Of a stretch of DNA of 64,000 nucleotides, positions 1-64,000 are shown in pieces (within the stretch, counting starts at the first letter, position 1; every line of letters begins with the position of its first letter). The translations under genes and the position numbers were made by a program. Below the pieces are notes generated by a model, which saw only the letters and a list, made by a program, of their open reading frames with translations, made no database searches and was not told the DNA's origin. Source of the DNA: Bacteroidetes bacterium RIFCSPLOWO2_12_FULL_37_12 (GTDB lineage Bacteria > Bacteroidota > Bacteroidia > 2-12-FULL-37-12); assembly GCA_001769655.1 (NCBI GenBank), contig MEPC01000023.1, positions 124,001-188,000 on the forward strand, given 5' to 3'.

Positions 1-1881
1 GATCAAACTCTTTCTGCTGCTGTTTTCGACGAGTTTAAAGAAGCTGTAAAAGAAAATAAAAAAATGCTTGTGTTTATAAAAGACTATAATAAATTATCCG
101 AACAAAAATTAGAAATTATAAACTGTCACGAACTACAACTATTCATCACAGAAAGTGAATTGATTTGGTTTTATAGAAAAATTAAATCAATAAAATTTGA
201 ACCATACAAGTCACTTATAAATTATTATGAGAAATTAATAAGCGGAATTCGTCAATATGATCAAAGAAATGGAATTCCAGAAAACCTTTGGAAATATTAT
301 ATTTATGATGATGATTCAGAATTTCAAAGAATAAATGAAGTATATGTTAAACCAAAACAATATGACATTGCAGAAGAATTTATTAAAAGAAATAAATTTT
401 TAATAATTATTGGATCTGCGAATATTGGCAAAACATCTTTAGCATTATTTCTTTCATCCAAGATTTTACAATACTTCAATCTATCAAGTATCTTTAAAAT
501 TGAAAATGAGCATATACTTAATATAAAAAATATCAAAAACTCAGTAATAATATTAGATGATGTTTTCGGAAAATCAGAATTAAAAACTAATTATGTAAAT
601 GATTTTGAAGCAATTATAAGACTTAAAGAAAATAATTTCGTAATCTTAACTTCAAGAGAGAATTTGTTGCTCGAATTAACAAGAACGAGAAATAGATTTA
701 GTGAATACTCAAATTCTGAATTAGAACCTTATTTCATAAAATTAGAACAAGAGGGTACTTATTCTAATATGGATTTGAAAAATATATTAGAAAATCATAT
801 TAATTACTATGTTAATAATGGGACTATAAAGAGAAGCGATACTCAAATTACTTTTAGGAATAAAGAAAGAATAATATCTGAATTGAGGTTCCCACACAAT
901 TATGAGTTATTCGTTAGAGAACAATTAAGTAAGTTTTCAAAAGGTGAAGTAGATATAGATCGAGCAATAGAGAATGCTAAACATATAAAGCGTGAAGCAA
1001 AAAATTGGTTTTTAACATTAGATATAAATAAAAAAGTATTTATTTTACTCATATATTTCTTCCAGGGAATAAAACCTAAAATATTTAATGCTATTTATAC
1101 TGCACTCGTCCAAAAATTAAAAGAAAGGCATATTAGTTTAAATCTAATAAGAATTGATGATTTAAAAAACATGACATCACATTTTGTAACTGTTTCAGAT
1201 ACTATCCGATTCAGACATTCTAACTATTTAGAAGGTGTGAGTGAAGGTATACGTGATAATTTCTTAACAGAAACAGAAATGATTTTTTCTAATTTAAAAC
1301 TAATTCTTTATCCTTATCTTAAAAGAAATATTTTTTCTTTATACTACTTGAGAAAATTTACTGATATGTTTCTTGTAAGACCTCTTGTTTTTGTTTTTTT
1401 ATCTTTTACTTCTCCTCTTATTTGGTCTATTGGAATATTGATTAAGCTTGAAAGTAAAGGTCCGACCATTTATAGACAGATAAGAATTAGAAGTGATGGA
1501 AAACCAATACTTTGTATTAAATTTAGAACAGTAACTATAAGAGAGTATGATAAAATTTATAGTAATATAGATAAACCTGAAGTTACTAAAGTTGGACAGT
1601 TTTTAAGGAGAACTGGGTTAGCTAATTTGCCCCTAATTTTTAATGTTTTGAAAGGCGACCTTAGTATTTTTAATATGTCGGAAACATATAAGGTAAAAGA
1701 TTGGGTAGAGTATCTTCCTCCATATAAATCAAGTGAATTAATTGAGCTTAAAAATACAATAAGATATTCAATACCTAAATTTTATGCTCTAATTCCAGAA
1801 TTTACTACCAGTGTGATTAAGAAATGGAAATCTGATAAATATTCAGAGATTCGAGAAATTGCTATGTCATTTAAAGTTTAA
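1..1881 (+). CDS. STAND-type NTPase fused to a degenerate phosphoglycosyl transferase domain (5' truncated)
   Basis: The frame is open from base 1, so the true start lies upstream; residue numbers count from the first in-frame ATG at 64. The stretch just before and after that ATG (KENKKMLVFIKD) resembles a DUF4062-type effector-associated domain, but weakly. Residues 117-125 (GSANIGKTS) are a Walker A loop and D165-D166 in VIILDDVFG a Walker B, followed by VILTSRE, as in STAND/nSTAND3 NTPases of antiphage proteins. From about residue 428 the protein becomes a monotopic phosphoglycosyl transferase (bacterial sugar transferase) domain: a hydrophobic re-entrant helix with Ser-Pro, KGPTIYRQ, KFRTV, TKVGQFLRRTGL and FNVLKGDLS. 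The catalytic Asp-Glu of the usual SLDELPQ is A520-N521 here, and the GPRP motif after KGDLS is also gone. I infer a membrane-bound NTPase with a dead enzyme domain, probably a defence protein. The domain calls come from motifs only. Confidence 0.72.
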   Translation, partial: DQTLSAAVFDEFKEAVKENKKMLVFIKDYNKLSEQKLEIINCHELQLFITESELIWFYRKIKSIKFEPYKSLINYYEKLISGIRQYDQRNGIPENLWKYYIYDDDSEFQRINEVYVKPKQYDIAEEFIKRNKFLIIIGSANIGKTSLALFLSSKILQYFNLSSIFKIENEHILNIKNIKNSVIILDDVFGKSELKTNYVNDFEAIIRLKENNFVILTSRENLLLELTRTRNRFSEYSNSELEPYFIKLEQEGTYSNMDLKNILENHINYYVNNGTIKRSDTQITFRNKERIISELRFPHNYELFVREQLSKFSKGEVDIDRAIENAKHIKREAKNWFLTLDINKKVFILLIYFFQGIKPKIFNAIYTALVQKLKERHISLNLIRIDDLKNMTSHFVTVSDTIRFRHSNYLEGVSEGIRDNFLTETEMIFSNLKLILYPYLKRNIFSLYYLRKFTDMFLVRPLVFVFLSFTSPLIWSIGILIKLESKGPTIYRQIRIRSDGKPILCIKFRTVTIREYDKIYSNIDKPEVTKVGQFLRRTGLANLPLIFNVLKGDLSIFNMSETYKVKDWVEYLPPYKSSELIELKNTIRYSIPKFYALIPEFTTSVIKKWKSDKYSEIREIAMSFKV

Positions 1882-2320
1882 TAGCAAAGAACTCAAATGA
1901 CACAAATTTCAAACAATATGATTAAAAAAAACATACTTTTAAAAATTATATCCGCCAAATTTTGTTTTCAAAACATTTAAATGTACTATGAACTATATTA
2001 GTGATTCTTTTTTTTTACATGACGAAAAGAATATTTCAATAGCATTAATACCTTGTTGTAAAGTTTTTTTTACAATAACAATTCTTCTTTCTTTGATTAA
2101 TTACTTTTTTATATTTGAGAGATACGCACATCATTGTCAAACGGAAATGAGCATATCCATGGTACCCATCTATTTATAATTTCAATTTTAAGGTTATAAA
2201 TAATTCATTGAGTAAAATTACTTTGCTGAATGATGGAATATGATTTATTTTAGTAATTTTGGCAACAAATTAAAGTAAGTTTTTTCGAAAGCTGACGCTT
2301 ATTACAATATTTGAAATAAT
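1882..2320. other. gene-free stretch
   Basis: Very AT-rich spacer of about 440 bases between the NTPase and the HEPN-like gene. It holds a 63-codon open frame (1988-2179) with no recognisable protein character and a promoter-like box near 2254. I see no repeat or RNA gene here. Confidence 0.5.
2254..2261 (+). promoter_or_regulatory. candidate -7 promoter box for the HEPN/ATPase unit
   Basis: TAATTTTG matches the Bacteroidota -7 element TAnnTTTG and lies about 60 bases before the ATG at 2321. A TTTG at 2222-2225 is farther upstream than the usual -33 spacing, so this is a weak call. Confidence 0.35.
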
Positions 2321-3028
2321 ATGAAAAGATTAACCGAAGAAATAATTAAATCACTACACTTAAAGTTCGGGGATAATTTAAAGCTATGCTTTTCTGATGA
2401 TATTACCATGCTCGAAGAGGTAGAGATTAAGTCAAGGGCATCCTATCTATTAGGACAGATGTTTCATGGTGACATTGATATTTCTGACACGCAAAAAGAA
2501 ATCACCGCCATTTACCCAGAAATATTTACTGACTTAAGTGTCTCCATTTACTTAAGCTGTTGTGCAATCGACAATTCTCCAAAAATTTTACTTAGGCGTG
2601 TTTTAGAACTTGGTATAGCGATAGTATACTTATGGGACATGCCTTATAAATACTGGAATTGGAAAAAGAATGACGATTACAATAATGATTTGAATTTCAA
2701 AGAAATGTTGGACTATCTAAATAATGCAGGATATATAGATTTTGTGAATTATGAAAACAGTTCTTCAATCACAGAATTTATCAATAAAAATGTAATAAAT
2801 AAAGTTTATCGTGAATTAAGTAATGTTATTCATGGAAAGTTAGAGAATTTCGAATCTAACAATCCCGATAGATTCAATCATAAAAAAGAAGACTTAATAC
2901 ATATATTGAATTATACACTTAAAATTGAGAATATACTTCTATCCATATGGAAAGCCCGGTTTCCTATCCACTTTTCTAAGATGGAAAAAGAATTATTAGC
3001 AATATCAAAATATAACTATGATTACTGA
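2321..3028 (+). CDS. HEPN-like protein of unknown function
   Basis: A 235-residue, mostly helical, charged protein without signal peptide or membrane segment. Near the C-terminus YRELSNVIHGK gives an Arg-x6-His pattern (R164 and H171), the type of motif (R-x4-6-H) that forms the RNase active site of HEPN domains; 'LSNVIHG' is a common form in HEPN-like families. The stop codon overlaps the next gene by 11 bases (3018-3028), so the two are almost certainly co-translated. HEPN proteins are frequent toxins or RNase effectors in defence and toxin-antitoxin systems, and pairing with a P-loop ATPase fits that. The family assignment is an inference from one motif; the rest of the sequence is not one I recognise. 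Confidence 0.6.
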   Translation: MKRLTEEIIKSLHLKFGDNLKLCFSDDITMLEEVEIKSRASYLLGQMFHGDIDISDTQKEITAIYPEIFTDLSVSIYLSCCAIDNSPKILLRRVLELGIAIVYLWDMPYKYWNWKKNDDYNNDLNFKEMLDYLNNAGYIDFVNYENSSSITEFINKNVINKVYRELSNVIHGKLENFESNNPDRFNHKKEDLIHILNYTLKIENILLSIWKARFPIHFSKMEKELLAISKYNYDY

Positions 3029-4757
3029 TACAAATAAAGATCTTGATTTGCTTCAAGCAGCTAGATGCGAGGATCTTAAGTATGATGAAATAAAGAACTT
3101 AACTGTTCTGAGTAATTATGAAAGAGAAATCGTTGATAAATTAAAAATGCCAGGAGCACACTTGTTACAAGGAGCAAGGGGTGTTGGAAAGTCGCAATTA
3201 TTACGACAAGCCGAAATAGAGATAGATGAGCATTTTAATACAGAAAAAAAAATATCGATATACATAAATTTTAAAACAAGTCCGTTGTTAGAGGGTATCA
3301 GTATTAATGATAAGAATGCCTTCCAAGTGTGGGTTGGCGCAAAAATCTTACAGAGTGTACATCAAAAATTGGAATTTTTAAATTTGATCAACTCTCAAAA
3401 CTCTGACGATCCGTATCAAAAAATATTTAATATTGGTAGTGCAAATATTACTCAAGAATTTCTTTCAGAGAAAATTCACCAAATTCAAAACTATGCGCTT
3501 GCAGCTGACAAAGAGTTAGAATCTAAGAAAATTGGTAGTGATTTTATTGATAAGGTAAATGACATCAATTTCATAAGGGATACACTTGTAACATTGGTTA
3601 GTAAGCTTAACGTAGATAGGGTAATTTTCCTATTTGATGAGGTCGCACACACTTTTATTCCCGCCCAACAAGAAATCTTCTTTGAAATATTCAAGTTGTT
3701 ACATGGCAATTCAATTGCTGTCAAAGCAGCTGTTTACCCTACTGTTACTTCGTATGGTAAGAATTTTGAAATTGGACATGATGCAATATTAATTTCACTC
3801 GATCGATTTGAAACAGGGACAGGATTACTTCAGATGCGTGAATTATTCAGAAATTTATTTAATAAAAGAACTGAAGAAAATAGTAATCTAAGAAAACGAA
3901 TATATTCTAAGGGTGAATTATTAGATCAGTGTATTTACATGTCTTCTGGAAACCCAAGGGCATTCTTGCATATTCTGTTAAGGGCAATTGATAAGGGTTA
4001 CAATGTCTATGGTGTAAATTCAGCCATACAAGAATATGTTGATGAGGAATTAATTCCATACCACAATCAAGTTGCAAGAAGACTTCCAAGATTTGCTAAT
4101 CATGTATCAAATGGTCTTGATTTAACTAGAAATTATCTAATTAAAGAAATTAAAAATAAAAATGACAGGGAAAAACAATCCGGATATCAGTCAGCTTTCT
4201 TCACCATAGACCGTGATATTTCTCCAAACTTCAAAATCTCTTTGGACTTGCTTTGTTACTCAGGTATTCTTACTAAGAAGGGTACGGTAAAAATCGCATA
4301 TAAGAGAACTGGTCAAAGATATATGGTTCATTTAGCACTTATGATTACGGAAAAAGCATTTACCACAAATAACATTATAGATGCTGTAAATGCATTAAGT
4401 TTAACTGATTATCGAGAGTTCAGCAGTACAGATTCCAATATTGTAAAGTATTCACTGAAGATAAAGGAAGGTGGTGATTTGTGTGGAAAATGTGGGGAAG
4501 AAGTAGCATTAGATGCTAAATTTTGTTCTCACTGTGGTGAACAAATTGAAAGAACCTCATTAATAAGCAAACTTTTGGATGATTCAATAGAGCAAATTTC
4601 GATTAGTTATGGAATTGCAAAGAGGGTAAAGGAATATTATCCAAAGGTTGGTGATTTACTGCAAGTAACAAAAACTGACTTAATGGAAATCGGCTACATT
4701 GGGCCAATTCGATCAAGAATTGTAAAAAATGCTGTTGAAGAATATATTTCCGGATAA
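3018..4757 (+). CDS. P-loop ATPase with zinc ribbon and helix-hairpin-helix
   Basis: A 579-residue cytoplasmic protein. Residues 52-59 (GARGVGKS) are Walker A; D207-E208 in VIFLFDEV are Walker B. The arrangement (HLLQGARGVGKSQLL, then SGNPRAFLHILLRAI) is that of the AAA/STAND-like ATPases near the ORC/Cdc6 and Sll1717 groups. C489, C492, C503 and C506 form a zinc ribbon (CGKCG and CSHCG). The last 60 residues (about 515-579) contain a helix-hairpin-helix-like segment, LMEIGYIGPIRSRIV, typical of DNA contact. The start overlaps the HEPN-like gene. I infer a sensor or switch that controls the HEPN partner, with DNA or nucleic acid binding at the C-terminus. No nuclease motif is visible in the protein itself. 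Confidence 0.7.
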   Translation: MITDTNKDLDLLQAARCEDLKYDEIKNLTVLSNYEREIVDKLKMPGAHLLQGARGVGKSQLLRQAEIEIDEHFNTEKKISIYINFKTSPLLEGISINDKNAFQVWVGAKILQSVHQKLEFLNLINSQNSDDPYQKIFNIGSANITQEFLSEKIHQIQNYALAADKELESKKIGSDFIDKVNDINFIRDTLVTLVSKLNVDRVIFLFDEVAHTFIPAQQEIFFEIFKLLHGNSIAVKAAVYPTVTSYGKNFEIGHDAILISLDRFETGTGLLQMRELFRNLFNKRTEENSNLRKRIYSKGELLDQCIYMSSGNPRAFLHILLRAIDKGYNVYGVNSAIQEYVDEELIPYHNQVARRLPRFANHVSNGLDLTRNYLIKEIKNKNDREKQSGYQSAFFTIDRDISPNFKISLDLLCYSGILTKKGTVKIAYKRTGQRYMVHLALMITEKAFTTNNIIDAVNALSLTDYREFSSTDSNIVKYSLKIKEGGDLCGKCGEEVALDAKFCSHCGEQIERTSLISKLLDDSIEQISISYGIAKRVKEYYPKVGDLLQVTKTDLMEIGYIGPIRSRIVKNAVEEYISG

Positions 4758-5006
4758 TACTGTCGCCGACATTTAACCAAGTGGTCGAAAATCCATTTTA
4801 CAAAGGATTGAACTTTAATGCTTCAAATTAGCTAATAATAATTAAGATGGGCTTTTCAGTTACTCAGCTAAAAATTGACAGTAAGCTTTTCACCATTCCA
4901 AATAAAAATTGAAACCATTAAACCTCCTCTCTGACCGGAAGAATCCCTTTTAAATTAAGTGCTTTATGTTAAATGTTGTGCTTTTAGAGAGGAAGTATTT
5001 ATGTAT

Positions 5007-5813
5007 CTATTCACACCAGCCCAAAGGGTATTTGCCGTAAACATTCACGTATGCTTTTACTTTTGCAGGAGGATTTGACTTCAAGTGCTTTTTTTCTTCT
5101 TCGTATATTTTATCAAATTCATTTTGTAACCTACGTATCCCTTCTTGCTTTTCTTCTTTTTCTTTTTCCTGCAAGAACGATTTTTCAGGAGAATAATTAG
5201 CGATGTCTTCTTTTTCTTCCCTTAACCCACTAAAATCTACTAATCCCATTCGTGGATAATAATATTTCCAAAAACAATTCTCGGCTTTCAATCGCTGAAA
5301 AATCATTCGATAAACCGGAGTTAAATCTGCTCGTGAATGGATCCATATTGAACCCATGTAAAAGTCCATGTAGTCATAACGGTTTTCTTCAGATCCCATG
5401 TTCAGGTAATCGGCAATAAATCCAGCGGCTCCTCTGAAGGAACCAATTTCATAAATACCTTTTTTGTCTATTACCTCATGATTGTCAGAAAAAATATCCC
5501 AGAGGCAATATCCTATAAGTTCTTGCATTTCTCTTTTGGGTTCAAAAGGACTGGGTTTGTATTCTTTTTTAATTTTCTCCAAGGTGGGAGGAGGATCTGG
5601 TTGCCCCGCTTTTCCTTTTTTCAAAGCGCTTAAATTAGTATGAAAACGCATCGCTTCTTCAAATTGTTGTTCAGGGGTTGGATGAAAACATAAATACAAA
5701 TCCGTTTTTTCCCAACCTTCTGGCGCCAGCAATGCAAATACATCATCTCCCGAAAATCCCTGAGGGAAAAGTTTATTGAACAATGCTATTGATTTTTCTT
5801 CTGAATGATCCAT
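5007..5813 (-). CDS. conserved-looking hypothetical protein
   Basis: 268 residues, no signal peptide and no membrane helix; I do not recognise the family. The middle (about residues 95-200) is compact and aromatic-rich, with the segment EIGSFRGAAGFIADYLN, and looks like a folded enzyme-like or binding domain. Residues about 205-250 are rich in Glu and Lys and probably form a coiled coil. It stands alone on the minus strand between the defence-like unit and the PKD gene. The ATG at 5813 is the only good start. Function unknown. Confidence 0.7.
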   Translation of the reverse strand: MDHSEEKSIALFNKLFPQGFSGDDVFALLAPEGWEKTDLYLCFHPTPEQQFEEAMRFHTNLSALKKGKAGQPDPPPTLEKIKKEYKPSPFEPKREMQELIGYCLWDIFSDNHEVIDKKGIYEIGSFRGAAGFIADYLNMGSEENRYDYMDFYMGSIWIHSRADLTPVYRMIFQRLKAENCFWKYYYPRMGLVDFSGLREEKEDIANYSPEKSFLQEKEKEEKQEGIRRLQNEFDKIYEEEKKHLKSNPPAKVKAYVNVYGKYPLGWCE

Positions 5814-5931
5814 GGCTATAAAGTTATGAATTAATTGTCACATCAGTTTGTGAAAACTCTCAGTCACCCGACAAAAGCCATTAATTGTACTTGTAACTTA
5901 CGATTTTTGAGAGTAATTTTGAATTTTCACT

Positions 5932-5978
5932 AACATCCAATATCCAACATCCAACATCCCATCTCCCCATCTCCCCCC
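5932..5978. repeat. short-period tandem array before the PKD gene
   Basis: Degenerate 9-bp units of the form ATCCAACAT drift into ATCTCCCC units and end directly at the start codon of the PKD gene at 5979. Confidence 0.6.
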
Positions 5979-8900
5979 ATGTTCAACCCCCAAAACATCA
6001 AACATCTCACTTTCACCGGATTCATTTTCCTGCTCCCATTCACCACCCACGCCCAACTCATAGCCGACTTTTCTGCCGACACTTCCTACGGATGCTCTCC
6101 TTTGCTGATAAATTTTTCCGACAAATCCACTGGAATCCCGACTGCCTGGTTCTGGGATTTCGGTAATGGCAACACCTCCGTTCTCCAAAACCCAAGTACG
6201 GTTTACCTGAAACCCGGATTTTATACCGTGAAACTAATTGCCTCCAATGATACAATGAGTGACACTCTCATACGCAATGCTTTTATAATTGCTTATTCTC
6301 CTCCCACTTCCAATTTTTCTGCTACTCCACTAACAGGTTGCGCTCCCCTGCCGGTAACGTTCACTGACCGTTCCTCGCCTAATTCCAGCGCCATAGTGAC
6401 ATGGTACTGGGATTTTGGTGACGGTAATTATAGTAATGATAGAAACCCTAAGCATAGCTATACTACCGGCGGAAGTTTTACAGTGGCACTGATTACAACC
6501 GATGCCAATGGGTGCAATAATTATTTTTCTATCGGAAATTATGTAAAAGTTTATAAGCCCCATGCTGAAATATCATCTCCCGGTATTATTTGTGCCGACA
6601 ATAATACAGTGACACTAAATCAGAAATCAACAGGTGAAGAAATCACTTTTCGTTGGGATTTTGGAGATGCAAGTCCTGTTTCCACGCTACCTTTTCCGGA
6701 ACATACTTTCCCTTCACAGGGCTCGTATTCCATTTCACTTTTTATTTCCGATAAACTGAATTGTCGAGATTCGTCATTGAAAAATATTACCATCACCGAC
6801 TTTAATGCCGATTTCACTTACACCGTCAATTGTTTTGAGGATGAATATGACACGACTTTTCTTATGGATTTCAACGATATATCCTCTCCTTTACCTGTCG
6901 CCTGGCAGTGGGATTTCGGAGATGGGAAAAAAGCCGCTATTCAGAATGTGGACAATCTTTATATCCGCGATACCAGTTACGAAATTACATTGATTGCCCG
7001 TTCTTCTACCGGATGCAGTGACACGATGCGAAAAATATACAGTCCCCCCCGTGCTGTGTTTGAGCCCACTCCCGATTCTACTTGTTTTAATCCCGGATTG
7101 ATTGACTTTGAAAATTTTTCCACCGGCAGTGATTCCATTTATTTTAAATGGTTTATGGGAAACGGTGTTATCACAGATAGCATTCATCCTTCCATCTATT
7201 ATTCCATTCCCGACTCAATTTACGACCAACTATTTTATGTTCATTTAATTACTTACAATAAATTCGGTTGCAGTGACACTTCGAAAGATTCGGTATATGT
7301 TATCCGGAATATTCTTTCGTTAGTCACAGACCCTCCTAAAGGATGTACACCGCTTACCGTAGAGTTCAGTGACAGTGTTCGCTCCATCTCTCCAATTACA
7401 GAACGGATTTATGATTTCGGAGATGGCAGTGCCACTGTATCCGAACACAACCCAGTTCACACCTATAACACGACCGGCTATTATCCTGTAAAATTAATTA
7501 TAGAAAACGAAACGGGATGCCGCGACACGTTAGAATACAGATATATCCGTGCAGGCGCTTTGCCTTTGTCTGTTGATTTTGGAATCTTACCGAATGACAC
7601 TTTCTGTCATCATAACATATTACAATTTAATGATCTCTCAGTCGCTTCAGGAGCAGATTTCCCCATCAATGACTGGTGTTGGATTTTTCACTACGCAGGA
7701 GGCATGGGTCATCCGGATTCTTTAAATGACTCCGGATATGTTCCCCCTATTGTTATTTGCGAGGACTCCGGTTTTGTAGAAGTACACACCTCTGTCGCAA
7801 CTGTACAAAATCCACCCCATGATTTTGATGAATATGAATCGAATTGTTATTCATCGTTAGTTCCGGAAGATTCATTCAGTTGGGTAAAAAACACCGCTAT
7901 ATATGGATTGGATTCGGTCCTGCTTTATGCCGGTTACAATGGATGTTATGATTCAATTGTAAAGCCGGTTTTTGAGCATCCTCCTACCGCCGTTCCCGGT
8001 TATTATATTCCTGATGATAGCCGTTGTTATCTCTCTTCCTGCAGTCCTCCCGTGACATTTGGATTTTTTAATGGAAGCGTTGAATTTGATTCTACTGTTT
8101 ATTTTCGCATCAAACATAAAAAATCAGAAACGGAATATGATTTTGAATGGAATCTTGATTCGTTGGATGATCCATTGTTTCACGAAAGGGATTCTACAAC
8201 CACGCGTGACAGTGTAATGAAGAAAACATTTATCAATTTTACAAGAGCAGGGGAATATGAAATTTTTATTTCAGTTCATAATACAATAACCAATTGCACG
8301 GATATACGGAACCGCCTTATAACCATTGATAGTGTCACTACGGGTTTTACTATTGACCCTCCTTCAAGTTGCCTTAGCGAAAACCGTTTTACTTTTACCG
8401 ATACATCTAAAAGTTATTTTGGTAAAATTCATGCCATGACCTGGCTTTTCGGAGACGGTGACTCTGCCTCAACTATTGAAAGCAAATATGATCATGGATT
8501 GAATTGGACTGCTTACATGAAAACCTGTCCCGTTATACACGGTCCTACCGATAGCATTTTACCCAAACATGGATGGGGAGCCAATACTTCAGGTTTGTAT
8601 AAAAAACCTACTCATGTATATAAAGATACGGGTATGTTCATAGTACGTCTTATTCTTTCGGTAGAAGTTCCAAGCAGAATGAATAGCGCGAGTAAATTTG
8701 ATTATTATTATTGCAAGTATGAATTAGTTGATACCGTTTATTTGCGGGGCACAAAAGCCCGTTATGCCGTAAGTGACTCTACCCAGTGTCTTGATTATGA
8801 ATACCAGTTTACCGATATATCCTACAGTACAGGAAATATTATTTCTTATGATTGGGATTTTAATGATAACACTCCTCATGAAATCATACCAAACCCTAAG

Positions 8901-10763
8901 AAAGTATTTTCAAAACCTGGGTTGTATGATGTGACACTTCTCGTTACGGATGACTTGGGATGTACCGGCAGGTTGTGGAAAAATAATTATATTTATGTCA
9001 CTGATCCAATAGCGAAATTTACAGTGAAAGACACCGTTTGCAAAGAGGAAATTGTATTGTTTTCAAATTCATCATTAGGAGACAGTTTAAGTTTTAATTG
9101 GTTTTTCGGGGATGATTCTACAAGCAATAAAAGTTCTCCTCTTCATTCCTATTTGTTGCAGGGAAATTATGAGGTGGATTTGTTCATTAACGATATAAAT
9201 GGTTGCCGCGATTCTGTTACCGATAAAAAAATGGTTGTCCAGGAAAAACCATCTGCCAATTTCAAAGCAGATACTACTTCTGCTTTTTGTCCTCCTTTGA
9301 TTGTAAATTTTTTAAATCTTTCTACCGGAAACCCTGACAGTTATTTATGGGACTTTGGCGATAGTAGTACTTCAGATCTTGCTAATCCTGTAAAAACGTA
9401 TGGGAAATCAGGTAATTATGATGTGAAACTCATCGCTTATAATGTTGCCGGGTGTACAGACACATTTCTTATTCCGGGGTTTATCAAAATTTCAGGACCC
9501 TATGGAAATTTTTCAATAAACCCGGATACTATTTGTGCTCCGGACACTGTTTCCTTTATTGTAAATACTTCCAATGCCTATTATTATATCTGGGATTACG
9601 GTGACGGAAACACGTATTTAGCAGTTAATCCTTCGGATACTATTTTCAAACACCCTTACGACCGGAAAGGAAATTTTTATCCCGCCCTTGTTATAAAAAA
9701 CCTGATGGGTTGCAGTTTTGATATTAACAGTATAATTCCGGTTTATTCCATTGGTTTGAATGACACTTTTAAAATGGAAAACCGGTATTATTGCGGTAGT
9801 GACACTATTATGTTAATGTCACCCATTGATACATCTATAACCAATGTAATTTGGGATTTCGGAGATAACAAAACAGATACAAGCCGGCTCACTTCTCATG
9901 TTTATGATACTTCCGGAAATTATTTTATAAAACTAACACTGTTTGCCGGAGGGAAATGTATTTTTTCTCAAACCGATTCTCTCAAACTCAGAAAATCGCC
10001 GGACATTTTTATTTCCATAAATGCCGATTCTGTGGGGTGTGCTCCGGCTGATATTCAAACAACGGTATTAACCGATACCACCGGTAAAGGATTGAAGAAT
10101 TGGAATTGGTTTCTTGGTGATAGTACAAAGACAAACACTGAATACGAGCCGACTGTTTCTTTTGCTAATCCCGGAAAGTATTTAATTCAGCTAAACTACA
10201 GCTACGATGATGGGAATTGCAATGAAAAAATACCTTTTAATGTATCCGTTGAACAAAAACCTACTGTGGATTATAATTTTATTTTACCATTACCCTGTGA
10301 TGCAACATCGGGCGTACGGTTTTTAAATAAGAGCAACGATAGCACCATAAGTATTTGGGATTTTGGGGATGGAAATGTTTCAACAGATAGAAATCCTGTT
10401 CATGTTTTTGAGAATGATGGGGAGTACAATGTTAAACTGAGGGTATCAGATCTTGAAAATATTTGCATGGACTCAGTGACACAAACAATCCGTTTCACTT
10501 CCAAACCGGAAAATATAATCATTCCCAACGTTTTTACTCCAAATCCATCTTCGCCGGGAATCAATGATACTTATAAAATAAGCGGCTTGCCTCCGGGCTC
10601 TAAATTCAACGTATTTGACCGCTGGGGGGTAAAAATTTATCAATCGGATAATTATGCTAATGATTGGGATGGAAGGAACTTGAGCGGTGGGGTTTATTAT
10701 TATTTTTTGGAAATTTGCAATTCAGAAATTAAGAACGGGTGGATTTTTATTTTGAAGGAGTGA
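5979..10763 (+). CDS. giant PKD-repeat surface protein with gliding-motility/T9SS type B sorting domain
   Basis: 1594 residues. A signal peptide (FIFLLPFTTHAQ, cleavage near residue 26) is followed by about 14 PKD-like repeats recognisable by WDFGDGN or variants (for example FWDFGNGN, WYWDFGDGN, YIWDYGDGN, SIWDFGDGN). The last 85 or so residues start at IIPNVFTPN and contain FNVFDRWGVKIYQ and DWDGRN, the gliding-motility-associated C-terminal domain that directs export by T9SS. Such proteins are secreted adhesins or cell-surface scaffolds. A central block (about residues 530-780) has fewer PKD signatures and more Cys. The gene carries 8 of the 31 GTGWCAC words found in the window. A tandem array abuts the start codon. 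Ligand unknown. Confidence 0.93.
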   Translation: MFNPQNIKHLTFTGFIFLLPFTTHAQLIADFSADTSYGCSPLLINFSDKSTGIPTAWFWDFGNGNTSVLQNPSTVYLKPGFYTVKLIASNDTMSDTLIRNAFIIAYSPPTSNFSATPLTGCAPLPVTFTDRSSPNSSAIVTWYWDFGDGNYSNDRNPKHSYTTGGSFTVALITTDANGCNNYFSIGNYVKVYKPHAEISSPGIICADNNTVTLNQKSTGEEITFRWDFGDASPVSTLPFPEHTFPSQGSYSISLFISDKLNCRDSSLKNITITDFNADFTYTVNCFEDEYDTTFLMDFNDISSPLPVAWQWDFGDGKKAAIQNVDNLYIRDTSYEITLIARSSTGCSDTMRKIYSPPRAVFEPTPDSTCFNPGLIDFENFSTGSDSIYFKWFMGNGVITDSIHPSIYYSIPDSIYDQLFYVHLITYNKFGCSDTSKDSVYVIRNILSLVTDPPKGCTPLTVEFSDSVRSISPITERIYDFGDGSATVSEHNPVHTYNTTGYYPVKLIIENETGCRDTLEYRYIRAGALPLSVDFGILPNDTFCHHNILQFNDLSVASGADFPINDWCWIFHYAGGMGHPDSLNDSGYVPPIVICEDSGFVEVHTSVATVQNPPHDFDEYESNCYSSLVPEDSFSWVKNTAIYGLDSVLLYAGYNGCYDSIVKPVFEHPPTAVPGYYIPDDSRCYLSSCSPPVTFGFFNGSVEFDSTVYFRIKHKKSETEYDFEWNLDSLDDPLFHERDSTTTRDSVMKKTFINFTRAGEYEIFISVHNTITNCTDIRNRLITIDSVTTGFTIDPPSSCLSENRFTFTDTSKSYFGKIHAMTWLFGDGDSASTIESKYDHGLNWTAYMKTCPVIHGPTDSILPKHGWGANTSGLYKKPTHVYKDTGMFIVRLILSVEVPSRMNSASKFDYYYCKYELVDTVYLRGTKARYAVSDSTQCLDYEYQFTDISYSTGNIISYDWDFNDNTPHEIIPNPKKVFSKPGLYDVTLLVTDDLGCTGRLWKNNYIYVTDPIAKFTVKDTVCKEEIVLFSNSSLGDSLSFNWFFGDDSTSNKSSPLHSYLLQGNYEVDLFINDINGCRDSVTDKKMVVQEKPSANFKADTTSAFCPPLIVNFLNLSTGNPDSYLWDFGDSSTSDLANPVKTYGKSGNYDVKLIAYNVAGCTDTFLIPGFIKISGPYGNFSINPDTICAPDTVSFIVNTSNAYYYIWDYGDGNTYLAVNPSDTIFKHPYDRKGNFYPALVIKNLMGCSFDINSIIPVYSIGLNDTFKMENRYYCGSDTIMLMSPIDTSITNVIWDFGDNKTDTSRLTSHVYDTSGNYFIKLTLFAGGKCIFSQTDSLKLRKSPDIFISINADSVGCAPADIQTTVLTDTTGKGLKNWNWFLGDSTKTNTEYEPTVSFANPGKYLIQLNYSYDDGNCNEKIPFNVSVEQKPTVDYNFILPLPCDATSGVRFLNKSNDSTISIWDFGDGNVSTDRNPVHVFENDGEYNVKLRVSDLENICMDSVTQTIRFTSKPENIIIPNVFTPNPSSPGINDTYKISGLPPGSKFNVFDRWGVKIYQSDNYANDWDGRNLSGGVYYYFLEICNSEIKNGWIFILKE

Positions 10764-10910
10764 TAGGGTAGGGTATAGGGTGTGAATACTTGGAAATTAA
10801 TCATTTTTTGTTTAATGTTATATGTTTTTTTTCCAAAACCTAAATAGTGGGTTTGTGCGTTGGCAGTGGGTTTTTTTACGGAGTATGTAGGAAAAATAAA
10901 TTTTATCATG

Positions 10911-10918
10911 TAACTTTG
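10911..10918 (+). promoter_or_regulatory. -7 promoter box before the DUF4160/DUF2442 pair
   Basis: TAACTTTG matches TAnnTTTG exactly. It ends only 4 bases before the ATG at 10923, so transcription would begin at or next to the start codon; the mRNA may be leaderless. Confidence 0.5.
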
Positions 10919-10922
10919 CATT

Positions 10923-11207
10923 ATGCCCAAAATAGCCATTTACAATTATATTACATTTTTTATTTTATCGTATGATTTTAAGAATGAAAAACCACATCTG
11001 CATTTTGTTAAAGGGAAGCATTATGGGTTGCCGGGGAAGATTTGGTTGGAAACATTGAAGTTTGCAGAAACAGGTGATTTTAGTGATCACGAACTGAATT
11101 TAATTGAAAAACTTGTTCATAAATATCAAAAGCAATTTATTGAAATATTTAATAATTATAAATCTTCAAACAAAAAACAAAGAACTTTAACGCTTAAATT
11201 AAAATGA
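10923..11207 (+). CDS. DUF4160 family protein (toxin-antitoxin-like pair)
   Basis: 94 residues starting MPKIAIYNYITFFILSYDF, then EKPHLHFVKG and a C-terminal helix DHELNLIEKLVHKYQKQFIE. This is the layout of DUF4160: a short N-terminal sheet, the PPHVHV-like segment (here KPHLHF) and a helical tail. The stop overlaps the next start as ATGA (11204-11207). DUF4160 and DUF2442 genes are commonly adjacent and are often annotated as a toxin-antitoxin-like pair, but the biochemical role is not established. Confidence 0.85.
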   Translation: MPKIAIYNYITFFILSYDFKNEKPHLHFVKGKHYGLPGKIWLETLKFAETGDFSDHELNLIEKLVHKYQKQFIEIFNNYKSSNKKQRTLTLKLK

Positions 11208-11521
11208 AAACAGAAGAAATAAAGATGGAAGGGTTTTATAAAAATACTCCTTCCATAAAAAAACTTTCATTTATAGAAAAAGGTAAAATGTCAATTATAC
11301 TTACAGATGGAAGGGTTATTTCTGTTCCTCTTAAATATTTTCCTTCCATAAAAAAGCTTTCTACTATACAAAGACGATATTATACCATCATTGGAGATGA
11401 AGGAATTATGTTTAAATATTCAGATTTTGTTTATCACATTCAGGATTTTTTTGGTAAGGAACAAAATTATAGATATGCAGGCACCTTTTCCAAAAAGGAA
11501 AAAGCAGAATTAGCGATGTAA
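11204..11521 (+). CDS. DUF2442 family protein
   Basis: 105 residues. KMSIILTDGRVISVPLKYFPSI is the DUF2442 core (F-x-DGR-x3-V-x2-Y/L-P), here with a longer C-terminal tail that includes a second strand set (YTIIGDEGIMFKYSDF). Translationally coupled to the DUF4160 gene by a 4-base overlap. Usually proposed as the antitoxin-like partner. A second, frameshifted DUF2442 lies at 28185-28437 without a DUF4160 neighbour. Confidence 0.82.
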   Translation: MKTEEIKMEGFYKNTPSIKKLSFIEKGKMSIILTDGRVISVPLKYFPSIKKLSTIQRRYYTIIGDEGIMFKYSDFVYHIQDFFGKEQNYRYAGTFSKKEKAELAM

Positions 11522-11533
11522 AAAAAGTAAATT

Positions 11534-12982
11534 ATGAAATTTATCAAATCTTACCTGTTATTATTATTTATTTCATCTTCCGTTTATGCCCAATTCGGAG
11601 AATTAGTTCACCCTTATAACTTCAGCGCCACTTCGGTTTATTTTATCAATTCAAAAACCGGCTTTGTACTGGGAGATAGCGGCGTACTATTAAAAGTGAC
11701 ACAAGGAGGAACAAACATTCAAAAGCTCAATACCGGTACCATTAAACGGCTAAACAAATGTTTTTTTACCAATCCAAAAAACGGTTTCATCGCCGGAGAC
11801 AAAGGAATTCTTTTAACAAGCACCGACAGCGGAAATACCTGGAGCAACCGGATTATTTTCAATAATGTTAATTTGAATGATATTTTTTTTACCGACACAC
11901 AAAACGGATTTATTTGCGGAGATAATGGACTTTTTTTAAAAACCGTTAATGGTGGTTTTGATTGGGAATTTATTAATACCGGCATTGTATATTATCTGAC
12001 TTCCATTTTTTTTCTAAGCAGTGACACCGGTTTTGTTGCAGGAAGCAAAGGAACGTTTTACAAAACAACTCAGGGAGGAAATTCGTGGACAAACATTAAC
12101 CTGAATACATCAGAATTACTGACATCTATATTTTTTACAAAGAGCAAAGGATATGTTACCGGAATGTCTGGAGTATTATTGAAAACTACCGACCGGGGGC
12201 TTTCCTGGAGAAGTGATACGTTATTAATTAATGGCACTTTATATGATTTGGAATGTACTGATAATTATTGCTTTCTTGCTTCTCAGAATGGAAATATATT
12301 TTATAAAGAAAATGACGGACTATGGAAAAATGTGTCATTGAATATCACGGAGGATATTCTCTCTCTTGCTGTTCCTGATGTCTATGTTTGTTATTCGGTA
12401 AATACAAAAGGCAAACTATTTAAAACGTGTCCTAAGGCAACCATCCTTTTTTTACCATCTTCTACTCAGGCAAATACCTTCAATTTTAAAAATAACAGCA
12501 AGAATATTTCATCATTAAAATGGGATTTTGGAGATGGAACCACAAGTACGGATGACTCACCGGTTCACAATTTTTCAGGAAAAGGGATTTATCAGATAAA
12601 GTTAATAGTAGAAAATGAAACAGGATGCAAAGATTCAGCTTCAGTTACCGTTTCTGTGACTGATATTAACGAATCACTGTTTGGTAATAAATATTCAGTA
12701 GTAATTTTGCCTAATCCATCCAATGATTTTATCAAAATTCAAATCAACGGCGTGGATCAGCAGGAAATTCCCGGATTGAAAGTTGAAATAATTGATTTAA
12801 CAGGAATAAAAATAATTTTGCAAGGATATGATTATTCTTTTCATGAAACAAACGCTTTTCCAAATTCAAAAAAGGAATTGATAATTACACAGAATGTTTC
12901 CCAATTACCTTCGGGGATGTATATTGTCAAAGTGTTGTCTAAAGAAAAAATTGGATTCACGGGAAAGATTATTATATATTAA
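11534..12982 (+). CDS. secreted protein with YCF48/BNR-like repeats, PKD domain and T9SS type A sorting domain
   Basis: 482 residues with a signal peptide (YLLLLFISSSVYAQ). Residues about 30-290 contain repeated units ending in SGNTWSNR, GGFDWEF, GGNSWTNI and GLSWRS, the Asp-box/YCF48 (HCF136-like) beta-propeller pattern with recurring 'FFTDTQNGFICGDNG' type segments. One PKD domain follows (LKWDFGDGTTS, about residue 335). The last 80 residues (VVILPNPSNDFIKIQI through LPSGMYIVKVLS) are a T9SS type A sorting domain. Expected to be secreted and attached to the cell surface. Target unknown. Confidence 0.9.
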   Translation: MKFIKSYLLLLFISSSVYAQFGELVHPYNFSATSVYFINSKTGFVLGDSGVLLKVTQGGTNIQKLNTGTIKRLNKCFFTNPKNGFIAGDKGILLTSTDSGNTWSNRIIFNNVNLNDIFFTDTQNGFICGDNGLFLKTVNGGFDWEFINTGIVYYLTSIFFLSSDTGFVAGSKGTFYKTTQGGNSWTNINLNTSELLTSIFFTKSKGYVTGMSGVLLKTTDRGLSWRSDTLLINGTLYDLECTDNYCFLASQNGNIFYKENDGLWKNVSLNITEDILSLAVPDVYVCYSVNTKGKLFKTCPKATILFLPSSTQANTFNFKNNSKNISSLKWDFGDGTTSTDDSPVHNFSGKGIYQIKLIVENETGCKDSASVTVSVTDINESLFGNKYSVVILPNPSNDFIKIQINGVDQQEIPGLKVEIIDLTGIKIILQGYDYSFHETNAFPNSKKELIITQNVSQLPSGMYIVKVLSKEKIGFTGKIIIY

Positions 12983-12991
12983 ATAAAAAAT

Positions 12992-13121
12992 TAACCACTA
13001 ATTCACGCGAATAAATAAATTAATCGCGAATTCACGCGAATAATTAACGTTAACTATCGGTTAGTTTTTTTATTTCTTTATTCGCGTATATTCGCGAATA
13101 ATTAGCGTCAATTAGTGGTTA
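12992..13121. repeat. long imperfect inverted repeat
   Basis: The left part reads TTAACCACTAATTCACGCGA and the right part ends in TTCGCGAATAATTAGCG followed by CAATTAGTGGTTA. The arms pair over most of their length around a central region near 13050-13075. It lies between a T9SS gene and panB and may also stop transcription. It belongs to the broad class of intergenic hairpin repeats common in Bacteroidota. Confidence 0.65.
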
Positions 13122-13230
13122 TTTTTTATATTTTTTTGTTCTGTCTCGTCCAGCTTAGGTTTCTATTCTATTTTTTTTTACTTTTACGCCCCTTACGTAA
13201 ACTATCAACCCGGCTTCTTTATCACAAACC

Positions 13231-14058
13231 ATGTCCACACAATCAGCCAACATTAAAGATGTCAAAAAAGTAACCACTCATGTCCTGCAGGCAATGAAGG
13301 AGAGAGGGGAGAAAATAACCATGCTTACTGCTTATGATTTTACTATGGCAAAAATCATAGACGATGCAGGAATAGAAGTAATTCTGGTGGGTGACTCTGC
13401 CTCCAATGTAATAGCCGGGCACGAAACAACGTTGCCTATCACGCTGGACCAGATGATTTACCATGCATCGTCTGTAATCAGAGCCGTCAGGAGAGCTTTG
13501 GTCGTAGTTGATTTGCCGTTCGGTTCCTATCAGGTAAATTCATCCGAGGCATTGCGTTCTGCCATAAGGATTATGAAAGAATCAGGCGCTCATGCCGTAA
13601 AAATGGAAGGTGGAAGCGAAATAAAAGAATCTGTCACCCGGATTTTGAGTGCGGGAGTTCCCGTGATGGGACATCTGGGATTGACACCCCAAAGCATTTA
13701 TAAATTCGGTACTTACGTAGTACGTGCAAAAGAAAAAGAAGAAGCAAATCAATTGATAGAAAATGCCAGATTGCTTCAGGAGTTAGGATGCTTTGCCATT
13801 GTATTGGAAAAAATTCCTGCTGTCTTAGCCCAAAAAGTAAGTGAAACGTTAACCATACCGGTCATCGGCATTGGTGCAGGACCTTCCACCGACGGTCAGG
13901 TGTTGGTTACCCATGATATGCTGGGCTTAAACCGTGAATTTCAACCCAGATTTTTGAGAAAGTATGCCGATTTATATAGTGTCATTAACAATGCCGTTAA
14001 AAAATATATAAAAAACATTAAAGAATTAGATTTCCCAAATAAAAAGGAATGTTATTGA
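13231..14058 (+). CDS. panB: 3-methyl-2-oxobutanoate hydroxymethyltransferase
   Basis: 275 residues, close to the usual family length. PanB transfers a hydroxymethyl group from methylene-tetrahydrofolate to 2-oxoisovalerate, the first step of pantothenate synthesis. Visible signatures are [31 protein letters not shown] (metal-ligand Asp), [11 protein letters not shown] (second metal Asp), AVKMEGG (metal Glu), [11 protein letters not shown], and VLEKIPA with the catalytic Glu, then [15 protein letters not shown]. It is followed after 6 bases by the pseudouridine synthase gene, so the two probably share a transcript. This is a confident assignment. Confidence 0.97.
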
Positions 14059-14064
14059 ACATCT

Positions 14065-14808
14065 GTGACAGATATTGAAAAAAATATTGACATCGTTTAC
14101 GAAGACAATCACCTTATTGTCATCAACAAAAGAACTGGGATCATAGTGCAGGAAGATGCTACGGGTGACAAACCCCTTGTAGAAATGGTTCGCGATTATA
14201 TCCGGGAAAAATATAAAAAGCCAGGCAATGTTTTCACCGGGCTGGTACACCGCATTGATCGTCCCGTCAGCGGATTAGTAATTTTTTCAAAAACATCCAA
14301 AGGTCTTGAGAGAATGACGGAATTATTTAAGAATAAAGAAATCAAAAAAATTTATTGGGCGGTTGTGAAAAATCTACCTGCAGAGCCAGTGGGTAAGTTG
14401 TGTCACTGGTTATTGAAAGACCGTGAAAACAATATAGTGACACTATTTAATGAACAAGTGTCATTGGCTTCGTATGCAGAACTATCCTATAGAGTTATTT
14501 ACAGTTTTTCGCCATATTATTTAATGGAGGTAAATCTTGTGACCGGAAAACCTCATCAGATACGTGCACAACTGGCATCCATTGGTTGTCCAATTCGCGG
14601 GGATAAAAAATACGGATTCTCATCGGCAAACCGCGATAAAAGCATAAACCTTCATGCCAAAAGGATTGAATTTATTCATCCGGTAAAAAAAACATCTATA
14701 GTGGTAGAAGCGCCATTACCCGATACTGATTTCTGGAGGCAGTTGAAGGAATTTGAGCAATTACAAAGCGCAAATCAACATGAAATTATGAAAGAAATCA
14801 CCACATGA
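14065..14808 (+). CDS. RluA-family RNA pseudouridine synthase
   Basis: 247 residues, starting at a GTG just after panB. It isomerises uridine to pseudouridine in rRNA or tRNA. The catalytic motif is HRIDRPVSG with D65; other family signatures are NKRTGI at the start, KIYWAVV, LVTGKPHQIRAQL and NLHAKRIEF. There is no N-terminal S4 domain, so it is the short form. Which RNA position it modifies cannot be told from sequence. The gene contains two GTGWCAC words (14400 and 14436). Confidence 0.92.
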   Translation: MTDIEKNIDIVYEDNHLIVINKRTGIIVQEDATGDKPLVEMVRDYIREKYKKPGNVFTGLVHRIDRPVSGLVIFSKTSKGLERMTELFKNKEIKKIYWAVVKNLPAEPVGKLCHWLLKDRENNIVTLFNEQVSLASYAELSYRVIYSFSPYYLMEVNLVTGKPHQIRAQLASIGCPIRGDKKYGFSSANRDKSINLHAKRIEFIHPVKKTSIVVEAPLPDTDFWRQLKEFEQLQSANQHEIMKEITT

Positions 14809-14810
14809 AT

Positions 14811-14935
14811 TTTACACCCTTATACCTTTATACCCTTATACCCTTATACCCTTATACCCTTATACCCCTATACCCTTATACCCTTATACCCTTATACCCT
14901 TATACCCCTATACCCCTATACCCCTATACCCCTAT
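14811..14935. repeat. 9-bp tandem array CCCTTATAC
   Basis: About 13-14 units of CCCTTATAC with CCCCTATAC variants, mostly at the right end. It fills the whole gap between the convergent stop codons of the pseudouridine synthase and the DUF5777 gene. Related arrays lie at 29797-29876 and 63317-63398. Confidence 0.85.
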
Positions 14936-14938
14936 GCC

Positions 14939-15889
14939 CTATTTCTTTCCTATATTAAAAGTCCTTGAAATTGTAAATCCAAATTTATATTCACTCTCCA
15001 TCCAACTATCATTGGTAAAAGCGAGGTATTGATTTTCAAGAATAGAAGTAGCATTAGTAAATGTAATATGAAAAACATGACCACCGGTTTCAATTTCAAG
15101 TCCGACACCCAGCGGTGCATAAAATTTAGTTACTTCAAAAACATCAGCTCTTCCGCCACTTAGTTTTGTTCGATACTTGGAAAATAAATGAGTATAATCT
15201 ATAAGTAGAGCACACCTTCTGCTGAATTTATAACGGCAACCGATTCCTATACCGAATAAATTATTTTCATCTTTGGCTTCTTTTGTATCGGTAGTATCGA
15301 ACATGAATGATTGCACGAAATTTCTATGCAACCAAACCGGGATAATTTCCAATGAAAAATTTTTAGAGAATTTTCTGGCTAATAATAATTCATGCAAGTA
15401 GGAAAACCTTCTGGGTAAATTCATTTCGTATAGCGGATTAGTTTCGGCAGTTATGGCAATATCAGCAAGATATACCATCGTTAAAGGTATGCCAGTTTCT
15501 TTTTGTTGCAGGAATTTATATTTAAAATAGGTGTCATATATATTTCCTTTGCTTCTCGATATACATGTATTTAATTTGTCTGTAATACCATATTCAAACC
15601 CTATTCTAATATCTGAAGCATTGTCTAATCCATAAAAAGATTGGATGCCACCCGCAGTTCCACCGGCATTTCCAAACCGGTGAGTAATTCTTAAGTCAAG
15701 TTCGCTTTTATGAACAGTTTCTATGGAATGTACATTAACTATTCTTGAGGTTTTAAAGGTGGCGATAACCGGTTCATTTGTTTTTTCTTCACTTCCTAAA
15801 ATGTCATCGTCATTCTGGGAATATACCGGAACAAGAATAAAGTAGAATAAAATAACTAGTAAGGATTTAATTTTCAAAATCATTTTCAA
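14939..15889 (-). CDS. DUF5777 family outer-membrane beta-barrel protein
   Basis: 316 residues with a signal peptide (LLVILFYFILVPVYSQ). The sequence matches DUF5777: ATFKTSRIVNVHSIETV near the N-terminus, then LDLRITHRFGN, the GLDNASDIRIGFEYGI segment, alternating beta strands, and a final aromatic strand KFGFTISRTFNIGKK. These proteins are predicted outer-membrane barrels; in many Bacteroidota they sit next to YceI and cytochrome genes, as here (YceI and a heme protein follow downstream of its start on the same strand). Function not known. Confidence 0.88.
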   Translation of the reverse strand: MKMILKIKSLLVILFYFILVPVYSQNDDDILGSEEKTNEPVIATFKTSRIVNVHSIETVHKSELDLRITHRFGNAGGTAGGIQSFYGLDNASDIRIGFEYGITDKLNTCISRSKGNIYDTYFKYKFLQQKETGIPLTMVYLADIAITAETNPLYEMNLPRRFSYLHELLLARKFSKNFSLEIIPVWLHRNFVQSFMFDTTDTKEAKDENNLFGIGIGCRYKFSRRCALLIDYTHLFSKYRTKLSGGRADVFEVTKFYAPLGVGLEIETGGHVFHITFTNATSILENQYLAFTNDSWMESEYKFGFTISRTFNIGKK

Positions 15890-15938
15890 TGATATTTAAA
15901 GTAAAATACATTTAATATGAGGAAAAAATTAACCGTTC

Positions 15939-15999
15939 ATCATCCAACATCTAACCATCTAACCATCTAACCATTTAACCATCTAACCATCTAACTATT
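15939..15999. repeat. 9-bp tandem array CATCTAACC
   Basis: Repeated CATCTAACC units (with CATTTAACC and CATCCAACAT variants) run up to the stop codon of the YceI gene. Confidence 0.75.
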
Positions 16000-16576
16000 T
16001 AATAACATACGGCTTCAACTCCGCCTTAAAACTAACCTTCACTTCTTCTGAAATATTCTGCAGTTTCGACATTTCAATTTTTATATCATGGTCTTTAATT
16101 TTGACCGGAAATTCTGTAGTCAGATGTATAACACCCTTTTCGATTATTAATTTTCCAGGTATTTCGATGGGTCTTTCTACTCCATGAATATTTATATTGC
16201 CTTTAGCCGTTGCAGAATAAGTACCGTCTTTTGTATAATCAATCTTTTCGGTAATAGTTCCGTCAAAACTACCGTCTTTATATTTGTCACTCTCCATATA
16301 ATTTTCATTAAAATGCTCCTGCATAAGACCCTTTTCAAACATAAAACCCTTTATTGCCATTCTGATTTTAAGTTCATTGGTATTGGTATTAAGAATAACT
16401 CCTACTTTGGTGTGTTCGGCTTTAATATCCTCTAAAGGAGCGTGAGAAAAAAAGCTGGCAAATCCTTCTTTAGTGAAGTATTTATCCTGTGCAAATCCTT
16501 GTAGAAATCCTACTGTCAAAATGCTGGTTAACATCATTTTTAACATTAATCTGATTTTTGTTTTCATGTTTTTCAT
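15995..16576 (-). CDS. YceI-family lipid-binding-like protein
   Basis: About 193 residues from the ATG at 16576 (a TTG 12 bases upstream is also in frame). Signal peptide MLTSILTVGFLQGFAQ. YceI features: FFSHAPLEDIKAEHTKVGVIL at the start, LKIRMAIKGFMFEKGLMQEHFNENYMES, GNINIHGVERPIEIPG and LTTEFPVKIKDHDI. YceI proteins are periplasmic lipocalin-like barrels that bind isoprenoid or fatty-acid ligands. It sits in a minus-strand group with a cytochrome lipoprotein, a SPOR protein and the DUF5777 barrel. Confidence 0.9.
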   Translation of the reverse strand: MKNMKTKIRLMLKMMLTSILTVGFLQGFAQDKYFTKEGFASFFSHAPLEDIKAEHTKVGVILNTNTNELKIRMAIKGFMFEKGLMQEHFNENYMESDKYKDGSFDGTITEKIDYTKDGTYSATAKGNINIHGVERPIEIPGKLIIEKGVIHLTTEFPVKIKDHDIKIEMSKLQNISEEVKVSFKAELKPYVIK

Positions 16577-16658
16577 TATTATATCCAATATCTAACATTA
16601 AATATCTAATATTTAATATCTAACATCCAATAACCAATTTCCAATGCCCAATTTCTAT
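16577..16658. repeat. short-period array (ATATCTAAT/ATCCAAT type)
   Basis: Degenerate 8-10 bp units of ATATCTAAC, ATATCTAAT and CATCCAAT fill the space between the YceI start and the stop of the cytochrome lipoprotein gene. Confidence 0.6.
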
Positions 16659-16659
16659 C

Positions 16660-17031
16660 TCACTCCGGAGTATCATTCAATATCCAGCAATCAATTTTCA
16701 AAATCAATGAATCAGGAAGTTTTGGCTGACCATTGGGCATTTTATAATTATTCCTATGGTTAATAGCATCTGAAAGCCGGGTTCCATCTTGAGCTATTCT
16801 TCTGGCGTCAACATACGTGGAAAAATGTATTCCTTGAGGATCAACATGGCATCCATCGCAATACAACTCAAAAATGGGTTTAAGGTCTTTGGTATAAGTA
16901 GATGCAACCCCCTGGCATTGCGTGGGTTCTTTTTTCTTGGCAGGTATAATTACTTGCTCATCGGCGCATCCTAAAATAAGCAAAAGTAAACATACCATGA
17001 TTTCTTTTGTCCGGAAAAGATTTCTAATCAT
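16660..17031 (-). CDS. c-type cytochrome-like lipoprotein
   Basis: 123 residues. Lipobox LILGC with C22, so it is a lipoprotein (if translation starts at the first ATG). C58-x-x-C61-H62 (YCDGCH) is a covalent heme c site, followed by HFSTYVDARRIAQDG and NNYKMPNGQPKL where a Met could be the second heme ligand. This is the short single-heme type common in Bacteroidota and Planctomycetes. It is separated from the upstream SPOR gene by 7 bases. Likely an electron carrier or heme-bearing partner of the neighbouring envelope proteins; redox partner unknown. Confidence 0.85.
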   Translation of the reverse strand: MIRNLFRTKEIMVCLLLLILGCADEQVIIPAKKKEPTQCQGVASTYTKDLKPIFELYCDGCHVDPQGIHFSTYVDARRIAQDGTRLSDAINHRNNYKMPNGQPKLPDSLILKIDCWILNDTPE

Positions 17032-17038
17032 GGAAAAG

Positions 17039-17428
17039 TTATTTATAATTTATCTGGTCGTTTACAATAAGAGAATAAGGATAAAGGTTCTTTATAGTTG
17101 CGTAATCGTTATATACTTCCTGCCGGGTTAAATAATCACCTACTCTGATTTTGAAAAAGGGTTGTACGTAAACAAGATAACAATTTAGAGCAGGAAAAGT
17201 TTTTGATATTTTCGACTTTTCCGACATAGCTTCACTTCTGTTGGAACCTGAAAATACCTGAATCCGGTAACCCGACCATGAATTAATACTTATATGCTCA
17301 ACGCTGTCTTTTCCGAGGATTAGATTAATGTCATTTATCCGGTTGTAGTTGGAATCCTGTGCTTTCAGTACCCCAAAGGTAACTATAAATATGAGAAAAA
17401 CAACAATTGCTCTGAAAATATTTTGCAT
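17039..17428 (-). CDS. secreted SPOR-like domain protein
   Basis: About 129 residues from the second ATG (17428), which places the signal peptide (AIVVFLIFIVTFGVLKAQ) at the N-terminus; the ATG at 17449 would add 7 residues. The body, SGYRIQVFSGSNRSEAMSEK through FFKIRVGDYLTRQEVYNDY, has the beta-alpha-beta pattern of a SPOR domain, which binds denuded peptidoglycan glycans. It lies 7 bases upstream of the cytochrome gene on the same strand. The role in cell-wall binding is inferred from the family. Confidence 0.82.
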   Translation of the reverse strand: MQNIFRAIVVFLIFIVTFGVLKAQDSNYNRINDINLILGKDSVEHISINSWSGYRIQVFSGSNRSEAMSEKSKISKTFPALNCYLVYVQPFFKIRVGDYLTRQEVYNDYATIKNLYPYSLIVNDQINYK

Positions 17429-17485
17429 GATTTCTTTTTGCAAGAACATTCAACGCAAATTAAATTTTCAGGTTATAGGAATATT

Positions 17486-18457
17486 TTACTTTTCCCTGTC
17501 AACAAATTTAACCTGACCTTTTTTTATCTCTTCTTTTTCTTGTTCGATGTTTTTTATTTCTTCCTCAGAAAATTTGTATTTTAACAGTGAACTTAGGTCA
17601 GGTTGTCCGGCATCAACCCAACAGGTGTACCAAAAATTTCCCACACTTCCGATGGATTTTCTCATTCTCCGATCCACTTGATTGGAGAGCATATCTGCAT
17701 ATTTTTTTGTATAATCTTTCGAATATACTTTGGTGACGGCGTTCCCGCGGTTTTCGAAGGAATATTTTCGGTCTTCCGGGAAGGTAGCATTCAGGTTCTT
17801 TTCAAAACCAAAAACGGAATCTAAGCAAGCGTGCGATTGCTTAATTGTTTCCCACACATAATCGGTAGGGTTTGAAATATATTCTGCTTTTCCCGTAAAA
17901 AGGTCAAAATTTTCCCCAAGCATTTCTGGAATTCTCGATTCCCAAAATCCGTGAATCCCATGTTGATTGGTCTTTTGTCCGTTATAATTTTCTGTGGTAT
18001 GCAATGGTACATGAGAATCTGCTATGTAGTGACCGATTTCTGCTGATAATCTTAAAATTCTGTAAACATTTTTTTCTTTAAATGCCTTTGTTAATTGAAT
18101 ACGCATATAGTTAATATGCCAAGGTACAATTCCGTATGCCTGCAAAGTATCTTCTGTGTATTTTTCAACTGCGTCTTTCCATTTTTTCGGTAGAACTTCA
18201 AAAGCATTAGGTCCATAAATATCTAGGTCAATATAATGCTTGGGTGCTTCATCTTTTACAGCGGTCCGGCGGTCGTCGGGGTCCGTTGCATGTTCAGTGA
18301 TAAAGACAATATTTTCTTTGTAGAAGCCGGTCATTTCCGGAGGCAATGTAAAAACTGCCAACCTGTTTATCCGTTGGTGCGCCCAAAATCCCCAGGAGAA
18401 TGCGGAGGTGCTGATAAAAATAGTTAACAGATAGGATAATAATTTTTTTTTCTTCAT
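17486..18457 (-). CDS. secreted zinc-dependent phospholipase C / S1-P1 nuclease-like protein
   Basis: 323 residues with a signal peptide ending near SAFSWGFWAHQRI; the Trp and His after cleavage match the N-terminal zinc ligands of this family. Further zinc-site elements are ITEHATDPDDRR, HYIDLD, GHYIADSHVPLHTTENYNG and HGIHGFWES. The fold is that of phospholipase C/S1-P1 nucleases, a three-zinc phosphodiesterase. The substrate (lipid or nucleic acid) cannot be settled from sequence. The C-terminus is lysine and glutamate rich. It precedes the SPOR and cytochrome genes on the minus strand. Confidence 0.88.
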   Translation of the reverse strand: MKKKKLLSYLLTIFISTSAFSWGFWAHQRINRLAVFTLPPEMTGFYKENIVFITEHATDPDDRRTAVKDEAPKHYIDLDIYGPNAFEVLPKKWKDAVEKYTEDTLQAYGIVPWHINYMRIQLTKAFKEKNVYRILRLSAEIGHYIADSHVPLHTTENYNGQKTNQHGIHGFWESRIPEMLGENFDLFTGKAEYISNPTDYVWETIKQSHACLDSVFGFEKNLNATFPEDRKYSFENRGNAVTKVYSKDYTKKYADMLSNQVDRRMRKSIGSVGNFWYTCWVDAGQPDLSSLLKYKFSEEEIKNIEQEKEEIKKGQVKFVDREK

Positions 18458-18487
18458 TTTTTTTCCTTATTCTTCTATAATTTTTCA

Positions 18488-18527
18488 AACCTTCAAGGTT
18501 ATCCGGCGCCGCAAAACCTCGAAGGTT
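18488..18527. repeat. paired AACCTTCAAGGTT / GGCGCC hairpin repeat (copy 1)
   Basis: AACCTTCAAGGTT (18488-18500), a GGCGCC core, then AACCTCGAAGGTT (18515-18527). Each arm is itself nearly palindromic. A second copy with the same layout lies at 55550-55599. Confidence 0.75.
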
Positions 18528-18530
18528 TTT

Positions 18531-18589
18531 CTTTCTCCTTTTTCCTTTCTCCTTTCTCCTTTCTCCTTTCTCCTTTCTCCTTTCTCCTT
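18531..18589. repeat. 7-bp tandem array CTCCTTT
   Basis: About eight units of CTCCTTT lie between the AACCTTCAAGGTT repeat and the 3' end of tRNA-Ala. Confidence 0.85.
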
Positions 18590-18597
18590 GTATTCCG

Positions 18598-18671
18598 TGG
18601 AGATAGCGGGAGTCGAACCCGCGACCCTTAGCATGCCATGCTAATGCTCTGGCCAACTGAGCTATATCCCC
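18598..18671 (-). tRNA. tRNA-Ala (anticodon GGC)
   Basis: The complementary strand folds as a complete cloverleaf. The acceptor is GGGGATA with TATCTCC, including the G3-U70 wobble pair that identifies alanine tRNAs; the anticodon stem TTAGC/GCTAA encloses ATGGCAT with anticodon GGC; the T-loop is GGGTTCGACTCCC. Discriminator A73; the 3' CCA is not encoded. Confidence 0.97.
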
Positions 18672-18761
18672 ATGAAGTTAATCATCCAACTCCCAACACC
18701 CATTCATTTCCCCACAAAAATACTTAATTTTCGGAAATTTTTTACTGTTCACAAAAGCAAT

Positions 18762-19526
18762 TTGAAAATTATTTCATTTAACGTAAATGGGATCCGGTCT
18801 GCTATCAGGAAAGGATTTCTGGATTGGCTAATGAAAACCAAACCCGATATATTATGTCTTCAAGAGGTAAAAGCTACCGAAGATCAGTTCGAGCTTCATT
18901 TAATTAAAGAAATGGGATATGATACTTATTTTTTCCCGGCTGAGAAAAAAGGGTATAGTGGGGTAGCTATTTTTACTCTGAATAAACCACTAAAAATCAC
19001 GTATGGATGTTCCATAAAGGAGTATGATAAAGAGGGCAGGATTTTACGTGTTGATTTTAAGGATTTTTCTGTTATGAACGTTTACTTTCCCTCGGGTACA
19101 ACCGGGGAAATACGGCAGGCATTTAAAATGAAATGGCTTTCAGATTTTTATAAATATTCCAATGAAATCCGGAAGGAGTTCCCCTTTTTGCTAATTGGAG
19201 GAGATTTTAATATCTGCCACAAACCCATTGACATACATAACCCGGTAGCTAATGCCAAAAGTTCCGGTTTTCTTCCTGAAGAAAGAGAATGGTTCACAGG
19301 TTTTTTTCAAAATGGATTTATAGATACTTTCCGGATGTTTAACCAGGAACCCCATCAATATACCTGGTGGAGTTACCGCGTTGGAGCCAGAGAACGTAAT
19401 TTAGGGTGGAGAATTGACTACCTTGTAGCAAGTCAAGCGCTGAAAAAGATGGTTAAAAGGGCGTTAATTCTCAAAGAAGTCCATTTTTCTGACCATTGCC
19501 CGGTGATGGTAGAAATATCTGATTAA
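18762..19526 (+). CDS. xthA: exodeoxyribonuclease III
   Basis: About 254 residues from the TTG at 18762, which puts LKIISFNVNGIRS at the N-terminus as in known ExoIII proteins. An ATG at 18672 would add 30 unrelated residues and begin at the base next to tRNA-Ala, so I reject it. Catalytic features: LCLQEVKATEDQF (metal Glu), GGDFNICHKPIDIHNP (Asp, Asn), WRIDYLVAS and FSDHCPV (Asp-His). The enzyme removes nucleotides from 3' ends and cuts at abasic sites in base-excision repair. It is transcribed divergently from tRNA-Ala. Confidence 0.93.
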   Translation: MKIISFNVNGIRSAIRKGFLDWLMKTKPDILCLQEVKATEDQFELHLIKEMGYDTYFFPAEKKGYSGVAIFTLNKPLKITYGCSIKEYDKEGRILRVDFKDFSVMNVYFPSGTTGEIRQAFKMKWLSDFYKYSNEIRKEFPFLLIGGDFNICHKPIDIHNPVANAKSSGFLPEEREWFTGFFQNGFIDTFRMFNQEPHQYTWWSYRVGARERNLGWRIDYLVASQALKKMVKRALILKEVHFSDHCPVMVEISD

Positions 19527-19553
19527 TTTGAAAATATAAAAATTTTTAATATT

Positions 19554-19586
19554 TTTGCAAAAATTAATGCAATACTCATATATTTG
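19554..19586 (+). promoter_or_regulatory. promoter of the first peptide-binding lipoprotein gene
   Basis: TTTG at 19554-19557 and TATATTTG at 19579-19586, spaced 21 bases, match the Bacteroidota -33/-7 layout. The start codon is 92 bases downstream, leaving a long untranslated leader. Confidence 0.6.
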
Positions 19587-19677
19587 CACCCTTATTCCAA
19601 GAAATGTTAATTTCAAGTTGTATAACCAATAGTTAACTTTTTATCAGTCCAAATTTCAAAATAATCCATTAATTAAA

Positions 19678-21465
19678 ATGAAAAAATACCTCGATAAAAT
19701 CTTTTTATCTTTTTGTCTTTTAGCATTTATCCTATCATCATGCGAAGGAGACAAATCGAAGGATAGCAAGGAAATCCCACAGGCAAAAGGTGGCCGTATT
19801 TATGGCGGTGTCTTCAGATTAAATGAAACAGAGTTTTTTAAGAATCTGTATCCATTGAATATCATAGATGCCATAGCGGCACGCATTGCCTCTCAGATTT
19901 ATGAGGGACTTACAAAATTCAATCAGGGGGATGTCACTACCCCCAAAATGGCTCTGGCGGAAAGTTATACTGTTGATTCAACCGGTATTCTTTATACATT
20001 TAATATAAAAAAGGGTGTGTTTTTTCACGATGACCCATGTTTCCCGGATGGTAAGGGGAGAGAATTAAAAGCTCAGGATGTAAAATACTGCTTTGACCGT
20101 GTAGCTACAAAAGATATTAATAATAATGCATTTACTCAAAGTTTTAAAGATAGGGTAACCGGAGCAAACGAGTACTATGATGGTGGTCCAAATGCAGAAG
20201 GTATAAAAGGTATCAAGGTAATAGACGAATATACCCTTCAAATAGCTTTATTAAAACCATACTCTCCATTTTTGCAGATTTTAGCTCTTCCTACAATGGT
20301 AATTTACCCAAAAGAAGCCATTGACAAATATGGTCCTTCTGGTTTAAGAGCTTATGCTGTTGGAACAGGTCCTTTCCGGTTAAAATCAGTTGACGATGAC
20401 GTTTCGGTTTCTTTAGTTAAAAATGACAATTATTATGGAAACGATTCCTTCGGAAATCGTCTTCCCTTCCTCGATGCTGTTCAGATTCAGTTTATTCACG
20501 ATAAAAAAACAGAATTATTTGAATTCAAGAAAGGAAATCTCGAAATGATCTATCGTCTGCCAACCGAATATATTATTGATATTTTAACTACTGAAAATAC
20601 AAATTTGAAAGGAGAATATGTAAAATATGAATTACAGAGAGGTCCTGAAATGAGTACTCAGTTTTATGAATTTTTAAACTCAAGTGGTGTGTTTAAAAAC
20701 AAAAAGGTAAGACAATCATTTAATTATGCAGTTGACCGGCAGAAAATTATTGATTTTGTTTTGAACGGAGCGGCAGAAGAAGCCGGTATTGGCATAACAC
20801 CTCCTACTTTTAAAGGATATGATGTACATCTTTTACCTGCGTACCATCTTGATGTAGATAAAGCACGTCAACTTTTATCGGAAGCCGGTTTTCCTAACGG
20901 AAAGGGATTTCCTAAAATTACGCTTGATATTAACTCCGGAGGTGGATACCATATAAATGTGGCTGAGGAAGTTGTAAAACAATTGCGTGACCATTTAAAT
21001 ATAGACATATCTTTAAACATTTTATCCTTTGCTCAAAAAATAGAAAAATCACAAACAGGGAAGTCAGATTTATGGAGAGCCGGATGGATTGCTGATTTTC
21101 CCAGCCCGGAAAACTTTCTTTGGTTGATGTATGGAAAAGATGTTCCGGCAGAAATAGGACAGGTATCTTATCCCAATACTTGCAGATACAAAAACTCCGA
21201 GTTTGATAAATTATACGAAGCCGCCCTTACTGCCAGAACTATTGAGGAAAGCTATAAATTATTTCTGGAAGCAGAAAAAATTGTGATTGAAGATGCTCCA
21301 CACATGATTTTATGGTATGACGAAAGTTATCGTATTCTTCAATCGTACGTCAAAAATTTTCCTAATAACGCAATGCAGTACCGGGATCTTTCCGAGGTTT
21401 ATTTAGATAAAAACACTAAAGTGGTTCCTACTGACTCAACAAAAACCCAACAGCCCGCTAAATAA
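19678..21465 (+). CDS. family 5 (peptide/oligopeptide-type) ABC substrate-binding lipoprotein
   Basis: 595 residues. Lipobox LSSC with C22. The mature protein follows family 5 solute-binding proteins (DppA/OppA type): GGVFRLNETEFFKNLYPLN, ASQIYEGLTKF, FNIKKGVFFHDDPCF, YTLQIALLKPYSPFL, VRQSFNYAVDRQKI, KARQLLSEAGFPNGKGFP and WIADFPSPENFLW. It probably captures peptides at the inner-membrane face and hands them to an ABC importer. No permease or ATPase gene is in the window. The next gene is a close paralogue, so this is a tandem duplication. Confidence 0.93.
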   Translation: MKKYLDKIFLSFCLLAFILSSCEGDKSKDSKEIPQAKGGRIYGGVFRLNETEFFKNLYPLNIIDAIAARIASQIYEGLTKFNQGDVTTPKMALAESYTVDSTGILYTFNIKKGVFFHDDPCFPDGKGRELKAQDVKYCFDRVATKDINNNAFTQSFKDRVTGANEYYDGGPNAEGIKGIKVIDEYTLQIALLKPYSPFLQILALPTMVIYPKEAIDKYGPSGLRAYAVGTGPFRLKSVDDDVSVSLVKNDNYYGNDSFGNRLPFLDAVQIQFIHDKKTELFEFKKGNLEMIYRLPTEYIIDILTTENTNLKGEYVKYELQRGPEMSTQFYEFLNSSGVFKNKKVRQSFNYAVDRQKIIDFVLNGAAEEAGIGITPPTFKGYDVHLLPAYHLDVDKARQLLSEAGFPNGKGFPKITLDINSGGGYHINVAEEVVKQLRDHLNIDISLNILSFAQKIEKSQTGKSDLWRAGWIADFPSPENFLWLMYGKDVPAEIGQVSYPNTCRYKNSEFDKLYEAALTARTIEESYKLFLEAEKIVIEDAPHMILWYDESYRILQSYVKNFPNNAMQYRDLSEVYLDKNTKVVPTDSTKTQQPAK

Positions 21466-21587
21466 AATTTATCTTGTTGTTTGATTTTAGGAGTTTTATA
21501 GAAAGTCAGAGAGAATTTTTTATATAAAAAAGATTATATAGAGTACATTATTTTTTAATACCAAACTTATAGTCAGGCCCTTCCATT

Positions 21588-23354
21588 ATGAAAAAAATAT
21601 TTTTAACACCACTCATTTTAATACTCTGTTTTTCAGGATGTAAAAAGAAATCTGAAGAAAATAATAACAAAGAAACTGTTATACATCAGGCGAAAGGTGG
21701 TAGATTATATGGTGGTGTCTTCAGAATTAACGAAACTTCCTATTTTAAAAATTTATTCCCCCATAACATTATAGATGTTTATGCACATCGTATTGCCAAC
21801 CAGGTTTACGAAGGCCTTTTTAAATATAGTCAGGAAGACCTCTCACTCAAGCCCTGTTTAATAGAAACCTATAGCGTTGACTCTACCGGGAGAATTTTTA
21901 TTTTTAAAATAAAACGAGGTGTTTATTTTCACGACGACCCCTGTTTTCCTAATGGTGTCGGGAGAGAACTAAAAGCAAAGGATTTCAAATTCTGCTTTGA
22001 TTTATTATGCACGAAAGACATTAATAATCAGGGATTTTCAGGCACTTTTAAAAATAAGGTCGTTGGAGCAACTAAATATTATGATACCGGAAAAACTGAA
22101 AATGGGGTGGAGGGTATCAAAGTCGTTGATGACTATACACTGCAAATTGAGCTCGAAAAGCCCTATTTGCCATTTCTGAATGTTATGGCATCTCCTTTTA
22201 CTTTTGTTTTTCCGAGAGAAGCGATTGAAAAGTACGGAGCCGCCGGTTTACGGGCAAAGGCAATTGGAACGGGTCCCTTTATTCTTAAAAATATTGATGA
22301 GGATATATCTGTCATCTTAACTAAAAACGAGAAATATCACGGAGTGGATGTATATGGAAATAAACTTCCTTTCCTCGATGCCATAAAAATTACATTTATT
22401 AAAGACCAGAAAACGGAATTATTTGAATTTAAAAAAGGCAATCTCGATATAATTTATAAATTACCTACCGAGCACATAATTGATATTTTAAGCTCGGAAA
22501 ATTCTACGCTCCAGGGGGAATATAAAAAATATAAACTGCAAAGAAACCCTGAAATGTCTGTTTTCTTTTATGATTTCTTATGCATTGGAAAAACTTTTTA
22601 CAATAAAAAAATCCGTCAGGCATTTTCTTATGCTATAGATAAAAGAAAAATTGTTGATTTTGTTTTGAATGGTTCAGCGTTTGAACCCGGAATTTACGGC
22701 ATAACACCACCTACTTTTAAAGGATATGATGTAAGTAAAATTTCAGGATATTCGTATGACCAGGAAAAAGCTAGAAGGTTAATGTCAGAAGCAGGATTCC
22801 CCGGTGGGAAAGGATTTCCGAAAATTGTATTGGATATCGATGAAGGGGGCGGAATTCATAAAAGAGTTGCTGAAGAAATTCAAAAACAATTGAAGGAAAT
22901 ATTAAATATCCATTTGGATTTGAATTTTGTTTCTTTTGCTCAGAAAGTTGAAAAAGTTTCTATGGGTAATTATGACATAGCCCGTCAAGGTTGGATTGCT
23001 GATTTTCCAAGTCCTGAAAATTTTCTTTGGTTGTTTTATGGTAAAGATGTTCCTCAAAAGATAAACGAAATGTCATACCCTAATTCCAGCCGGTATTCAA
23101 ATCCTGAGTTTGACAAAATTTATGAGGCGGCATTAGCGGCACCTAATATACAGGAAAGCTATAGTTTGTTTATGAAGGCAGAAAATATGGTAATGGCTGA
23201 TGCTCCGGTTCTCGTGCTCTGGTATGATGAAAGCTATAGAATTTTACAGCAATATGTCTTGAATTTCCCTAACAACCCAATGCAATACCGTGATATGTCT
23301 GAAGTGTATTTCTCAAAGAGTGATACCACACAAACTGCTAAGGTTGTTAAATGA
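21588..23354 (+). CDS. paralogous family 5 ABC substrate-binding lipoprotein
   Basis: 588 residues; lipobox FSGC with C18. It aligns with the previous gene over its full length (GGVFRINETSYFKNLFPHNI, GVYFHDDPCFPNG, GITPPTFKGYDV, ADFPSPENFLWLFYGKDVP), clearly a tandem duplicate that has since diverged. Substitutions are spread evenly, which suggests both copies are functional, perhaps with different ligand preferences. As with its twin, the transport partners must be encoded elsewhere. The spacing of 122 bases suggests either read-through or a promoter of its own. Confidence 0.93.
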   Translation: MKKIFLTPLILILCFSGCKKKSEENNNKETVIHQAKGGRLYGGVFRINETSYFKNLFPHNIIDVYAHRIANQVYEGLFKYSQEDLSLKPCLIETYSVDSTGRIFIFKIKRGVYFHDDPCFPNGVGRELKAKDFKFCFDLLCTKDINNQGFSGTFKNKVVGATKYYDTGKTENGVEGIKVVDDYTLQIELEKPYLPFLNVMASPFTFVFPREAIEKYGAAGLRAKAIGTGPFILKNIDEDISVILTKNEKYHGVDVYGNKLPFLDAIKITFIKDQKTELFEFKKGNLDIIYKLPTEHIIDILSSENSTLQGEYKKYKLQRNPEMSVFFYDFLCIGKTFYNKKIRQAFSYAIDKRKIVDFVLNGSAFEPGIYGITPPTFKGYDVSKISGYSYDQEKARRLMSEAGFPGGKGFPKIVLDIDEGGGIHKRVAEEIQKQLKEILNIHLDLNFVSFAQKVEKVSMGNYDIARQGWIADFPSPENFLWLFYGKDVPQKINEMSYPNSSRYSNPEFDKIYEAALAAPNIQESYSLFMKAENMVMADAPVLVLWYDESYRILQQYVLNFPNNPMQYRDMSEVYFSKSDTTQTAKVVK

Positions 23355-23382
23355 TTTCTCCTTGTTATATTTAAAGAAACGA

Positions 23383-25251
23383 TTGAGAGATAAACTCGCA
23401 AAGCGAGCTGTTGAAAAAATCTACCTGATTATTTTTTTCTTTACTTTTTTGTCTTGCATTTCATTAGCAAAATCATTGAAAGCGATAACATGCACTCATG
23501 TTAAACATAATTTGATTCCGCCCCAAAAGGATTCTCTTCAATACATTCTTCATATTATCCTGCCTGATACTGTTCCAAGCGAATTAAAAAAAATTCAAGA
23601 AGATAATCAGATTTTTACAAGTCGTGAAAAACTGAACACAGCATTGAATATTCAAATTGAAAGTTTCAGAAAGCAGGGTTTTGTGCTTGCTAATATTGAT
23701 TCCATTTCTGAAAAATCAGAACCAAAACAATCTGGCATCAATAAAGAAAAATGGATTAAAGTAAATGCCTATTTTTTTCCTGGCAAAATGTATTGTTGGG
23801 GAAAGTTCCGGATAATCAAAGACAGTGCTTTGAGGGTTAATTCTTTTTTAAAAAAATTCGAAAAATTGGAGGGTAAATTCGTTGAATTTTCCCGTTTAAA
23901 TAAACTGGAACACCAACTACTGAATTCTGCTGAGAATCAAGGGTACCCTTTTGCTCAAATCAATTCCGATTCAATTCGCGTCGCTGGAAAAAGCATCTCC
24001 ATGGAAATTAAATTTTCTTCAGGAAGAAGAATCACTTTTGATTCTTTGGATGTACAGGGACCTTCAAAAACCAAAAAGAAGTTTTGGATAAAAAAATTAG
24101 GGATTTTTCCTGACAAAGTTTATCAGGAAAAAAAAATCAGGGATATTCCGCTCATTGTTAAAAAACTTTCTTTTATAAAATTGCATAGAAAGCCGGAGGT
24201 TTCTTTTTATCAGGACAGAGCCATCATCCATTTAAGGGTGGAAGATGTTCCCTCAAATTTTTTTGACGGCATCATAGGTTTTGCACCTTCCAATGAGCTT
24301 GAAAAACGAATTCAACTAACCGGTGAAGTGACACTCGGTCTCAGAAACATGGGCGGCACAGGTAAATCAATAGATGCTGAATGGAGAAAAACAAATCGTT
24401 ACTCACAGGAACTTCTTCTGGGATACAAACACCCTCAGTTTTTAACACCCCGGCTTGAAGTGGATATTGATTTTTCAATTCATAAATACGATACATTGTA
24501 TAATGATATTTTACGGAAACTGACGTTTGTTCAACAAACAGGATTAAATACGAACATTCGCATTTTTGGAGAATTTTTTGGTTCCCGAATAATATCTACT
24601 AACGGACTCGATAAAAACTTTCTACCTGCATACACCGATTTCGACAGAGATGCTTATGGGATAGGAGCGGAGTGGAATAACACCAATGATGTATTTTATC
24701 CGCGGAAAGGCATTTTCTCTTTGTTGACAGCATCGGCTGGCAAAAAGAAATTAGTACAGAACACTTTTTTTAATCCTGAGGTCTATACTGAAATTCCTGC
24801 AACTACCACAACTTATAACTATCAATACAAGGGAGCGTTATTTTTTTCGCCTTCTTATAATATTACAATAAAAAATCAATTAGTAGCTGGAAAAATTTCA
24901 GCAGATAAATTTTTTTATAATGATCTTTACCGCTTTGGCGGGTTTAAAACGTTACGTGGTTTTGAGGAAAAAAAATTTGCGGCGGAGCAATTTTTTATTT
25001 ATACTTTGGAAGTTCAATATTATTTGGAAGAAAATTCTTATTTATTTTTATTTGGAGAGTCGGGAAATTACAAAGGGCTTACATTGGCAGGCAATCCTGT
25101 AAGTGACACTCCTGTCGGAATGGGAGCAGGATTAAGTTTTAAAACACCGGCAGGCGTTTTTAGTTTTATATATGCTTTTGGAAAAGATAAGGAACAGCCC
25201 CTGTCATTAGATTTCTCAAAAATTCATTTTGGATTTATAAGTAGATTTTGA
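23383..25251 (+). CDS. Omp85-family (BamA/TamA-like) outer-membrane protein
   Basis: About 622 residues from the TTG at 23383. The frame also opens at a GTG at 23290 inside the previous gene, which is less likely. A hydrophobic signal (IYLIIFFFTFLSCISLAKS) is followed by one or two POTRA-like regions (FDSLDVQGPSKTKKKFWIKK) and a C-terminal barrel with RLEVDIDFS, GAEWNNTNDVFYPRKGIFS, FGGFKTLRGFEEKKF (the conserved RGF of loop 6) and a final strand SKIHFGFISRF. Such proteins insert or translocate outer-membrane proteins. It is distinct from full-length BamA, which has five POTRA domains. The start is uncertain. Confidence 0.8.
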   Translation: MRDKLAKRAVEKIYLIIFFFTFLSCISLAKSLKAITCTHVKHNLIPPQKDSLQYILHIILPDTVPSELKKIQEDNQIFTSREKLNTALNIQIESFRKQGFVLANIDSISEKSEPKQSGINKEKWIKVNAYFFPGKMYCWGKFRIIKDSALRVNSFLKKFEKLEGKFVEFSRLNKLEHQLLNSAENQGYPFAQINSDSIRVAGKSISMEIKFSSGRRITFDSLDVQGPSKTKKKFWIKKLGIFPDKVYQEKKIRDIPLIVKKLSFIKLHRKPEVSFYQDRAIIHLRVEDVPSNFFDGIIGFAPSNELEKRIQLTGEVTLGLRNMGGTGKSIDAEWRKTNRYSQELLLGYKHPQFLTPRLEVDIDFSIHKYDTLYNDILRKLTFVQQTGLNTNIRIFGEFFGSRIISTNGLDKNFLPAYTDFDRDAYGIGAEWNNTNDVFYPRKGIFSLLTASAGKKKLVQNTFFNPEVYTEIPATTTTYNYQYKGALFFSPSYNITIKNQLVAGKISADKFFYNDLYRFGGFKTLRGFEEKKFAAEQFFIYTLEVQYYLEENSYLFLFGESGNYKGLTLAGNPVSDTPVGMGAGLSFKTPAGVFSFIYAFGKDKEQPLSLDFSKIHFGFISRF

Positions 25252-25294
25252 CAAAACTATCTTTTGTATAATAGAAATCTTGCATAATGCAGTT

Positions 25295-25372
25295 TTTTCA
25301 ACACAAAGACACTAAGAAACAAAGTTACACAAAGAGTTTAATTAGTGCTTCTTTGTGTCTTCGTGTTGAAAA
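25295..25372. repeat. inverted repeat (CAACACAAAGACAC type)
   Basis: CAACACAAAGACAC... on the left is answered by GTGTCTTCGTGTTG on the right, with a partly paired centre (AACAAAG and CTTTGTG). It lies between two convergent genes and may act as a bidirectional terminator. Confidence 0.65.
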
Positions 25373-25386
25373 TTTATTTTTTTGGA

Positions 25387-26397
25387 TTATGCTGGAGGTC
25401 TAATAAATCTATCAATTTCCGCACTATTTACCCTCAGTTCAGTCATACACTTGAAATGACCAACTGGACATTTCTTATATCCTATTTTTGTACAAGGTCG
25501 GCAGGGTAACGAATTATTTTCTATAGCCAGAAATGAGGTCTTATAAGGATACATTCCAAACTCAGGAGTCGTATTTCCCCAGAACGTAATTACTTTTTTC
25601 TTAAACGCCGCGGCAATATGCATCATTCCGGTATCGTGTGTGAGTATAAAATTTGATTGTTTAATCAAATCAGCGCTCTGATTTAAAGAAAAAATACCAC
25701 AACCATTATAAAAATTTCGGGAAACTTTTATTTCATTTTTATTTTTCTTTTGAAAAATTATTTCCATAGCCAAATCTGCTTGTTTTCTATCTTCTTCACT
25801 GCCCAAAAATAGAACAGGAAAAGACAATGAACCGGCAAATTCAGCAATTTTTTCGGGTGGTAATTTCTTGGTAAAATGCGCACCTCCAATGGCAAAAGTC
25901 GCAAATCCATTGCGGAATTCATCTGGTAATAAATCATGTTTAACCTGCTCCTGCTCTGAGATAAAATAATCGAGACCATCCATATCCGGATAGACATTCA
26001 ATATTTTCAACGTGTCAAAATACCGTTCTACCAGATGTTTATCAGGCAAAAAATTGATTTTAAAATTCACCATCAACCATTTACGGATGTTTATTTTGTT
26101 GACATGAAAACATTTTATGTTTAACCTGAATGAAATGTATTGAGAGAGGAAATTATTCTGTAGGTCAATTAGATAATCATACTTTTCTTTCCGCAATTCA
26201 AGCAACAGCCATTTCAAAGTACCACTGTATGTAAAAATTTTATGGATATAGGGATTATGCTGAATAACCGGTAGATAATTATTTTTTATCAAGTAATGCA
26301 ATTCGGCAGATGGATATTTTTTTTTAATGGCACGGATAACGGGTGTTGTCAGCACAATGTCACCGATGGAAGAAAATCGAATTATAAGTATTTTCAT
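25387..26397 (-). CDS. glycosyltransferase family 9 (heptosyltransferase-like)
   Basis: 336 residues. It begins MKILIIRFSSIGDIVLTTPVIRAIKKKYP, the family 9 N-terminus. Other signs: YDYLIDLQNN, FAIGGAHFTKKLP (the donor-contact region, usually GA.w..KrWP), FPVLFLGSEED, GIFSLNQSADLI, and ILTHDTGMMHIAAAFKKKVITFWGNTTPEFGMYPY. It transfers a sugar (heptose or relative) to lipopolysaccharide core in the cytoplasm. Two Cys-rich stretches near the end (CRPCTKIGYKKC) are typical of the Bacteroidota group. Confidence 0.93.
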   Translation of the reverse strand: MKILIIRFSSIGDIVLTTPVIRAIKKKYPSAELHYLIKNNYLPVIQHNPYIHKIFTYSGTLKWLLLELRKEKYDYLIDLQNNFLSQYISFRLNIKCFHVNKINIRKWLMVNFKINFLPDKHLVERYFDTLKILNVYPDMDGLDYFISEQEQVKHDLLPDEFRNGFATFAIGGAHFTKKLPPEKIAEFAGSLSFPVLFLGSEEDRKQADLAMEIIFQKKNKNEIKVSRNFYNGCGIFSLNQSADLIKQSNFILTHDTGMMHIAAAFKKKVITFWGNTTPEFGMYPYKTSFLAIENNSLPCRPCTKIGYKKCPVGHFKCMTELRVNSAEIDRFIRPPA

Positions 26398-26447
26398 TTG
26401 AATTCATGCTATTATAATGTAAACAGAGCAAATTTCAGCAGAAATCT

Positions 26448-26481
26448 AAATAACTATATAACCATATAACCATATAACAAT
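26448..26481. repeat. short tandem array (ATAACCAT)
   Basis: ATAACTATATAACCATATAACCATATAAC repeats with a 9-10 base period lie in the gap between the start of the glycosyltransferase and the next gene's stop. Confidence 0.6.
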
Positions 26482-26548
26482 CATCCAGAGTACATGAAAA
26501 TTTATACCGATCACAGTATAAAAGTGCCTTTTAGTAAAACATTCAATT

Positions 26549-27184
26549 TCAATCTTCATCTTCCTTTTTTCGCTTGAATTTGCCTTCAGAAACTGCTTGA
26601 ATAAACTTAACCCAGGCAAAAGGATTCAATAACGGATTCATGATAACTTCATTTTTATGCGACACTTTTTCAAACTGATAAGCTGACCATGTTTTGTAGT
26701 TTTCCGAACCGTCCATGGCATATTCGTTGAAAAGTTTTTTTAAAATTTTCTGAGAATAATTTTTTTCGAAATTATCGTATGTTTCTCTTGGCAATTGCAA
26801 TGCAAGAAAAGCTTGTACAAACTTATCCTTAGGAGGTAAAGGTGAAATTATTACTTCCTGTAATTGTGTGACATCCTGTTCTAATTCTACAAAAAGAGCA
26901 TGGCTTTGGTTTATATTCCCCGTTGGGATTATGGTTTTTTGTGTTTTAAAACCAACGCAGGAGATAAAAACAGTATCTCCCTCGAGTACCACAAACGAAA
27001 AAAATCCAAAACGGTCGGTAGTACCTCCCCTGTAAGCTTGACGGATAGAAAGATTTACATTTGGTATTCCATACAAACTATCACCCGTAACTACCAATCC
27101 GGAGAATTGGATAGGGCGAGGTTGTCCAAAAAGAATTAGAAAAGGATAAAAAAGGATGATAAATATGATAAGTATTTTTTGCAT
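26549..27184 (-). CDS. secreted carboxypeptidase-regulatory-like domain protein
   Basis: About 211 residues. The ATG at 27184 overlaps the stop of the upstream prenyltransferase as TGATG, so the two are coupled. A signal peptide (IIFIILFYPFLILFGQ) is followed by one transthyretin-like beta-sandwich: FSGLVVTGDSLYGIPNVNLSI, GGTTDRFGFFSFVVLEGDTVFISCVGFKTQ. The C-terminal half is helical and charged. Such domains occur alone or in front of TonB receptors and usually bind at the outer membrane; here no barrel follows. Confidence 0.85.
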   Translation of the reverse strand: MQKILIIFIILFYPFLILFGQPRPIQFSGLVVTGDSLYGIPNVNLSIRQAYRGGTTDRFGFFSFVVLEGDTVFISCVGFKTQKTIIPTGNINQSHALFVELEQDVTQLQEVIISPLPPKDKFVQAFLALQLPRETYDNFEKNYSQKILKKLFNEYAMDGSENYKTWSAYQFEKVSHKNEVIMNPLLNPFAWVKFIQAVSEGKFKRKKEDED

Positions 27185-28086
27185 CAAAACGAAATAAAAA
27201 TATCGAATATCAAGAAAACAACCAGACAGATACTAGCTATCCCATTAGTAGTAAAAAAAGCTACGTTAACGTGGCTTAAGTCATTTGGTTTTACAAGGGT
27301 ATGCTGGTAGAAAAGCATACTGATAAAAATTAATGTCCCTAACCAATAAATAACTCCATAACCTGAATAATATCCTGCTGTAATAAGGAAAAAGGAAGTA
27401 AGCAAATGTAAAATCCTGGAAATTAACAATGCTTTGTGGATACCAAATTTTGAGGGGATAGAATAAAGCCCTTCTTTTCGATCAAACTCAGTATCCTGCA
27501 ATGAATAAATAATATCGAAACCCGATACCCAGCATAGAATTGCTACAGAGTAGTTAATGATTATTAAAAAGTTAACATCAAATTTTCCGGTAAAAGCAAT
27601 ATATGCGCCTATCGGTGAAAGGGATAGACCTAAACCGAGAATGAAATGACTTAGCCAGGTAAAACGTTTTGTAAAGCTATATCCTAAAATAATCAGTAAA
27701 GCCACCGGTGAAAGGTAAAAACAAAGTGAATTAATCCACAAAGCAGATAGACAAAAACCAATGGAGGTGATAATCACAAAATAAACTGCCGATGAAACAG
27801 AAATTTTTCCGGATGGTATTTCACGGATTTGTGTTCTGGAATTTTTACGGTCAATTTCTTTATCCGCAAGCCGGTTGAATCCCATGGCGGCACTTCGGGC
27901 AAATACCATGCATGCTATAACTTTAAAGAGGATAAAAATAATTTCAGTGGGCTCTGTTTTTATAGTTTTTGCATTCAGCCAGATGGCTGTGATAAATCCG
28001 ATTAACGCAAAAGGTAATGCAAATACAGAGTGACTGAATTTAATAAAAGACAGATATTTTTGGATCCCAAGTAATATGCGGAACAC
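27184..28086 (-). CDS. mqnP: UbiA-family prenyltransferase, MqnP-like (menaquinone pathway)
   Basis: About 300 residues from the GTG at 28086. A TTG at 28200 would add an unrelated hydrophobic extension and would overlap a plus-strand promoter box, so I reject it. The two Asp-rich metal/diphosphate sites are NRLADKEIDRKNSRTQIREI and DIIYSLQDTEFDRKEGLY, within about eight transmembrane helices. HSVFALPFALIGF near the start fits the 'UbiA-like' group found in bacteria that make menaquinone by the futalosine route, where the enzyme prenylates a futalosine-pathway intermediate. In the inner membrane. The exact substrate is inferred from the family. Confidence 0.85.
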   Translation of the reverse strand: MFRILLGIQKYLSFIKFSHSVFALPFALIGFITAIWLNAKTIKTEPTEIIFILFKVIACMVFARSAAMGFNRLADKEIDRKNSRTQIREIPSGKISVSSAVYFVIITSIGFCLSALWINSLCFYLSPVALLIILGYSFTKRFTWLSHFILGLGLSLSPIGAYIAFTGKFDVNFLIIINYSVAILCWVSGFDIIYSLQDTEFDRKEGLYSIPSKFGIHKALLISRILHLLTSFFLITAGYYSGYGVIYWLGTLIFISMLFYQHTLVKPNDLSHVNVAFFTTNGIASICLVVFLIFDIFISF

Positions 28087-28148
28087 GGTTTTAGCTTCTT
28101 GAAAATTACGAAAGATACGGATTTTGAGGATATATTTCTCAAATGTTA

Positions 28149-28156
28149 TATATTTG
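28149..28156 (+). promoter_or_regulatory. -7 box before the DUF2442 remnant
   Basis: TATATTTG matches TAnnTTTG, with a TTTG at 28123-28126 (22-base gap). A transcript would start near 28162, before the GTG at 28185. Confidence 0.45.
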
Positions 28157-28184
28157 CATTGGAAAGAGAAACAAAAAAAACTCT

Positions 28185-28437
28185 GTGAAACTAGTAACAA
28201 TTACTAATACTAAGTACAGGAAAGAATTTAAAATATTCTTAAAATTTAATGATTGGGTGACCGGAATGGTTGACCTAAAAAATCATTTGGATGGAGAAAT
28301 CTTTAAGCCATTAAAAAATCAGGATTATTTTTAAAAAATTTTCACTAGACTCATGGACAATAGGTTGGGAAAATGGAGCTGATTTTTCACCCGAATTTTT
28401 ATACACATTGATAAAAAAAAATAGAGACGCACTATAG
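28185..28437 (+). pseudogene. frameshifted DUF2442 gene
   Basis: From the GTG at 28185 the frame reads a DUF2442 start (KLVTITNTKYRKEFKIFLKF, then WVTGMVDLKNHLDGEIFKPL and NQDYF) and hits TAA at 28332-28334. Removing one T from the T5 run at 28328-28332 lets the frame continue as KKFSLDSWTIGWENGADFSP EFLY to a TAG at 28435-28437, which is the normal C-terminal half of the family. So one complete DUF2442 gene is split by a single base, as a mutation, a +1 shift at TTT-TAA or a sequencing error. No DUF4160 partner is next to it. Confidence 0.78.
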
Positions 28438-28447
28438 TACGTCTCTA
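28422..28447. repeat. near-palindrome TAGAGACG...CGTCTCTA
   Basis: TAGAGACG at 28422-28429 and CGTCTCTA at 28440-28447 flank a partly palindromic centre. The left arm overlaps the last codons of the DUF2442 remnant. Hairpins of this form are common intergenic repeats in this phylum. Confidence 0.75.
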
Positions 28448-28465
28448 CAATATTCTAAAACCCCA

Positions 28466-29347
28466 ATGCCAAGACCTTTCCCCGAATCCGACCTGATTCT
28501 GAATTCACGAGGAAGCATTTATCACCTTGATTTGCGACCGGAAGAAATAGCTGATATTATTCTAGTGGGTGGAGATCCCGGAAGGATAAAAAAAATCTCC
28601 CGTTTTTTTGACCGCATTGAATTTAAAAATCAAAAAAGAGAATTTGTAACCCATACAGGTTATTACAAAGGGAAAAGGATTACCGCCCTTTCCACCGGAA
28701 TAGGACCCGACAATATTGATATTGTTTTTAATGAACTCGATGCGCTTGCAAACATTGACCTTCAAAAAAGAATACCCAAGCCCAATCATAAAACATTGAA
28801 AATAATCCGGATTGGAACTTCCGGCTCATTACAGGAAAATATACCTCCCGATTCTTTTGTATTCTCCACTCATGGCATTGGGCAGGATGGGCTATTGAAT
28901 TTTTATAAAATAAAATATAATGGAAATGAGAAATCACTTTGCAACGCATTTATTAAACAATTTCCAACAAAAGGTATTTTTGCGAGACCTTATGCTGTTG
29001 AAGCAACACTGGATGGAACGTCCTTTCTTTCTAACGGATTTATACCCGGTATCACAGTAACGTGTGGTGGATTCTACGGACCTCAGGGAAGAATACTCCG
29101 TTATCAACTTACCCTGGTAGATTTTATAAAGAAGATGAATGGTTTCAATTGGCGAGATCATAAAATTACTAATTTTGAAATGGAGACATCAGCCATGTAT
29201 GGATTAGGTAAAATTTTAGGTCACAAGACGTGTACTGTAACAGCGATTGTTGCCAACCGTATTTCGGGAGAAGTTACTAAAAATGGATCAAAGGCAATGG
29301 ATGAGTTAATTTATAGAGTGCTTGAAAATGTGAAAGATTTAAGTTAA
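28466..29347 (+). CDS. nucleoside phosphorylase (uridine phosphorylase-like)
   Basis: 293 residues. It belongs to the PNP/UDP phosphorylase superfamily: VGGDPGRIKKISRFFD (phosphate site), TGIGPDNIDIVFNELDALA, IIRIGTSGSLQENI, FVFSTHGIGQDG, ITVTCGGFYGPQGR and NFEMETSAMYGLGKILG (ribose-binding Glu-Met-Glu). It cleaves a nucleoside with phosphate to give ribose 1-phosphate; the uridine preference is inferred from overall resemblance. It lies 92 bases upstream of a CoA-binding protein gene on the same strand. Confidence 0.92.
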   Translation: MPRPFPESDLILNSRGSIYHLDLRPEEIADIILVGGDPGRIKKISRFFDRIEFKNQKREFVTHTGYYKGKRITALSTGIGPDNIDIVFNELDALANIDLQKRIPKPNHKTLKIIRIGTSGSLQENIPPDSFVFSTHGIGQDGLLNFYKIKYNGNEKSLCNAFIKQFPTKGIFARPYAVEATLDGTSFLSNGFIPGITVTCGGFYGPQGRILRYQLTLVDFIKKMNGFNWRDHKITNFEMETSAMYGLGKILGHKTCTVTAIVANRISGEVTKNGSKAMDELIYRVLENVKDLS

Positions 29348-29439
29348 TTGTGCTGATGTGAAAAAGCCTGAACTAAAAAGTAAATTAAAAATGAATAACA
29401 CTTAACACAAAACATATAACACTTAATGTATAATAAATA

Positions 29440-29796
29440 ATGAAAACAGTTGTCATTGGGGCATCTCCTAACCCTTCGCGCACTTCCTATCTGGCGGTGG
29501 AAAAATTGAACCATGCACGTCATGAAGTAATCCCAGTCGGCATACGGGATGGAATGATAGGAACACATAAAATTATTACCGGAAAACCCGTGGTAAAGGA
29601 TGTCCATACAGTAACTTTGTATATAGGACCTTCAAACCAGCCGGAGTGGTACGATTATATTTTTTCTTTAACACCAAAGCGGATTATTTTCAATCCCGGC
29701 ACAGAAAATCCCGATTTATTACAACGTGCAAAAGACAAAGGCATTGAGGCAGTTGAGTTCTGTACCTTAGTCCTTCTTTCTACCGGGCAGTTTTAG
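29440..29796 (+). CDS. CoA-binding domain protein (YccU-like)
   Basis: 118 residues forming a single Rossmann-type CoA-binding domain: KTVVIGASPNPSRTSYLAVEKL, HEVIPVGIR, VHTVTLYIGPSNQPEWYDYI and IIFNPGTENPDLLQRAKDKGIEAVEFCTLVLL. No catalytic partner domain is present. Small proteins of this type bind CoA or a related nucleotide, but their role is not known. The stop is followed at once by a 9-bp tandem array shared with the convergent prmC gene. Confidence 0.9.
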   Translation: MKTVVIGASPNPSRTSYLAVEKLNHARHEVIPVGIRDGMIGTHKIITGKPVVKDVHTVTLYIGPSNQPEWYDYIFSLTPKRIIFNPGTENPDLLQRAKDKGIEAVEFCTLVLLSTGQF

Positions 29797-29876
29797 AAGG
29801 TATAGAGGTATAGACCCTATACCCCTTACCCCTATTCCCCTATACCCCTTATACCCCTATACCCCTCCCCAATACC
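29797..29876. repeat. 9-bp tandem array (TATACCCCT), overlapping the prmC 3' end
   Basis: TATAGAGG, TATAGACC and TATACCCCT/ATTCCCCT units between the convergent CoA-binding and prmC genes. The array runs into prmC, so its last residues (GRGIGV) are encoded by the repeat. Confidence 0.8.
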
Positions 29877-30787
29877 CTGTTCCCTTTTTCTTTCAGTATT
29901 ATTATAAATCTTTCTTTTCCGTTCATATCTTTAACTACCCGGAGCTGTTTGAATCCCAAGCTATTTGCTTTATCTATGATTTCATTTTTCAGCATAGGAT
30001 TTATTTCAAAAAAAATGCTTCCTTCGGTTGCTAAATGTTTTTTCGAGAATTCAAGGATTTTATGATAGAAAATGATTGGGTCTTTATCGGGGGCAAATAA
30101 TGCCTTTTCAGGTTCGTACTCCAACACATTCTTATGCATGTCTTTTTTTTGTGAAGATAATACGTAAGGCGGGTTACTTACTATGATGTGAAACTTCTGC
30201 TTATATAATGGATGATTTTTTTTTAATATATCAACCCGTTTAAAAAGTATGCGAGATTTTAATAAGTGTGAATTTTTTATGGCTACCTTCAACGCTTGCC
30301 GGGAAATATCAACGGCTGTTACATGACTCTTAGGTAATTTCTTTTTTAAAGCAATAGCTATGCAACCTGAGCCGGTACCAATATCCAGAATATTTACACG
30401 ATTTCTTTTTTCTTGCACGTCTTTAATGATCATTTCTACAAGTTCCTCTGTTTCCTGCCTGGGTATTAAAGCATGCTTGTTTACAAACAAAGAAATTCCG
30501 CAAAATTCCGTTTGTCTCAGAATATATTGAATGGGTTCGTTTTTTTTTAATCGGTTTATAATGGTTTTAATTTCCGGTAGCTTATTTGCGTCAATAGATT
30601 CGTGTTTATGAAATATATATTCTATATTTGAAAAATTTAATACTGATTTAAGCACAATAAAAAAAATAGATTTAATTTCTCTCTCCGGATAAATGTCTCT
30701 GAGTTTTTCTAAAAATTCATGATGAATTTTATGAAGGGTATATTTTTTTGTTTTTGAAATCAATTTTATATGGTTCCTTTGACACAA
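29849..30787 (-). CDS. prmC: peptide chain release factor N5-glutamine methyltransferase
   Basis: 312 residues. PrmC methylates the Gln of the GGQ motif of release factors. Visible: an N-terminal helical domain with QYILRQTEFCGISLFVNKHALIPRQETEELVE, the SAM motif ILDIGTGSGCIAIALKKKLP, AVDISRQAL, and the catalytic NPPYV in IIVSNPPYV. The C-terminus extends a few residues into a 9-bp tandem array, so its length may vary between strains. It diverges from ribD across a hairpin element. Confidence 0.95.
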   Translation of the reverse strand: MCQRNHIKLISKTKKYTLHKIHHEFLEKLRDIYPEREIKSIFFIVLKSVLNFSNIEYIFHKHESIDANKLPEIKTIINRLKKNEPIQYILRQTEFCGISLFVNKHALIPRQETEELVEMIIKDVQEKRNRVNILDIGTGSGCIAIALKKKLPKSHVTAVDISRQALKVAIKNSHLLKSRILFKRVDILKKNHPLYKQKFHIIVSNPPYVLSSQKKDMHKNVLEYEPEKALFAPDKDPIIFYHKILEFSKKHLATEGSIFFEINPMLKNEIIDKANSLGFKQLRVVKDMNGKERFIIILKEKGNRVLGRGIGV

Positions 30788-30812
30788 ATTAACACAATTT
30801 AAATTTTATTTT

Positions 30813-30919
30813 AACTGTTCAGTCCAAGATGAAAAAATACAATTTAGCCACAGATTACACGGATTAATGTTACAAAAAATCTTAATATCATTTTTAATCC
30901 GTGTAATCTGTGGCTAAAA
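30813..30919 (-). repeat. 107-bp hairpin element, copy A
   Basis: Arms TTAGCCACAGATTACACGGA and TCCGTGTAATCTGTGGCTAA with a partly conserved loop and a one-sided tail (CTGAACAGTT...). In reverse orientation compared with copies B and C. It sits in the divergent prmC/ribD promoter region. Copies A and B are almost identical. Confidence 0.85.
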
Positions 30920-30979
30920 TTTTTTTTCTTTTTCAATTTATGGTTTAATTGCGTAGGTACTGAGCATTAACGAATTAAT

Positions 30980-32017
30980 ATGAATTCCCAGCACGAAAAA
31001 TACATACACAGGGCATTGGAGTTAGCCGAACGGGGAAGGAATAAAGTGCTTCCCAATCCCAAAGTAGGGTGTGTGATAGTATATGAAGACCGCATAATAG
31101 CAGAAGGATGGCATGAATTTTTTGGAGGTTTTCATGCTGAAAGAAATGCAATTGATCAATGTTTCACACCCTCTTTTTTACCGAAATCCACCCTGTATGT
31201 AAACCTTGAGCCTTGTTGTCATACAGGAAAAACTCCTCCCTGTACCGATTTAATCATTCAATCAGGTATAAAGAAAGTGGTGATAGGATGCATAGACCCT
31301 TTTGATAAGGTAAAAGGTAAAGGAATAAAACAATTAAAAGCGCATGGAGTAGAGGTAATTACAGGAATTTGTGAGCGGGAATGTTGGCTAATGAATAGCC
31401 CATTTTTTACATCGGTGGAAAAAAAACGACCTTGGGTAATTTTAAAATGGGCTGAGTCATCAAATAAAATTATGGCACTATATGGTAAGCAAAAATGGAT
31501 TAGCAACAAACTCTCTCAACAGATTGCCCATAAATTCAGAGCAGAATCAAAAGTAGTGTTAGTAGGTTCAGAAACCATTAGAATTGATAACCCATTATTA
31601 ACTGTACGTCACTGGGAGGGTACCAACCCAATCCGGGCAATTATTGACAGAAATTTGAAATTAAAGGAAGATTTCCATATTTTTGACCATAATCAGCGGA
31701 CATGGGTTTATAATTTCAAAAGAAATGAATCTAAAAGCACTATAAACTGGATTAAGCTAAGCGAGAAAAAACCCCTTTTGGATCAGATGCTTTCTGATAT
31801 GAATTTAAAGCAGATTAGTACTCTGCTTGTGGAAGGCGGACCCCGGTTGCTCAGCCATTTTATTGACAAAAATTATTTTGATGAAATAAGAATTTTTAGA
31901 AGTAATGACCGTATTGAGAAAGGAATTAAATCTCCGGAATTTAATGCGAAGGAATATGACCGGAAAAAAATAGGTAGTGACACGCTGTATTGTTTTTTTA
32001 ATGAAAATGTTTCATAA
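30980..32017 (+). CDS. ribD: bifunctional riboflavin deaminase/reductase
   Basis: 345 residues. The N-terminal deaminase domain has H52-A-E54 (GFHAERNA) and PCCHTGKTPPC with C79 and C88 as zinc ligands; the C-terminal half has the reductase features VLVGSETIRIDNPLLTVR and LLVEGGPRLLSHFI. It performs the second and third steps of riboflavin synthesis. The last bases overlap the open frame of the next gene, but the likely start of that gene (32001) still gives a 17-base overlap. One GTGWCAC word lies near the 3' end (31977). Confidence 0.96.
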   Translation: MNSQHEKYIHRALELAERGRNKVLPNPKVGCVIVYEDRIIAEGWHEFFGGFHAERNAIDQCFTPSFLPKSTLYVNLEPCCHTGKTPPCTDLIIQSGIKKVVIGCIDPFDKVKGKGIKQLKAHGVEVITGICERECWLMNSPFFTSVEKKRPWVILKWAESSNKIMALYGKQKWISNKLSQQIAHKFRAESKVVLVGSETIRIDNPLLTVRHWEGTNPIRAIIDRNLKLKEDFHIFDHNQRTWVYNFKRNESKSTINWIKLSEKKPLLDQMLSDMNLKQISTLLVEGGPRLLSHFIDKNYFDEIRIFRSNDRIEKGIKSPEFNAKEYDRKKIGSDTLYCFFNENVS

Positions 32018-33146
32018 AAAAAGGTTACTGTTTTTTTATCTGATATTGCTATGGGTTCATCCATTCAGCACTGCTCAAATATTTCAATATAATGAAAAAA
32101 CAGAAACTATTGAATCCATACGTTCATCTATTGATAAATTATATAACCAGGATTTTGCAGGCGCAACCCGGGGCTTCCAGTTTATCAAAAATAAATTTCC
32201 AGAAAATCCAGCTTATTGGCTTGCAATGGGTATTTCATTGTATTGGAAAATGATGCCGGATCAGGATGATTCAGAGGGCATTTTATTGTTCCATAATTTT
32301 ATGGATACAGTTATTTACAAAGCGAAATTAAATTTACAGAAAGAACCAAATGATATAGAAAATTTATTTTACATCACTGCCGCGCATGGTTTCAAAGCCG
32401 GAAAATATTCAGAGGAGAATCAGTTGTTTCTGGCTGTCAAACAAGCCGAAAGAGCATATTTCTATCTTAAAAAAGGAATATTTCCTTCCACCCGAAACAT
32501 AGAATTTCTTTTCCCAAGTGGATTATATAATTATTTTGCCGTTAAATTTCCAGAGATACAACCCCTGGCAAAACCATTAATGATTTTTTTTCCCGATGGA
32601 GATAAATATAAAGGCATCAGCGAAATTAAATTGGCTACGGAAAATGCGCTCTTCACACGCGCTGAAGCCGAAGTTTATCTGATGAGAATTTTTTTACGAA
32701 ATGAAAACAATCCAGCAGAAGCGTTGCATTATGCCCGGATTCTTACAGCACGATATCCCCGTAATCTCTATTTTGCTTCCTATTGCAGTGAAGCGCTCCT
32801 ATATTTGCAACGATTTAAAGAAGCTCAGCAAATAATCAATAAACTTATGAAAGATGACAAACCCTATTATAAAGCCATTGGTCTTTTACAAGCCGGTTAT
32901 TTAGCTGAAAAAGGAACACGCAATCTCTCTGTGGCAAAAAATAATTATCTGAATGCTATTTCTGCTTCCAAAGGCAGGAGAACGGAAAGTAAAAGAATAA
33001 TGGGACTTGCCTATTCCGGGTTAGCCCGGTGTGCCATCTCCGATAATCAACCCAAAAAAGCAAGAGAATTTTATAAAAAAGCGCTTGATTATCTTGACTA
33101 CGATCATTTTCGAATTGAGGCAATATTATTTCTTAAAGGAACATGA
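32001..33146 (+). CDS. secreted tetratricopeptide repeat protein
   Basis: About 381 residues from the ATG at 32001; 32007 is an alternative, and the upstream GTG at 31977 lies well within ribD. A signal peptide (LLFFYLILLWVHPFSTAQ) is followed by TPR-like helical pairs (ATRGFQFIKNKFPENPAYWLAMG, AEALHYARILTARYPRNLYF, AREFYKKALDYLDYDHF). The family is a Bacteroidota-wide uncharacterised periplasmic TPR group. Overlapping translation with ribD suggests one transcript. Function unknown. Confidence 0.85.
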   Translation: MKMFHKKRLLFFYLILLWVHPFSTAQIFQYNEKTETIESIRSSIDKLYNQDFAGATRGFQFIKNKFPENPAYWLAMGISLYWKMMPDQDDSEGILLFHNFMDTVIYKAKLNLQKEPNDIENLFYITAAHGFKAGKYSEENQLFLAVKQAERAYFYLKKGIFPSTRNIEFLFPSGLYNYFAVKFPEIQPLAKPLMIFFPDGDKYKGISEIKLATENALFTRAEAEVYLMRIFLRNENNPAEALHYARILTARYPRNLYFASYCSEALLYLQRFKEAQQIINKLMKDDKPYYKAIGLLQAGYLAEKGTRNLSVAKNNYLNAISASKGRRTESKRIMGLAYSGLARCAISDNQPKKAREFYKKALDYLDYDHFRIEAILFLKGT

Positions 33147-33195
33147 TTAAATAGAAAATAGTAAATAGTAAATATCAAATAGAAAATATCAAAAG
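33147..33195. repeat. short-period array (AATAGAAAATA/AATATCAAATA type)
   Basis: Degenerate 8-10 base units of AAATAGAAAATAGTAAATATC fill the space before hutU. Confidence 0.5.
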
Positions 33196-33202
33196 CCCAA
33201 CT

Positions 33203-34849
33203 ATGCTCATCCCCCAAACTCCTACCGGAAATAAAATTACCTGCAAAGGTTGGATTCAGGAAGCGGCACTGAGAATGCTTCATAATAATATCAATCCACA
33301 GGTTGCGGAGAAACCGGAGGAGCTGATTGTTTATGGTGGCACCGGTAAAGCGGCACGTAACTGGGACGCTTTTCATTTGATAGTAAAAGCCCTAAAAGAT
33401 CTGGAAAATGATGAAACACTTCTTATTCAATCGGGAAAACCTATCGGTATTCTCCAAACTCATGCCAACGCTCCCCGTGTTATTATTTCCAATTCCATGC
33501 TTGTACCCAAATGGGCAACCTGGGATCATTTCCGGAAACTCGAAGCTAAGGGATTAATTATGTATGGACAAATGACGGCAGGTTCCTGGATTTATATAGG
33601 TTCTCAGGGTATTGTACAGGGAACGTATGAAACATTCATGGCAATTGCCAACAAACATTTTAATGGAACATTGAAAGGAACACTTAGTGTCACTGCGGGC
33701 TTAGGCGGAATGGGCGGCGCTCAGCCACTTGCAATTACTATGAATGAAGGAGTTTGTCTTGCGGCTGAAATGGAAGAATGGAGAGCGGAGAAACGTCTTC
33801 AAACCCGCTATCTTGATAAAATAACAATAAATATTGACGAAGGTATTGATTGGGCTTTACAATTTAAACAAAAAGGGTCAGCTGTTTCCATAGCTATAAT
33901 TTGCAATGCTGTAGATCTACTCAAAAGATTGTTGGAAAGAAATATTACACCCGAAATTCTCACAGACCAAACTTCTGCCCATGATGAATTAAATGGATAT
34001 TTTCCTTCAGGCATGAACGTGGAGTCAGCAAAAATATTGCGTGACACAAACCCAAAAGAATATATAGAAAAATCTAAAGACACCATGGCGCTCCATGTCA
34101 CACAAATGCTTGAATTGCAGAAAAGAGGAGCAATTACTTTTGATTATGGAAATAATATCAGGGGGCAAGCTCTTGAAAGAGGAGTTAAAAACGCTTTTGA
34201 CTTTCCGGGTTTTGTTCCTGCTTATGTAAGACCGCTTTTCTGTGAAGGCAAAGGACCCTTTCGTTGGGTAGCGCTTTCCGGTGATCCCAAAGATATTTAT
34301 GAAACAGACAAAAAAATTCTTGAACTGTTTCCCCATAACAAAGGATTAGCCAGATGGATTCATGTTGCACAAGAGCGAATTTCTTTTCAGGGACTTCCTG
34401 CAAGAATTTGTTGGTTGGGATTGGGGGAAAGAGATAAAGCAGGGTTGGCTTTTAATCAATTAGTCAGAGAAGGAAAAGTAAAAGGTCCCATTGTTATTGG
34501 TAGAGATCACTTAGATACCGGATCTGTAGCATCTCCCAATCGCGAAACGGAAGGAATGTTGGATGGTTCTGATGCCATTGCGGATTGGCCAATATTAAAT
34601 GCACTTATCAATACTGCCGGGGGTGCAAGCTGGGTATCTGTGCATCATGGAGGAGGAGTTGGTATTGGATACTCTATTCATGCCGGCGTTGTTATTGTTT
34701 GTGACGGAACCAAAGAGGCAGATGATCGAATTGCCAGAGTATTGTTTAATGACCCCGCAACCGGAATATTTCGCCACGCTGATGCCGGATATGATATTGC
34801 TAAAGACACTGCGCGTAAATTCCGCTTGGATTTGCGCGAACGATTGTAA
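33203..34849 (+). CDS. hutU: urocanate hydratase
   Basis: 548 residues, the usual urocanase length. It converts urocanate to imidazolone propionate in histidine breakdown, using tightly bound NAD+. Key stretches: [75 protein letters not shown], and the active-site region [20 protein letters not shown]. Its C-terminal half has [19 protein letters not shown]. No other hut gene is in the window; the neighbours are an alpha/beta hydrolase and a spermidine synthase-like protein on the same strand. Confidence 0.97.
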
Positions 34850-34860
34850 TTCAATAAAAA

Positions 34861-35796
34861 ATGTTCCGCCGCTTCCGCTCCTACAAAAAAACAATTCCCA
34901 TTTCGGGTGATAAAACGATTTCGTGCTGTTTTACCAATGACAAACCGAATCTGGAGACCATTGTTTTATTAAATGGTTCGGTATTTCATCTTCATCAATG
35001 GGATTATTTTATCCGGTTTGGTTTTTTTATGAACAAGGATTTTAATTATCGCCTGTTGAGATACGATTATCCCGGTACAGGAAATTCACTGACCTTCAAC
35101 CCAAGGTGGGAAATCTGGGAATGTGCTGATGACCTGAACCGGTTATTGACAGAAAATAAAATTGATAAAGTACATTTATATGGAATCAGTAAAGGAACCT
35201 TAGTGGCACAGGCATTCGCACTTAAATACCCCGAAAAAGTTATATCCATTGCCGGCTGGGGTTGGTTTAATCTCTGCTACTCACGCTTGATTGATTTAAA
35301 GACAGTAAACGAAAAACGAATCCGTCTTCTTGAATTGATGAAGGACTATTGGATTTTACCACTCGACAAAGAAATATACAAAAAACTCTGGCGGTTGACT
35401 CTCAGTAAGATGATTTTTAAAAGATACCAAAGGGAATTAAACATCATTCACCGAATAGTGGCATTTTACATTAAACGTTTGTTTTACCGAATTATTCATC
35501 CTACCCCAATTAAAATAATTCATGATTGGTTTTGGTATGCATTGCACGGATTGCCTAAAGAAAGATCGCGGTTCAGGAGAATGTTTAAAAGGATTTATCA
35601 TTTACCTGTTCTTATTCAACATTCTGAAAATGATGAAACACTTCCCGTGAATATGTCAAAAGAACTGTGCCAGTTGATTCCGCAGGCAAAACTATCATTG
35701 TATGGCGGTTTTTATACACATATCTCTGTTATGTTTCATCCCCTTCAATCACGGAAAATAGCAGGGGAGTATTTGAAATTCCTGAAGCATTTGTAA
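34861..35796 (+). CDS. alpha/beta-fold hydrolase
   Basis: 311 residues, starting 11 bases after hutU. Nucleophile elbow LYGISKGTL with S110; the acid residue is probably in QHSENDETLPV and the His in FYTHISVM. The cap is unusually large and basic (about residues 145-235, RLTLSKMIFKRYQRELNIIH). No signal peptide. Substrate unknown; possibly an ester or amide. Its tight spacing to hutU and to the next gene suggests a shared transcript. Confidence 0.85.
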   Translation: MFRRFRSYKKTIPISGDKTISCCFTNDKPNLETIVLLNGSVFHLHQWDYFIRFGFFMNKDFNYRLLRYDYPGTGNSLTFNPRWEIWECADDLNRLLTENKIDKVHLYGISKGTLVAQAFALKYPEKVISIAGWGWFNLCYSRLIDLKTVNEKRIRLLELMKDYWILPLDKEIYKKLWRLTLSKMIFKRYQRELNIIHRIVAFYIKRLFYRIIHPTPIKIIHDWFWYALHGLPKERSRFRRMFKRIYHLPVLIQHSENDETLPVNMSKELCQLIPQAKLSLYGGFYTHISVMFHPLQSRKIAGEYLKFLKHL

Positions 35797-35818
35797 ATCT
35801 GGAAAATTCTGAGAATAT

Positions 35819-37363
35819 ATGAAATACTACCTCCCCGCGTTTCTTGAAGGATTTACCGTAATGGCGTTGGAATTAATTATAGGCCATGTATTATATATAT
35901 TTTTTGGATCCTCTTTAATTACCTGGACATCGGTTATTGGTTTTACCGTTGGCGGACTTGCCATCGGGTACTTTATTTCCGGAAAATATAGTTTTCCGGG
36001 TAATTATAAATCACTTGCTTATCTGTTTTCTGCAATCTCCCTGTTGTTATTTTTATTTCCATTTAGCACAGAAAAAATTCTTTTTTCTGTTCCGGTGCGT
36101 AATATTCAATTTGCCATTTTATTCTGCTCATTTTTATTAATAATTCCTTTTACGATCCTGCTGGGAACCATTCCTCCTGCATTGATCAGAATGTCAGTTC
36201 AGACCCTGAATAATTCAGGAAATAAGTCCGGGCAGGTATTTGCAATTTCAACGCTAGGCGGATTATGTTCATGCTTCCTGTTTGGATTTTTTTTAATGCC
36301 ATTCGTTGGAATCCGTTTTAACATGCTCATACTTGGTATTTTATCCGCGTTATTTGCTTTTTCTATTTTATGGAAGGATAAGAAAAAAACCGTTATTTTA
36401 CTTTCAATAGTATGTTCCCTATTCATTGCTTTTGGTTTTTTTAATAAACCGGCAAAAAATGTCTATAAAGTGCTTCATAATTCTGAAGGTATTTTAGGGC
36501 AATTAATGGTGCTGGATGATTTTTCCAACCTGAATGAAAATATGCCAGGGGTGCGAATTTTATTTATAAACCGGACACCTCAAACCGTTTTTTTTCCTCA
36601 AAATAAAGGCAACCAATATTCCGAATATGTATTGGGAGTATCAGCCATGGCAAGTATTTATCCTGCGGGTAGTAAGGCGTTGGTTCTTGGCGCCGGTGGC
36701 GGCGCAGTAGTGGATCATTTCCATAAATTAGGTTTTCATACCGATGTTTGCGATTTGGATAAACGAATGGTTGATATTGGAAAAAATTATTTCAACTTAA
36801 AAAATATTCCGGTAAATTATTTTATTGATGATGCAAGACATTATATAAATGTGTGCCGTAAAAAATATGATGTGATTGTGTTTGACATATTTAATGGAGA
36901 AAATACACCCTCGCACGTACTCACGAAAGAAAGTATTGAACAGGCGTGCAATTTATTGAATGATGGAGGAATGATCTTAGTAAACTTCAATGGTTTCTTA
37001 CAATCGAAGCAGGGTATATCAACCCGTTCATTAATTAAAACATTCAAAGCATTGGGATTAAATGTGAACGTACTTCCAACACCTGGAGAAGAAAGCACAC
37101 GGAATTGCATTCTGCAAGCATCATTTAATAATCCTGATTTTAGTAAAGTCCGCTTAGACAGTTTAACTAACAATAAAAATTTTGATTTGCAAAAATTAAT
37201 AATTTCTTACAGAAAGGATGACTTACCGGATGCCTTTATTCTTAACGATAATAATCCTATACTGGAACGAATAAATTTAGAAGCAAATTTTCAATGGAGG
37301 ACGAATGGAATTACAAATTCATTAAAGAAATTGTATAAGAAGGGAGTGCCATTGTTTTATTGA
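35819..37363 (+). CDS. membrane protein fused to a spermidine synthase-like domain
   Basis: 514 residues. The first 205 or so contain seven or eight hydrophobic helices (GFTVMALELIIGHVLYIFFG, VIGFTVGGLAIGYFI, FTILLGTIPPALIRMSV). The rest has a spermidine synthase/methyltransferase fold: NQYSEYVLGVSAMA, ALVLGAGGGAVVDHFHKLG, VDICDLDKRMVDIG-like region, DDARHYINVCRKKYDVIVFDIFNGENTPSHVLT. This is the fused membrane/aminopropyltransferase-like type widespread in bacteria. Its substrate is unknown; the usual polyamine-site residues cannot be judged by eye. The 22-base spacing suggests an operon with the hydrolase. Confidence 0.88.
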   Translation: MKYYLPAFLEGFTVMALELIIGHVLYIFFGSSLITWTSVIGFTVGGLAIGYFISGKYSFPGNYKSLAYLFSAISLLLFLFPFSTEKILFSVPVRNIQFAILFCSFLLIIPFTILLGTIPPALIRMSVQTLNNSGNKSGQVFAISTLGGLCSCFLFGFFLMPFVGIRFNMLILGILSALFAFSILWKDKKKTVILLSIVCSLFIAFGFFNKPAKNVYKVLHNSEGILGQLMVLDDFSNLNENMPGVRILFINRTPQTVFFPQNKGNQYSEYVLGVSAMASIYPAGSKALVLGAGGGAVVDHFHKLGFHTDVCDLDKRMVDIGKNYFNLKNIPVNYFIDDARHYINVCRKKYDVIVFDIFNGENTPSHVLTKESIEQACNLLNDGGMILVNFNGFLQSKQGISTRSLIKTFKALGLNVNVLPTPGEESTRNCILQASFNNPDFSKVRLDSLTNNKNFDLQKLIISYRKDDLPDAFILNDNNPILERINLEANFQWRTNGITNSLKKLYKKGVPLFY

Positions 37364-37382
37364 TGAATTACAACTAATGACC

Positions 37383-37411
37383 GTAAAGATGGGTTTTAAA
37401 CCCGTCTTTAC
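37383..37411. terminator. candidate bidirectional terminator hairpin
   Basis: GTAAAGATGGGTTT and AAACCCGTCTTTAC form a nearly perfect hairpin between two convergent genes; the right arm overlaps the stop codon of the minus-strand gene. There is no long T run, so the role is inferred from the position. Confidence 0.55.
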
Positions 37412-40400
37412 CTTTCCATCACGCTCACCTTCTTCAAATTCCCTCCCTTCTCAACATCCGTCTTATCCGTTTTAATAAAATAAATTCCAGGACCAATATC
37501 ATTTACATCCATTATTAAAAGATTATCCCCTTTTATCAAATTAAATTTTTGTGTCTGTACATTTTCTCCGCTCTGGTTAATAAGATTTATCTGAATGGGA
37601 GTTTCTTCTGCGGAGAATATATCAAGATAGGTTTCTCCACCCATAGGATTGGGAAAAATTTTTCTTATCTCAATCGTTTTTCCTTTCACCTCAATAGAAA
37701 CCGTTTTTGAATACGTAAAACTTCCGTCTGTATCATATTGTTTTAACCGGTAGTAAGAAATCCCACTTAAGGGTGTCTTATCTGTAAATGAATAATTGTT
37801 CTGTTCCGAAGAATTTCCTTTCGCAGTGACACTCCCTATTTCTTCAAAATAAGAATTATCCGAACTTCTTTCTACTGAAAAAGAATTTGAATTTTTTTCA
37901 CTGGCGGTTGCCCATTCTATTACTGACACAGGTTGTATATATTTAGCCGTAAAAAACAAAAGATCAACAGGCAATGGAGCCGTGCCACTACCAACAGCAA
38001 AAGGTGAAAAGGAAGTAAACCCGGTAGCGGTAACATCAAAAGGATCAGCAGTAGTTTTTGCGCTATTGGTTGTTTCATTCCAAACGGAACCACCTCCAAC
38101 ATATCTTCCTATAACAACCCTCGCATCATTAATATTAAAACTGGCACCCGTAGTAGTGCCTGCTGTCCAACCTAATTTAATAGTGGTTGCCGCCGCACCT
38201 CCAGTTCTTGTAATTGTCCATTCTGCATTTACAACTCGTGCCGCAACATTTGGAGTGGTAACAGAAGCATCTACTAACACCTGAAAAGTGCTGTTATCCC
38301 CAGGTGTTAGTGTAGCAAGGTTTTGACCGGATGCAGTAGAGATTCCTACTGGGTATTGAGTGGCAACTCCTGAAGCAGCATATCGCTGAAAATAACCTGT
38401 ACTATTGGTTACGACGTAGAGTGAACTGGAATTGCCCGATAAAACGCCGGAAGATGCCGCTAGCCCTAACGTAAAGTTATTGGTTCCCAAAATTAATTTA
38501 CCACTTGTAAAATCAAGGGACGCCGTAGCTGTTGCTGAATTACTCACTAGAGTAACATCGCCCGAGGTATTACTGATTCTTATGTTTGCGAATATAGAAC
38601 CATTGGCAACCCCACTGGTGTTAATAATTTGTTGAGCCGCGCCCCCATCAAATATTACAAGAGCTGATCCATCCACAAATGCATCTGCTGCAGTTGAGCT
38701 TACATCCCAATTTCCAGCAAGATTAATATCAAACCCAGCGCAATCAAGTATTGCACCGCCTTGTATGGACAAATTTCCATTAATATCCTGATTGGCAGTT
38801 TCCATTGTTTTTGTACCTGATGCACCGGAAAGTGTGAGATTAATATAATTCGGGGAAGATGCTGTGTTTTCAATAGTTTGGTTACCAGCCCTATTGTAGT
38901 TTACAGTATTACCTGCGCCAGAAGCATTCATAGTTGTAATTGTAACTGTAGAACCCTGATAATTTAAAGTACTACTGGCTCCTTGTGTCCATGTACCAGT
39001 ACCAGTCAATGTTCCGGCAGCAGTACTTGACATAGTGGCAGTTGTGTTGTTAGTAACAGTAATTCCAGTTATGGTTATAACAGTAGCAGTGGTGGACCAG
39101 GTAATTCCACCAACGGCATCTAATGAAACTGCCCCTCCGGTGAAAGTTACATTATTTGCAAAACTTAAACTTCCGGAACCATCAACCGCCTGGGCATTTG
39201 TATTAAAGGTGGCTCCACCTGCAGTAAAATTTGCACCGTTATTTTGAGTAATGCCATTTTGGAAAATCATGTTTCCGGTTGTGGGCACATTGCTTGACGT
39301 CCATATTCCTCCACCTGCATTAATTGTAACTTTTTTAATGAAGGTTTTTACACCGTTATCGGCATTAGCGTTAAAATTAAAAGTTGTTCCCGAAGGAATT
39401 GTGAGTGCCTCATTTACGTTTAATGTCACTCTCCCGATATTGGTTGTACTGGAACCGCTGAATGAAACAGTGCCATTAATAGTTACAGTACCTGTGGCAC
39501 TACCATCAATGGTTCCTCCAAATAAATCAATGTCATCTCCAACTGCATCCCCAAGTGTCACTGTTTCTCCTGCATTTCCATCAGCGAGAGTTCCGTTGAT
39601 TTTACAATTGCCATTTGCATCAATGTTGAAATTATCGGGGTCTATGGTGGTTCCTGAAACAATATTAAGAACACCATTAATGGTTAATAATCCAAGTGAG
39701 GTCTTTGTGCTTCCTCCTGAACATGTTAAATTACAATAAGTGGTTGATTTTATATCCTGAATTCCTGCACGGTTATAATTTATAGTATTAGTGCAAGTGG
39801 AAACGTTTAAGGTACCGGTAGCCATGGGTACAGTTCCGCTACCGTAATTCAATGTGCTACCATTATCATTTTTCCATTCAGAACCGCCAGCGGTACCATT
39901 AAGAACACCGGTAATAGTAACGGTAGAAGTGTTTGTATTTGTTATAACAAATGCACCGCTTACAGTTACAGCATCACTGAAACTTAAAGCAGAAGTACCT
40001 GAAATACCCTGTGTAGCATTGAAAGTGGCATCGCTGGCAGAAAAAGTACCACTATTAGCGATTCCACCGCTAAAAACAAGGTTTGCAGTTGTAGTAATAG
40101 CCGAAGATGTCCAACTATCTCCTCCCCCAACAATAGTAACAGCACCGGTAAAGGTCTTAATTCCAGTATTACTTGAAAGTGTAAAAACACCATCAATGTT
40201 TGAAGTGCCACCGATAGTTAAATCAATTCCGGCAATGTCAGTGGCTGTGGCAGTGGCGGCAACGGAGAAATTGCCTGTAACGACAAGGTCTTGGGTTGCC
40301 GCGGTCCCATCTATGTTAGCGGTTCCATCCATTGACAAGTTCCCGCCTACATTCAAAGTTCTGTTGGCAGTATTAAAATTTAATATACCGCTACCCTGAA

Positions 40401-41178
40401 TTGTCAAATTATTACAGGCCCCGGGATTCGCATCCATATTTATTTCATCCCCTGTTAAAATTGTTACGTTATCACAGGCTTGAGGCAACTGGGCGGGATT
40501 CCATGCAGCAGTTGACGACCAATTCTCAGCAGCACCAGCCACATCAGATTGAATTTCTGTTGGGGCACCAGCAGTATAAGTAATATTGATTCGAACAAAA
40601 TCAATGGTACCCAAATGGTCATTAGTGCCTGTAATACCTTGATACTGAATAACCACTCCAAATCCAGTTGAAATTAAATCAGATTGAGTTAAACCTGCCG
40701 CCCAGTCATCCCCTGAATTTCCGTAAGTCACATCTGCGTCTGCATCAGGCCAGTTCACTCCAACATTAGCTTTGTTGTTTCCAACCAAAGTACCGGCTGA
40801 GTTTACCAATTGTATTATCTCGTCTTCAGAATTAGTTCCGTTGTCAGATTTTTCAATTATAACTTCTATTCCGTTAATTATACTACCGCAGGGTATGTCA
40901 GCGCTGGTAAATCCAAAATTACTGAACAATACACCATCAGACAATTCAGTACCATCTGTTGCTGTACCGGTAACTTCAACATCAATATCATCATTGGAAG
41001 TTACAGTACCCGTTTCTACCCAAGGTGAATTTCCTCCAACACCTATTTTACCAATATCTACTGTACTAGGTGTTTTAGGACCGACTGTAGTTTGCGGAAA
41101 TGAATAGTGACACCATACAACAAAAAATACCAACAACAGAAATCTGAATGGGGTGATATGTAAAGCGGGGAGGTGCAT
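37408..41178 (-). CDS. large repetitive surface protein with T9SS type A sorting domain
   Basis: 1256 residues. A signal peptide (FLLLVFFVVWCHYSFPQ) leads into long low-complexity stretches of Thr, Ser, Gly and Asn with repeated short units such as LNVGGNLSMDGTANIDGT and GGIWTSSNVPTTGNMIFQNG; this suggests a beta-helix or beta-solenoid adhesin. Near residue 1070 it becomes LPVDLLFFTAKYIQPVSVIEWATASE, the typical T9SS preamble, and ends with RKIFPNPMGGETYLDIF through GPGIYFIKTD, a T9SS type A sorting domain. It would be exported and anchored to the cell surface. The DNA repetition is high, and unit number could vary. Confidence 0.92.
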   Translation of the reverse strand: MHLPALHITPFRFLLLVFFVVWCHYSFPQTTVGPKTPSTVDIGKIGVGGNSPWVETGTVTSNDDIDVEVTGTATDGTELSDGVLFSNFGFTSADIPCGSIINGIEVIIEKSDNGTNSEDEIIQLVNSAGTLVGNNKANVGVNWPDADADVTYGNSGDDWAAGLTQSDLISTGFGVVIQYQGITGTNDHLGTIDFVRINITYTAGAPTEIQSDVAGAAENWSSTAAWNPAQLPQACDNVTILTGDEINMDANPGACNNLTIQGSGILNFNTANRTLNVGGNLSMDGTANIDGTAATQDLVVTGNFSVAATATATDIAGIDLTIGGTSNIDGVFTLSSNTGIKTFTGAVTIVGGGDSWTSSAITTTANLVFSGGIANSGTFSASDATFNATQGISGTSALSFSDAVTVSGAFVITNTNTSTVTITGVLNGTAGGSEWKNDNGSTLNYGSGTVPMATGTLNVSTCTNTINYNRAGIQDIKSTTYCNLTCSGGSTKTSLGLLTINGVLNIVSGTTIDPDNFNIDANGNCKINGTLADGNAGETVTLGDAVGDDIDLFGGTIDGSATGTVTINGTVSFSGSSTTNIGRVTLNVNEALTIPSGTTFNFNANADNGVKTFIKKVTINAGGGIWTSSNVPTTGNMIFQNGITQNNGANFTAGGATFNTNAQAVDGSGSLSFANNVTFTGGAVSLDAVGGITWSTTATVITITGITVTNNTTATMSSTAAGTLTGTGTWTQGASSTLNYQGSTVTITTMNASGAGNTVNYNRAGNQTIENTASSPNYINLTLSGASGTKTMETANQDINGNLSIQGGAILDCAGFDINLAGNWDVSSTAADAFVDGSALVIFDGGAAQQIINTSGVANGSIFANIRISNTSGDVTLVSNSATATASLDFTSGKLILGTNNFTLGLAASSGVLSGNSSSLYVVTNSTGYFQRYAASGVATQYPVGISTASGQNLATLTPGDNSTFQVLVDASVTTPNVAARVVNAEWTITRTGGAAATTIKLGWTAGTTTGASFNINDARVVIGRYVGGGSVWNETTNSAKTTADPFDVTATGFTSFSPFAVGSGTAPLPVDLLFFTAKYIQPVSVIEWATASEKNSNSFSVERSSDNSYFEEIGSVTAKGNSSEQNNYSFTDKTPLSGISYYRLKQYDTDGSFTYSKTVSIEVKGKTIEIRKIFPNPMGGETYLDIFSAEETPIQINLINQSGENVQTQKFNLIKGDNLLIMDVNDIGPGIYFIKTDKTDVEKGGNLKKVSVMER

Positions 41179-41302
41179 TAATTATCTGAACTATGATTTT
41201 AAAAAATTGAATGAGATACAAATCAAAAAAATTAGTTTTACCGCTTGAAAAACACTTTTTTTTATCGTCTCGGATTACTCTGTTTTTTAAGGGTGGTCAT
41301 AA

Positions 41303-41824
41303 TTAAAACTCAAATTTTATTTTCAAATTTAATAATTGTATTGTAAATTCCCCAGTGCCATGAAAAAATTCTTTAAATTTATTTACGTCATTCACGTATC
41401 CAATTGCTTCTCCATCGTAAGGGTCCACAATCCAGTATTCTTTTACTCCGTATTTTTCATAGACCTTCATTTTTGTCTTGGTGTTGTGGTACGAATTGGA
41501 GAGTGAAAGAATTTCAATAATCATATCGGGAGCGCCGTGGATGCCATCTTCTTTGATAATTTCTTTACGTTCTTTGGAGATATAAAGAATGTCTGGTTCG
41601 TAGGCATTTTCAATATCCAAATAAACATCCAATGGAGCGTAAAAAACTTCTCCAATAATGTTTTGCTCAAGGTACTTGGATATTAGTTTGAATATATCTC
41701 TTGAAATCCTTTGATGATTTGTGGATGGGGATATAAATATTTCTCCGTTTATTAATTGACAATAGTTTCCTTCTTCAATTTTTGAAAAGTCGGCAACGGT
41801 TTGTTTTTTTTCAAGCGTTAACAT
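41303..41824 (-). CDS. Uma2 family (DUF820) putative endonuclease
   Basis: 173 residues. Typical signatures: EEGNYCQLINGEIFISPSTN, YAPLDVYLDIENAYEPDILYIS with Glu-Pro-Asp, APDMIIEILSLSNSYHNTKTKMKVYEKYGVKEYWIVDP. The PD-(D/E)XK-like layout suggests a nuclease fold, but family members have no proven activity and are often found as multiple copies or near transposons. No mobile element is evident near it. A TACATTTG box lies upstream. Confidence 0.92.
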   Translation of the reverse strand: MLTLEKKQTVADFSKIEEGNYCQLINGEIFISPSTNHQRISRDIFKLISKYLEQNIIGEVFYAPLDVYLDIENAYEPDILYISKERKEIIKEDGIHGAPDMIIEILSLSNSYHNTKTKMKVYEKYGVKEYWIVDPYDGEAIGYVNDVNKFKEFFHGTGEFTIQLLNLKIKFEF

Positions 41825-41853
41825 GGTTTTTAGACATAACTCACCTATTGCCC

Positions 41854-41861
41854 CAAATGTA
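41854..41861 (-). promoter_or_regulatory. -7 promoter box of the Uma2 gene
   Basis: On the minus strand TACATTTG matches TAnnTTTG, 30 bases before the ATG at 41824. Confidence 0.55.
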
Positions 41862-42079
41862 CAATAAAAAAAGCATTTATCAAACTAAAGTGGATAACTT
41901 GTTATAAAATAGGAAGTATTTTGTTTTGGGTCACTCTCTTTCAGTAAAATTATATTTTGTTTTTGTATATATGCTTTATTGATTCTCTAATATTATTCTC
42001 TAATGCAGGATTTTTATTTGTATGTTAGGGTTTGAATAGGTATAAATATATTTCTTCTATAAATCATACCTCACCCCAG

Positions 42080-42105
42080 CCCCTCTCCAAAAAAATGGAG
42101 AGGGG
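42080..42105. repeat. hairpin repeat CCCCTCTCC / GGAGAGGGG
   Basis: Arms of nine bases around an A-rich loop, preceded by ACCTCACCCCAG. This wording is a familiar intergenic repeat in many bacteria. Confidence 0.75.
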
Positions 42106-42187
42106 TTAGAATGTTTTTGTATTTTAATCCTGGTTATATGAAAATCAATATTTTTATGTTAGTTTGTTGAATAGTTTAGAAAAATAT

Positions 42188-43774
42188 ATGAAAAAGGAAA
42201 TTCTGTATATTATATTATTTATGGGAAGTTATTGTGCAGGATTTTCACAACAAATATCTGACACTACCCTTGCTGGAAAATATTATCGCAAAGGACTTGA
42301 ATTTTCTAAAAAAGCTCTATATGACAGTGCAGTGACACAAATCCAATTGGCGGCGGCTCTTTACGAAAAAAATAAATTATGGTTGGATTATGCCCGATGC
42401 CAGAATAGTTTAGGAATTAATTTCAGAAAAAAAGCGGAATATCAAAAAGCGGCGGAAATTTTAGCATTCGGCGTTGATACTTTATCAAGTAAAAAGAATT
42501 TTTATACAGGAAGTGACACTTGCAATTATTTTCTCATTCTGAGTGATCTCGTAAATTCTCAGGGGAATGTCTGTTTTTTTCAAACCAAACTGCCAGAAGC
42601 AACAGTTTTCTACGTTCATGCTCTTTCATTAAAAAAGAAATGCACTGCCACCGATAATCCGGATTTGGCAAATGTTTACCTCAATCTCGGAAATATTCTA
42701 ACTATTCAGGGAAAATTTTCAGCGGCTAATGAATATTACGCACTTGTACTTGAAATAAGAAAGTCATTTTTGGGTGAAAATCATGCGGAAACAGGAAAAA
42801 TAATTTATAACATGGCAAATAATTTTCGTCATGCCGGTTTATATGAACTTGCATTAAAAAATTATAATCATGCACAGGGGATTTTTGAAAAATCTGAAAA
42901 TTCACTCTATGAAGAAAAATCAATTCTTTTTTTGAATATGGGTGAACTGAATATTATCAGAGGTGATTTTCACAAAGCAAAGGAGTGGATTGAAAAAGCC
43001 ATAGAAATACGGTTAAAAATGAATCTTGAAAAAGATCCTGTAATGGCAAAGTTGTTTAATAATCTGGGAGTGATTTATAACCTTATGGGTGATTCAGGGA
43101 AAGCACTTGAATTCCATCATAAAGCGCTCGCGATACGATTATCTATTTTCGGAGAAGAGCACAATGATGTAGGCGAGAGTTATACCAATTTAGGAATAAT
43201 TTATCGCGAAATTGAACAACCGGAAAAATCATACTATTACTATCGTCTTGCCCTGGAAAACAAAACCAACATGTTTGGAGAAAATCATCATGAAGTGGCA
43301 TCCATCTATAACAATTTAGCAAACCTTTATTTATACAGAAATGATAATGACTCCTGTTTATATTACCACCGGCTTGCATTAAAAATTAAAAATAAAACAC
43401 TTTTACCTGAACATTCACACTTTGCAACTACTTATCAAAATATGGGAGATGTTTTTATGAAAATGGGACTACATGATTCATCAGAAAAATATTTGCAAAA
43501 TGCATTGCGAATTCTGAACAATAATTTCCCATGGAAACACCCGGACATAGGGAATAATTATTTATTATTGGCAAATCTGGAAATGAATAAACAAAAAAAA
43601 ACATTTAATAAGGAACAATCTCATGCACTATCCTATATACAACTATCAATCATCAATCTTTGTAAAGATTTTAATTCTGAGAACTATTTCAAAAATCCTG
43701 TTCTTTCAGGTATTCTAAGTGAAAGTTTATTGCTGGATGCGTTGGTTTTGAAGGGGGATGTGTTGGGGTTGTAG
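42188..43774 (+). CDS. tetratricopeptide repeat protein, likely truncated TPR-CHAT type
   Basis: About 528 residues from the ATG at 42188 (a TTG 24 bases upstream is in frame but less likely). A signal peptide (ILFMGSYCAGFSQ) is followed by about nine TPR units with the phrase NLGNI/NMANNF and the GENHAETGKIIYNMANNF type used in TPR proteins that carry a C-terminal CHAT protease domain. The last stretch (HALSYIQLSIINLCKDF through LLLDALVLKGDVLGL) matches the linker before CHAT, but the protein stops there, 7 bases from the convergent stop of the next gene. I infer loss of the CHAT domain. The gene carries two GTGWCAC words. Confidence 0.83.
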   Translation: MKKEILYIILFMGSYCAGFSQQISDTTLAGKYYRKGLEFSKKALYDSAVTQIQLAAALYEKNKLWLDYARCQNSLGINFRKKAEYQKAAEILAFGVDTLSSKKNFYTGSDTCNYFLILSDLVNSQGNVCFFQTKLPEATVFYVHALSLKKKCTATDNPDLANVYLNLGNILTIQGKFSAANEYYALVLEIRKSFLGENHAETGKIIYNMANNFRHAGLYELALKNYNHAQGIFEKSENSLYEEKSILFLNMGELNIIRGDFHKAKEWIEKAIEIRLKMNLEKDPVMAKLFNNLGVIYNLMGDSGKALEFHHKALAIRLSIFGEEHNDVGESYTNLGIIYREIEQPEKSYYYYRLALENKTNMFGENHHEVASIYNNLANLYLYRNDNDSCLYYHRLALKIKNKTLLPEHSHFATTYQNMGDVFMKMGLHDSSEKYLQNALRILNNNFPWKHPDIGNNYLLLANLEMNKQKKTFNKEQSHALSYIQLSIINLCKDFNSENYFKNPVLSGILSESLLLDALVLKGDVLGL

Positions 43775-43781
43775 ATTGGGT

Positions 43782-45869
43782 TTATTTTTTATTTCCCGAC
43801 GAAACCCTCACATTATTTGCCTTATCAAAAAACAGCGAAGCATTTACTTTGTCTTCTTTGATGGAATACAATAACCCTAAATTGTAATAGGAATCAGCAT
43901 TTTTTGGGTCAAGGTAGGTGGCATCTTTGAATGACTTTATAGCGAGGTCAATTTTTTTATCATAAGCATACGTTAATCCCAGATTATAATATGCGTTTAC
44001 GTAAGTTGGATCCGAATCAATAGTTCTTCTAAAATTCTGAGCCGCCAATTTAAAGTTATTATCTTTTAAATGCACCATGGCGAGCTTAAAATATATAAGC
44101 GGATTTTTAACTCCTGAGCGAATCATCTTGCTATACACTTCTATGGCTTGGTCAGTTAATTGGGTTGTCTCATAAACATCGCCTAACAACCATAAAGCAT
44201 TTGTATCTTTTGGATTATCTTTGAGAATGGTCTTATAAATTTTTATCGCGGCGCCGTACTCATCTACTTTTGAATAATTTTGAGCCAAATGAAACCGGGC
44301 TGTGAGATTTTTTTTATCTATTGCCAATGCTTCCTTGAAAACTTTAATTGCCTTTTTATGCTCTCCAACATTTTCGTATCCCATAGCCAGTTCATTATTT
44401 AATTCTGCCAGAACATTTATTTTGTCATTTGTTGGCTTTGATTTTCCTTTTTTCTTAGATACATCGTTCTTTTGTTTTTCATCCGTTTCTTTCAATACTG
44501 CGAGTCGGTCCACCTTTTCCTTCAACCGTTTTAAATCAAATTCTGCACTTCTTAATTTATCTTCTGTTGCCGCAATCTCACGGCGCAATAAAAATTGTTC
44601 ATCAATTTTCAGGTTTGACACTTTCACTTTCACTTCAGTGGAAGGGGGAATGAAAGAATCATTTACGGCAAGTTTAGGATTGAAAGCAGAGCGCTGATTT
44701 TTAGGTAATATTTTGGGATTCTTATTAGCAGGATTTATCTTATTTTTTGATTTTAAAGCAAGTCGTAATGAGTCAGGATTCGGAACACGTTTTTTTTTGG
44801 CTAAATTTTTGGGTACAATGGGCTTTGGAGGAAGCGTTTTTTTGGGTGAGATTGGTTTTTTTATTGGTACAACCGGTTTGTTAACTGTTAGGATTTTTTC
44901 AGGTGTTGTTGTTACTTTTTCTTCCACCACCGCAGGTTTTTTTCCGCGGTTCAACCATGCATTGATTTCGTCTGATCCGATGTTGCTTTTCTTATCCATC
45001 AATGCATAATTTTTTGCAGGGACCTCTTTTTTAATTACGTTTTTTTTGTTTTTAGTGATTTTATTGGTTGCTTTTTCATTTTCAGGGGGTGGAATATTTT
45101 TATTAGCAGTTTCCGCCGCAAGTTTGGACTCATTTTTTTTGAAAGTGCCCGGAATTGTTGATGAAAGTATTGGTTTTGATGTAATGAATGAATTATCATT
45201 CATAGTTCTTTTTTCAACAGAAATTACGTTGGGTTTTTCCTTTAATTCCTTTTCGGTTACATCCACCGAAATAGTATCTACTCTTAATGTTTTACCATTA
45301 GTTGATGATAGAACTTTTTCAATTTTTGTAATCGTTTTTATTTCTTTAACGGTGGTAATTTCAGTAACAATTCTGGTTTCGGCTGGTACCGTTTTTTCAT
45401 TAGTTTTCGCTGGTTTTATAACAAATTCTTCCTTTGATTTTGGAGAAGTAACTGGGAAACTTTCTTCTTGTTGTTTTGAAATAGTGGGTGAAATTGTGTC
45501 ACTGAAAGAGGTTGTAAATGATGTTTTTTTCAATGGAAGAGAATCAGGTTGATAAACCAGGACAGTATCGCTAAAATCTTCATTTTTACTGGAAATAAAT
45601 GGAGCATAGTGTTGCTCGATGGTTTTAAGTTTTATAGGTATTAATGAATCAGAAGGTATTTGAGCAAGAGAACTAATTTTTTTTGATGCAACGATGATGA
45701 CAGAATAAGGCACATAATTCTTTTTTGATAAGAATTTATTGATGTCATTAATATCATAATTTGACTGCTGAACAAGGGGAGATGCCTTTTTGGGTGTTTT
45801 TTGTGCCAGCGTGTAATGATTGACAACCAGCATGAAAAACAAAACCAATATGAGGGTAAATGATTTCAT
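43782..45869 (-). CDS. secreted tetratricopeptide repeat protein with Pro/Lys-rich spacer
   Basis: 695 residues. Signal peptide (LILVLFFMLVVNHYTLAQ). Residues about 70-420 are low complexity and rich in Lys, Pro, Thr and Val (VEEKVTTTPEKIL, PIKKPISPKKTLPPKP); such stretches are thought to span the periplasm. Then a coiled-coil segment (SAEFDLKRLKEKVDRLAVLKE) and about six TPR units (HKKAIKVFKEALAIDKKNLTARFHLAQNYSKVDEYGAAIKIYKTILK, YVNAYYNLGLTYAYDKKIDLAIKSFKDATYLDP). Probably a scaffold in the periplasm or envelope. It converges on the previous TPR gene with only 7 bases between stop codons. Confidence 0.85.
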   Translation of the reverse strand: MKSFTLILVLFFMLVVNHYTLAQKTPKKASPLVQQSNYDINDINKFLSKKNYVPYSVIIVASKKISSLAQIPSDSLIPIKLKTIEQHYAPFISSKNEDFSDTVLVYQPDSLPLKKTSFTTSFSDTISPTISKQQEESFPVTSPKSKEEFVIKPAKTNEKTVPAETRIVTEITTVKEIKTITKIEKVLSSTNGKTLRVDTISVDVTEKELKEKPNVISVEKRTMNDNSFITSKPILSSTIPGTFKKNESKLAAETANKNIPPPENEKATNKITKNKKNVIKKEVPAKNYALMDKKSNIGSDEINAWLNRGKKPAVVEEKVTTTPEKILTVNKPVVPIKKPISPKKTLPPKPIVPKNLAKKKRVPNPDSLRLALKSKNKINPANKNPKILPKNQRSAFNPKLAVNDSFIPPSTEVKVKVSNLKIDEQFLLRREIAATEDKLRSAEFDLKRLKEKVDRLAVLKETDEKQKNDVSKKKGKSKPTNDKINVLAELNNELAMGYENVGEHKKAIKVFKEALAIDKKNLTARFHLAQNYSKVDEYGAAIKIYKTILKDNPKDTNALWLLGDVYETTQLTDQAIEVYSKMIRSGVKNPLIYFKLAMVHLKDNNFKLAAQNFRRTIDSDPTYVNAYYNLGLTYAYDKKIDLAIKSFKDATYLDPKNADSYYNLGLLYSIKEDKVNASLFFDKANNVRVSSGNKK

Positions 45870-46006
45870 TTTAGTTATAGGAACCTCAAAAAAACCGAAA
45901 AAGCAAACGTAATATTACGAAAAATAAATGAAATTGTTTTTTGATGGCACAATTAATACAATAATGCGTCAATTAGCTAATGGCAAGGATTTTATACAAT
46001 TTTCAA

Positions 46007-46014
46007 TACCTTTG
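46007..46014 (+). promoter_or_regulatory. -7 promoter box of the M1 peptidase gene
   Basis: TACCTTTG matches TAnnTTTG, 24 bases before the ATG at 46038. No clear upstream TTTG is seen. Confidence 0.5.
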
Positions 46015-46037
46015 CCCTTTTTAATTCCAAGGGACAA

Positions 46038-49000
46038 ATGTTTTTTATATTTATTTTTCTGTTTTGTGTCACTACGCTACAAGGGCAAGAGATGGGTTCC
46101 TCAAACTTTAATCCTCTTACTCCTCCAAATACTTACAGAAATCCCGACAATCCCTATTACTGGAAAAACAAAATGCCATTCGCAGGTTATTGGCAACAGG
46201 ATGTGCATTATAGAATTAAGGCGGAATTGGATGATTCTTCTGACAAGGTAAGTGGGACTCTGGAATTAAGTTATTGGAACAATTCTCCCGATACGTTGAA
46301 TGTTTTATATTTTCATCTGTACCAGAATGCATTTCAACCTGAATCCTACTTAGATAAATTAAACCTTGAAAATAAAAATCAGCCCGTTTATGGAAGAAAC
46401 GGAAGGAAAAAGCTTGGTTCTATTGCTGAAAATATCAAAGTGAATGATCAGCCCGTTGAAACATTCTTAGATAACACTATTCTGCAGGTAAAGTTGAAAA
46501 ATCCTGTACTGCCGGGAGCTAAAACAGAAATCAGTTTAAATTTTAAAACCTATTTTGACCAGGGAGGAGTGCGCAGAAGAATGAAAATGTTTAATCGTTG
46601 GGGTGTAAATCATTACGATGGAGTACATTGGTATCCGCGGATTTGCGTCTATGACCGGAAATTCGGTTGGGAAACCGACCAGCATCTCGGTAAAGAATTT
46701 TATGGTGACTTCGGATGTTATGATGTGGAATTAACATTGCCGCAACAATATGTTCTCGATGCCACCGGAGAGTTGCAGAACCGTACACAGGTTTTACCTG
46801 ATGAACTCAGAAAGAAATTAGATGTTTCTAATTTTAAAGATAAAAAGCTGGGTTCCAAACCATCTGTAATTACTCCTTACGAAAAAGGAAAATTCAAGAC
46901 ATGGATTTATCACGCAGAAAATGTGCATGACTTTGCATGGACCGCCGATCCAACCTATCGCATAGGGGAAGCAGAATGGAATGGAATAAAATGTATTGCA
47001 TTGGCACAGGAACCCAATGCCTCCAAATGGCAGGAGTCGGCTAAATATACAGCATGGATTATAAAAACATACTCCGAAGATTTTGGAATGTATGCGTATC
47101 ATAAAATGATAGTAGCCGATGCACAAGACGGCATGGAGTATCCCATGCTTACATTAGATGGAGGGTTTTATCCCCAGCATCAGGGCTTGCTTGCGCATGA
47201 AGTCGGGCATAACTGGTTTTTTGGGATGGTAGGAAATAATGAAACGTATCGTGCCATGCTCGATGAGGGCTTCACACAATTTTTAACTTCATGGTGTATG
47301 TCGAAATCCTATATTAAAAACAAAAAAGATGTAATTTCTGAAAGGGATGAGGATCTGCCGGAAGTCAAAAACAAGGAGTTGCAAAAAGATACGTTAAGTG
47401 ATAAAGATATAGATGAAAAAGTCCGGTTTGAAAGGATCTATAATCCGTATCTGTCCTCTGTAATTGAAAGGTATGATGAACCATTAAACACACATTCCGA
47501 TGCATTTAACGGTGCCACCGGTCATGATGGCGGTTATCGGCTGGTATATTATAAAACAGCCACCATGTTGTACAATCTCCGCTATGTGTTAGGGGATGAA
47601 TTATTTCTAAAAGCGATGAAAGATTATTTTAATACCTGGAAAATTGCTCATCCTTATCCGGAGGATTTCAGAAATTCCATCATTCACAGTACGGGAGTGG
47701 ACCTTAACTGGTTTTTTGACCAATGGATCGAAACCACAAAATATATTGACTATGGAATAAAAAATTATCACAAGACCGGAAATCCCGGGGAGTATGAAAT
47801 TATTTTCAAAAGAAAAGGAAGAATGCAAATGCCCATTGATTTTAGTGTCACTGATAAGAAAGGAAAAGTTCATAATTATCATATTCCAAATACATGGTTT
47901 GTAAAAAAATCCAACGATCCCAATACAACCGTTCTTCCCAAATGGTTTGGCTGGGACCGTTTGAATCCGGTTCATAGCGCCACTGTTACTATCCCTGACG
48001 GAATACAAAACATTGAAATTGACAGGGAACATTTTTTAGCAGACATAGACCGGAGAGACAACACCTGGCTTGATGCATACAAACGAAAATGGGATTTGAA
48101 AAAATTCGAACCGCCTGACTGGCTTCATAAGAGGAGAAATTACCGGCCCGAACTCTGGTATAATGCCATAGACGGCTTACAACCAGGAATCCATGTAAAT
48201 GGAAATTATTTTGAGGAGTATTCGAATGTTTCAATGACACTCTGGTATAACAGTAATATCTTAAACCGGAAAATCCAGGAAGAGTTGAAAAACAATAAAG
48301 AAATATTTTCTTATAATTTTCACTTCAGAACCCATCTGAATCAATACTGGAAAAATTCCTCAGTGACACTTCAGTCATCTTCTTATTCGGAACTTATTAA
48401 AAACAGTGTAAAATTAGAAAAAAAGTTCACTTCACAGGATTCATGGGATGAAAATAATCATTTAATTTATCTTCAGCTAAAAAGTATGTATAAACCAAAC
48501 CGCGAAGGGCTGGAATATTTAGTATATAGTGACACGCTACTTAAAAGAGATTTCTGGACAACGGAGGTATTTAACAATAGTGTCAATATAGGGTGGATTA
48601 AAAGTTATAGCCGGATTAAAAATAGCGGATCATGGAATTTTTCTTTGCGCCTACCCGGATTTATATTCACAGAGAAATCGGAGTCATATTCCTGGATAAA
48701 TATGAGTCAGATAAACACATCCAAGTTGGGAGATTTTGAGTTGCGTTCCAGGTTTTTTGCACAATATGGAGCGGGAATATTTCCAGGGGAGTCAAAACTT
48801 TTTATAGCCGGAGCCAATCCGGAAGATTTATCTGAAAACAAATATACCCGTGCACGCGGTTTTTTCCCGGATGAATGGGCGGAATATGGAGCCGGTACCA
48901 ATCATTTTCAGATGGGTGGAGGATTAAATTTACGCGGGTACGCAGGGTATGTTGCGCCTCAGGAAGGAACCAACGAGGAAATTATTTTTACCTATCAGGG

Positions 49001-49322
49001 GCAGAGTGGCGCAGGTGTAAATCTTGAGTTGGGATTTGAACGTATTTTTCAGACACCGGTAAAAAGGAGATGGTTTTATATGGATATGTACTTATTTGGA
49101 GATGGAGGAAGCATGGTTTACAGGGATTCTAAAGAAAACCAGCATTTTTCAAATATCAGAGTGGATGCAGGAATAGGAACTGCACTGCAAATAAGAATTC
49201 CGGACAGAAACATTGCCCCTTTGATCATTAGATTCGATGTGCCTTTATTTTTAAATAATCCGCCGGCCAAAGATAACTTTGTAGCGTATCGGTGGGTTGT
49301 GGGAATTAACAGGGCATTTTAA
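46038..49322 (+). CDS. M1 family aminopeptidase with an Omp85-like C-terminal barrel
   Basis: 1094 residues; signal peptide FIFLFCVTTLQGQ. M1 features: MEYPMLTLDGG (the GxMEN region), then H387-E388-x-x-H391 in HEVGHNWFFGMVGN and E410 in LDEGFTQF, giving the canonical spacing of 18 residues. The peptidase part ends near residue 650. The remaining 440 residues look like outer-membrane barrel strands (NYFEEYSNVSMTLWYN, SYSWINMSQINTSKLGDFELRSRFF) and contain GGGLNLRGYAGY, the RGY/RGF loop motif of Omp85 proteins, ending in a terminal aromatic strand (AYRWVVGINRAF). I infer a metallopeptidase anchored to the outer membrane by its own barrel. Confidence 0.9.
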   Translation: MFFIFIFLFCVTTLQGQEMGSSNFNPLTPPNTYRNPDNPYYWKNKMPFAGYWQQDVHYRIKAELDDSSDKVSGTLELSYWNNSPDTLNVLYFHLYQNAFQPESYLDKLNLENKNQPVYGRNGRKKLGSIAENIKVNDQPVETFLDNTILQVKLKNPVLPGAKTEISLNFKTYFDQGGVRRRMKMFNRWGVNHYDGVHWYPRICVYDRKFGWETDQHLGKEFYGDFGCYDVELTLPQQYVLDATGELQNRTQVLPDELRKKLDVSNFKDKKLGSKPSVITPYEKGKFKTWIYHAENVHDFAWTADPTYRIGEAEWNGIKCIALAQEPNASKWQESAKYTAWIIKTYSEDFGMYAYHKMIVADAQDGMEYPMLTLDGGFYPQHQGLLAHEVGHNWFFGMVGNNETYRAMLDEGFTQFLTSWCMSKSYIKNKKDVISERDEDLPEVKNKELQKDTLSDKDIDEKVRFERIYNPYLSSVIERYDEPLNTHSDAFNGATGHDGGYRLVYYKTATMLYNLRYVLGDELFLKAMKDYFNTWKIAHPYPEDFRNSIIHSTGVDLNWFFDQWIETTKYIDYGIKNYHKTGNPGEYEIIFKRKGRMQMPIDFSVTDKKGKVHNYHIPNTWFVKKSNDPNTTVLPKWFGWDRLNPVHSATVTIPDGIQNIEIDREHFLADIDRRDNTWLDAYKRKWDLKKFEPPDWLHKRRNYRPELWYNAIDGLQPGIHVNGNYFEEYSNVSMTLWYNSNILNRKIQEELKNNKEIFSYNFHFRTHLNQYWKNSSVTLQSSSYSELIKNSVKLEKKFTSQDSWDENNHLIYLQLKSMYKPNREGLEYLVYSDTLLKRDFWTTEVFNNSVNIGWIKSYSRIKNSGSWNFSLRLPGFIFTEKSESYSWINMSQINTSKLGDFELRSRFFAQYGAGIFPGESKLFIAGANPEDLSENKYTRARGFFPDEWAEYGAGTNHFQMGGGLNLRGYAGYVAPQEGTNEEIIFTYQGQSGAGVNLELGFERIFQTPVKRRWFYMDMYLFGDGGSMVYRDSKENQHFSNIRVDAGIGTALQIRIPDRNIAPLIIRFDVPLFLNNPPAKDNFVAYRWVVGINRAF

Positions 49323-49341
49323 ATTTTTAATTTATATTTCA

Positions 49342-49349
49342 TATTTTTG
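49342..49349 (+). promoter_or_regulatory. -7 promoter box of the OmpA lipoprotein gene
   Basis: TATTTTTG matches TAnnTTTG, 21 bases before the ATG at 49371. Confidence 0.5.
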
Positions 49350-49370
49350 CACCCATAACAAACTAAAAAA

Positions 49371-50345
49371 ATGAAAAACTTCCAGAACCCAATATCTTCC
49401 AAAAATTACTCAAGCAAAATTCTGACTTCAATTCAAAAACCATTTACGCTGAATTTTGTTTTATTATTCAGTGTCATCCTGTATTTATCTTCCTGTGTTT
49501 CATTAGGAAGATTTGAAGAATCTGAGAAAGCCCGTGAGAAGCTGAAAACAAAACTAAAAATTTGTGAGACATCCTCTGACTCTCTAAAAGCGTCCCTTGA
49601 TAATGTTCGAAATAAGAATAATCAGTTAATGAAAGATATTGACAAAGAAAAAGCAGACAAAGAAGATCAAAAAACAAAATTTCAAAATGATTTGTCTTCA
49701 TTAAAAGGGGAATTAACTAAAATGACACAAAATTATGAAGCATCCAAAGCACAAAGCAAAGGGAAAGTAGAAGAGTTGCTTTCGAAATTGGAAGCAACCC
49801 AAACCGACCTCCAGTCAAGAGAAAATAAACTGAGAGAAGTGGAAGGAGTGTTGGAAAACATGAAATCCATGGTAAATTCCCTCAAACAAAACATAGCCGA
49901 TGCGCTGTTGGGCTTTAAGGATTTAGGACTTTCTGTTTATGTGAAAGATGGGAAAGTGTATGTTTCATTGTCAGAACAATTACTTTTCCGTTCAGGGAGT
50001 ATAGATGTGGAAAGTAAAGGAAAAGAAGCGTTGAGAGGATTAGCAGTTGCATTGGAAACCCAACCGGATATAAATATTCTTATTGAAGGTCATACGGATA
50101 ATGTACCCATATCAACATCACAGGTAAAAGATAACTGGGACTTGAGTGTATTGCGTGCTACAGCCATTATCAGGATTCTTATGGAAAACGGAAATTTAGA
50201 CCCAAAACGATTTGTTCCCTCTGGCAGAGGAGAATCCATGCCGGTAGTTGATAATGACACGAAAGAGAATCGTTCTAAAAACCGTAGAACGGAAATCATT
50301 CTTACTCCAAAATTGGATAAATTGTATGAGATTTTAAATCAGTAA
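49371..50345 (+). CDS. OmpA/MotB-type lipoprotein with coiled coil
   Basis: 324 residues. Lipobox YLSSC with C42 after a long basic-hydrophobic leader, so probably an outer-membrane lipoprotein. Residues about 50-180 are a long coiled coil (LKTKLKICETSSDSLKASLD, LEGVLENMKSMVNSLKQ-like). The C-terminal domain (about 190-310) is OmpA-like and binds peptidoglycan: LLFRSGSIDVESKGKEALRGLA, INILIEGHTDNVPIS, DLSVLRATAIIRIL, RFVPSGRGESMPV, and NRRTEIIL. It should tie the outer membrane to the wall. Confidence 0.93.
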   Translation: MKNFQNPISSKNYSSKILTSIQKPFTLNFVLLFSVILYLSSCVSLGRFEESEKAREKLKTKLKICETSSDSLKASLDNVRNKNNQLMKDIDKEKADKEDQKTKFQNDLSSLKGELTKMTQNYEASKAQSKGKVEELLSKLEATQTDLQSRENKLREVEGVLENMKSMVNSLKQNIADALLGFKDLGLSVYVKDGKVYVSLSEQLLFRSGSIDVESKGKEALRGLAVALETQPDINILIEGHTDNVPISTSQVKDNWDLSVLRATAIIRILMENGNLDPKRFVPSGRGESMPVVDNDTKENRSKNRRTEIILTPKLDKLYEILNQ

Positions 50346-50364
50346 TTCGTAAATCGTAATTCCT

Positions 50365-51036
50365 TTATAATTTCTCCCCCAGCGCTAAATCCCCTGCATC
50401 TCCTAATCCAGGTACAATGTAATATTTAGAGGTCATTTCAGCATCTACTGCTCCTGTCCAGATGTCGGCTTGTGGTAGATTTTTAGCAACGTATTCAATA
50501 CCTGCTTCGCTCGATAACACAGAGGCAATGTGAAGTTTTGAGGGCATTCCAAAACGTAACAATGCCTGATATGCCAGCACCATGGACTGACCGGTAGCAA
50601 GCATGGGGTCTGTTAAAATTAAAACTTTATTATTCAAATCCGGGGAAGAAACATATTCTACTTTTACAGTAAAACTTCCGTCTTTATGTGTTTGGCGAAA
50701 TGCGGAAATATAAGCATTAGGCGCTTTATCGAAATAATTAAGAAATCCCTGATGGTAGGGAAGACCTGCTCTTAATATGGTGGCAAGCACAATATCTTCT
50801 GAAATGAGTGATACTTCCGATTCACCTAAGGGAGTCTTAACATTTATTTCAGAATAAGATAGATGCTTAGAAATTTCGTAAGCAGTTATTTCAGCAGTTC
50901 TCTCTAAATTTTTACGAAACCGCATGGGGTCCTTCTGAGTATGTTCATCTCTCATTTCAGCCAGAAAATGATTGAGAATAGAACTATGCTGATTCAGGAT
51001 ATGAATTTTGGGAGAAAAATTTAATTTGTTTTCCAT
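50365..51036 (-). CDS. upp: uracil phosphoribosyltransferase
   Basis: 223 residues from the ATG at 51036; the frame continues upstream to 51132 but only as extension. It makes UMP from uracil and PRPP in pyrimidine salvage. PRPP-site motif: VLILTDPMLATGQSMV (the DPMLATG signature), with TILRAGLPYHQGF and HIASVLSSEAGIEYV, PGLGDAGDLALG at the end. Just 29 bases upstream is the YfhO gene stop on the same strand, so it is likely co-transcribed with that gene. Confidence 0.96.
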   Translation of the reverse strand: MENKLNFSPKIHILNQHSSILNHFLAEMRDEHTQKDPMRFRKNLERTAEITAYEISKHLSYSEINVKTPLGESEVSLISEDIVLATILRAGLPYHQGFLNYFDKAPNAYISAFRQTHKDGSFTVKVEYVSSPDLNNKVLILTDPMLATGQSMVLAYQALLRFGMPSKLHIASVLSSEAGIEYVAKNLPQADIWTGAVDAEMTSKYYIVPGLGDAGDLALGEKL

Positions 51037-51065
51037 TTTTGTTTCAGCAAACTTACGTAAAATTT

Positions 51066-53489
51066 TTAAATTTTCCCTTTCCACGCCCCATAGCCCACCC
51101 ACCCGCAAAACACCAATAAAATCAATGAACAAGCTAAGGAGATCCTTTCGCCGGTAAAATAGATTGAGGGGTGAAATTTAAATTCAATTACGTGCTCCCC
51201 CGCAGGAACTTTCATACCTCTCAATATATAATTTACCCGAATGTGTTCTGCCGGTTTTTCATCTACAGAAACATTCCAACCTTCAGGATAGTAAATCTCA
51301 GAAAAAACTGCAAAAGATTCAACTGAGGTCTTACAGATATATTTTAAATGATTGGGTTTATAATTGGTTAAACGTATATAGTCAGAACTGTCATTTTGTG
51401 CAGTGCCATTGAAATCAATTCTAAATCTGGAAGTATCTACAATGGCTGTGAGAGTAGGTTCAAAATCAATCAGTGCATCAATTTCCATATCGGCGCTACT
51501 AACTTTTTTGATGTTTTGTACAAACCAGCAGTTTCCCAGCGCTGTCGGATTAATTTTTACCGGCATGTTTTCATCTCCAGTGATTACCCAACGGGTATTC
51601 AACATATTAATGACACGATGATTATTCTTACTGATATGATTTTCAATCAGGTCCTGGTAACGGCGCATTTTGGCTCCGTGATAACCGCCAATTGATTTGT
51701 GAAAATAAGAAGTACGGGCATCGTTGAAAGGATTTTTTAGATTCAGCACGCGGTAAGAAAGTGTAGTGTCACGCAAAATCATCTGGTCAGCCAGGGTAGG
51801 TCTGAAATAATTCTCAGAAAGATTTTTCTGATAATTATCATCGCTGATAAAGCGGTTGTTTACAAACCAAATATCCGCTATTATACAGAGGAGAATTAGA
51901 TTCAGTGCAATATTTCTTTTTAACTTATTATAAATAAATGCCAAAATAATTAGGGAGGTTATTACGATATAAAACAAGGTCCTGAGAACATCGTTCCTGA
52001 ATAAAGCCACCCGGGTATCTTCCAAACTCGTCAAAAAACCATTTATTTCGTTTTGCGGAAACTGGTTAGACAAAAGCAATTGCGTAAGTTCTTCTGTTTC
52101 CCCTTCTTTAAAAAAATTATTGAATGTGCTTGGCAGTAGATAAAAAATAATACAAAGTCCACCGGTAAGAACAAATGATTTAAAAATATTCTTCTTTGTG
52201 ATGCTGGCAAGATTATCTTCAAAAAATATTTTTTGCAGAGCAAGGAATGCTAAAAAAGGAAATGTAAACTGAGCAATAAATAGTGACATCACAACCGCTC
52301 TGAATTTGTTATACCCTGGTAAATACTGAAACACAAAATCGTTCAGCATCGGAAAATGTTTGCCCCAGGAAAGAAGGATTGATATAATGGAAACAATTAG
52401 TAAAAACCATTTTATCGCTCCCTTGATTTCAAACAAACCAAGTACAAAAAGAAAACAAACAATAGCCCCCAGATAAACCGGACCGCTGGTAAAGGGCAAA
52501 TCTCCCCAATAAGAATCCATTTGTCCAATGATGTTCTTATAATCCACTTTGAGATTCTTAAAAAATGATTTATGCTCCTGAATGCGACTGCTTGCTCCCC
52601 CTTTAAAATTAGGTATCATCAAGGAAAATGTTTCAGAAATTCCCCCACTCCATGCAAAGGCGTAGTCATGGTCAAGCCCCGATGATTCCACCTTTAGATT
52701 TTTGTTGATTTCTGTTTTCCCACGAATGGTAAACTTTGAATAAGAAGAAGTGGTGAGAAGATTTCCGGCGCTGGTTCCTGACGCAATAATTGCGCCCAGT
52801 AAAAGGAATAAAGAAGTTGTAATAAACGGCTTTAACTTTTTATCCTTTATAAATAAAAAACCATAAATACCCATTTGAATTAATACCATCAGTAATAAAT
52901 AATAAGTAATTTGAAGGTGATTAACTGCTAATTCCAATGCCAGTCCACAAGCAGTAAGACAAACACCTCTGGTACGATTCTTATAAAATGCGTAGTGTAT
53001 GCCCCCGGTGACAAGGGGAATTAATGCAACTGCCAACACTTGTGAATTATGACCTGCTTCGAGATAGATAAGGAGATTTGTAGAAAAGGCAAACGCAAAA
53101 GCCCCAAGCCCTGAAATAATGGGTTTGCATCCGAAAACGCTCATCATTAAGTAAAAACTTACAAGACCTATGAAAATGATACCACTAGGTTCAGGAAAAA
53201 TAGAACGTACCCCGACCAGCATTTTTAAAAAAAAGTTCGATGGGTAAAGTGTGGAAATCTGATAAGCCGGCATCCCGCTAAACATTGAATTTGTCCATAA
53301 GGGTTCTTCCCCGAATTTAACTCTGAAATCCTTAATCTCTTTCGACATACCCAATGATTGGAGGATATCATTTTGAATAAGTTGTTTATGCTCTATAAAG
53401 AGGGGTTTGAAAAAAAGAAACAACAGCAATACAAAACTTGCGATAATGACAAGGTTAGTAATAATCTTTTTGCGATAAAATTGATTCAT
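51066..53489 (-). CDS. YfhO family membrane protein
   Basis: 807 residues with about 12-14 hydrophobic helices (LVIIASFVLLLFLFFKPLFI at the start, IIFIGLVSFYLMMSVFG, LGAFAFAFSTNLLIYLEAGHN, SLILLVFCGWVGYGAWK at the end). The layout and PLWTNSMFSGMPAYQISTLYP match YfhO, a polytopic protein thought to modify envelope polymers with sugars; a large soluble loop near the C-terminus (about residues 560-720) is normal for the family. In Gram-positive bacteria YfhO glycosylates lipoteichoic acid; the target in Bacteroidota is not known. It is directly followed by upp. Confidence 0.92.
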   Translation of the reverse strand: MNQFYRKKIITNLVIIASFVLLLFLFFKPLFIEHKQLIQNDILQSLGMSKEIKDFRVKFGEEPLWTNSMFSGMPAYQISTLYPSNFFLKMLVGVRSIFPEPSGIIFIGLVSFYLMMSVFGCKPIISGLGAFAFAFSTNLLIYLEAGHNSQVLAVALIPLVTGGIHYAFYKNRTRGVCLTACGLALELAVNHLQITYYLLLMVLIQMGIYGFLFIKDKKLKPFITTSLFLLLGAIIASGTSAGNLLTTSSYSKFTIRGKTEINKNLKVESSGLDHDYAFAWSGGISETFSLMIPNFKGGASSRIQEHKSFFKNLKVDYKNIIGQMDSYWGDLPFTSGPVYLGAIVCFLFVLGLFEIKGAIKWFLLIVSIISILLSWGKHFPMLNDFVFQYLPGYNKFRAVVMSLFIAQFTFPFLAFLALQKIFFEDNLASITKKNIFKSFVLTGGLCIIFYLLPSTFNNFFKEGETEELTQLLLSNQFPQNEINGFLTSLEDTRVALFRNDVLRTLFYIVITSLIILAFIYNKLKRNIALNLILLCIIADIWFVNNRFISDDNYQKNLSENYFRPTLADQMILRDTTLSYRVLNLKNPFNDARTSYFHKSIGGYHGAKMRRYQDLIENHISKNNHRVINMLNTRWVITGDENMPVKINPTALGNCWFVQNIKKVSSADMEIDALIDFEPTLTAIVDTSRFRIDFNGTAQNDSSDYIRLTNYKPNHLKYICKTSVESFAVFSEIYYPEGWNVSVDEKPAEHIRVNYILRGMKVPAGEHVIEFKFHPSIYFTGERISLACSLILLVFCGWVGYGAWKGKI

Positions 53490-53516
53490 GATTAATGAAA
53501 TTTAGCTTAATCACCC

Positions 53517-53524
53517 CAAAATTA
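53517..53524 (-). promoter_or_regulatory. -7 promoter box of the YfhO gene
   Basis: On the minus strand TAATTTTG matches TAnnTTTG, 28 bases before the ATG at 53489. Confidence 0.45.
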
Positions 53525-53622
53525 TAACTTTAGGTGATTAATCCTTGTTAAATTCATAAATTATTTACAGATTTGTACCGAGATAGGGTATAGCCCTATT
53601 TTTAAACTTTATATTTAATAGT

Positions 53623-54354
53623 ATGAACATTCTCGTATGCATTAGCCAGGTACCCGATACCACAACCAAAATCACATTTTCTGAAAATAACACAAAATTT
53701 AATGAAAATGGTGTACAGTTTATAATAAATCCTTATGATGAATATGCCTTGACACGGGCTATCGAAATTAAAGAAAAACTGGGAGGAAAGGTCACAGTAA
53801 TAAATGTTGGTAAATCATCCACTGAGCCCAATTTACGCAAGGCATTGGCTATTGGAGCAGATGAAGCTATTCGCGTTGATGCCGAACCAGCCGATGCTTA
53901 TTATGTTGCATTTCAGGTTGCCCAACATGCCAAAGGATTTGACATGATTTTATGCGGAAAGGAGTCCATTGACCATAACGGAGGGTTGGTTCCTTCTATG
54001 ATTGGAGAGTTACTGGGAATACCTTCCATCAATGTAGCGGTAAAATTAGACATTGAAGGTAATACCGCTATCATGGAACATGAATTAGATGGTGGGAAGG
54101 AAATTATCGAATGTCCTATGCCTTTTGTGGCGGGTTGCCAGAAACCTATTTGTGAACCAAGAATTCCGAACATGAGGGGTATTATGACAGCCAAAAATAA
54201 ACCCCTGCTTAAAAAGGAGCCGGTGAGTGTTGAAACGCTTACTCATGTGACAGAATTTCTATTACCAAAACCCAAAGAGTCATGCAGAATGATAATACCG
54301 GATGAAGCAGAAAAATTAATTGATATTTTACAAAATGAGGTTAAAGTGATTTAA
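53623..54354 (+). CDS. etfB: electron transfer flavoprotein beta subunit
   Basis: 243 residues. It forms a heterodimer with EtfA and passes electrons from acyl-CoA dehydrogenases to the quinone pool. Signatures: MNILVCISQVPDTT, FIINPYDEYALTRAIEIKEKLGG, RKALAIGADEAIRVDA, DMILCGKESIDHNGGLVPSMIGELLGIP, the AMP site, and CEPRIPNMRGIMTAKNKPL. It is separated from etfA by a hairpin element with flanking repeats, which appears to have been inserted between the two genes. Confidence 0.97.
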   Translation: MNILVCISQVPDTTTKITFSENNTKFNENGVQFIINPYDEYALTRAIEIKEKLGGKVTVINVGKSSTEPNLRKALAIGADEAIRVDAEPADAYYVAFQVAQHAKGFDMILCGKESIDHNGGLVPSMIGELLGIPSINVAVKLDIEGNTAIMEHELDGGKEIIECPMPFVAGCQKPICEPRIPNMRGIMTAKNKPLLKKEPVSVETLTHVTEFLLPKPKESCRMIIPDEAEKLIDILQNEVKVI

Positions 54355-54361
54355 GTGGAAC

Positions 54362-54382
54362 TTAGGATGAAATCAAAATAAA
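54362..54382 (+). repeat. left copy of a 21-bp direct repeat
   Basis: Begins TTAGGATGAAATCAAAAT. Matches 54500-54520 exactly, and the two flank hairpin element copy B. Confidence 0.9.
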
Positions 54383-54389
54383 AAAAATA

Positions 54390-54498
54390 TTAGCCACTGA
54401 TTACACGGATTAAAAAAAGTATTAAGATTTTTTGTAACATTAATCCGTGTAATCTGTGGCTAAATTGTATTTTTTCATTTTGACTGAACAGTTACGAA
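54390..54498 (+). repeat. 109-bp hairpin element, copy B
   Basis: Arms TTAGCCACTGATTACACGGA and TCCGTGTAATCTGTGGCTAA, then a one-sided tail ending GACTGAACAGTTACGAA. Nearly identical to copy A over its length, and placed between etfB and etfA. Confidence 0.88.
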
Positions 54499-54499
54499 T

Positions 54500-54520
54500 T
54501 TAGGATGAAATCAAAATAAA
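54500..54520 (+). repeat. right copy of the 21-bp direct repeat
   Basis: Same 21 bases as at 54362-54382, ending 7 bases before the etfA start codon. If element B is removed along with one copy, etfB and etfA would be separated by about 35 bases. Confidence 0.9.
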
Positions 54521-54527
54521 TAAAAAT

Positions 54528-55496
54528 ATGTCCATACTCGTTTATGCTGAAAATACCGATGGATTTTTTAAGAAGTCCACGCTGGAGTCGCTTACGTACG
54601 CCGTAGATCTTTCTAAAAAAGGAAATGAAAGTGTCACAGCATTATGTACAGGAAATATATCCGCTGAAAATTTAAAGACACTTGGTGAATATGGTACCAG
54701 CAAAGTGCTTTATTGCAAAGATGAGCGATTGAATTCAAAACCGGTAGTGCCGTTAGTCAATCTCTTGGAAAAAGCGGCTATAGAAGAAAAAAGTTCTGTG
54801 ATAATTTTTTCGCATACTTCGACGGGCGCCGGTATTGCTCCACGGCTGGCAGTAAAATTAAAAGCAGGGGTTGCAAGTAACGTAATTTCTTTACCTGACT
54901 CAGCAGAAGAATTTAGTGTAATAAGAGGTGTTTATTCCGGCAAAGGATTCTCTCGATTAAAGTTAACAGGACCGGTTAAAATTCTTACGATAAAGGGTAA
55001 TTCACATGAAGTTAAAAAATCACCGGTGGATTGTTCTATTGTAGATTTTAATCCTTCACTCGATAGCAATGATTTCTCGGTGAAAGTGAAAGAATTAGTA
55101 AAAACAAGTGGAAAAGTGTCACTGAAAGAAGCGGATGTAGTTGTCTCCGGCGGAAGAGGAATGAAAGGACCCGAAAATTGGCAAATTATTGAAGAATTAG
55201 CGGGATTACTAAAAGCGGCAACATCCTGTTCGAAGCCGGTCGCGGATATGGGATGGAGACCTCACTCCGAGCACGTCGGGCAAACGGGTATTACGGTAGG
55301 TCCAAATTTATACATTGCTATAGGTATTTCCGGCGCCATTCAGCATCTTGCGGGCGTAAATTCTTCAAAAACGATAGTGGTAATAAACAAAGACCCGGAA
55401 GCGCCTTTCTTTAAAGCGGCTGACTTTGGAATTGTGGGAGATGCTTTTGAGGTTGTACCGCGATTGATTAAAGCGTTGAAGGAAAGGAAGAATTAG
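54528..55496 (+). CDS. etfA: electron transfer flavoprotein alpha subunit
   Basis: 322 residues. The C-terminal FAD domain is clear: VVSGGRGMKGPENWQIIEELA, KPVADMGWRPHSEHVGQTG, and NLYIAIGISGAIQHLAG, followed by KTIVVINKDPEAPFF. The N-terminal half pairs with EtfB (MSILVYAENTDGFF, IFSHTSTGAGIAPRLAVKL). Two GTGWCAC words are in the gene (54631 and 55115). It is downstream of etfB and upstream of a nuclease and NupC gene. Confidence 0.97.
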   Translation: MSILVYAENTDGFFKKSTLESLTYAVDLSKKGNESVTALCTGNISAENLKTLGEYGTSKVLYCKDERLNSKPVVPLVNLLEKAAIEEKSSVIIFSHTSTGAGIAPRLAVKLKAGVASNVISLPDSAEEFSVIRGVYSGKGFSRLKLTGPVKILTIKGNSHEVKKSPVDCSIVDFNPSLDSNDFSVKVKELVKTSGKVSLKEADVVVSGGRGMKGPENWQIIEELAGLLKAATSCSKPVADMGWRPHSEHVGQTGITVGPNLYIAIGISGAIQHLAGVNSSKTIVVINKDPEAPFFKAADFGIVGDAFEVVPRLIKALKERKN

Positions 55497-55549
55497 GAAA
55501 GGATAAAGAAAAATGAAAAATAGAAAAAAGAAAATAGAAAAAAGAGAAT

Positions 55550-55599
55550 AACCTTCAAGGTTTTGCATGTATTTGAGGCGCCGGCTAACCTTGAAGGTT
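55550..55599. repeat. paired AACCTTCAAGGTT / GGCGCC hairpin repeat (copy 2)
   Basis: AACCTTCAAGGTT (55550-55562), a GGCGCCGG core, then AACCTTGAAGGTT (55587-55599). It has the same plan as the copy at 18488-18527. Confidence 0.8.
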
Positions 55600-55603
55600 T
55601 GGA

Positions 55604-55634
55604 TTTGCGAAAATAGAAATTATTATTATATTTG
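55604..55634 (+). promoter_or_regulatory. promoter of the bifunctional nuclease gene
   Basis: TTTG at 55604-55607 and TATATTTG at 55627-55634, spaced 19 bases, with the ATG at 55650. Confidence 0.65.
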
Positions 55635-55649
55635 AAATAGAAACAATTT

Positions 55650-56267
55650 ATGGTCAAAAAAATACAGCTTGATATTCTCGGATTATCCTACAGTCAATCA
55701 AAGACGGGGTCTTATGCTCTCGTTTTAGGGGAAGTAAACAGTAAGCGCCGCCTTCCGATTATTATAGGAGCTTTCGAGGCACAGGCAATAGCCATAGAAA
55801 TAGAAAAAATCACTCCGAACCGCCCTATGACTCATGATCTTTTTAAAACGTTTGCCAAGACCTTTAAAATAAATGTGCATGAAGTTATCATTACCGAATT
55901 GAAAGAAGGTGTTTTTTATGCAAAAATTGTTTGCTCTGATGGAAAAACTATTTATGAAATTGACTCACGCCCCTCTGATGCTATTGCTATAGCGGTTCGG
56001 TTTAATGCTCCCATATACACTTACGAAGACGTGTTGGCTGAAGCCGGTATTGTGCTTACCGATTATCCGGAAGAGACAAAACAAGAGGAAGCGTCTGTTA
56101 AACCTAAAAAAATAACAGAACAAAAAGGAAGCATTGAACAAACCGGAAATCCGTTAGCCGCATTTTCTCTGGATGAAATAAAGCAGATGCTTAAAGTGGC
56201 ATTAGATGAAGAAAACTATGAAAAAGCGGCGGAATTGAGGGATGAGTTGAAGAAGAGGGGGAAGTGA
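55650..56267 (+). CDS. bifunctional nuclease (BFN/DUF151) family protein
   Basis: 205 residues. The BFN/DUF151 core (LPIIIGAFEAQAIAIEIEKI, FKTFAKTFKINVHEVIITEL, GVFYAKIVCSDGKTIYEIDSRPSDAIAIAVRF) is followed by a UVR-type helical hairpin at the C-terminus (LDEIKQMLKVALDEENYEKA). BFN proteins in plants act as RNase and DNase; the bacterial role is unclear. The UVR motif suggests contacts with UvrB- or Clp-like partners. Followed by the NupC gene. Confidence 0.93.
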   Translation: MVKKIQLDILGLSYSQSKTGSYALVLGEVNSKRRLPIIIGAFEAQAIAIEIEKITPNRPMTHDLFKTFAKTFKINVHEVIITELKEGVFYAKIVCSDGKTIYEIDSRPSDAIAIAVRFNAPIYTYEDVLAEAGIVLTDYPEETKQEEASVKPKKITEQKGSIEQTGNPLAAFSLDEIKQMLKVALDEENYEKAAELRDELKKRGK

Positions 56268-56343
56268 GATGGAATAGTTATACAGTGGTAATACCGTGGT
56301 ACTACAATCGTATTACAATAATTTTATAATAACCCCCAAAAAA

Positions 56344-57693
56344 ATGTTTAACACCCTCAACGGACTTTTCGGAATACTTTTGATATTTGCTATTGCTTAC
56401 GCAGTGTCAAATAACAAAAAAAAAATACCATGGAAAATGGTGCTTTACGGATTGCTGATTCAATTTTTCTTTGCGGTTTTTGTCTTGAAAGGCCATCAAC
56501 TTGGCGCCTATTGGTCACCACTTGCATGGCCTTTGAAATTTTTTGAATTGTGCAGTAAAGCATTTGTAGTAATATTAGGATTTACAACCGATGGAGCGAG
56601 ATTCATTTTCGGTGACTTAGCATTGAGTCCGGGAAGTCCTAAATCTATCGGTTTCTTTTTCGCCTTTCAGGTTTTGCCAACCATCATTTTCTTTTCTGCT
56701 TTAATGTCTGTTTTGTATTTTCTTGGAATCATGCAGAAAATAGTTCAGGGCATGGCTTGGGTAATGTTGAGAATTTTAGGAACCAGCGGAGCGGAAAGTT
56801 TATCCTGCACTGCCAATATTTTTCTCGGACAAACCGAGGCGCCCTTGATGGTAAGACCTTTCCTTGCAAAAATGACTATGTCTGAATTACTGGCAGTGAT
56901 GATAGGAGGAATGGCTACAGTTGCAGGTGGAGTCATGGCGGCATACATACAGATGCTCGGAAATTCGTATGCACTTACTCATGGGATAAGTATCATGGAA
57001 GGGCAAATCAAATTTGCCGAGCAATTAATGGGTGCAAGCATCATGGCGGCGCCGGCGGCATTGGTTCTCTCTAAAGTGATATGGCCCGAAATGGGAGAAC
57101 CGGTAACGAAGGGGTCAGTGAAAATTGAAATACCAAAAACGTCAACTAACGTCATAGAAGCGGCCGCAGAAGGCGCCGGCAACGGACTTCAGCTTGCCAT
57201 GAACGTGGGAGCCATGCTGTTGGCATTTATCGCTTTAATCGCACTTACCAACTGGGGGCTGGAAAAAATCGGGTCTTTGATTGGGATGAATGATTTCTTA
57301 ATGAACAAATATGGTTCACCATTACGTTTGGAATTAATGATGGGATTGGTGTTGCAATATTTAGCAGTAGGAATAGGAGTTCCATGGGAAGATGCAAGAA
57401 CATTCGGAAGTTTGTTAGGAACTAAAGTTGTGCTGAATGAATTTGTGGCATATCTGAATCTTTCTGATTTAATAAATCAGGGAAAAATTATTAACGAAAA
57501 AACGATCACCATGATTACATTTGCCTTATGTGGATTTGCAAATTTTTCATCTATTGCCATTCAAATCGGAGGGTTAAGTCCTATGGCGCCTGAACGTAGG
57601 AGCGATCTGGCGGTGTTGGGGTTGCGGGCAGTGTTGGGCGGATTGCTGGCTACACTGTTGACGGCTACAATAGCGGGAATTTTGCTTGGGTGA
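56344..57693 (+). CDS. concentrative nucleoside transporter (NupC/CNT family)
   Basis: 449 residues from the ATG at 56344; the open frame extends upstream but its first 16 codons look like intergenic sequence. About nine to ten membrane helices. Family signatures: VILGFTTDGARFIFGDLA, LPTIIFFSALMSVLYFLGIMQ, SGAESLSCTANIFLGQTEAP, GGMATVAGGVMAAYIQMLG and FANFSSIAIQIGGLSPMAP. It moves nucleosides inward with Na+ or H+ coupling. In salvage it would work with upp and the nucleoside phosphorylase elsewhere in the window. Confidence 0.95.
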   Translation: MFNTLNGLFGILLIFAIAYAVSNNKKKIPWKMVLYGLLIQFFFAVFVLKGHQLGAYWSPLAWPLKFFELCSKAFVVILGFTTDGARFIFGDLALSPGSPKSIGFFFAFQVLPTIIFFSALMSVLYFLGIMQKIVQGMAWVMLRILGTSGAESLSCTANIFLGQTEAPLMVRPFLAKMTMSELLAVMIGGMATVAGGVMAAYIQMLGNSYALTHGISIMEGQIKFAEQLMGASIMAAPAALVLSKVIWPEMGEPVTKGSVKIEIPKTSTNVIEAAAEGAGNGLQLAMNVGAMLLAFIALIALTNWGLEKIGSLIGMNDFLMNKYGSPLRLELMMGLVLQYLAVGIGVPWEDARTFGSLLGTKVVLNEFVAYLNLSDLINQGKIINEKTITMITFALCGFANFSSIAIQIGGLSPMAPERRSDLAVLGLRAVLGGLLATLLTATIAGILLG

Positions 57694-57741
57694 TTTTCAG
57701 GGGTACTAAGGCACTTCTAAAAATTCAACCAAATGTCTCCC

Positions 57742-59421
57742 TTAAATCAATCTCCTTCTCATCAATTTTTCCAACAAGTTATGTAGTGGAAAAATTACAG
57801 ATGCCACTAGTGCATTTATAAGTAATTTGTACAAAGGTTCTCCACCTGTCAGCGATTCTATAAAAGGGTCCATCCAGACAAGAATAAATTCAAACAACAG
57901 CAGAAAAACAAAAAAGATCAGCCCTTCAGCTACCCGTAGAGGGATGTGTAATTTTCCGGAAAATAAAATTCCTGCAAATATGAACACCAGAAAAATCAGA
58001 ATACCTGAATATTGCAAAGTATTCCTCCTGCTGACTTCCGCTATTTTCTGTCTTCTACTGGTTTCATCCTGCTGAATTCGTTTCACCTCTGCCAGTTCAT
58101 ATTCGTGTTTAGCTTGTAATTTTCCGATTTCTTTACTTTTTTCTTCGCTGAAAAGCGAGTCCCTTGTTTGTGAATATAATTTAAAATAAAGATAGGCATC
58201 TTTGTAATTGCTGATTTCTTTTTCTAAATCGGACAATCCGCTGTAATCGTCACGTAAAAATTCCATGCTTCCGGTTTCAATGGCAAGTTCACGACCTTTC
58301 TGAAGAAAGTTCCTAGCTTCGGAATATTTTACCTGTCTGGTTTTAGCATCCGGCAGATTCCTGATTTGTGAGGCAAGAATACTTCCGATATTACTGTATG
58401 TATTAGCTATACCTGTTTTGTCTCCTATCTCTTGTCGGATTTCCAATGCGTGATGATAATTTTTCAAAGCTTCTGAGTGGTTTTTCAGGTCTCTGTAAAT
58501 GAGACCAATATTATTATATGTATTGGCGGTACCTTTTTTTTCACCCATTTCTTCACTTATCTTTAAAGATAATCCGTAATTTTTCAACGCTTCTGTATAG
58601 TTGCTTTTGTTCCAATAAATAAGTCCGATGTTATTCAGGGTATTTGAATATAAATTTCCGTTTTTCTGACCTGTTTCTTCGTATAATTTTAATGTGATGA
58701 GATAATTTTTCAGCGCATCATCAATATTTCCCTGACTCCAGTAAATGCCGCCAATATTATTGTGTGAGGATGCGATACCTTGCCGGTCGTTTAGTTCTTC
58801 AAAGTTCTTTAGTGCCATAAAATAATACTTTAATGCTTCTGGGTAATTTCCCTGACTCCAGTAAATAATTCCAATATTACCATACGTGTTGGAAGTATTT
58901 TTTTTATCCTTCAGTTCTGTAAAGAATTTGAGAGCGGTTTTATAATTTTTAAGTGCCACCGGAAAGTTCCCCAAATCTTTATTAATGTTTCCGATATTGT
59001 TATAGGAGGTAGCAATACCTGCTTTGTCTCCGATTAATTGACGAATGTTTAATGCTTTCTTACTATGAACGAGCGCTTTCCCATAATCACCTTTATTGTA
59101 GAATAAACTGGCATTGGTATGGTGTAGATTTGCTTCTCCCTTTTTGAAATTTATTTTTTTTGTGAGTGAGAATCCCTTTTCAATATAATTCCCGGCTTCT
59201 CCGGATTGTACGATTCGAAAATGCCAGGCGATTGCATTGAGGTGGTTTACTTTGTTGGTATCCTCTTTATCGGATTTGAGAAGGGAGAGGAGGGAATCGA
59301 TTTTTTGGAGTTGGCAATAGGCGGTAGGGAGGGGGAAGTTGGTAAAAACGAGAAAAAAATAAAATGTTGAAATGGAAAAAACTTTTTTAGAAAGTTGTGG
59401 TTTATACGTATAGTTGAGCAT
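57742..59421 (-). CDS. TPR protein with C-terminal membrane segment
   Basis: 559 residues. Signal or anchor at the N-terminus (FSISTFYFFLVFTNFPLP). About eight TPR units of 40 residues each (YNNIGNINKDLGNFPVALKN, SHNNIGGIYWSQGNIDDALKN, YNNIGLIYRDLKNHSEALKN), then a coiled coil (LQAKHEYELAEVKRIQQDE) and three hydrophobic helices (YSGILIFLVFIFAGILFSG, FFVFLLLFEFILVW). Related Bacteroidota proteins end in a histidine kinase, LuxR or cyclase domain; here only the membrane piece is present. The role may be as a partner or sensor. A -7 box overlaps the start. Confidence 0.85.
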   Translation of the reverse strand: MLNYTYKPQLSKKVFSISTFYFFLVFTNFPLPTAYCQLQKIDSLLSLLKSDKEDTNKVNHLNAIAWHFRIVQSGEAGNYIEKGFSLTKKINFKKGEANLHHTNASLFYNKGDYGKALVHSKKALNIRQLIGDKAGIATSYNNIGNINKDLGNFPVALKNYKTALKFFTELKDKKNTSNTYGNIGIIYWSQGNYPEALKYYFMALKNFEELNDRQGIASSHNNIGGIYWSQGNIDDALKNYLITLKLYEETGQKNGNLYSNTLNNIGLIYWNKSNYTEALKNYGLSLKISEEMGEKKGTANTYNNIGLIYRDLKNHSEALKNYHHALEIRQEIGDKTGIANTYSNIGSILASQIRNLPDAKTRQVKYSEARNFLQKGRELAIETGSMEFLRDDYSGLSDLEKEISNYKDAYLYFKLYSQTRDSLFSEEKSKEIGKLQAKHEYELAEVKRIQQDETSRRQKIAEVSRRNTLQYSGILIFLVFIFAGILFSGKLHIPLRVAEGLIFFVFLLLFEFILVWMDPFIESLTGGEPLYKLLINALVASVIFPLHNLLEKLMRRRLI

Positions 59422-59426
59422 AATTA

Positions 59427-59434
59427 CAAAAATA
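59427..59434 (-). promoter_or_regulatory. -7 promoter box next to the TPR gene start
   Basis: On the minus strand TATTTTTG matches TAnnTTTG and ends 5 bases before the ATG at 59421, so the transcript may be leaderless. Confidence 0.45.
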
Positions 59435-59471
59435 CGAATTATATATAAACTTCAAATTTGCACCCTACGTC

Positions 59472-60086
59472 CTAAATATATTTACCCTCGAGAACTCCCA
59501 ACATCTTCCCGACAAAACCAACCGCCTTGTCCGGCACCTCTTCGTATTCCTCCAGTTTAATTTTTATTGATAATTTTAAGAACCCTGCCTTTTCAATCTG
59601 CTTAAAAACAAATTCCGGATTTAATGACTCCAATAATTTGTAATTATTCTCACCAAAATGATGCTCCCACGGACTTTCATTCACACAGAAATAAATACCT
59701 GTGCCACTCAACATGGAATAGTTTTTTTTAAAACAGATTTGAAATTTTTTCATCCACTCTCCGCTCATCAGGAAAGTGCAGGAAAAACATTCACCCCACC
59801 AGAACATAGTCCGGAATGCAAAAATATCTTTTTGTGTGAAAAAAGCCGGATAATCGAGCATAAACCACGGAAGCATGTTGTAATTTTCACCTTTTGATAT
59901 TTTACCTTTTTTACGATGACATTCTTCCGGAAAAGGAAAACCGGAGGATGAAATATATTCACTTATCTTACGTTGTGTCACTTCCAACAATGCGATTAAT
60001 TTTTCGTTTACGGCACGTTTAGTATAGAAAAAGTCCTTATCAGAAAGTACCTCAAATTCGTGTTTGCTAAAATAGTTTTTTTCCAT
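59472..60086 (-). CDS. hypothetical protein
   Basis: 204 residues, no signal peptide or membrane helix, and I do not recognise the family. It is aromatic-rich in the middle (NMLPWFMLDYPAFF, FAFRTMFWWGECFSC, CVNESPWEHHFGENNYKLL), which may be a folded binding domain. It stands alone on the minus strand, diverging from the LptF/G gene across hairpin element C. One GTGWCAC word lies inside (59975). Confidence 0.75.
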   Translation of the reverse strand: MEKNYFSKHEFEVLSDKDFFYTKRAVNEKLIALLEVTQRKISEYISSSGFPFPEECHRKKGKISKGENYNMLPWFMLDYPAFFTQKDIFAFRTMFWWGECFSCTFLMSGEWMKKFQICFKKNYSMLSGTGIYFCVNESPWEHHFGENNYKLLESLNPEFVFKQIEKAGFLKLSIKIKLEEYEEVPDKAVGFVGKMLGVLEGKYI

Positions 60087-60206
60087 TTAGAAAAATGTGT
60101 TATAGTTTACAAATATGAGTAGAAAATGCTGAATTTGTAAATTTCCAGAAAATTTGTTACTTTTCAGTACCCACTCAATAAACCATAAATAGAATAATAA
60201 AAAATT

Positions 60207-60315
60207 TTAGCCACTGATTACACTGATTAAAAATGGGTTTAAGTTTTTTTTTAACATAAATCCGTGTAATCTGTGGCTAAATTTTATTTTTTCATCTTTG
60301 ACTGAATAGTTACGA
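60207..60315 (+). repeat. 109-bp hairpin element, copy C
   Basis: TTAGCCACTGATTACACTGA and TCCGTGTAATCTGTGGCTAA arms, with the same tail (GACTGAATAGTTACGAA). It is less similar to A and B in the loop. It lies in the divergent gap before the LptF/G gene. Confidence 0.82.
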
Positions 60316-60336
60316 AAATTTGTAATTTCTAATTAG

Positions 60337-60344
60337 TACTTTTG
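60337..60344 (+). promoter_or_regulatory. -7 promoter box of the LptF/G gene
   Basis: TACTTTTG matches TAnnTTTG and lies 21 bases before the ATG at 60366; a TTTG occurs at 60319-60322. The box overlaps an in-frame TTG (60342), which is therefore not the start. Confidence 0.5.
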
Positions 60345-60365
60345 TCTGCTATCAATCAATTTTCA

Positions 60366-61784
60366 ATGCTGAAACGCGTCTATATTTTAATTCTCAAATC
60401 CTTCCTCTGGCCCTTTATTTCCACCTTTGCCGTAGCTGTTTTTATTCTGCTTATGATTCCCTTAATAAAATACGCAGATGACATTTTTGGCAAAGGGTTG
60501 GATTATTGGGTGATGGCTCGTTTAATTTTTTATTTCTGCATTCAAACAACCGCCGGCGCCATTCCCCTTGCCATATTGCTGGCAAACCTGATGACCTTCG
60601 GCAATTTAGGAGAAAAAAATGAGCTTACCGCCTTGAAATCGGTGGGTGTTTCATTTCAGAAACTGTTGATTCCGGTTTTTATCATTTCTATTTTCCTCAC
60701 CTGGGTCACTTTTCAGGTAAATAATAAAATTATTCCGTATTGTAATCTTAAATTGTACAGTTTACTGTATGATGTAAAGCAAATGAAACCGGCTATGGAA
60801 ATCAAATCAGGAGTATTTTATAACGCCATTGATGGTTATAGCATCCGGGTAATCAAAAAGAAACCATCGGATGATAAAATCAAACAGATTATGATTTATA
60901 ATCACAGTGATTTCAGGGGAAATAATGATGTAATACTTGCCGATTCAGGAGTGATGTACAAACTACCGGAATATCAATATCTGAAAGTAGTTTTATTCAA
61001 CGGAGTGGTTTATTCTGAATTGCCCAAAAAAGGTGGTAGAAGCAGTATGGAAAAACCCAATGAGTTTGTGCGAACCTGGTTTGAAAAATGTGAGTTGATG
61101 TTTGATTTATCTTCCTTTAATCTCCAACGAACCAAGGAGGAATTATTTGCCGGTAATAAAAGCATGTTGAATGTGGCACAACTAAGCGATACACTTGGTA
61201 AAATGTCAGCGAATCTATTAAATCAACGGAATAATTATCCCGGGCAAATAAAAGTATATTACCGTTTTCTGCCTGGGGATACTTCGACCCATTTACCAAA
61301 AACGGATAGTAATTTTTCTTACAAAGGTTCGCTCTTTGGATTATTCAGTCCCGATGAACAAAGGCAAATTATTAAAAATGCATTAGCGCAGGTAAGAAGC
61401 GCTCAATCGTTTACTTCAGTGTATGGCAAAATCATAAGTCAACAGGAGAAGGACTTCCGGAAAATAGGAATAGAATATCATTTTAAATACACTATGTCTG
61501 TAGCGTGCATATTAATGTTTTTGATAGGAGCGCCGCTGGGAGCCATTGTTAAAAAAGGCGGTTTTGGTGTTCCTGTAATTATTTCCATGTTTTTTTACAT
61601 TTTATACTATGTATTATCCATCATGGGCAAAAAGTGGGCGCAGGAAGCCATTTATACAGTGCCTTCGGGCATGTGGTTCGGTTCGATTTTACTATTACCT
61701 ATAGGGTTGTATTTTTTGTATGTTGCTATGAATGACAGACCGTTGGTTAATTGGACGTTTTTAAAGAAATTATTTAAAGGTTGA
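60366..61784 (+). CDS. LptF/LptG family permease (YjgP/YjgQ)
   Basis: 472 residues. Three membrane helices at each end (FLWPFISTFAVAVFILLMIP, IFYFCIQTTAGAIPLAILLANLMTFGNLGEKNELTALKSVG near the start; MFFYILYYVLSIMGKKWA near the end) flank a periplasmic beta-jellyroll part. This is the permease subunit of the LPS export complex LptB2FG; whether it is F or G is not clear by eye. GEKNELTALKSVG is the coupling-helix region. It lies 60 bases upstream of rpsO. Confidence 0.93.
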   Translation: MLKRVYILILKSFLWPFISTFAVAVFILLMIPLIKYADDIFGKGLDYWVMARLIFYFCIQTTAGAIPLAILLANLMTFGNLGEKNELTALKSVGVSFQKLLIPVFIISIFLTWVTFQVNNKIIPYCNLKLYSLLYDVKQMKPAMEIKSGVFYNAIDGYSIRVIKKKPSDDKIKQIMIYNHSDFRGNNDVILADSGVMYKLPEYQYLKVVLFNGVVYSELPKKGGRSSMEKPNEFVRTWFEKCELMFDLSSFNLQRTKEELFAGNKSMLNVAQLSDTLGKMSANLLNQRNNYPGQIKVYYRFLPGDTSTHLPKTDSNFSYKGSLFGLFSPDEQRQIIKNALAQVRSAQSFTSVYGKIISQQEKDFRKIGIEYHFKYTMSVACILMFLIGAPLGAIVKKGGFGVPVIISMFFYILYYVLSIMGKKWAQEAIYTVPSGMWFGSILLLPIGLYFLYVAMNDRPLVNWTFLKKLFKG

Positions 61785-61794
61785 AAATTGAAGC

Positions 61795-61825
61795 TTTGTT
61801 CTTTAAATTTTATTCCATACCTTTG
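61795..61825 (+). promoter_or_regulatory. promoter of rpsO
   Basis: TTTG at 61795-61798 and TACCTTTG at 61818-61825, spaced 19 bases. The start codon follows 20 bases later. Confidence 0.7.
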
Positions 61826-61844
61826 CACCTCATTTTATAAAATC

Positions 61845-62120
61845 ATGGAACTATCAAAAGAATTAAAACAAGGTTTATTTGAGAAATTCAGCCCTGCAAA
61901 AAGCGCAAAAGATACGGGCTCTTCTGAGTCACAGGTAGCTATTTTTACCGAAAGAATCAATCATCTTACCGGTCATCAAAAAACCCATCCAAAGGATAAT
62001 TCCTCCCAAAAGGGTCTATTAAATTTGGTGAGCAAACGGAAAAAAATCCTCCAGCATCTTCACGATACAAAAATTGATAGATACAGAAAGATTATTGCGG
62101 AGTTGGAAATCAGGAAATAA
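61845..62120 (+). CDS. rpsO: 30S ribosomal protein S15
   Basis: 91 residues from the ATG at 61845; an upstream TTG would add 19 residues that overlap the promoter. S15 binds 16S rRNA early in assembly. Signatures: DTGSSESQVAIFTERINHLTGH, HPKDNSSQKGLLNLVSKRKKIL and HLHDTKIDRYRKII. A GC-rich hairpin follows at 62138-62157. Confidence 0.97.
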   Translation: MELSKELKQGLFEKFSPAKSAKDTGSSESQVAIFTERINHLTGHQKTHPKDNSSQKGLLNLVSKRKKILQHLHDTKIDRYRKIIAELEIRK

Positions 62121-62137
62121 TCTATCTCAATTTGTAA

Positions 62138-62157
62138 CGGCACGGTGCTCCGTGCCG
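62138..62157. repeat. GC-rich hairpin downstream of rpsO
   Basis: CGGCACGG and CCGTGCCG around a TGCT loop. No T run follows on the plus strand, so it may be a repeat rather than a terminator. Confidence 0.65.
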
Positions 62158-62193
62158 CATCAGTTGTAATACAGTGGTAATACGGTTGTAAGT

Positions 62194-63174
62194 TTATAGA
62201 CGTATTTTCTTCAATATCATCTCCAGAATCTGCCTTGTATTAACACCATCTGCTTCCGCTTCATAATTCAAAATTATTCTGTGATTGAGCACATCGTAAG
62301 CCGCTTCTTTTACATCTTCCGGTAACACATATTCCCTGTCATTTAAATAAGCTAATGCTTTGGATACGAGATTAAGATAAATACTTCCTCTTGGAGATGC
62401 GCCGTATTGAATGTATTTGGCGGCATCCTGCAACCCTATTTCAGCCGGATGCCTGGTGCCATGAATTAACTCCACAATATAATTTTCTAAGGAAGAGGAT
62501 ATTTTTACCTGATTAATTTCATTACGTATTTGTGATATGTCTTCTTTGCCCAAAACAGGATTAATATCCGCCGTAAAATTTATATCCGACATACGGCGCA
62601 TTATTTCGAGTTCTTCTTCTTTCGTTGGATAATCAATATTTATTTTCAGCATAAACCGGTCAACCTGCGCTTCGGGCAAAGGGTAAGTTCCTTCCTGTTC
62701 CACAGGATTCTGAGTAGCCATTACAAGAAAAGGAGGGTCTAAACGGTACGTGATTTCACCAATGGTAACTTGTTTTTCCTGCATTGCTTCCAATAAGGCA
62801 GATTGCACTTTTGCCGGAGAGCGGTTAATTTCATCTGCAAGAATAAAATTTGAAAAGATGGGTCCTTTTTTTACTTCGAATACATTGGTTTTCTGATTAT
62901 AAATCATGGTGCCAATAATATCAGCGGGCAGTAAATCGGGAGTAAACTGTAGCCGTTGGAAATGTAATGATAATGCTTTTGCGAGTGTGCTTACGGTTAA
63001 TGTTTTTGCAAGACCCGGCACGCCTTCAAGAAGAATATGTCCGTTGGTAAAAAGTCCAATCAATAAGCGGCTAACCATGTAGTGTTGCCCGACAATAACT
63101 TTATTGACTTCATCGTAGATTTTTTTTATCCGGGTATGTTGGATGACTGCCGGTGCTTCAGTTGAAACCATCAT
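62194..63174 (-). CDS. MoxR family AAA+ ATPase
   Basis: 326 residues. Walker A GVPGLAKT, Walker B ILADEINRSPAKVQSALLEAMQE, sensor VMATQNPVEQEGTYPLPEAQVDRF, and a C-terminal lid with NDREYVLPEDVKEAAYDVLNHRIIL. MoxR ATPases are chaperone-like and usually act with a VWA or DUF58 protein; such partners would be expected downstream (lower coordinates), but none is present here. The upstream gap contains tRNA-Leu. Confidence 0.95.
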   Translation of the reverse strand: MMVSTEAPAVIQHTRIKKIYDEVNKVIVGQHYMVSRLLIGLFTNGHILLEGVPGLAKTLTVSTLAKALSLHFQRLQFTPDLLPADIIGTMIYNQKTNVFEVKKGPIFSNFILADEINRSPAKVQSALLEAMQEKQVTIGEITYRLDPPFLVMATQNPVEQEGTYPLPEAQVDRFMLKINIDYPTKEEELEIMRRMSDINFTADINPVLGKEDISQIRNEINQVKISSSLENYIVELIHGTRHPAEIGLQDAAKYIQYGASPRGSIYLNLVSKALAYLNDREYVLPEDVKEAAYDVLNHRIILNYEAEADGVNTRQILEMILKKIRL

Positions 63175-63230
63175 AGTGTTAAATTTTTTTTGGGGGATTT
63201 AGACGTAGGAATTCTATACTTGTTTCACAG

Positions 63231-63315
63231 TGCCAAAGGCGGGACTCGAACCCGCACGGACTCAACGCCCACAAGATTTTAAGTCTTGCGTGTCTACCAG
63301 TTCCACCACTTCGGC
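63231..63315 (-). tRNA. tRNA-Leu (anticodon TAA)
   Basis: 85 bases on the minus strand with a long variable arm. Acceptor GCCGAAG/CTTTGGC; anticodon stem CAAGA/TCTTG around CTTAAAA with anticodon TAA; T-arm GGGTTCGAGTCCC. The 3' CCA is not encoded. Confidence 0.97.
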
Positions 63316-63316
63316 T

Positions 63317-63398
63317 GAGCGAAGGTATAAGGTATAAGGGTATAGGGGACATTCGTATTTTATACCTTTATTCCCCTATACCCCTTATACCCCTTTAC
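63317..63398. repeat. 9-bp tandem arrays (TATAAGG and TATACCCCT)
   Basis: GGTATAAGGGTATAGGGG on one side and CCCCTATACCCCTTATACC on the other form an inverted pair between the two tRNA genes, using the same unit as the arrays near 14.8 and 29.8 kb. Confidence 0.75.
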
Positions 63399-63407
63399 CA
63401 CCCTCTG

Positions 63408-63480
63408 AGCGGGAGACGGGACTCGAACCCGCGACCCTAACCTTGGCAAGGTTATGCTCTACCAGCTGAGCTACTCCCGC
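63408..63480 (-). tRNA. tRNA-Gly (anticodon GCC)
   Basis: 73 bases on the minus strand. Acceptor GCGGGAG/CTCCCGC; anticodon stem TAACC/GGTTA around TTGCCAA with anticodon GCC; T-arm GGGTTCGAGTCCC. The CCA is not encoded. Confidence 0.97.
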
Positions 63481-63524
63481 TTATGGGTATAAAATAATTT
63501 GCAAAAATAATAAATCTCAGTAAA

Positions 63525-64000
63525 TTACAATTTCGAAAAAACTCTCTCAATAATATCGCAACATTCATGTAATTCTTCTTCCCGTATGATAAGAGGTGGA
63601 GCAAACCGGATATTGCTTTCATGAGTCGGTTTGGCAAGCAATCCGTTTTCTTTAAGCGCAACGCAAACATCCCATCCAGTAATCTTTTTTGGATTCTCTG
63701 CTATTACGACCGCATTAAAAAGTCCCTTTCCGCGAACTAATTTGATTAAGGGTGACTTGATGGCATTCATCCTTTTGCGGAAGATAGTACCCATGCGGAA
63801 TGAATTCTCAACTAATTTTTCATCTTTCAAAATTTGAAGAGAAGTCATGGTTAAACGGCAGGCAAGTGGATTTCCACCATAGGTGGATCCGTGTTCCCCC
63901 GGCTTAATGGTAAGCATGATTTCATCTGAACTCAGAACTGAAGATACAGGCATGACTCCTCCAGATAATGCTTTCCCAAGAATTAAAATATCCGGTTTAA
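63525..64000 (-). CDS. rocD: ornithine aminotransferase (5' end beyond the window)
   Basis: The last 158 codons of a class III aminotransferase; the frame runs to the window edge, so the start lies outside. KPDILILGKALSGGVMP holds the PLP-binding Lys (about codons 8-10 from the edge), then GEHGSTYGGNPLACRLTM and LVRGKGLFNAVVI are typical of ornithine--oxo-acid transaminase. It converts ornithine to glutamate semialdehyde. The ATG at 63953 is internal. Confidence 0.93.
   Translation of the reverse strand, partial: KPDILILGKALSGGVMPVSSVLSSDEIMLTIKPGEHGSTYGGNPLACRLTMTSLQILKDEKLVENSFRMGTIFRKRMNAIKSPLIKLVRGKGLFNAVVIAENPKKITGWDVCVALKENGLLAKPTHESNIRFAPPLIIREEELHECCDIIERVFSKL

Follow-up and report, generated by a model that had tools for sequence, protein, structure and literature searches.

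A coupled gene pair

Do two overlapping genes near the start of the window (the whole 64,000-nucleotide stretch that was analysed, G000:C23:124001-188000 in a 3.9-Mb genome) form a unit in which an ATPase controls an RNase, and does that unit act against phages? The first gene, P0001 (2321..3028, + strand), codes for a 235-aa, all-helical, HEPN-like (DUF5677-like) protein, here called the partner, and the second, P0002 (3018..4757, + strand), for a 579-aa AAA+ ATPase of the ORC/Cdc6 type that carries a zinc ribbon and a C-terminal helix-hairpin-helix (HhH). The two reading frames share 11 bases (3018..3028, + strand), an arrangement that suggests translational coupling, and the coordinates of both frames and the length of the overlap agree exactly with the original prediction.

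Conservation and distribution of the pair

Relatives of the ATPase were gathered from genome contigs (26 loci), viral contigs, plasmids and genomes of the phylum, for a total of 34 loci examined. In all 34, the ATPase gene is immediately preceded, in the same direction, by a homologue of P0001, a finding that answers the question of whether the homologues occur together or apart, set as a test of the prediction. Most of the pairs overlap or lie no more than 24 bp apart, and at nearly all of these loci the overlap or gap measures at most 26 bp, the exceptions being L028, owing to its start-codon call, and two broken copies, L042 and L044, in which the ATPase gene is interrupted. Moreover, close copies of the partner (above 230 bits) and of the ATPase are found in the same three of 395 genomes of the phylum only, and the partner matches of lower score in these 395 genomes (25-61 bits) come from paralogues with a different setting.

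The two proteins also diverge together. Specifically, the distances between partners and those between ATPases correlate with r=0.93 over 31 loci (reached in 0 of 2000 permutations), and the correlation holds inside the clade of long (0.90) and that of short (0.93) ATPases. Both genes are under purifying selection, with a dN/dS between L019 and L023 of about 0.13 for the partner and about 0.05 for the ATPase; together with the invariant synteny, these values, well below 1, place the proposed two-gene unit beyond chance. The partner is the faster-evolving member, at 60% identity to its L019 counterpart versus 80% for the ATPase.

The carriers span approximately ten phyla as labelled in the records, several of them being metagenome-assembled genomes (MAGs), and include Bacteroidota, Bacillota, Acidobacteriota, Verrucomicrobiota, Nitrospirota, Desulfobacterota, Campylobacterota, Pseudomonadota, Cyanobacteriota, and a Methanophagales archaeon. 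The ATPase relatives at 79-80% identity belong to Bacteroidota, and a copy with 69% identity in a Tissierellales MAG indicates lateral transfer. The copy of E. coli SCU-316 (L018) shows frameshifts scattered through both genes, which are probably assembly noise, and it was left out of the analysis for this reason.

The ATPase

P0002 scores 37.7 bits against the Pfam family ORC-CDC6-like (PF24389), whose curated cut-off is 27. The Walker A motif GARGVGKS (codons 52-59, 3171..3194, + strand; G52, R54, G55, G57, and K58 invariant), the Walker B motif FLFDE (codons 204-208, 3627..3641, + strand; D207 and E208 invariant), and an invariant sensor-2-like GNPR motif (codons 311-314, 3948..3959, + strand) are kept in 31 of 31 ATPases, so that P0002 should hydrolyse ATP. 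Downstream of this core lie a zinc ribbon (C489, C492, C503, and C506; 4482..4535, + strand; Zn_Ribbon_1 E 1.6e-6) and an HhH tail (4560..4754, + strand) that resembles the C-terminal domain of the RNA polymerase alpha subunit (alpha-CTD; E 1e-4); the tail bears a weaker likeness to the zinc-plus-HhH part of NAD-dependent DNA ligase. Hence, the Walker motifs, the four cysteines and the C-terminal HhH that had been read from the window are all in place, and the view of P0002 as a true ATPase with a tail of predicted DNA-binding type is supported. The zinc ribbon is kept in the clade of the window copy and deleted in a clade of ATPases of about 540 aa (it is absent from 12 of 31 relatives); hence, the module does not depend on it.

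An AlphaFold2 model of P0002, built from 30 relatives (pLDDT 86.4), is consistent with this assignment. Its best Foldseek match is Cdc6/Orc1 on origin DNA (E 4.4e-7), and RdrA, the ATPase of RADAR (8hr8), is also among its matches, together with TnsC and many ORC subunits. After the lid, the model shows a helix (residues 403-415) followed by two strands (418-426 and 430-437), an order that is compatible with a winged helix.

The protein ends with the residues EYISG (window 4740-4754), and the pattern E-[YF]-x-x-G is found at the C-terminus of 30 of the 31 ATPases. EYISG and its close variants are nearly invariant even among ATPases down to 24% overall identity, and such conservation of the last five residues hints at a possible docking tail. 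Membership of the MADS system was considered and rejected: mad8 matches 15 of the 34 ATPases weakly (best 2e-5), the match of the window copy (0.0012) covers part of the AAA region only, and no mad operon is seen around the window copy.

The partner and the HEPN question

The AlphaFold2 model of P0001, built from 32 relatives, is of high confidence (pLDDT 94.5, pTM 0.91) and purely helical, with helices at residues 64-80, 85-105, 156-171, and 189-213 and an insert at 108-146. Five residues, namely R92, E96, Y163, H171, and R213, are invariant among very divergent relatives. In the HEPN superfamily, as described by Anantharaman et al. 2013 (PMC3710099), the Rx4-6H motif ends helix 3, helix 2 often holds an acidic residue, and inserts occur between helices 2 and 3. 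P0001 follows this layout: E96 lies inside helix 85-105, the equivalent of helix 2, as part of an R92-x3-E96 element (codons 92-96, 2594..2608, + strand) that is conserved in 34 of 34 partners, and H171 lies at the end of helix 156-171, the equivalent of helix 3.

The R-x6-H motif on which the HEPN proposal was originally built (codons 164-171, 2810..2833, + strand) stands only in part. R164 and H171 are both at the predicted positions and H171 is conserved (33 of the 33 copies that reach the position), but R164 is present in 23 of 34 partners, the same number as have any arginine 5 to 7 residues before H171. In 10 of 33 intact relatives R164 is replaced by G (as in the E. coli copy), S or K, and a truncated copy has Q, whereas R92, E96, H171, and R213 do not vary. 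Furthermore, at least one Rx4-6H occurs in 41% of shuffled P0001 sequences. In view of the lack of conservation of R164 and this chance-level frequency, R164-x6-H171 is rejected as the catalytic signature. The loss of the arginine has a precedent in the Parep1/8 HEPN family, which keeps the H and has lost the R (PMC3710099). If P0001 is an RNase, then R92, E96, and H171 would be, judging from conservation, better candidates for its catalytic residues than R164.

Fold and profile searches return no confirmation of the HEPN assignment. The P0001 model has no significant Foldseek match in PDB and BFVD, as may occur with all-helical proteins, and a profile search of PDB sequences for HEPN relatives of P0001 returned nothing meaningful. 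Profile-profile comparison of the P0001 family with the RiboL-PSP, AbiU2, and MAE_28990 HEPN families gave no match, the comparison alignments being small (2-8 sequences), and neither Pfam nor PADLOC gives a firm HEPN match to the partners. Moderate support is obtained for DUF5677 (PF18928) only: its Pfam model picks up 10 of the 33 partners, with a best E of 6.5e-5, and two partners scored singly reach 18.0 and 16.3 bits, the cut-off being 27.1. Likewise, hhalign aligns the P0001 family with DUF5677 at E=5e-4 and gives a hint of DUF4145 at E=0.012, in both cases with small target alignments. Since the layout fits and the fold and profile searches bring no confirmation, P0001 is best called HEPN-like by the layout of its model rather than a proven member of the superfamily.

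Genomic setting

Upstream of the pair, the order of genes is a 363-aa protein and a D12-class adenine methyltransferase (L006:15211-17186), an nSTAND3 gene, and then the pair itself. The first two genes overlap and are possibly a restriction-modification (R-M) pair with an unrecognised endonuclease. The nSTAND3 gene confirms the NTPase that had been noticed next door; it runs on the + strand from L006:17809-18000 into window 1-1881, starting 192 bases before the window, and codes for about 690 aa with an nSTAND3 domain (E 2e-18) and a C-terminal sugar-phosphate-transferase domain (Bac_transf, E 3e-21). Its product begins MKSKIFISSRMNYECQEERLF, a start that, in our reading, presumably recalls DUF4062. 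A glycosyl-phosphate transferase would be an unusual effector of a STAND protein.

At 28-33%, the GC content of the pair is lower than in the genes that come after it (about 36-43%). Just before the pair lies an AT-rich element (2177..2298, + strand), of which copies are found upstream of the nSTAND3 gene (L006:17615-17734) and at two other loci of the genome (G000:C38:16376-16460 and G000:C35:28639-28723). The copies are about 85-120 bp long, 73-81% identical, in the same orientation, and located shortly before gene starts, namely those of the pair, of the nSTAND3 gene and of two or more others. The element could be a shared promoter or 5' region or a recombination site; with regard to an integron-like site, it contains no significant hairpin and folds no better than its shuffles.

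Elsewhere, the pair adjoins a variety of genes. A type IIG R-M gene lies about 100 bp upstream of it at L025, its neighbours at L026 are a PtuB/PDC-M01B-like gene and type I HsdS, a methyltransferase overlaps it at L032, and a ResIII/SNF2 helicase adjoins it at L014. PADLOC, run on 100 pooled neighbours, also returned the AriA, PtuA, AbiLi, Druantia methylase, and mad3 models, taken here as raw model matches. The neighbours at other loci are housekeeping genes, including PurL (L033) and a molybdopterin oxidoreductase (L027), and for this reason the pair seems able to act alone. No third gene is constant, and the neighbours share almost no homology between loci. On plasmid p2 of Planktothrix agardhii (L007), the pair belongs to a row of genes that also codes for a protein of the PAPS-reductase family, a DEAD/DEAH helicase, and an HATPase protein, and is perhaps part of a larger multi-gene system.

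In E. coli, the pair is present in 4 of 5,426 genomes, at no less than 98.8% identity, one copy being NZ_CM129873.1:3651383-3653802 (WP_061352521/WP_061352522). There it lies directly before an integrase remnant, at the end of an integrase-bearing element that also carries a DNA primase-family gene; an integrase is also present in 5 of the 6 virus-classed records that match the E. coli pair. Among GenBank phage records none holds the pair, few plasmids carry it, and most copies are chromosomal, at unrelated sites and often in R-M neighbourhoods. A mobile or defence-island setting thus holds for part of the loci, and with mobile DNA and R-M genes around these the defence context first suggested for the pair gains support from the neighbourhood.

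Related triads and a sister branch

The P0001 family has relatives in other ATPase-containing modules. Among the related ARRANGEMENTS are triads made up of a ParA-like ATPase, a protein of about 160 aa, and a DUF5677-like, HEPN-like protein, and the partner family shares homology (hhalign E 1e-15) with a protein of these triads. Such triads are located at G000:C42 (L063:6454-11848), L064, L065, and L070. The triad in the window's own genome adjoins a BanI-type restriction enzyme and a methylase, and another is near a gene that reads by eye as SIR2-type; the ParA-like triad is a candidate for a defence or toxin-antitoxin module of its own.

The ATPase has a distant branch as well (L008-L010, 22-27% identity), in which a small partner is encoded downstream; L009 and L010 also have a methyltransferase gene on the upstream side. 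The L008 partner alone gives a sub-threshold match to HEPN_RiboL-PSP (E 0.0012), and the L008-L010 partners together align with it weakly (E 8e-5, 61% probability). This branch is a sister system, and the comparison of sequences suggests that ORC-like ATPases of this kind may have been paired with HEPN-like proteins more than once, a repetition that favours a model in which the ATPase controls the HEPN-like protein.

Function of the pair

The tight coupling and the obligate co-occurrence of the two genes are also what a toxin-antitoxin system would produce, in which the partner would be an RNase toxin with constitutive activity and the ATPase the matching antitoxin, the two mainly maintaining mobile DNA and affecting phages secondarily. 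HEPN dyads with a ParA-type ATPase have indeed been proposed as toxin-antitoxin systems (PMC3710099), and the partner family recurs in the ParA-containing triads. Yet an antitoxin would hardly need an AAA+ machine of this size, equipped with conserved motifs for hydrolysis and a tail of DNA-binding type, and L042 keeps an intact partner beside its interrupted ATPase, in a MAG contig that may contain an assembly error; on balance, this explanation is unlikely. Alternatively, the partner could be a non-catalytic recognition or scaffold subunit of a TnsC- or ORC-like DNA-loading machine that recruits neighbouring nucleases or R-M enzymes. The variable arginine of Rx4-6H, the lack of fold or profile proof of a HEPN domain, the faster evolution of the partner, the R-M neighbours at several loci, and the presence of TnsC among the Foldseek matches would all suit such a role. 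Nevertheless, five invariant residues, four of which are charged or histidine, look like an active site when they persist across very divergent sequences, and a recruiting machine fits poorly with the lack of a consistent third gene, making this possibility rather unlikely.

A role outside defence, in which the pair would serve the replication or maintenance of plasmids, satellites or integrative elements by means of a borrowed ORC/Cdc6-like initiator, would be in line with the similarity of the ATPase to ORC/Cdc6 and with the integrase and primase-family genes of some carrier elements. It is nonetheless very unlikely, given that the copies are mostly chromosomal and scattered over unrelated sites, often among R-M genes, and are absent from GenBank phage records and rare on plasmids.

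The reading that best accounts for the obligate and co-diverging pair, made up of an ATPase with an ORC/Cdc6 fold in its model and an HhH tail and of a helical partner with five invariant residues, is that of a self-contained two-gene anti-phage module, in which the ATPase is the sensor and the partner a predicted non-canonical HEPN-like RNase effector. A probability of roughly 0.4 is assigned to it, and it is weakened by the unconserved R164, the lack of a significant fold match for the partner, and the housekeeping neighbours at several loci. Under this anti-phage reading, the ATPase would engage, through its HhH tail and the zinc ribbon where present, DNA or a replication or transcription intermediate made during infection, and would otherwise keep the bound helical partner silent. 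ATP-dependent assembly or a conformational change would then activate the partner, which may cut RNA with an active site formed by H171 with R92 and E96, and not by R164, so as to stop growth or phage production. Complex formation, the DNA trigger, the RNase activity, and growth arrest are steps that we infer, and the original idea, in which foreign DNA would be sensed by an ATPase with a tail of DNA-binding type and a putative RNase set free, makes a reasonable model. A wider proposal is distinctly tentative, namely that an ORC/Cdc6 ATPase with an alpha-CTD-like tail was co-opted by a stand-alone immune module to sense DNA or the replisome and would there control a non-canonical HEPN-like RNase with an R-x3-E/His site instead of Rx4-6H, and that this RNase would belong to a large DUF5677-like family whose members have various P-loop ATPases as partners, in bacteria as well as in archaea.

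If the pair does serve in defence, it would be an unlisted two-gene module spread across approximately ten phyla and easy to test, as natural E. coli isolates carry it intact, and it would bring another kind of P-loop ATPase, besides the ParA and ABC/DUF499 types, to the control of HEPN-like effectors. In addition, the large DUF5677-like family would gain a function, and the question of whether HEPN-type RNases work without the R of Rx4-6H would become testable.

Comparison with known systems

No description of the pair was found in Pfam, NCBIfam, PADLOC or the open literature, a search that may miss closed-journal and bioRxiv reports and systems published after PADLOC-2023; PADLOC has no model for it. 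In the open literature, the combination of ORC-CDC6-like with HEPN leads to the BREX paper PMC12839542 only, and DUF5677 to a single unrelated paper. The pair resembles the RADAR, PARIS, and HEPN-DUF499 modules, in which an ATPase is joined to an effector, but belongs to none of them.

RADAR (RdrA/RdrB) likewise combines an ORC/STAND-like ring ATPase, with the RdrA ring (8hr8) among the Foldseek matches, and a separate effector. However, the RADAR ATPase has about 830 aa versus the 579 aa of P0002, and the effector differs, as the adenosine deaminase RdrB is absent here and its place is taken by an all-helical 235-aa partner with no Pfam or PADLOC match. PARIS (AriA/AriB) is likewise a two-gene cassette of an ATPase and an effector and is carried by phage satellites (PMC9122126), but AriA is a different ATPase, AriB is a Toprim nuclease (PMC12409363), and neither the AriA nor the AriB model matches P0001 or P0002. 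The DUF499-centred, BREX-related systems and the HEPN-DUF499 fusions (PMC12839542) also unite an ATPase of the ORC/Cdc6 class with a HEPN domain; in contrast, the pair described here has neither the DUF499 architecture nor an obligate methyltransferase or helicase, and its partner is encoded separately and comes from a different family.

The HEPN/ParA-Soj dyads, predicted to be toxin-antitoxin systems (PMC3710099), and the triads share with the pair the coupling of a small helical HEPN-like protein to a P-loop ATPase. The ATPase there is ParA, whereas here it is an ORC/Cdc6-type AAA+ protein with an HhH tail, and the order and number of genes differ; moreover, the HEPN protein of the published dyad belongs to MAE_18760 (PMC3710099) and may be of another family than P0001. 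With DUF5677 (PF18928), itself a family with no assigned function, the P0001 family has the R-x3-E helix in common. Lastly, compared with the Pfam ORC-CDC6-like family (PF24389), P0002 stands out by two additions, an optional zinc ribbon and an HhH at its C-terminus, and by its link to one specific partner.

Follow-up and report, generated by a model that had tools for sequence, protein, structure and literature searches.

Which process fills gene after gene of one bacterial chromosome with the same short palindrome is the question raised by the window analysed here, a stretch of 64,000 nt (MEPC01000023.1, positions 124,001-188,000, forward strand) from Bacteroidetes bacterium RIFCSPLOWO2_12_FULL_37_12 (GCA_001769655.1). 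A first-pass annotation had located 15 exact AGTGWCACT sites and, counting these, 31 GTGWCAC sites. All of them exist and lie within predicted ORFs, the 15 at exactly the positions given, and a single core had been misplaced (46066, not 46076). The division of the exact sites into nine read as Ser-(Asp/Val)-Thr and six read as Val-(Thr/Ser)-Leu was also correct. The excess over chance is real, and dinucleotide-preserving shuffles give expectations of 0.13 and 2.4, below the 0.5 and 5 of the first pass. Similarly, the W sites are genuine but the centre is not restricted to W: 11 GTGSCAC cores occur in the window, two of them full AGTGSCACT words (6482 and 7428), and the W-only centre was rejected. 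Since any base can occupy the centre, the full word is AGTGNCACT and its core GTGNCAC (Table 1).

Table 1. Full words and cores of the palindrome in the window (positions count from the first letter of the window).
Feature	Position	Strand	Remark
AGTGACACT site	6258..6266	.	Ser-Asp-Thr frame, PKD gene
AGTGGCACT site	6482..6490	.	S centre, overlooked in the first pass
AGTGACACT site	6608..6616	.	Val-Thr-Leu frame
GTGACAC core	7018..7024	.	without both A/T ends
AGTGACACT site	7272..7280	.	
AGTGCCACT site	7428..7436	.	S centre, overlooked in the first pass
AGTGTCACT site	8331..8339	.	
GTGACAC core	8931..8937	.	
AGTGACACT site	9798..9806	.	
GTGACAC core	10476..10482	.	
GTGACAC core	11696..11702	.	
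GTGACAC core	12021..12027	.	
GTGTCAC core	14400..14406	.	
AGTGACACT site	14436..14444	.	
AGTGACACT site	24327..24335	.	
AGTGACACT site	25102..25110	.	
GTGACAC core	31977..31983	.	overlaps possible GTG start
GTGGCAC core	33336..33342	.	
AGTGTCACT site	33686..33694	.	urocanase gene
GTGACAC core	34041..34047	.	
GTGGCAC core	35203..35209	.	
AGTGACACT site	37825..37833	.	
GTGCCAC core	37982..37988	.	
GTGGCAC core	39494..39500	.	
AGTGTCACT site	39554..39562	.	
GTGCCAC core	40205..40211	.	
GTGACAC core	41107..41113	.	
GTGACAC core	42332..42338	.	
AGTGACACT site	42512..42520	.	
GTGTCAC core	45496..45502	.	
GTGTCAC core	46066..46072	.	earlier given as 46076
GTGCCAC core	47512..47518	.	
AGTGTCACT site	47844..47852	.	
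AGTGACACT site	48362..48370	.	
GTGACAC core	48529..48535	.	
GTGTCAC core	51766..51772	.	
GTGTCAC core	54631..54637	.	
AGTGTCACT site	55115..55123	.	
GTGCCAC core	58953..58959	.	
GTGCCAC core	59701..59707	.	
GTGTCAC core	59975..59981	.	
GTGGCAC core	61173..61179	.	

Genome-wide, 943 copies of AGTGNCACT were counted in 3.94 Mb, compared with 38 for the reversed control; AGTGWCACT numbers 590 against 21. Over 813,922 b of sampled sequence the full word exceeds an order-2 Markov expectation 56-fold. The core is denser than the full 9-mer (240 per Mb), with 702 occurrences in the same sample, i.e. 863 per Mb or one per ~1.16 kb, a value inside the range of ~500-2500 per Mb that PMC4390886 gives for highly iterated palindromes (HIPs). 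It is also singularly in excess of composition: GTGNCAC reaches 6.0 times its codon-shuffled expectation, while the runner-up among the 62 such 7-base palindromes with an expectation of at least 30 reaches 1.65. AGTGNCACT behaves like a HIP, and as a description the initial comparison with HIP1 has good support: the word is dispersed, mostly genic and spread by substitutions, at the core density just given. Enrichment in related genomes, proposed as a check, was not seen, as none of 729 other Bacteroidota genomes holds more than 92 copies; among the genomes sampled, it is confined to one isolated Bacteroidota lineage. A text search of a collection of papers found no occurrence of GTGNCAC, AGTGNCACT or GTGNNCAC; for AGTGWCACT, GTGWCAC, AGTGACACT and AGTGTCACT, the matches listed are all unrelated judging by title.

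The excess could be an artefact of Ser/Thr-rich repeat proteins or of codon usage. Giant Ser/Thr-rich repeat proteins do carry the most sites per gene (up to 14 in one), and genes of at least 1000 aa have a somewhat higher ratio (121 vs 5.6 expected) than smaller ones (120 vs 7.5). However, the excess stands against codon-preserving shuffles inside the same genes, as the first-pass annotation had surmised in denying that protein sequence alone explains it: the 48 genes of the window contain 15 AGTGWCACT where 0.53 are expected and 31 GTGWCAC where 3.6 are, and removal of the PKD gene leaves 10 AGTGWCACT against 0.41. Beyond the window it holds across the 31% of the genome that this control covers. 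In these 814 kb, coding AGTGNCACT amounts to 241 against 13.1 (18x) and coding GTGNCAC to 697 against 111, expectations that vary slightly between runs (12-15 and 108-116) because shuffling is random, and 400 kb of fresh stretches, used as a hold-out, contain 108 full words where 4.8 are expected and 325 cores where 44 are. In the AT-rich genes of the hold-out, a ratio below 3 had been predicted beforehand and was missed (6 vs 1.4).

Within genes of less than 1000 aa, enrichment is the same in both main reading frames (61 vs 3.5 and 55 vs 3.1; third frame 4 vs 0.8), and the excess is therefore not a codon effect. Of 684 Ser-[VADG]-Thr tripeptides, 147 (21.5%) are spelled AGT GNC ACT, where 0.9% would be expected, while the tripeptide itself, at 1.85x of composition, lies so near T[VADG]T (1.87x; T[VADG]S 1.38x) that no clear drive on protein sequence is apparent. 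Furthermore, the same null leaves no core excess in other genomes (observed/expected 55/54 in G008, 45/52 in G056 and 157/165 in 80 pooled loci; 9-mer 3/1.5, 4/2.0 and 13/9.3). Codon-preserving shuffles, frame equality and these controls led us to reject the artefact, to which we assign a negligible probability. In genus g9, the control counts had also hinted at TCACNGTGA as another such palindrome; at 16 vs 11 in G008 after codon shuffling, it is attributable to composition and was dropped.

The specificity of the word is nearly symmetric and graded. Compared with 18x for the full word in codon shuffles, single changes keep 5-7x at position 1, 1.3-3.6x at position 2 and 0.4-1.8x at positions 3-4, and the order is the same in the hold-out. 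On the coding strand, left-half and right-half variants have similar ratios at positions 1 and 2 (at positions 3-4 the ratios scatter and counts are small), which suggests recognition of the duplex. AGTGCACT and AGTGNNCACT are not enriched over codon-preserving shuffles, with spacers of 4-5 bases the excess over a Markov expectation is weak at best (1.5-2.4x), and the flanks are unconserved (at most 0.12 bit per column). Avoided words of the same genome have hard edges: in 450 of 592 genes (GC at least 34%), AGNCT stands at 0.05 and its one-off neighbours at 0.78-1.07, GGCC at 0.10 and its neighbours at 0.76-1.33. AGNCT, GGCC and CTAG are all-or-none, whereas the neighbours of AGTGNCACT fall off gradually. 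A restriction-modification site would be avoided or neutral and hard-edged; AGTGNCACT is in excess and soft-edged, unlike AGNCT, GGCC, CTAG and GCWGC. Such specificity fits a DNA-binding protein best.

Soft edges do not exclude a link to methylation, since in HIP1, which is tied to methyltransferases, the end positions are likewise those that deviate most (PMC4390886, section 2.6). A methyltransferase would in that case act on all or part of GTGNCAC, and the sites would be created and maintained by methylation-directed repair or some other process that depends on methylation, which is the proposal made for the HIPs of cyanobacteria. The core density matches that of HIP1 in Synechocystis 6803, one per 1131 bp (PMC6604393), the combination of lax ends and strict centre resembles HIP1 (PMC4390886), and the genome encodes many methyltransferases. 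However, 13 distinct small methyltransferase loci were counted, and for nine of them Pfam or PADLOC profiles identify a restriction partner. The four without an identified one are L030, adjoined by a convergent ORF of no assigned family; L031, adjoined by a DUF6996/6997 gene; the C12 locus, whose 483-aa neighbour has no match; and the C33 locus, whose 496-aa neighbour was left out of the profile search. L030, the only one of the four that was traced, is unsupported as an orphan methyltransferase for the word: its homologues, 83% and 90% identical, occur in G116 and G188, genomes with 7 copies of AGTGNCACT each, and do not track it. Homologues of L025, at 68-90% identity, occur in 7 of the 197 further genomes of its class, and a PADLOC profile marks its neighbour as a restriction enzyme of type II. 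Among the 13 small loci, judged by partner genes and homologues, no orphan methyltransferase fitting AGTGNCACT was found. Biased repair of the Dcm/Vsr type was rejected, as a search of the genome itself returned no Vsr homologue, the word with T in place of the inner C shows no increase (0.5x) and all three position-4 neighbours are alike (0.4-0.6). The early suggestion of a methylation site thus draws no support from any methyltransferase found in the genome; we keep it as a rival, though a rather unlikely one.

Across the 41 sampled stretches, the ratio for the core is homogeneous (chi2 47.6, 40 df, p 0.19). Chromosome sites restricted to origin or terminus, such as parS and matS, are few and lie in a single chromosome region, a pattern that 943 copies with so homogeneous a ratio do not follow. 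Core gaps of at least 3 kb are fewer than expected (42 vs 55, z -2.8) and the CV of core gaps is above the null (z +3.8), while 9-mer spacing shows neither fewer long gaps nor a raised CV; site spacing departs little from random and gives no clear indication that even coverage is selected for. In 622 aligned Ser-[VADG]-Thr pairs, the site is present in both copies 42 times (25 if independent) and in one copy 167 times, so that most sites arose separately. Together with the unconserved flanks, this mostly independent occurrence marks a HIP that spread by substitution instead of being carried within a longer repeat.

Between genes the core excess is small, 1.4x in the first sample and 2.4x in the fresh stretches (5 vs 2.1, above the predicted ratio of 1-1.5), against 11-12x in coding DNA under the same type of null, and as ORFs were called only from 100 aa up, some small genes are counted as intergenic. 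Intergenic 9-mers amount to 3 vs 0.37 and 1 vs 0.15, tiny numbers. In restriction-modification loci (18, some overlapping, with 55 distinct ORFs that include host genes beside the systems), the core occurs 5 times vs 4.2 and the 9-mer twice vs 0.36. The 9-mer excess in both compartments means that confinement to genes is not absolute.

These figures bear on the possibility that AGTGNCACT, like DUS/USS or chi, is a word by which the cell's own kind of DNA is preferred in uptake or recombination and which is thereby driven into conserved genes. The core is not enriched in restriction-modification loci, sites were mostly gained independently and a single lineage among those sampled is involved, all of which would suit such a word, and DNA uptake in Campylobacter, which involves the methylated palindrome RAATTY, offers a precedent. 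DUS and USS have a similar length, hundreds of copies and sites within genes too. To our knowledge, however, no DUS, USS or chi word is palindromic, whereas changes in either half of the palindromic AGTGNCACT cost about the same, with no single orientation. The palindromic form and the small intergenic excess speak against a classical uptake signal; an uptake signal as such is possible, yet improbable.

The genic bias could also stem from a transcript-level or gene-expression function, as an RNA motif or intragenic element. The core excess already present in the 60 bases at the start of genes (20 vs 3.3) and its small size between genes would agree with this, while near-symmetric half-sites and frame independence do not, and a palindrome of 9 bases, only one of them central, presumably cannot form a hairpin. 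We regard such a function as very improbable.

An excess that falls nearly always within genes in the sampled stretches and is obtained through silent codon choices suggests that some protein reads the word chromosome-wide. The reading that we tentatively favour, at somewhat below an even chance, is that AGTGNCACT, with its core GTGNCAC, is a lineage-specific HIP read by a putative, probably dimeric, DNA-binding protein. This sequence-specific protein, symmetric and probably a homodimer, would recognise the sites in double-stranded form. Because its occupancy of gene bodies would be weakly beneficial, e.g. for nucleoid or chromosome organisation, sites gained by point substitution would be favoured at synonymous positions, leading to a core every ~1.2 kb, and protein bound between genes may interfere with promoters, which would account for the little core excess in those regions. 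That a non-enzymatic protein binds the word, is dimeric, confers a benefit and acts at the level of the chromosome is what we infer. A protein-binding site, another of the original candidates, thus best fits the soft-edged specificity, the mechanism itself being unproven, and the mostly lower sequence specificity of nucleoid proteins counts against it. A gene-body nucleoid code, in which a non-enzyme sequence-specific protein marks gene bodies chromosome-wide via a 9-base palindrome at synonymous positions, with little intergenic excess, as a HIP without need of a methyltransferase, is conceivable but doubtful.

The purpose of HIPs is still an open question, and those in the literature covered are cyanobacterial and tied to methyltransferases. 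Here a strong, coding-biased HIP occurs in an isolated Bacteroidota genome in which no orphan methyltransferase is evident, a second, independent case, which could separate methylation from protein binding, and comparing soft with hard edges inside one genome may help tell binding words from restriction words. HIP1 (GCGATCGC, cyanobacteria) is likewise a dispersed palindrome with one core per 1.1-1.2 kb and its most variable positions at the ends; AGTGNCACT differs in word, odd length, free centre, G/C at 4 of 8 fixed bases, Bacteroidota host and a matching methyltransferase not found; its bias to coding DNA is strong. The alternate HIPs GGCGCC, GCSGC, rCCGGy and GGGATCCC (Elhai 2015, PMC4390886) are similarly sporadic, each a different word in rare genomes, but are at least 75% GC and accompanied by a predicted methyltransferase for the word, whereas the core of AGTGNCACT has G/C at 4 of 6 fixed bases. 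The GTnAC target of the Borrelia nucleoid protein EbfC/YbaB is also a short odd palindrome with a free centre that is read genome-wide (PMC9610160); the word differs, and GTNAC is near expectation in the genome analysed (2366 vs 2256 in codon shuffles). An 18-nt palindrome of Caldithrix abyssi, equally genome-wide and without an assigned role (PMC5317091), is longer, has 38 exact core copies and prefers intergenic DNA.

The first-pass annotation reported 15 AGTGWCACT sites in the window and, with further cores, 31 GTGWCAC. A recount confirmed the former at their coordinates, and all of the latter exist, although one core lies at 46066 rather than at 46076. The excess over the chance values then assumed (about 0.5 and 5) stands, dinucleotide-preserving shuffles giving even lower expectations of 0.13 and 2.4, and the observed counts were reached in 0 of 100 such shuffles. 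All 31 sites fall inside predicted genes, as had been claimed, and the exact sites are correctly divided into nine read as Ser-(Asp/Val)-Thr and six as Val-(Thr/Ser)-Leu. That protein sequence alone is no explanation is borne out by synonymous-codon shuffles of the 48 window genes, which yield 0.53 AGTGWCACT and 3.6 GTGWCAC. Restriction of the excess to the PKD gene is refuted: without it, the 9-mer still occurs 10 times against 0.41 in codon-preserving shuffles.

The genome (3.94 Mb, 43 contigs, with type IX secretion domains that place it in Bacteroidota) was sampled in the window plus 40 stretches (first sample, 813,922 bases, 592 genes) and in 400 kb of fresh stretches (second sample). The word had been described with W at its centre, but the centre is free: in the first sample AGTGWCACT exceeds an order-2 Markov expectation 71-fold and AGTGSCACT 43-fold. 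The full word, AGTGNCACT, occurs 943 times in the whole genome against 38 for the reversed control, and the GTGNCAC core 702 times in the first sample, or one per 1.16 kb. Columns flanking the site carry at most 0.12 bit each, so the word does not sit within a longer repeat. The element is almost certainly real and genome-wide. Its core ratio is homogeneous across 41 stretches (p 0.19), which speaks against a role confined to one region, and spacing is near random given opportunity, with core gaps of at least 3 kb somewhat short (42 vs 55) and a gap CV above the null.

Codon usage or protein composition was rejected as the cause, since the 592 genes hold 241 full words against 13.1 in codon-preserving shuffles. 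Ser-[VADG]-Thr is encoded by AGT GNC ACT in 147 of 684 cases, where 0.9% is expected, and in genes below 1000 aa the excess is 17-fold in frame 0, 18-fold in frame 2 and 5-fold in frame 1 (4 sites). Sites per gene peak in giant Ser/Thr-rich repeat proteins (up to 14), chiefly through the larger number of possible positions there: genes of at least 1000 aa give 121 vs 5.6, smaller ones 120 vs 7.5. Under the same null, the core excess is absent from two other genomes (G008, G056) and from pooled named loci. An artefact of such repeats or of codon usage is thus exceedingly improbable.

Full sites lie within ORFs in 241 of 244 cases in the first sample. Under the same kind of null, coding cores number 697 vs 58.6 in the first sample and 325 vs 28.6 in the second, and intergenic cores are weakly enriched (7 vs 4.9 in the first, 5 vs 2.1 in the second); the intergenic 9-mer has tiny counts (3 vs 0.37 and 1 vs 0.15). 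Enrichment is already present right after the start codon (first 60 bases, 20 vs 3.3) and weaker in the last 60 bases (8 vs 2.6). A function at the transcript level is improbable, ranking behind three other readings. AT-rich genes show lower enrichment in the first sample.

The fresh stretches of the second sample, the third set drawn, served as a hold-out for which predictions were fixed before reading. Ratios for the core, for the full word, for the word lacking both ends and for AGNCT came out near prediction or somewhat stronger, as did the variant order. The two misses were genes below 33% GC (6 vs 1.4, where a ratio under 3 was predicted) and intergenic cores (5 vs 2.1, predicted 1-1.5).

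Across a further 729 genomes from the same class and phylum, the maximum count of AGTGNCACT was 92, in G517 of the same phylum (15 for its reversed control), and the next 81; none of the genomes drawn was a nearer relative than same class. No excess appears in 1.48 Mb from 80 named loci, almost all of them assigned to Bacteroidota by label (AGTGNCACT 13 vs 11, GTGNCAC 161 vs 188). As far as sampled, the word is private to this lineage.

Variants are graded from the ends (position 1) towards the centre (position 4). In the first sample the full word reaches 18x, position 1 variants 5-7x, position 2 1.3-3.6x and positions 3 and 4 0.4-1.8x; the fresh 400 kb give 22x, 6.7-9.1x, 1.5-3.7x and 0.0-1.6x. 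Changes in the left or the right half, scored on the coding strand, have similar ratios at positions 1 and 2, with small, scattered counts at positions 3 and 4, the pattern expected of a symmetric word read in duplex DNA. The first sample shows no enrichment of AGTGCACT or AGTGNNCACT. Were the exact word alone favoured, reversible mutation-selection balance would leave its neighbours at about 1 whichever position is changed. Words avoided in this genome (AGNCT, GGCC, CTAG and GCWGC) are hard-edged (exact 0.05-0.15, one-off neighbours 0.72-1.33; 450 of the 592 genes), and this difference speaks for a binding protein whose contacts add up rather than for an enzyme that acts all-or-none. Binding by a candidate dimeric protein is our first choice, tentatively held.

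A link to methylation, ranked second, is doubtful. HIP1, which is methyltransferase-linked, is likewise lax at its ends (Elhai, PMC4390886), so that soft edges support a binding protein without proving it. Methyltransferases of five families turned up in Pfam searches, including large N6 enzymes and an HsdM-like protein, and no Vsr was found in the genome. Nine of 13 distinct small methyltransferase loci have a restriction partner, identified by Pfam (HindIII, EcoO109I-like, BanI, MjaI, MvaI/BcnI, SacI-like) or, in three further cases, by PADLOC profile. This leaves L030, L031 (DUF6996/6997 neighbour) and the C12 and C33 loci; L030, the one compared, has 83-90% identical homologues in genomes with 7 AGTGNCACT each, which lends no support to L030 as the enzyme in question. 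The same source notes HIP1-rich genomes without a CGATCG enzyme, a precedent for a HIP lacking an outer-word enzyme. The proposed HIP1-like character holds, in that this over-represented palindromic word resembles HIPs in density and rise by substitution, but it departs from the GC-rich description given there.

Repeats and paralogues were aligned as proteins, without regard to DNA, which yielded 622 Ser-[VADG]-Thr pairs, not mutually independent, with the site in both copies in 42 (25 under independence), in one in 167 and in none in 413; gain and loss are thus mostly independent, with some shared descent or constraint. DNA-based pairing gave higher retention (72/141 vs 14/306 at 60-70% identity), biased by alignment seeding and with pairs counted in both directions. 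Restriction-modification loci lack a core excess (5 vs 4.2; 9-mer 2 vs 0.36) though already avoiding AGNCT (14 vs 124), so accumulation seems slow, on small numbers. An uptake or recombination drive, the third-ranked reading, is unlikely.

Positions of other features in the window and elsewhere in the genome
Feature	Position	Observation
AGNCT	81 (first in window)	10 vs 142 in window; 4 of 10 within AT-rich first 4.8 kb
AT-rich block	64-4757	28% GC in first 4 kb; without AGTGNCACT
Tandem arrays, 7-8 base units (e.g. TATACCCC/GGGTATAG)	14812-14940, 29815-29866, 63339-63383	also in many stretches
Dispersed intergenic hairpin, consensus near GTAGAGACACGGTGCRCCGTGTCTCTAC	62141; L005:19201, L050:1330, L058:3756, others	whole or half, explains 18/20 intergenic CACNGTG (by eye)
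Type II restriction-modification loci, in which the genome is rich	L025-L043, L144-L148, L189-L196	

AGNCT is near-absent from coding DNA (94 vs 1490 and 13 vs 739 in the two samples) and also rare between genes (32 vs 126 and 2 vs 55), a very strong avoidance. Like AGTGNCACT it has AG...CT ends around a free centre, a likeness that may be coincidental. Other strongly avoided words in the own-genome sample are GGCC (98/907), CTAG (134/892), GCWGC (77/608), GTCGAC (0/36), GTATAC, CATATG, ATCGAT and CAGCTG. CCGG (1.7x), GGCGCC (2.0x), GCSGC (1.7-2.0x) and ACCGGT (2.2x) are mildly over-represented there and are similar to the alternate HIPs of Elhai (PMC4390886). The AT-rich block is likely a newcomer; one of its ORFs has matches to both bacterial sugar transferase and nSTAND3 NTPase, another to ORC-CDC6-like. 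GGTATAGGG/CCCTATACC words lie wholly outside predicted ORFs in 83 of 100 cases in the first sample.
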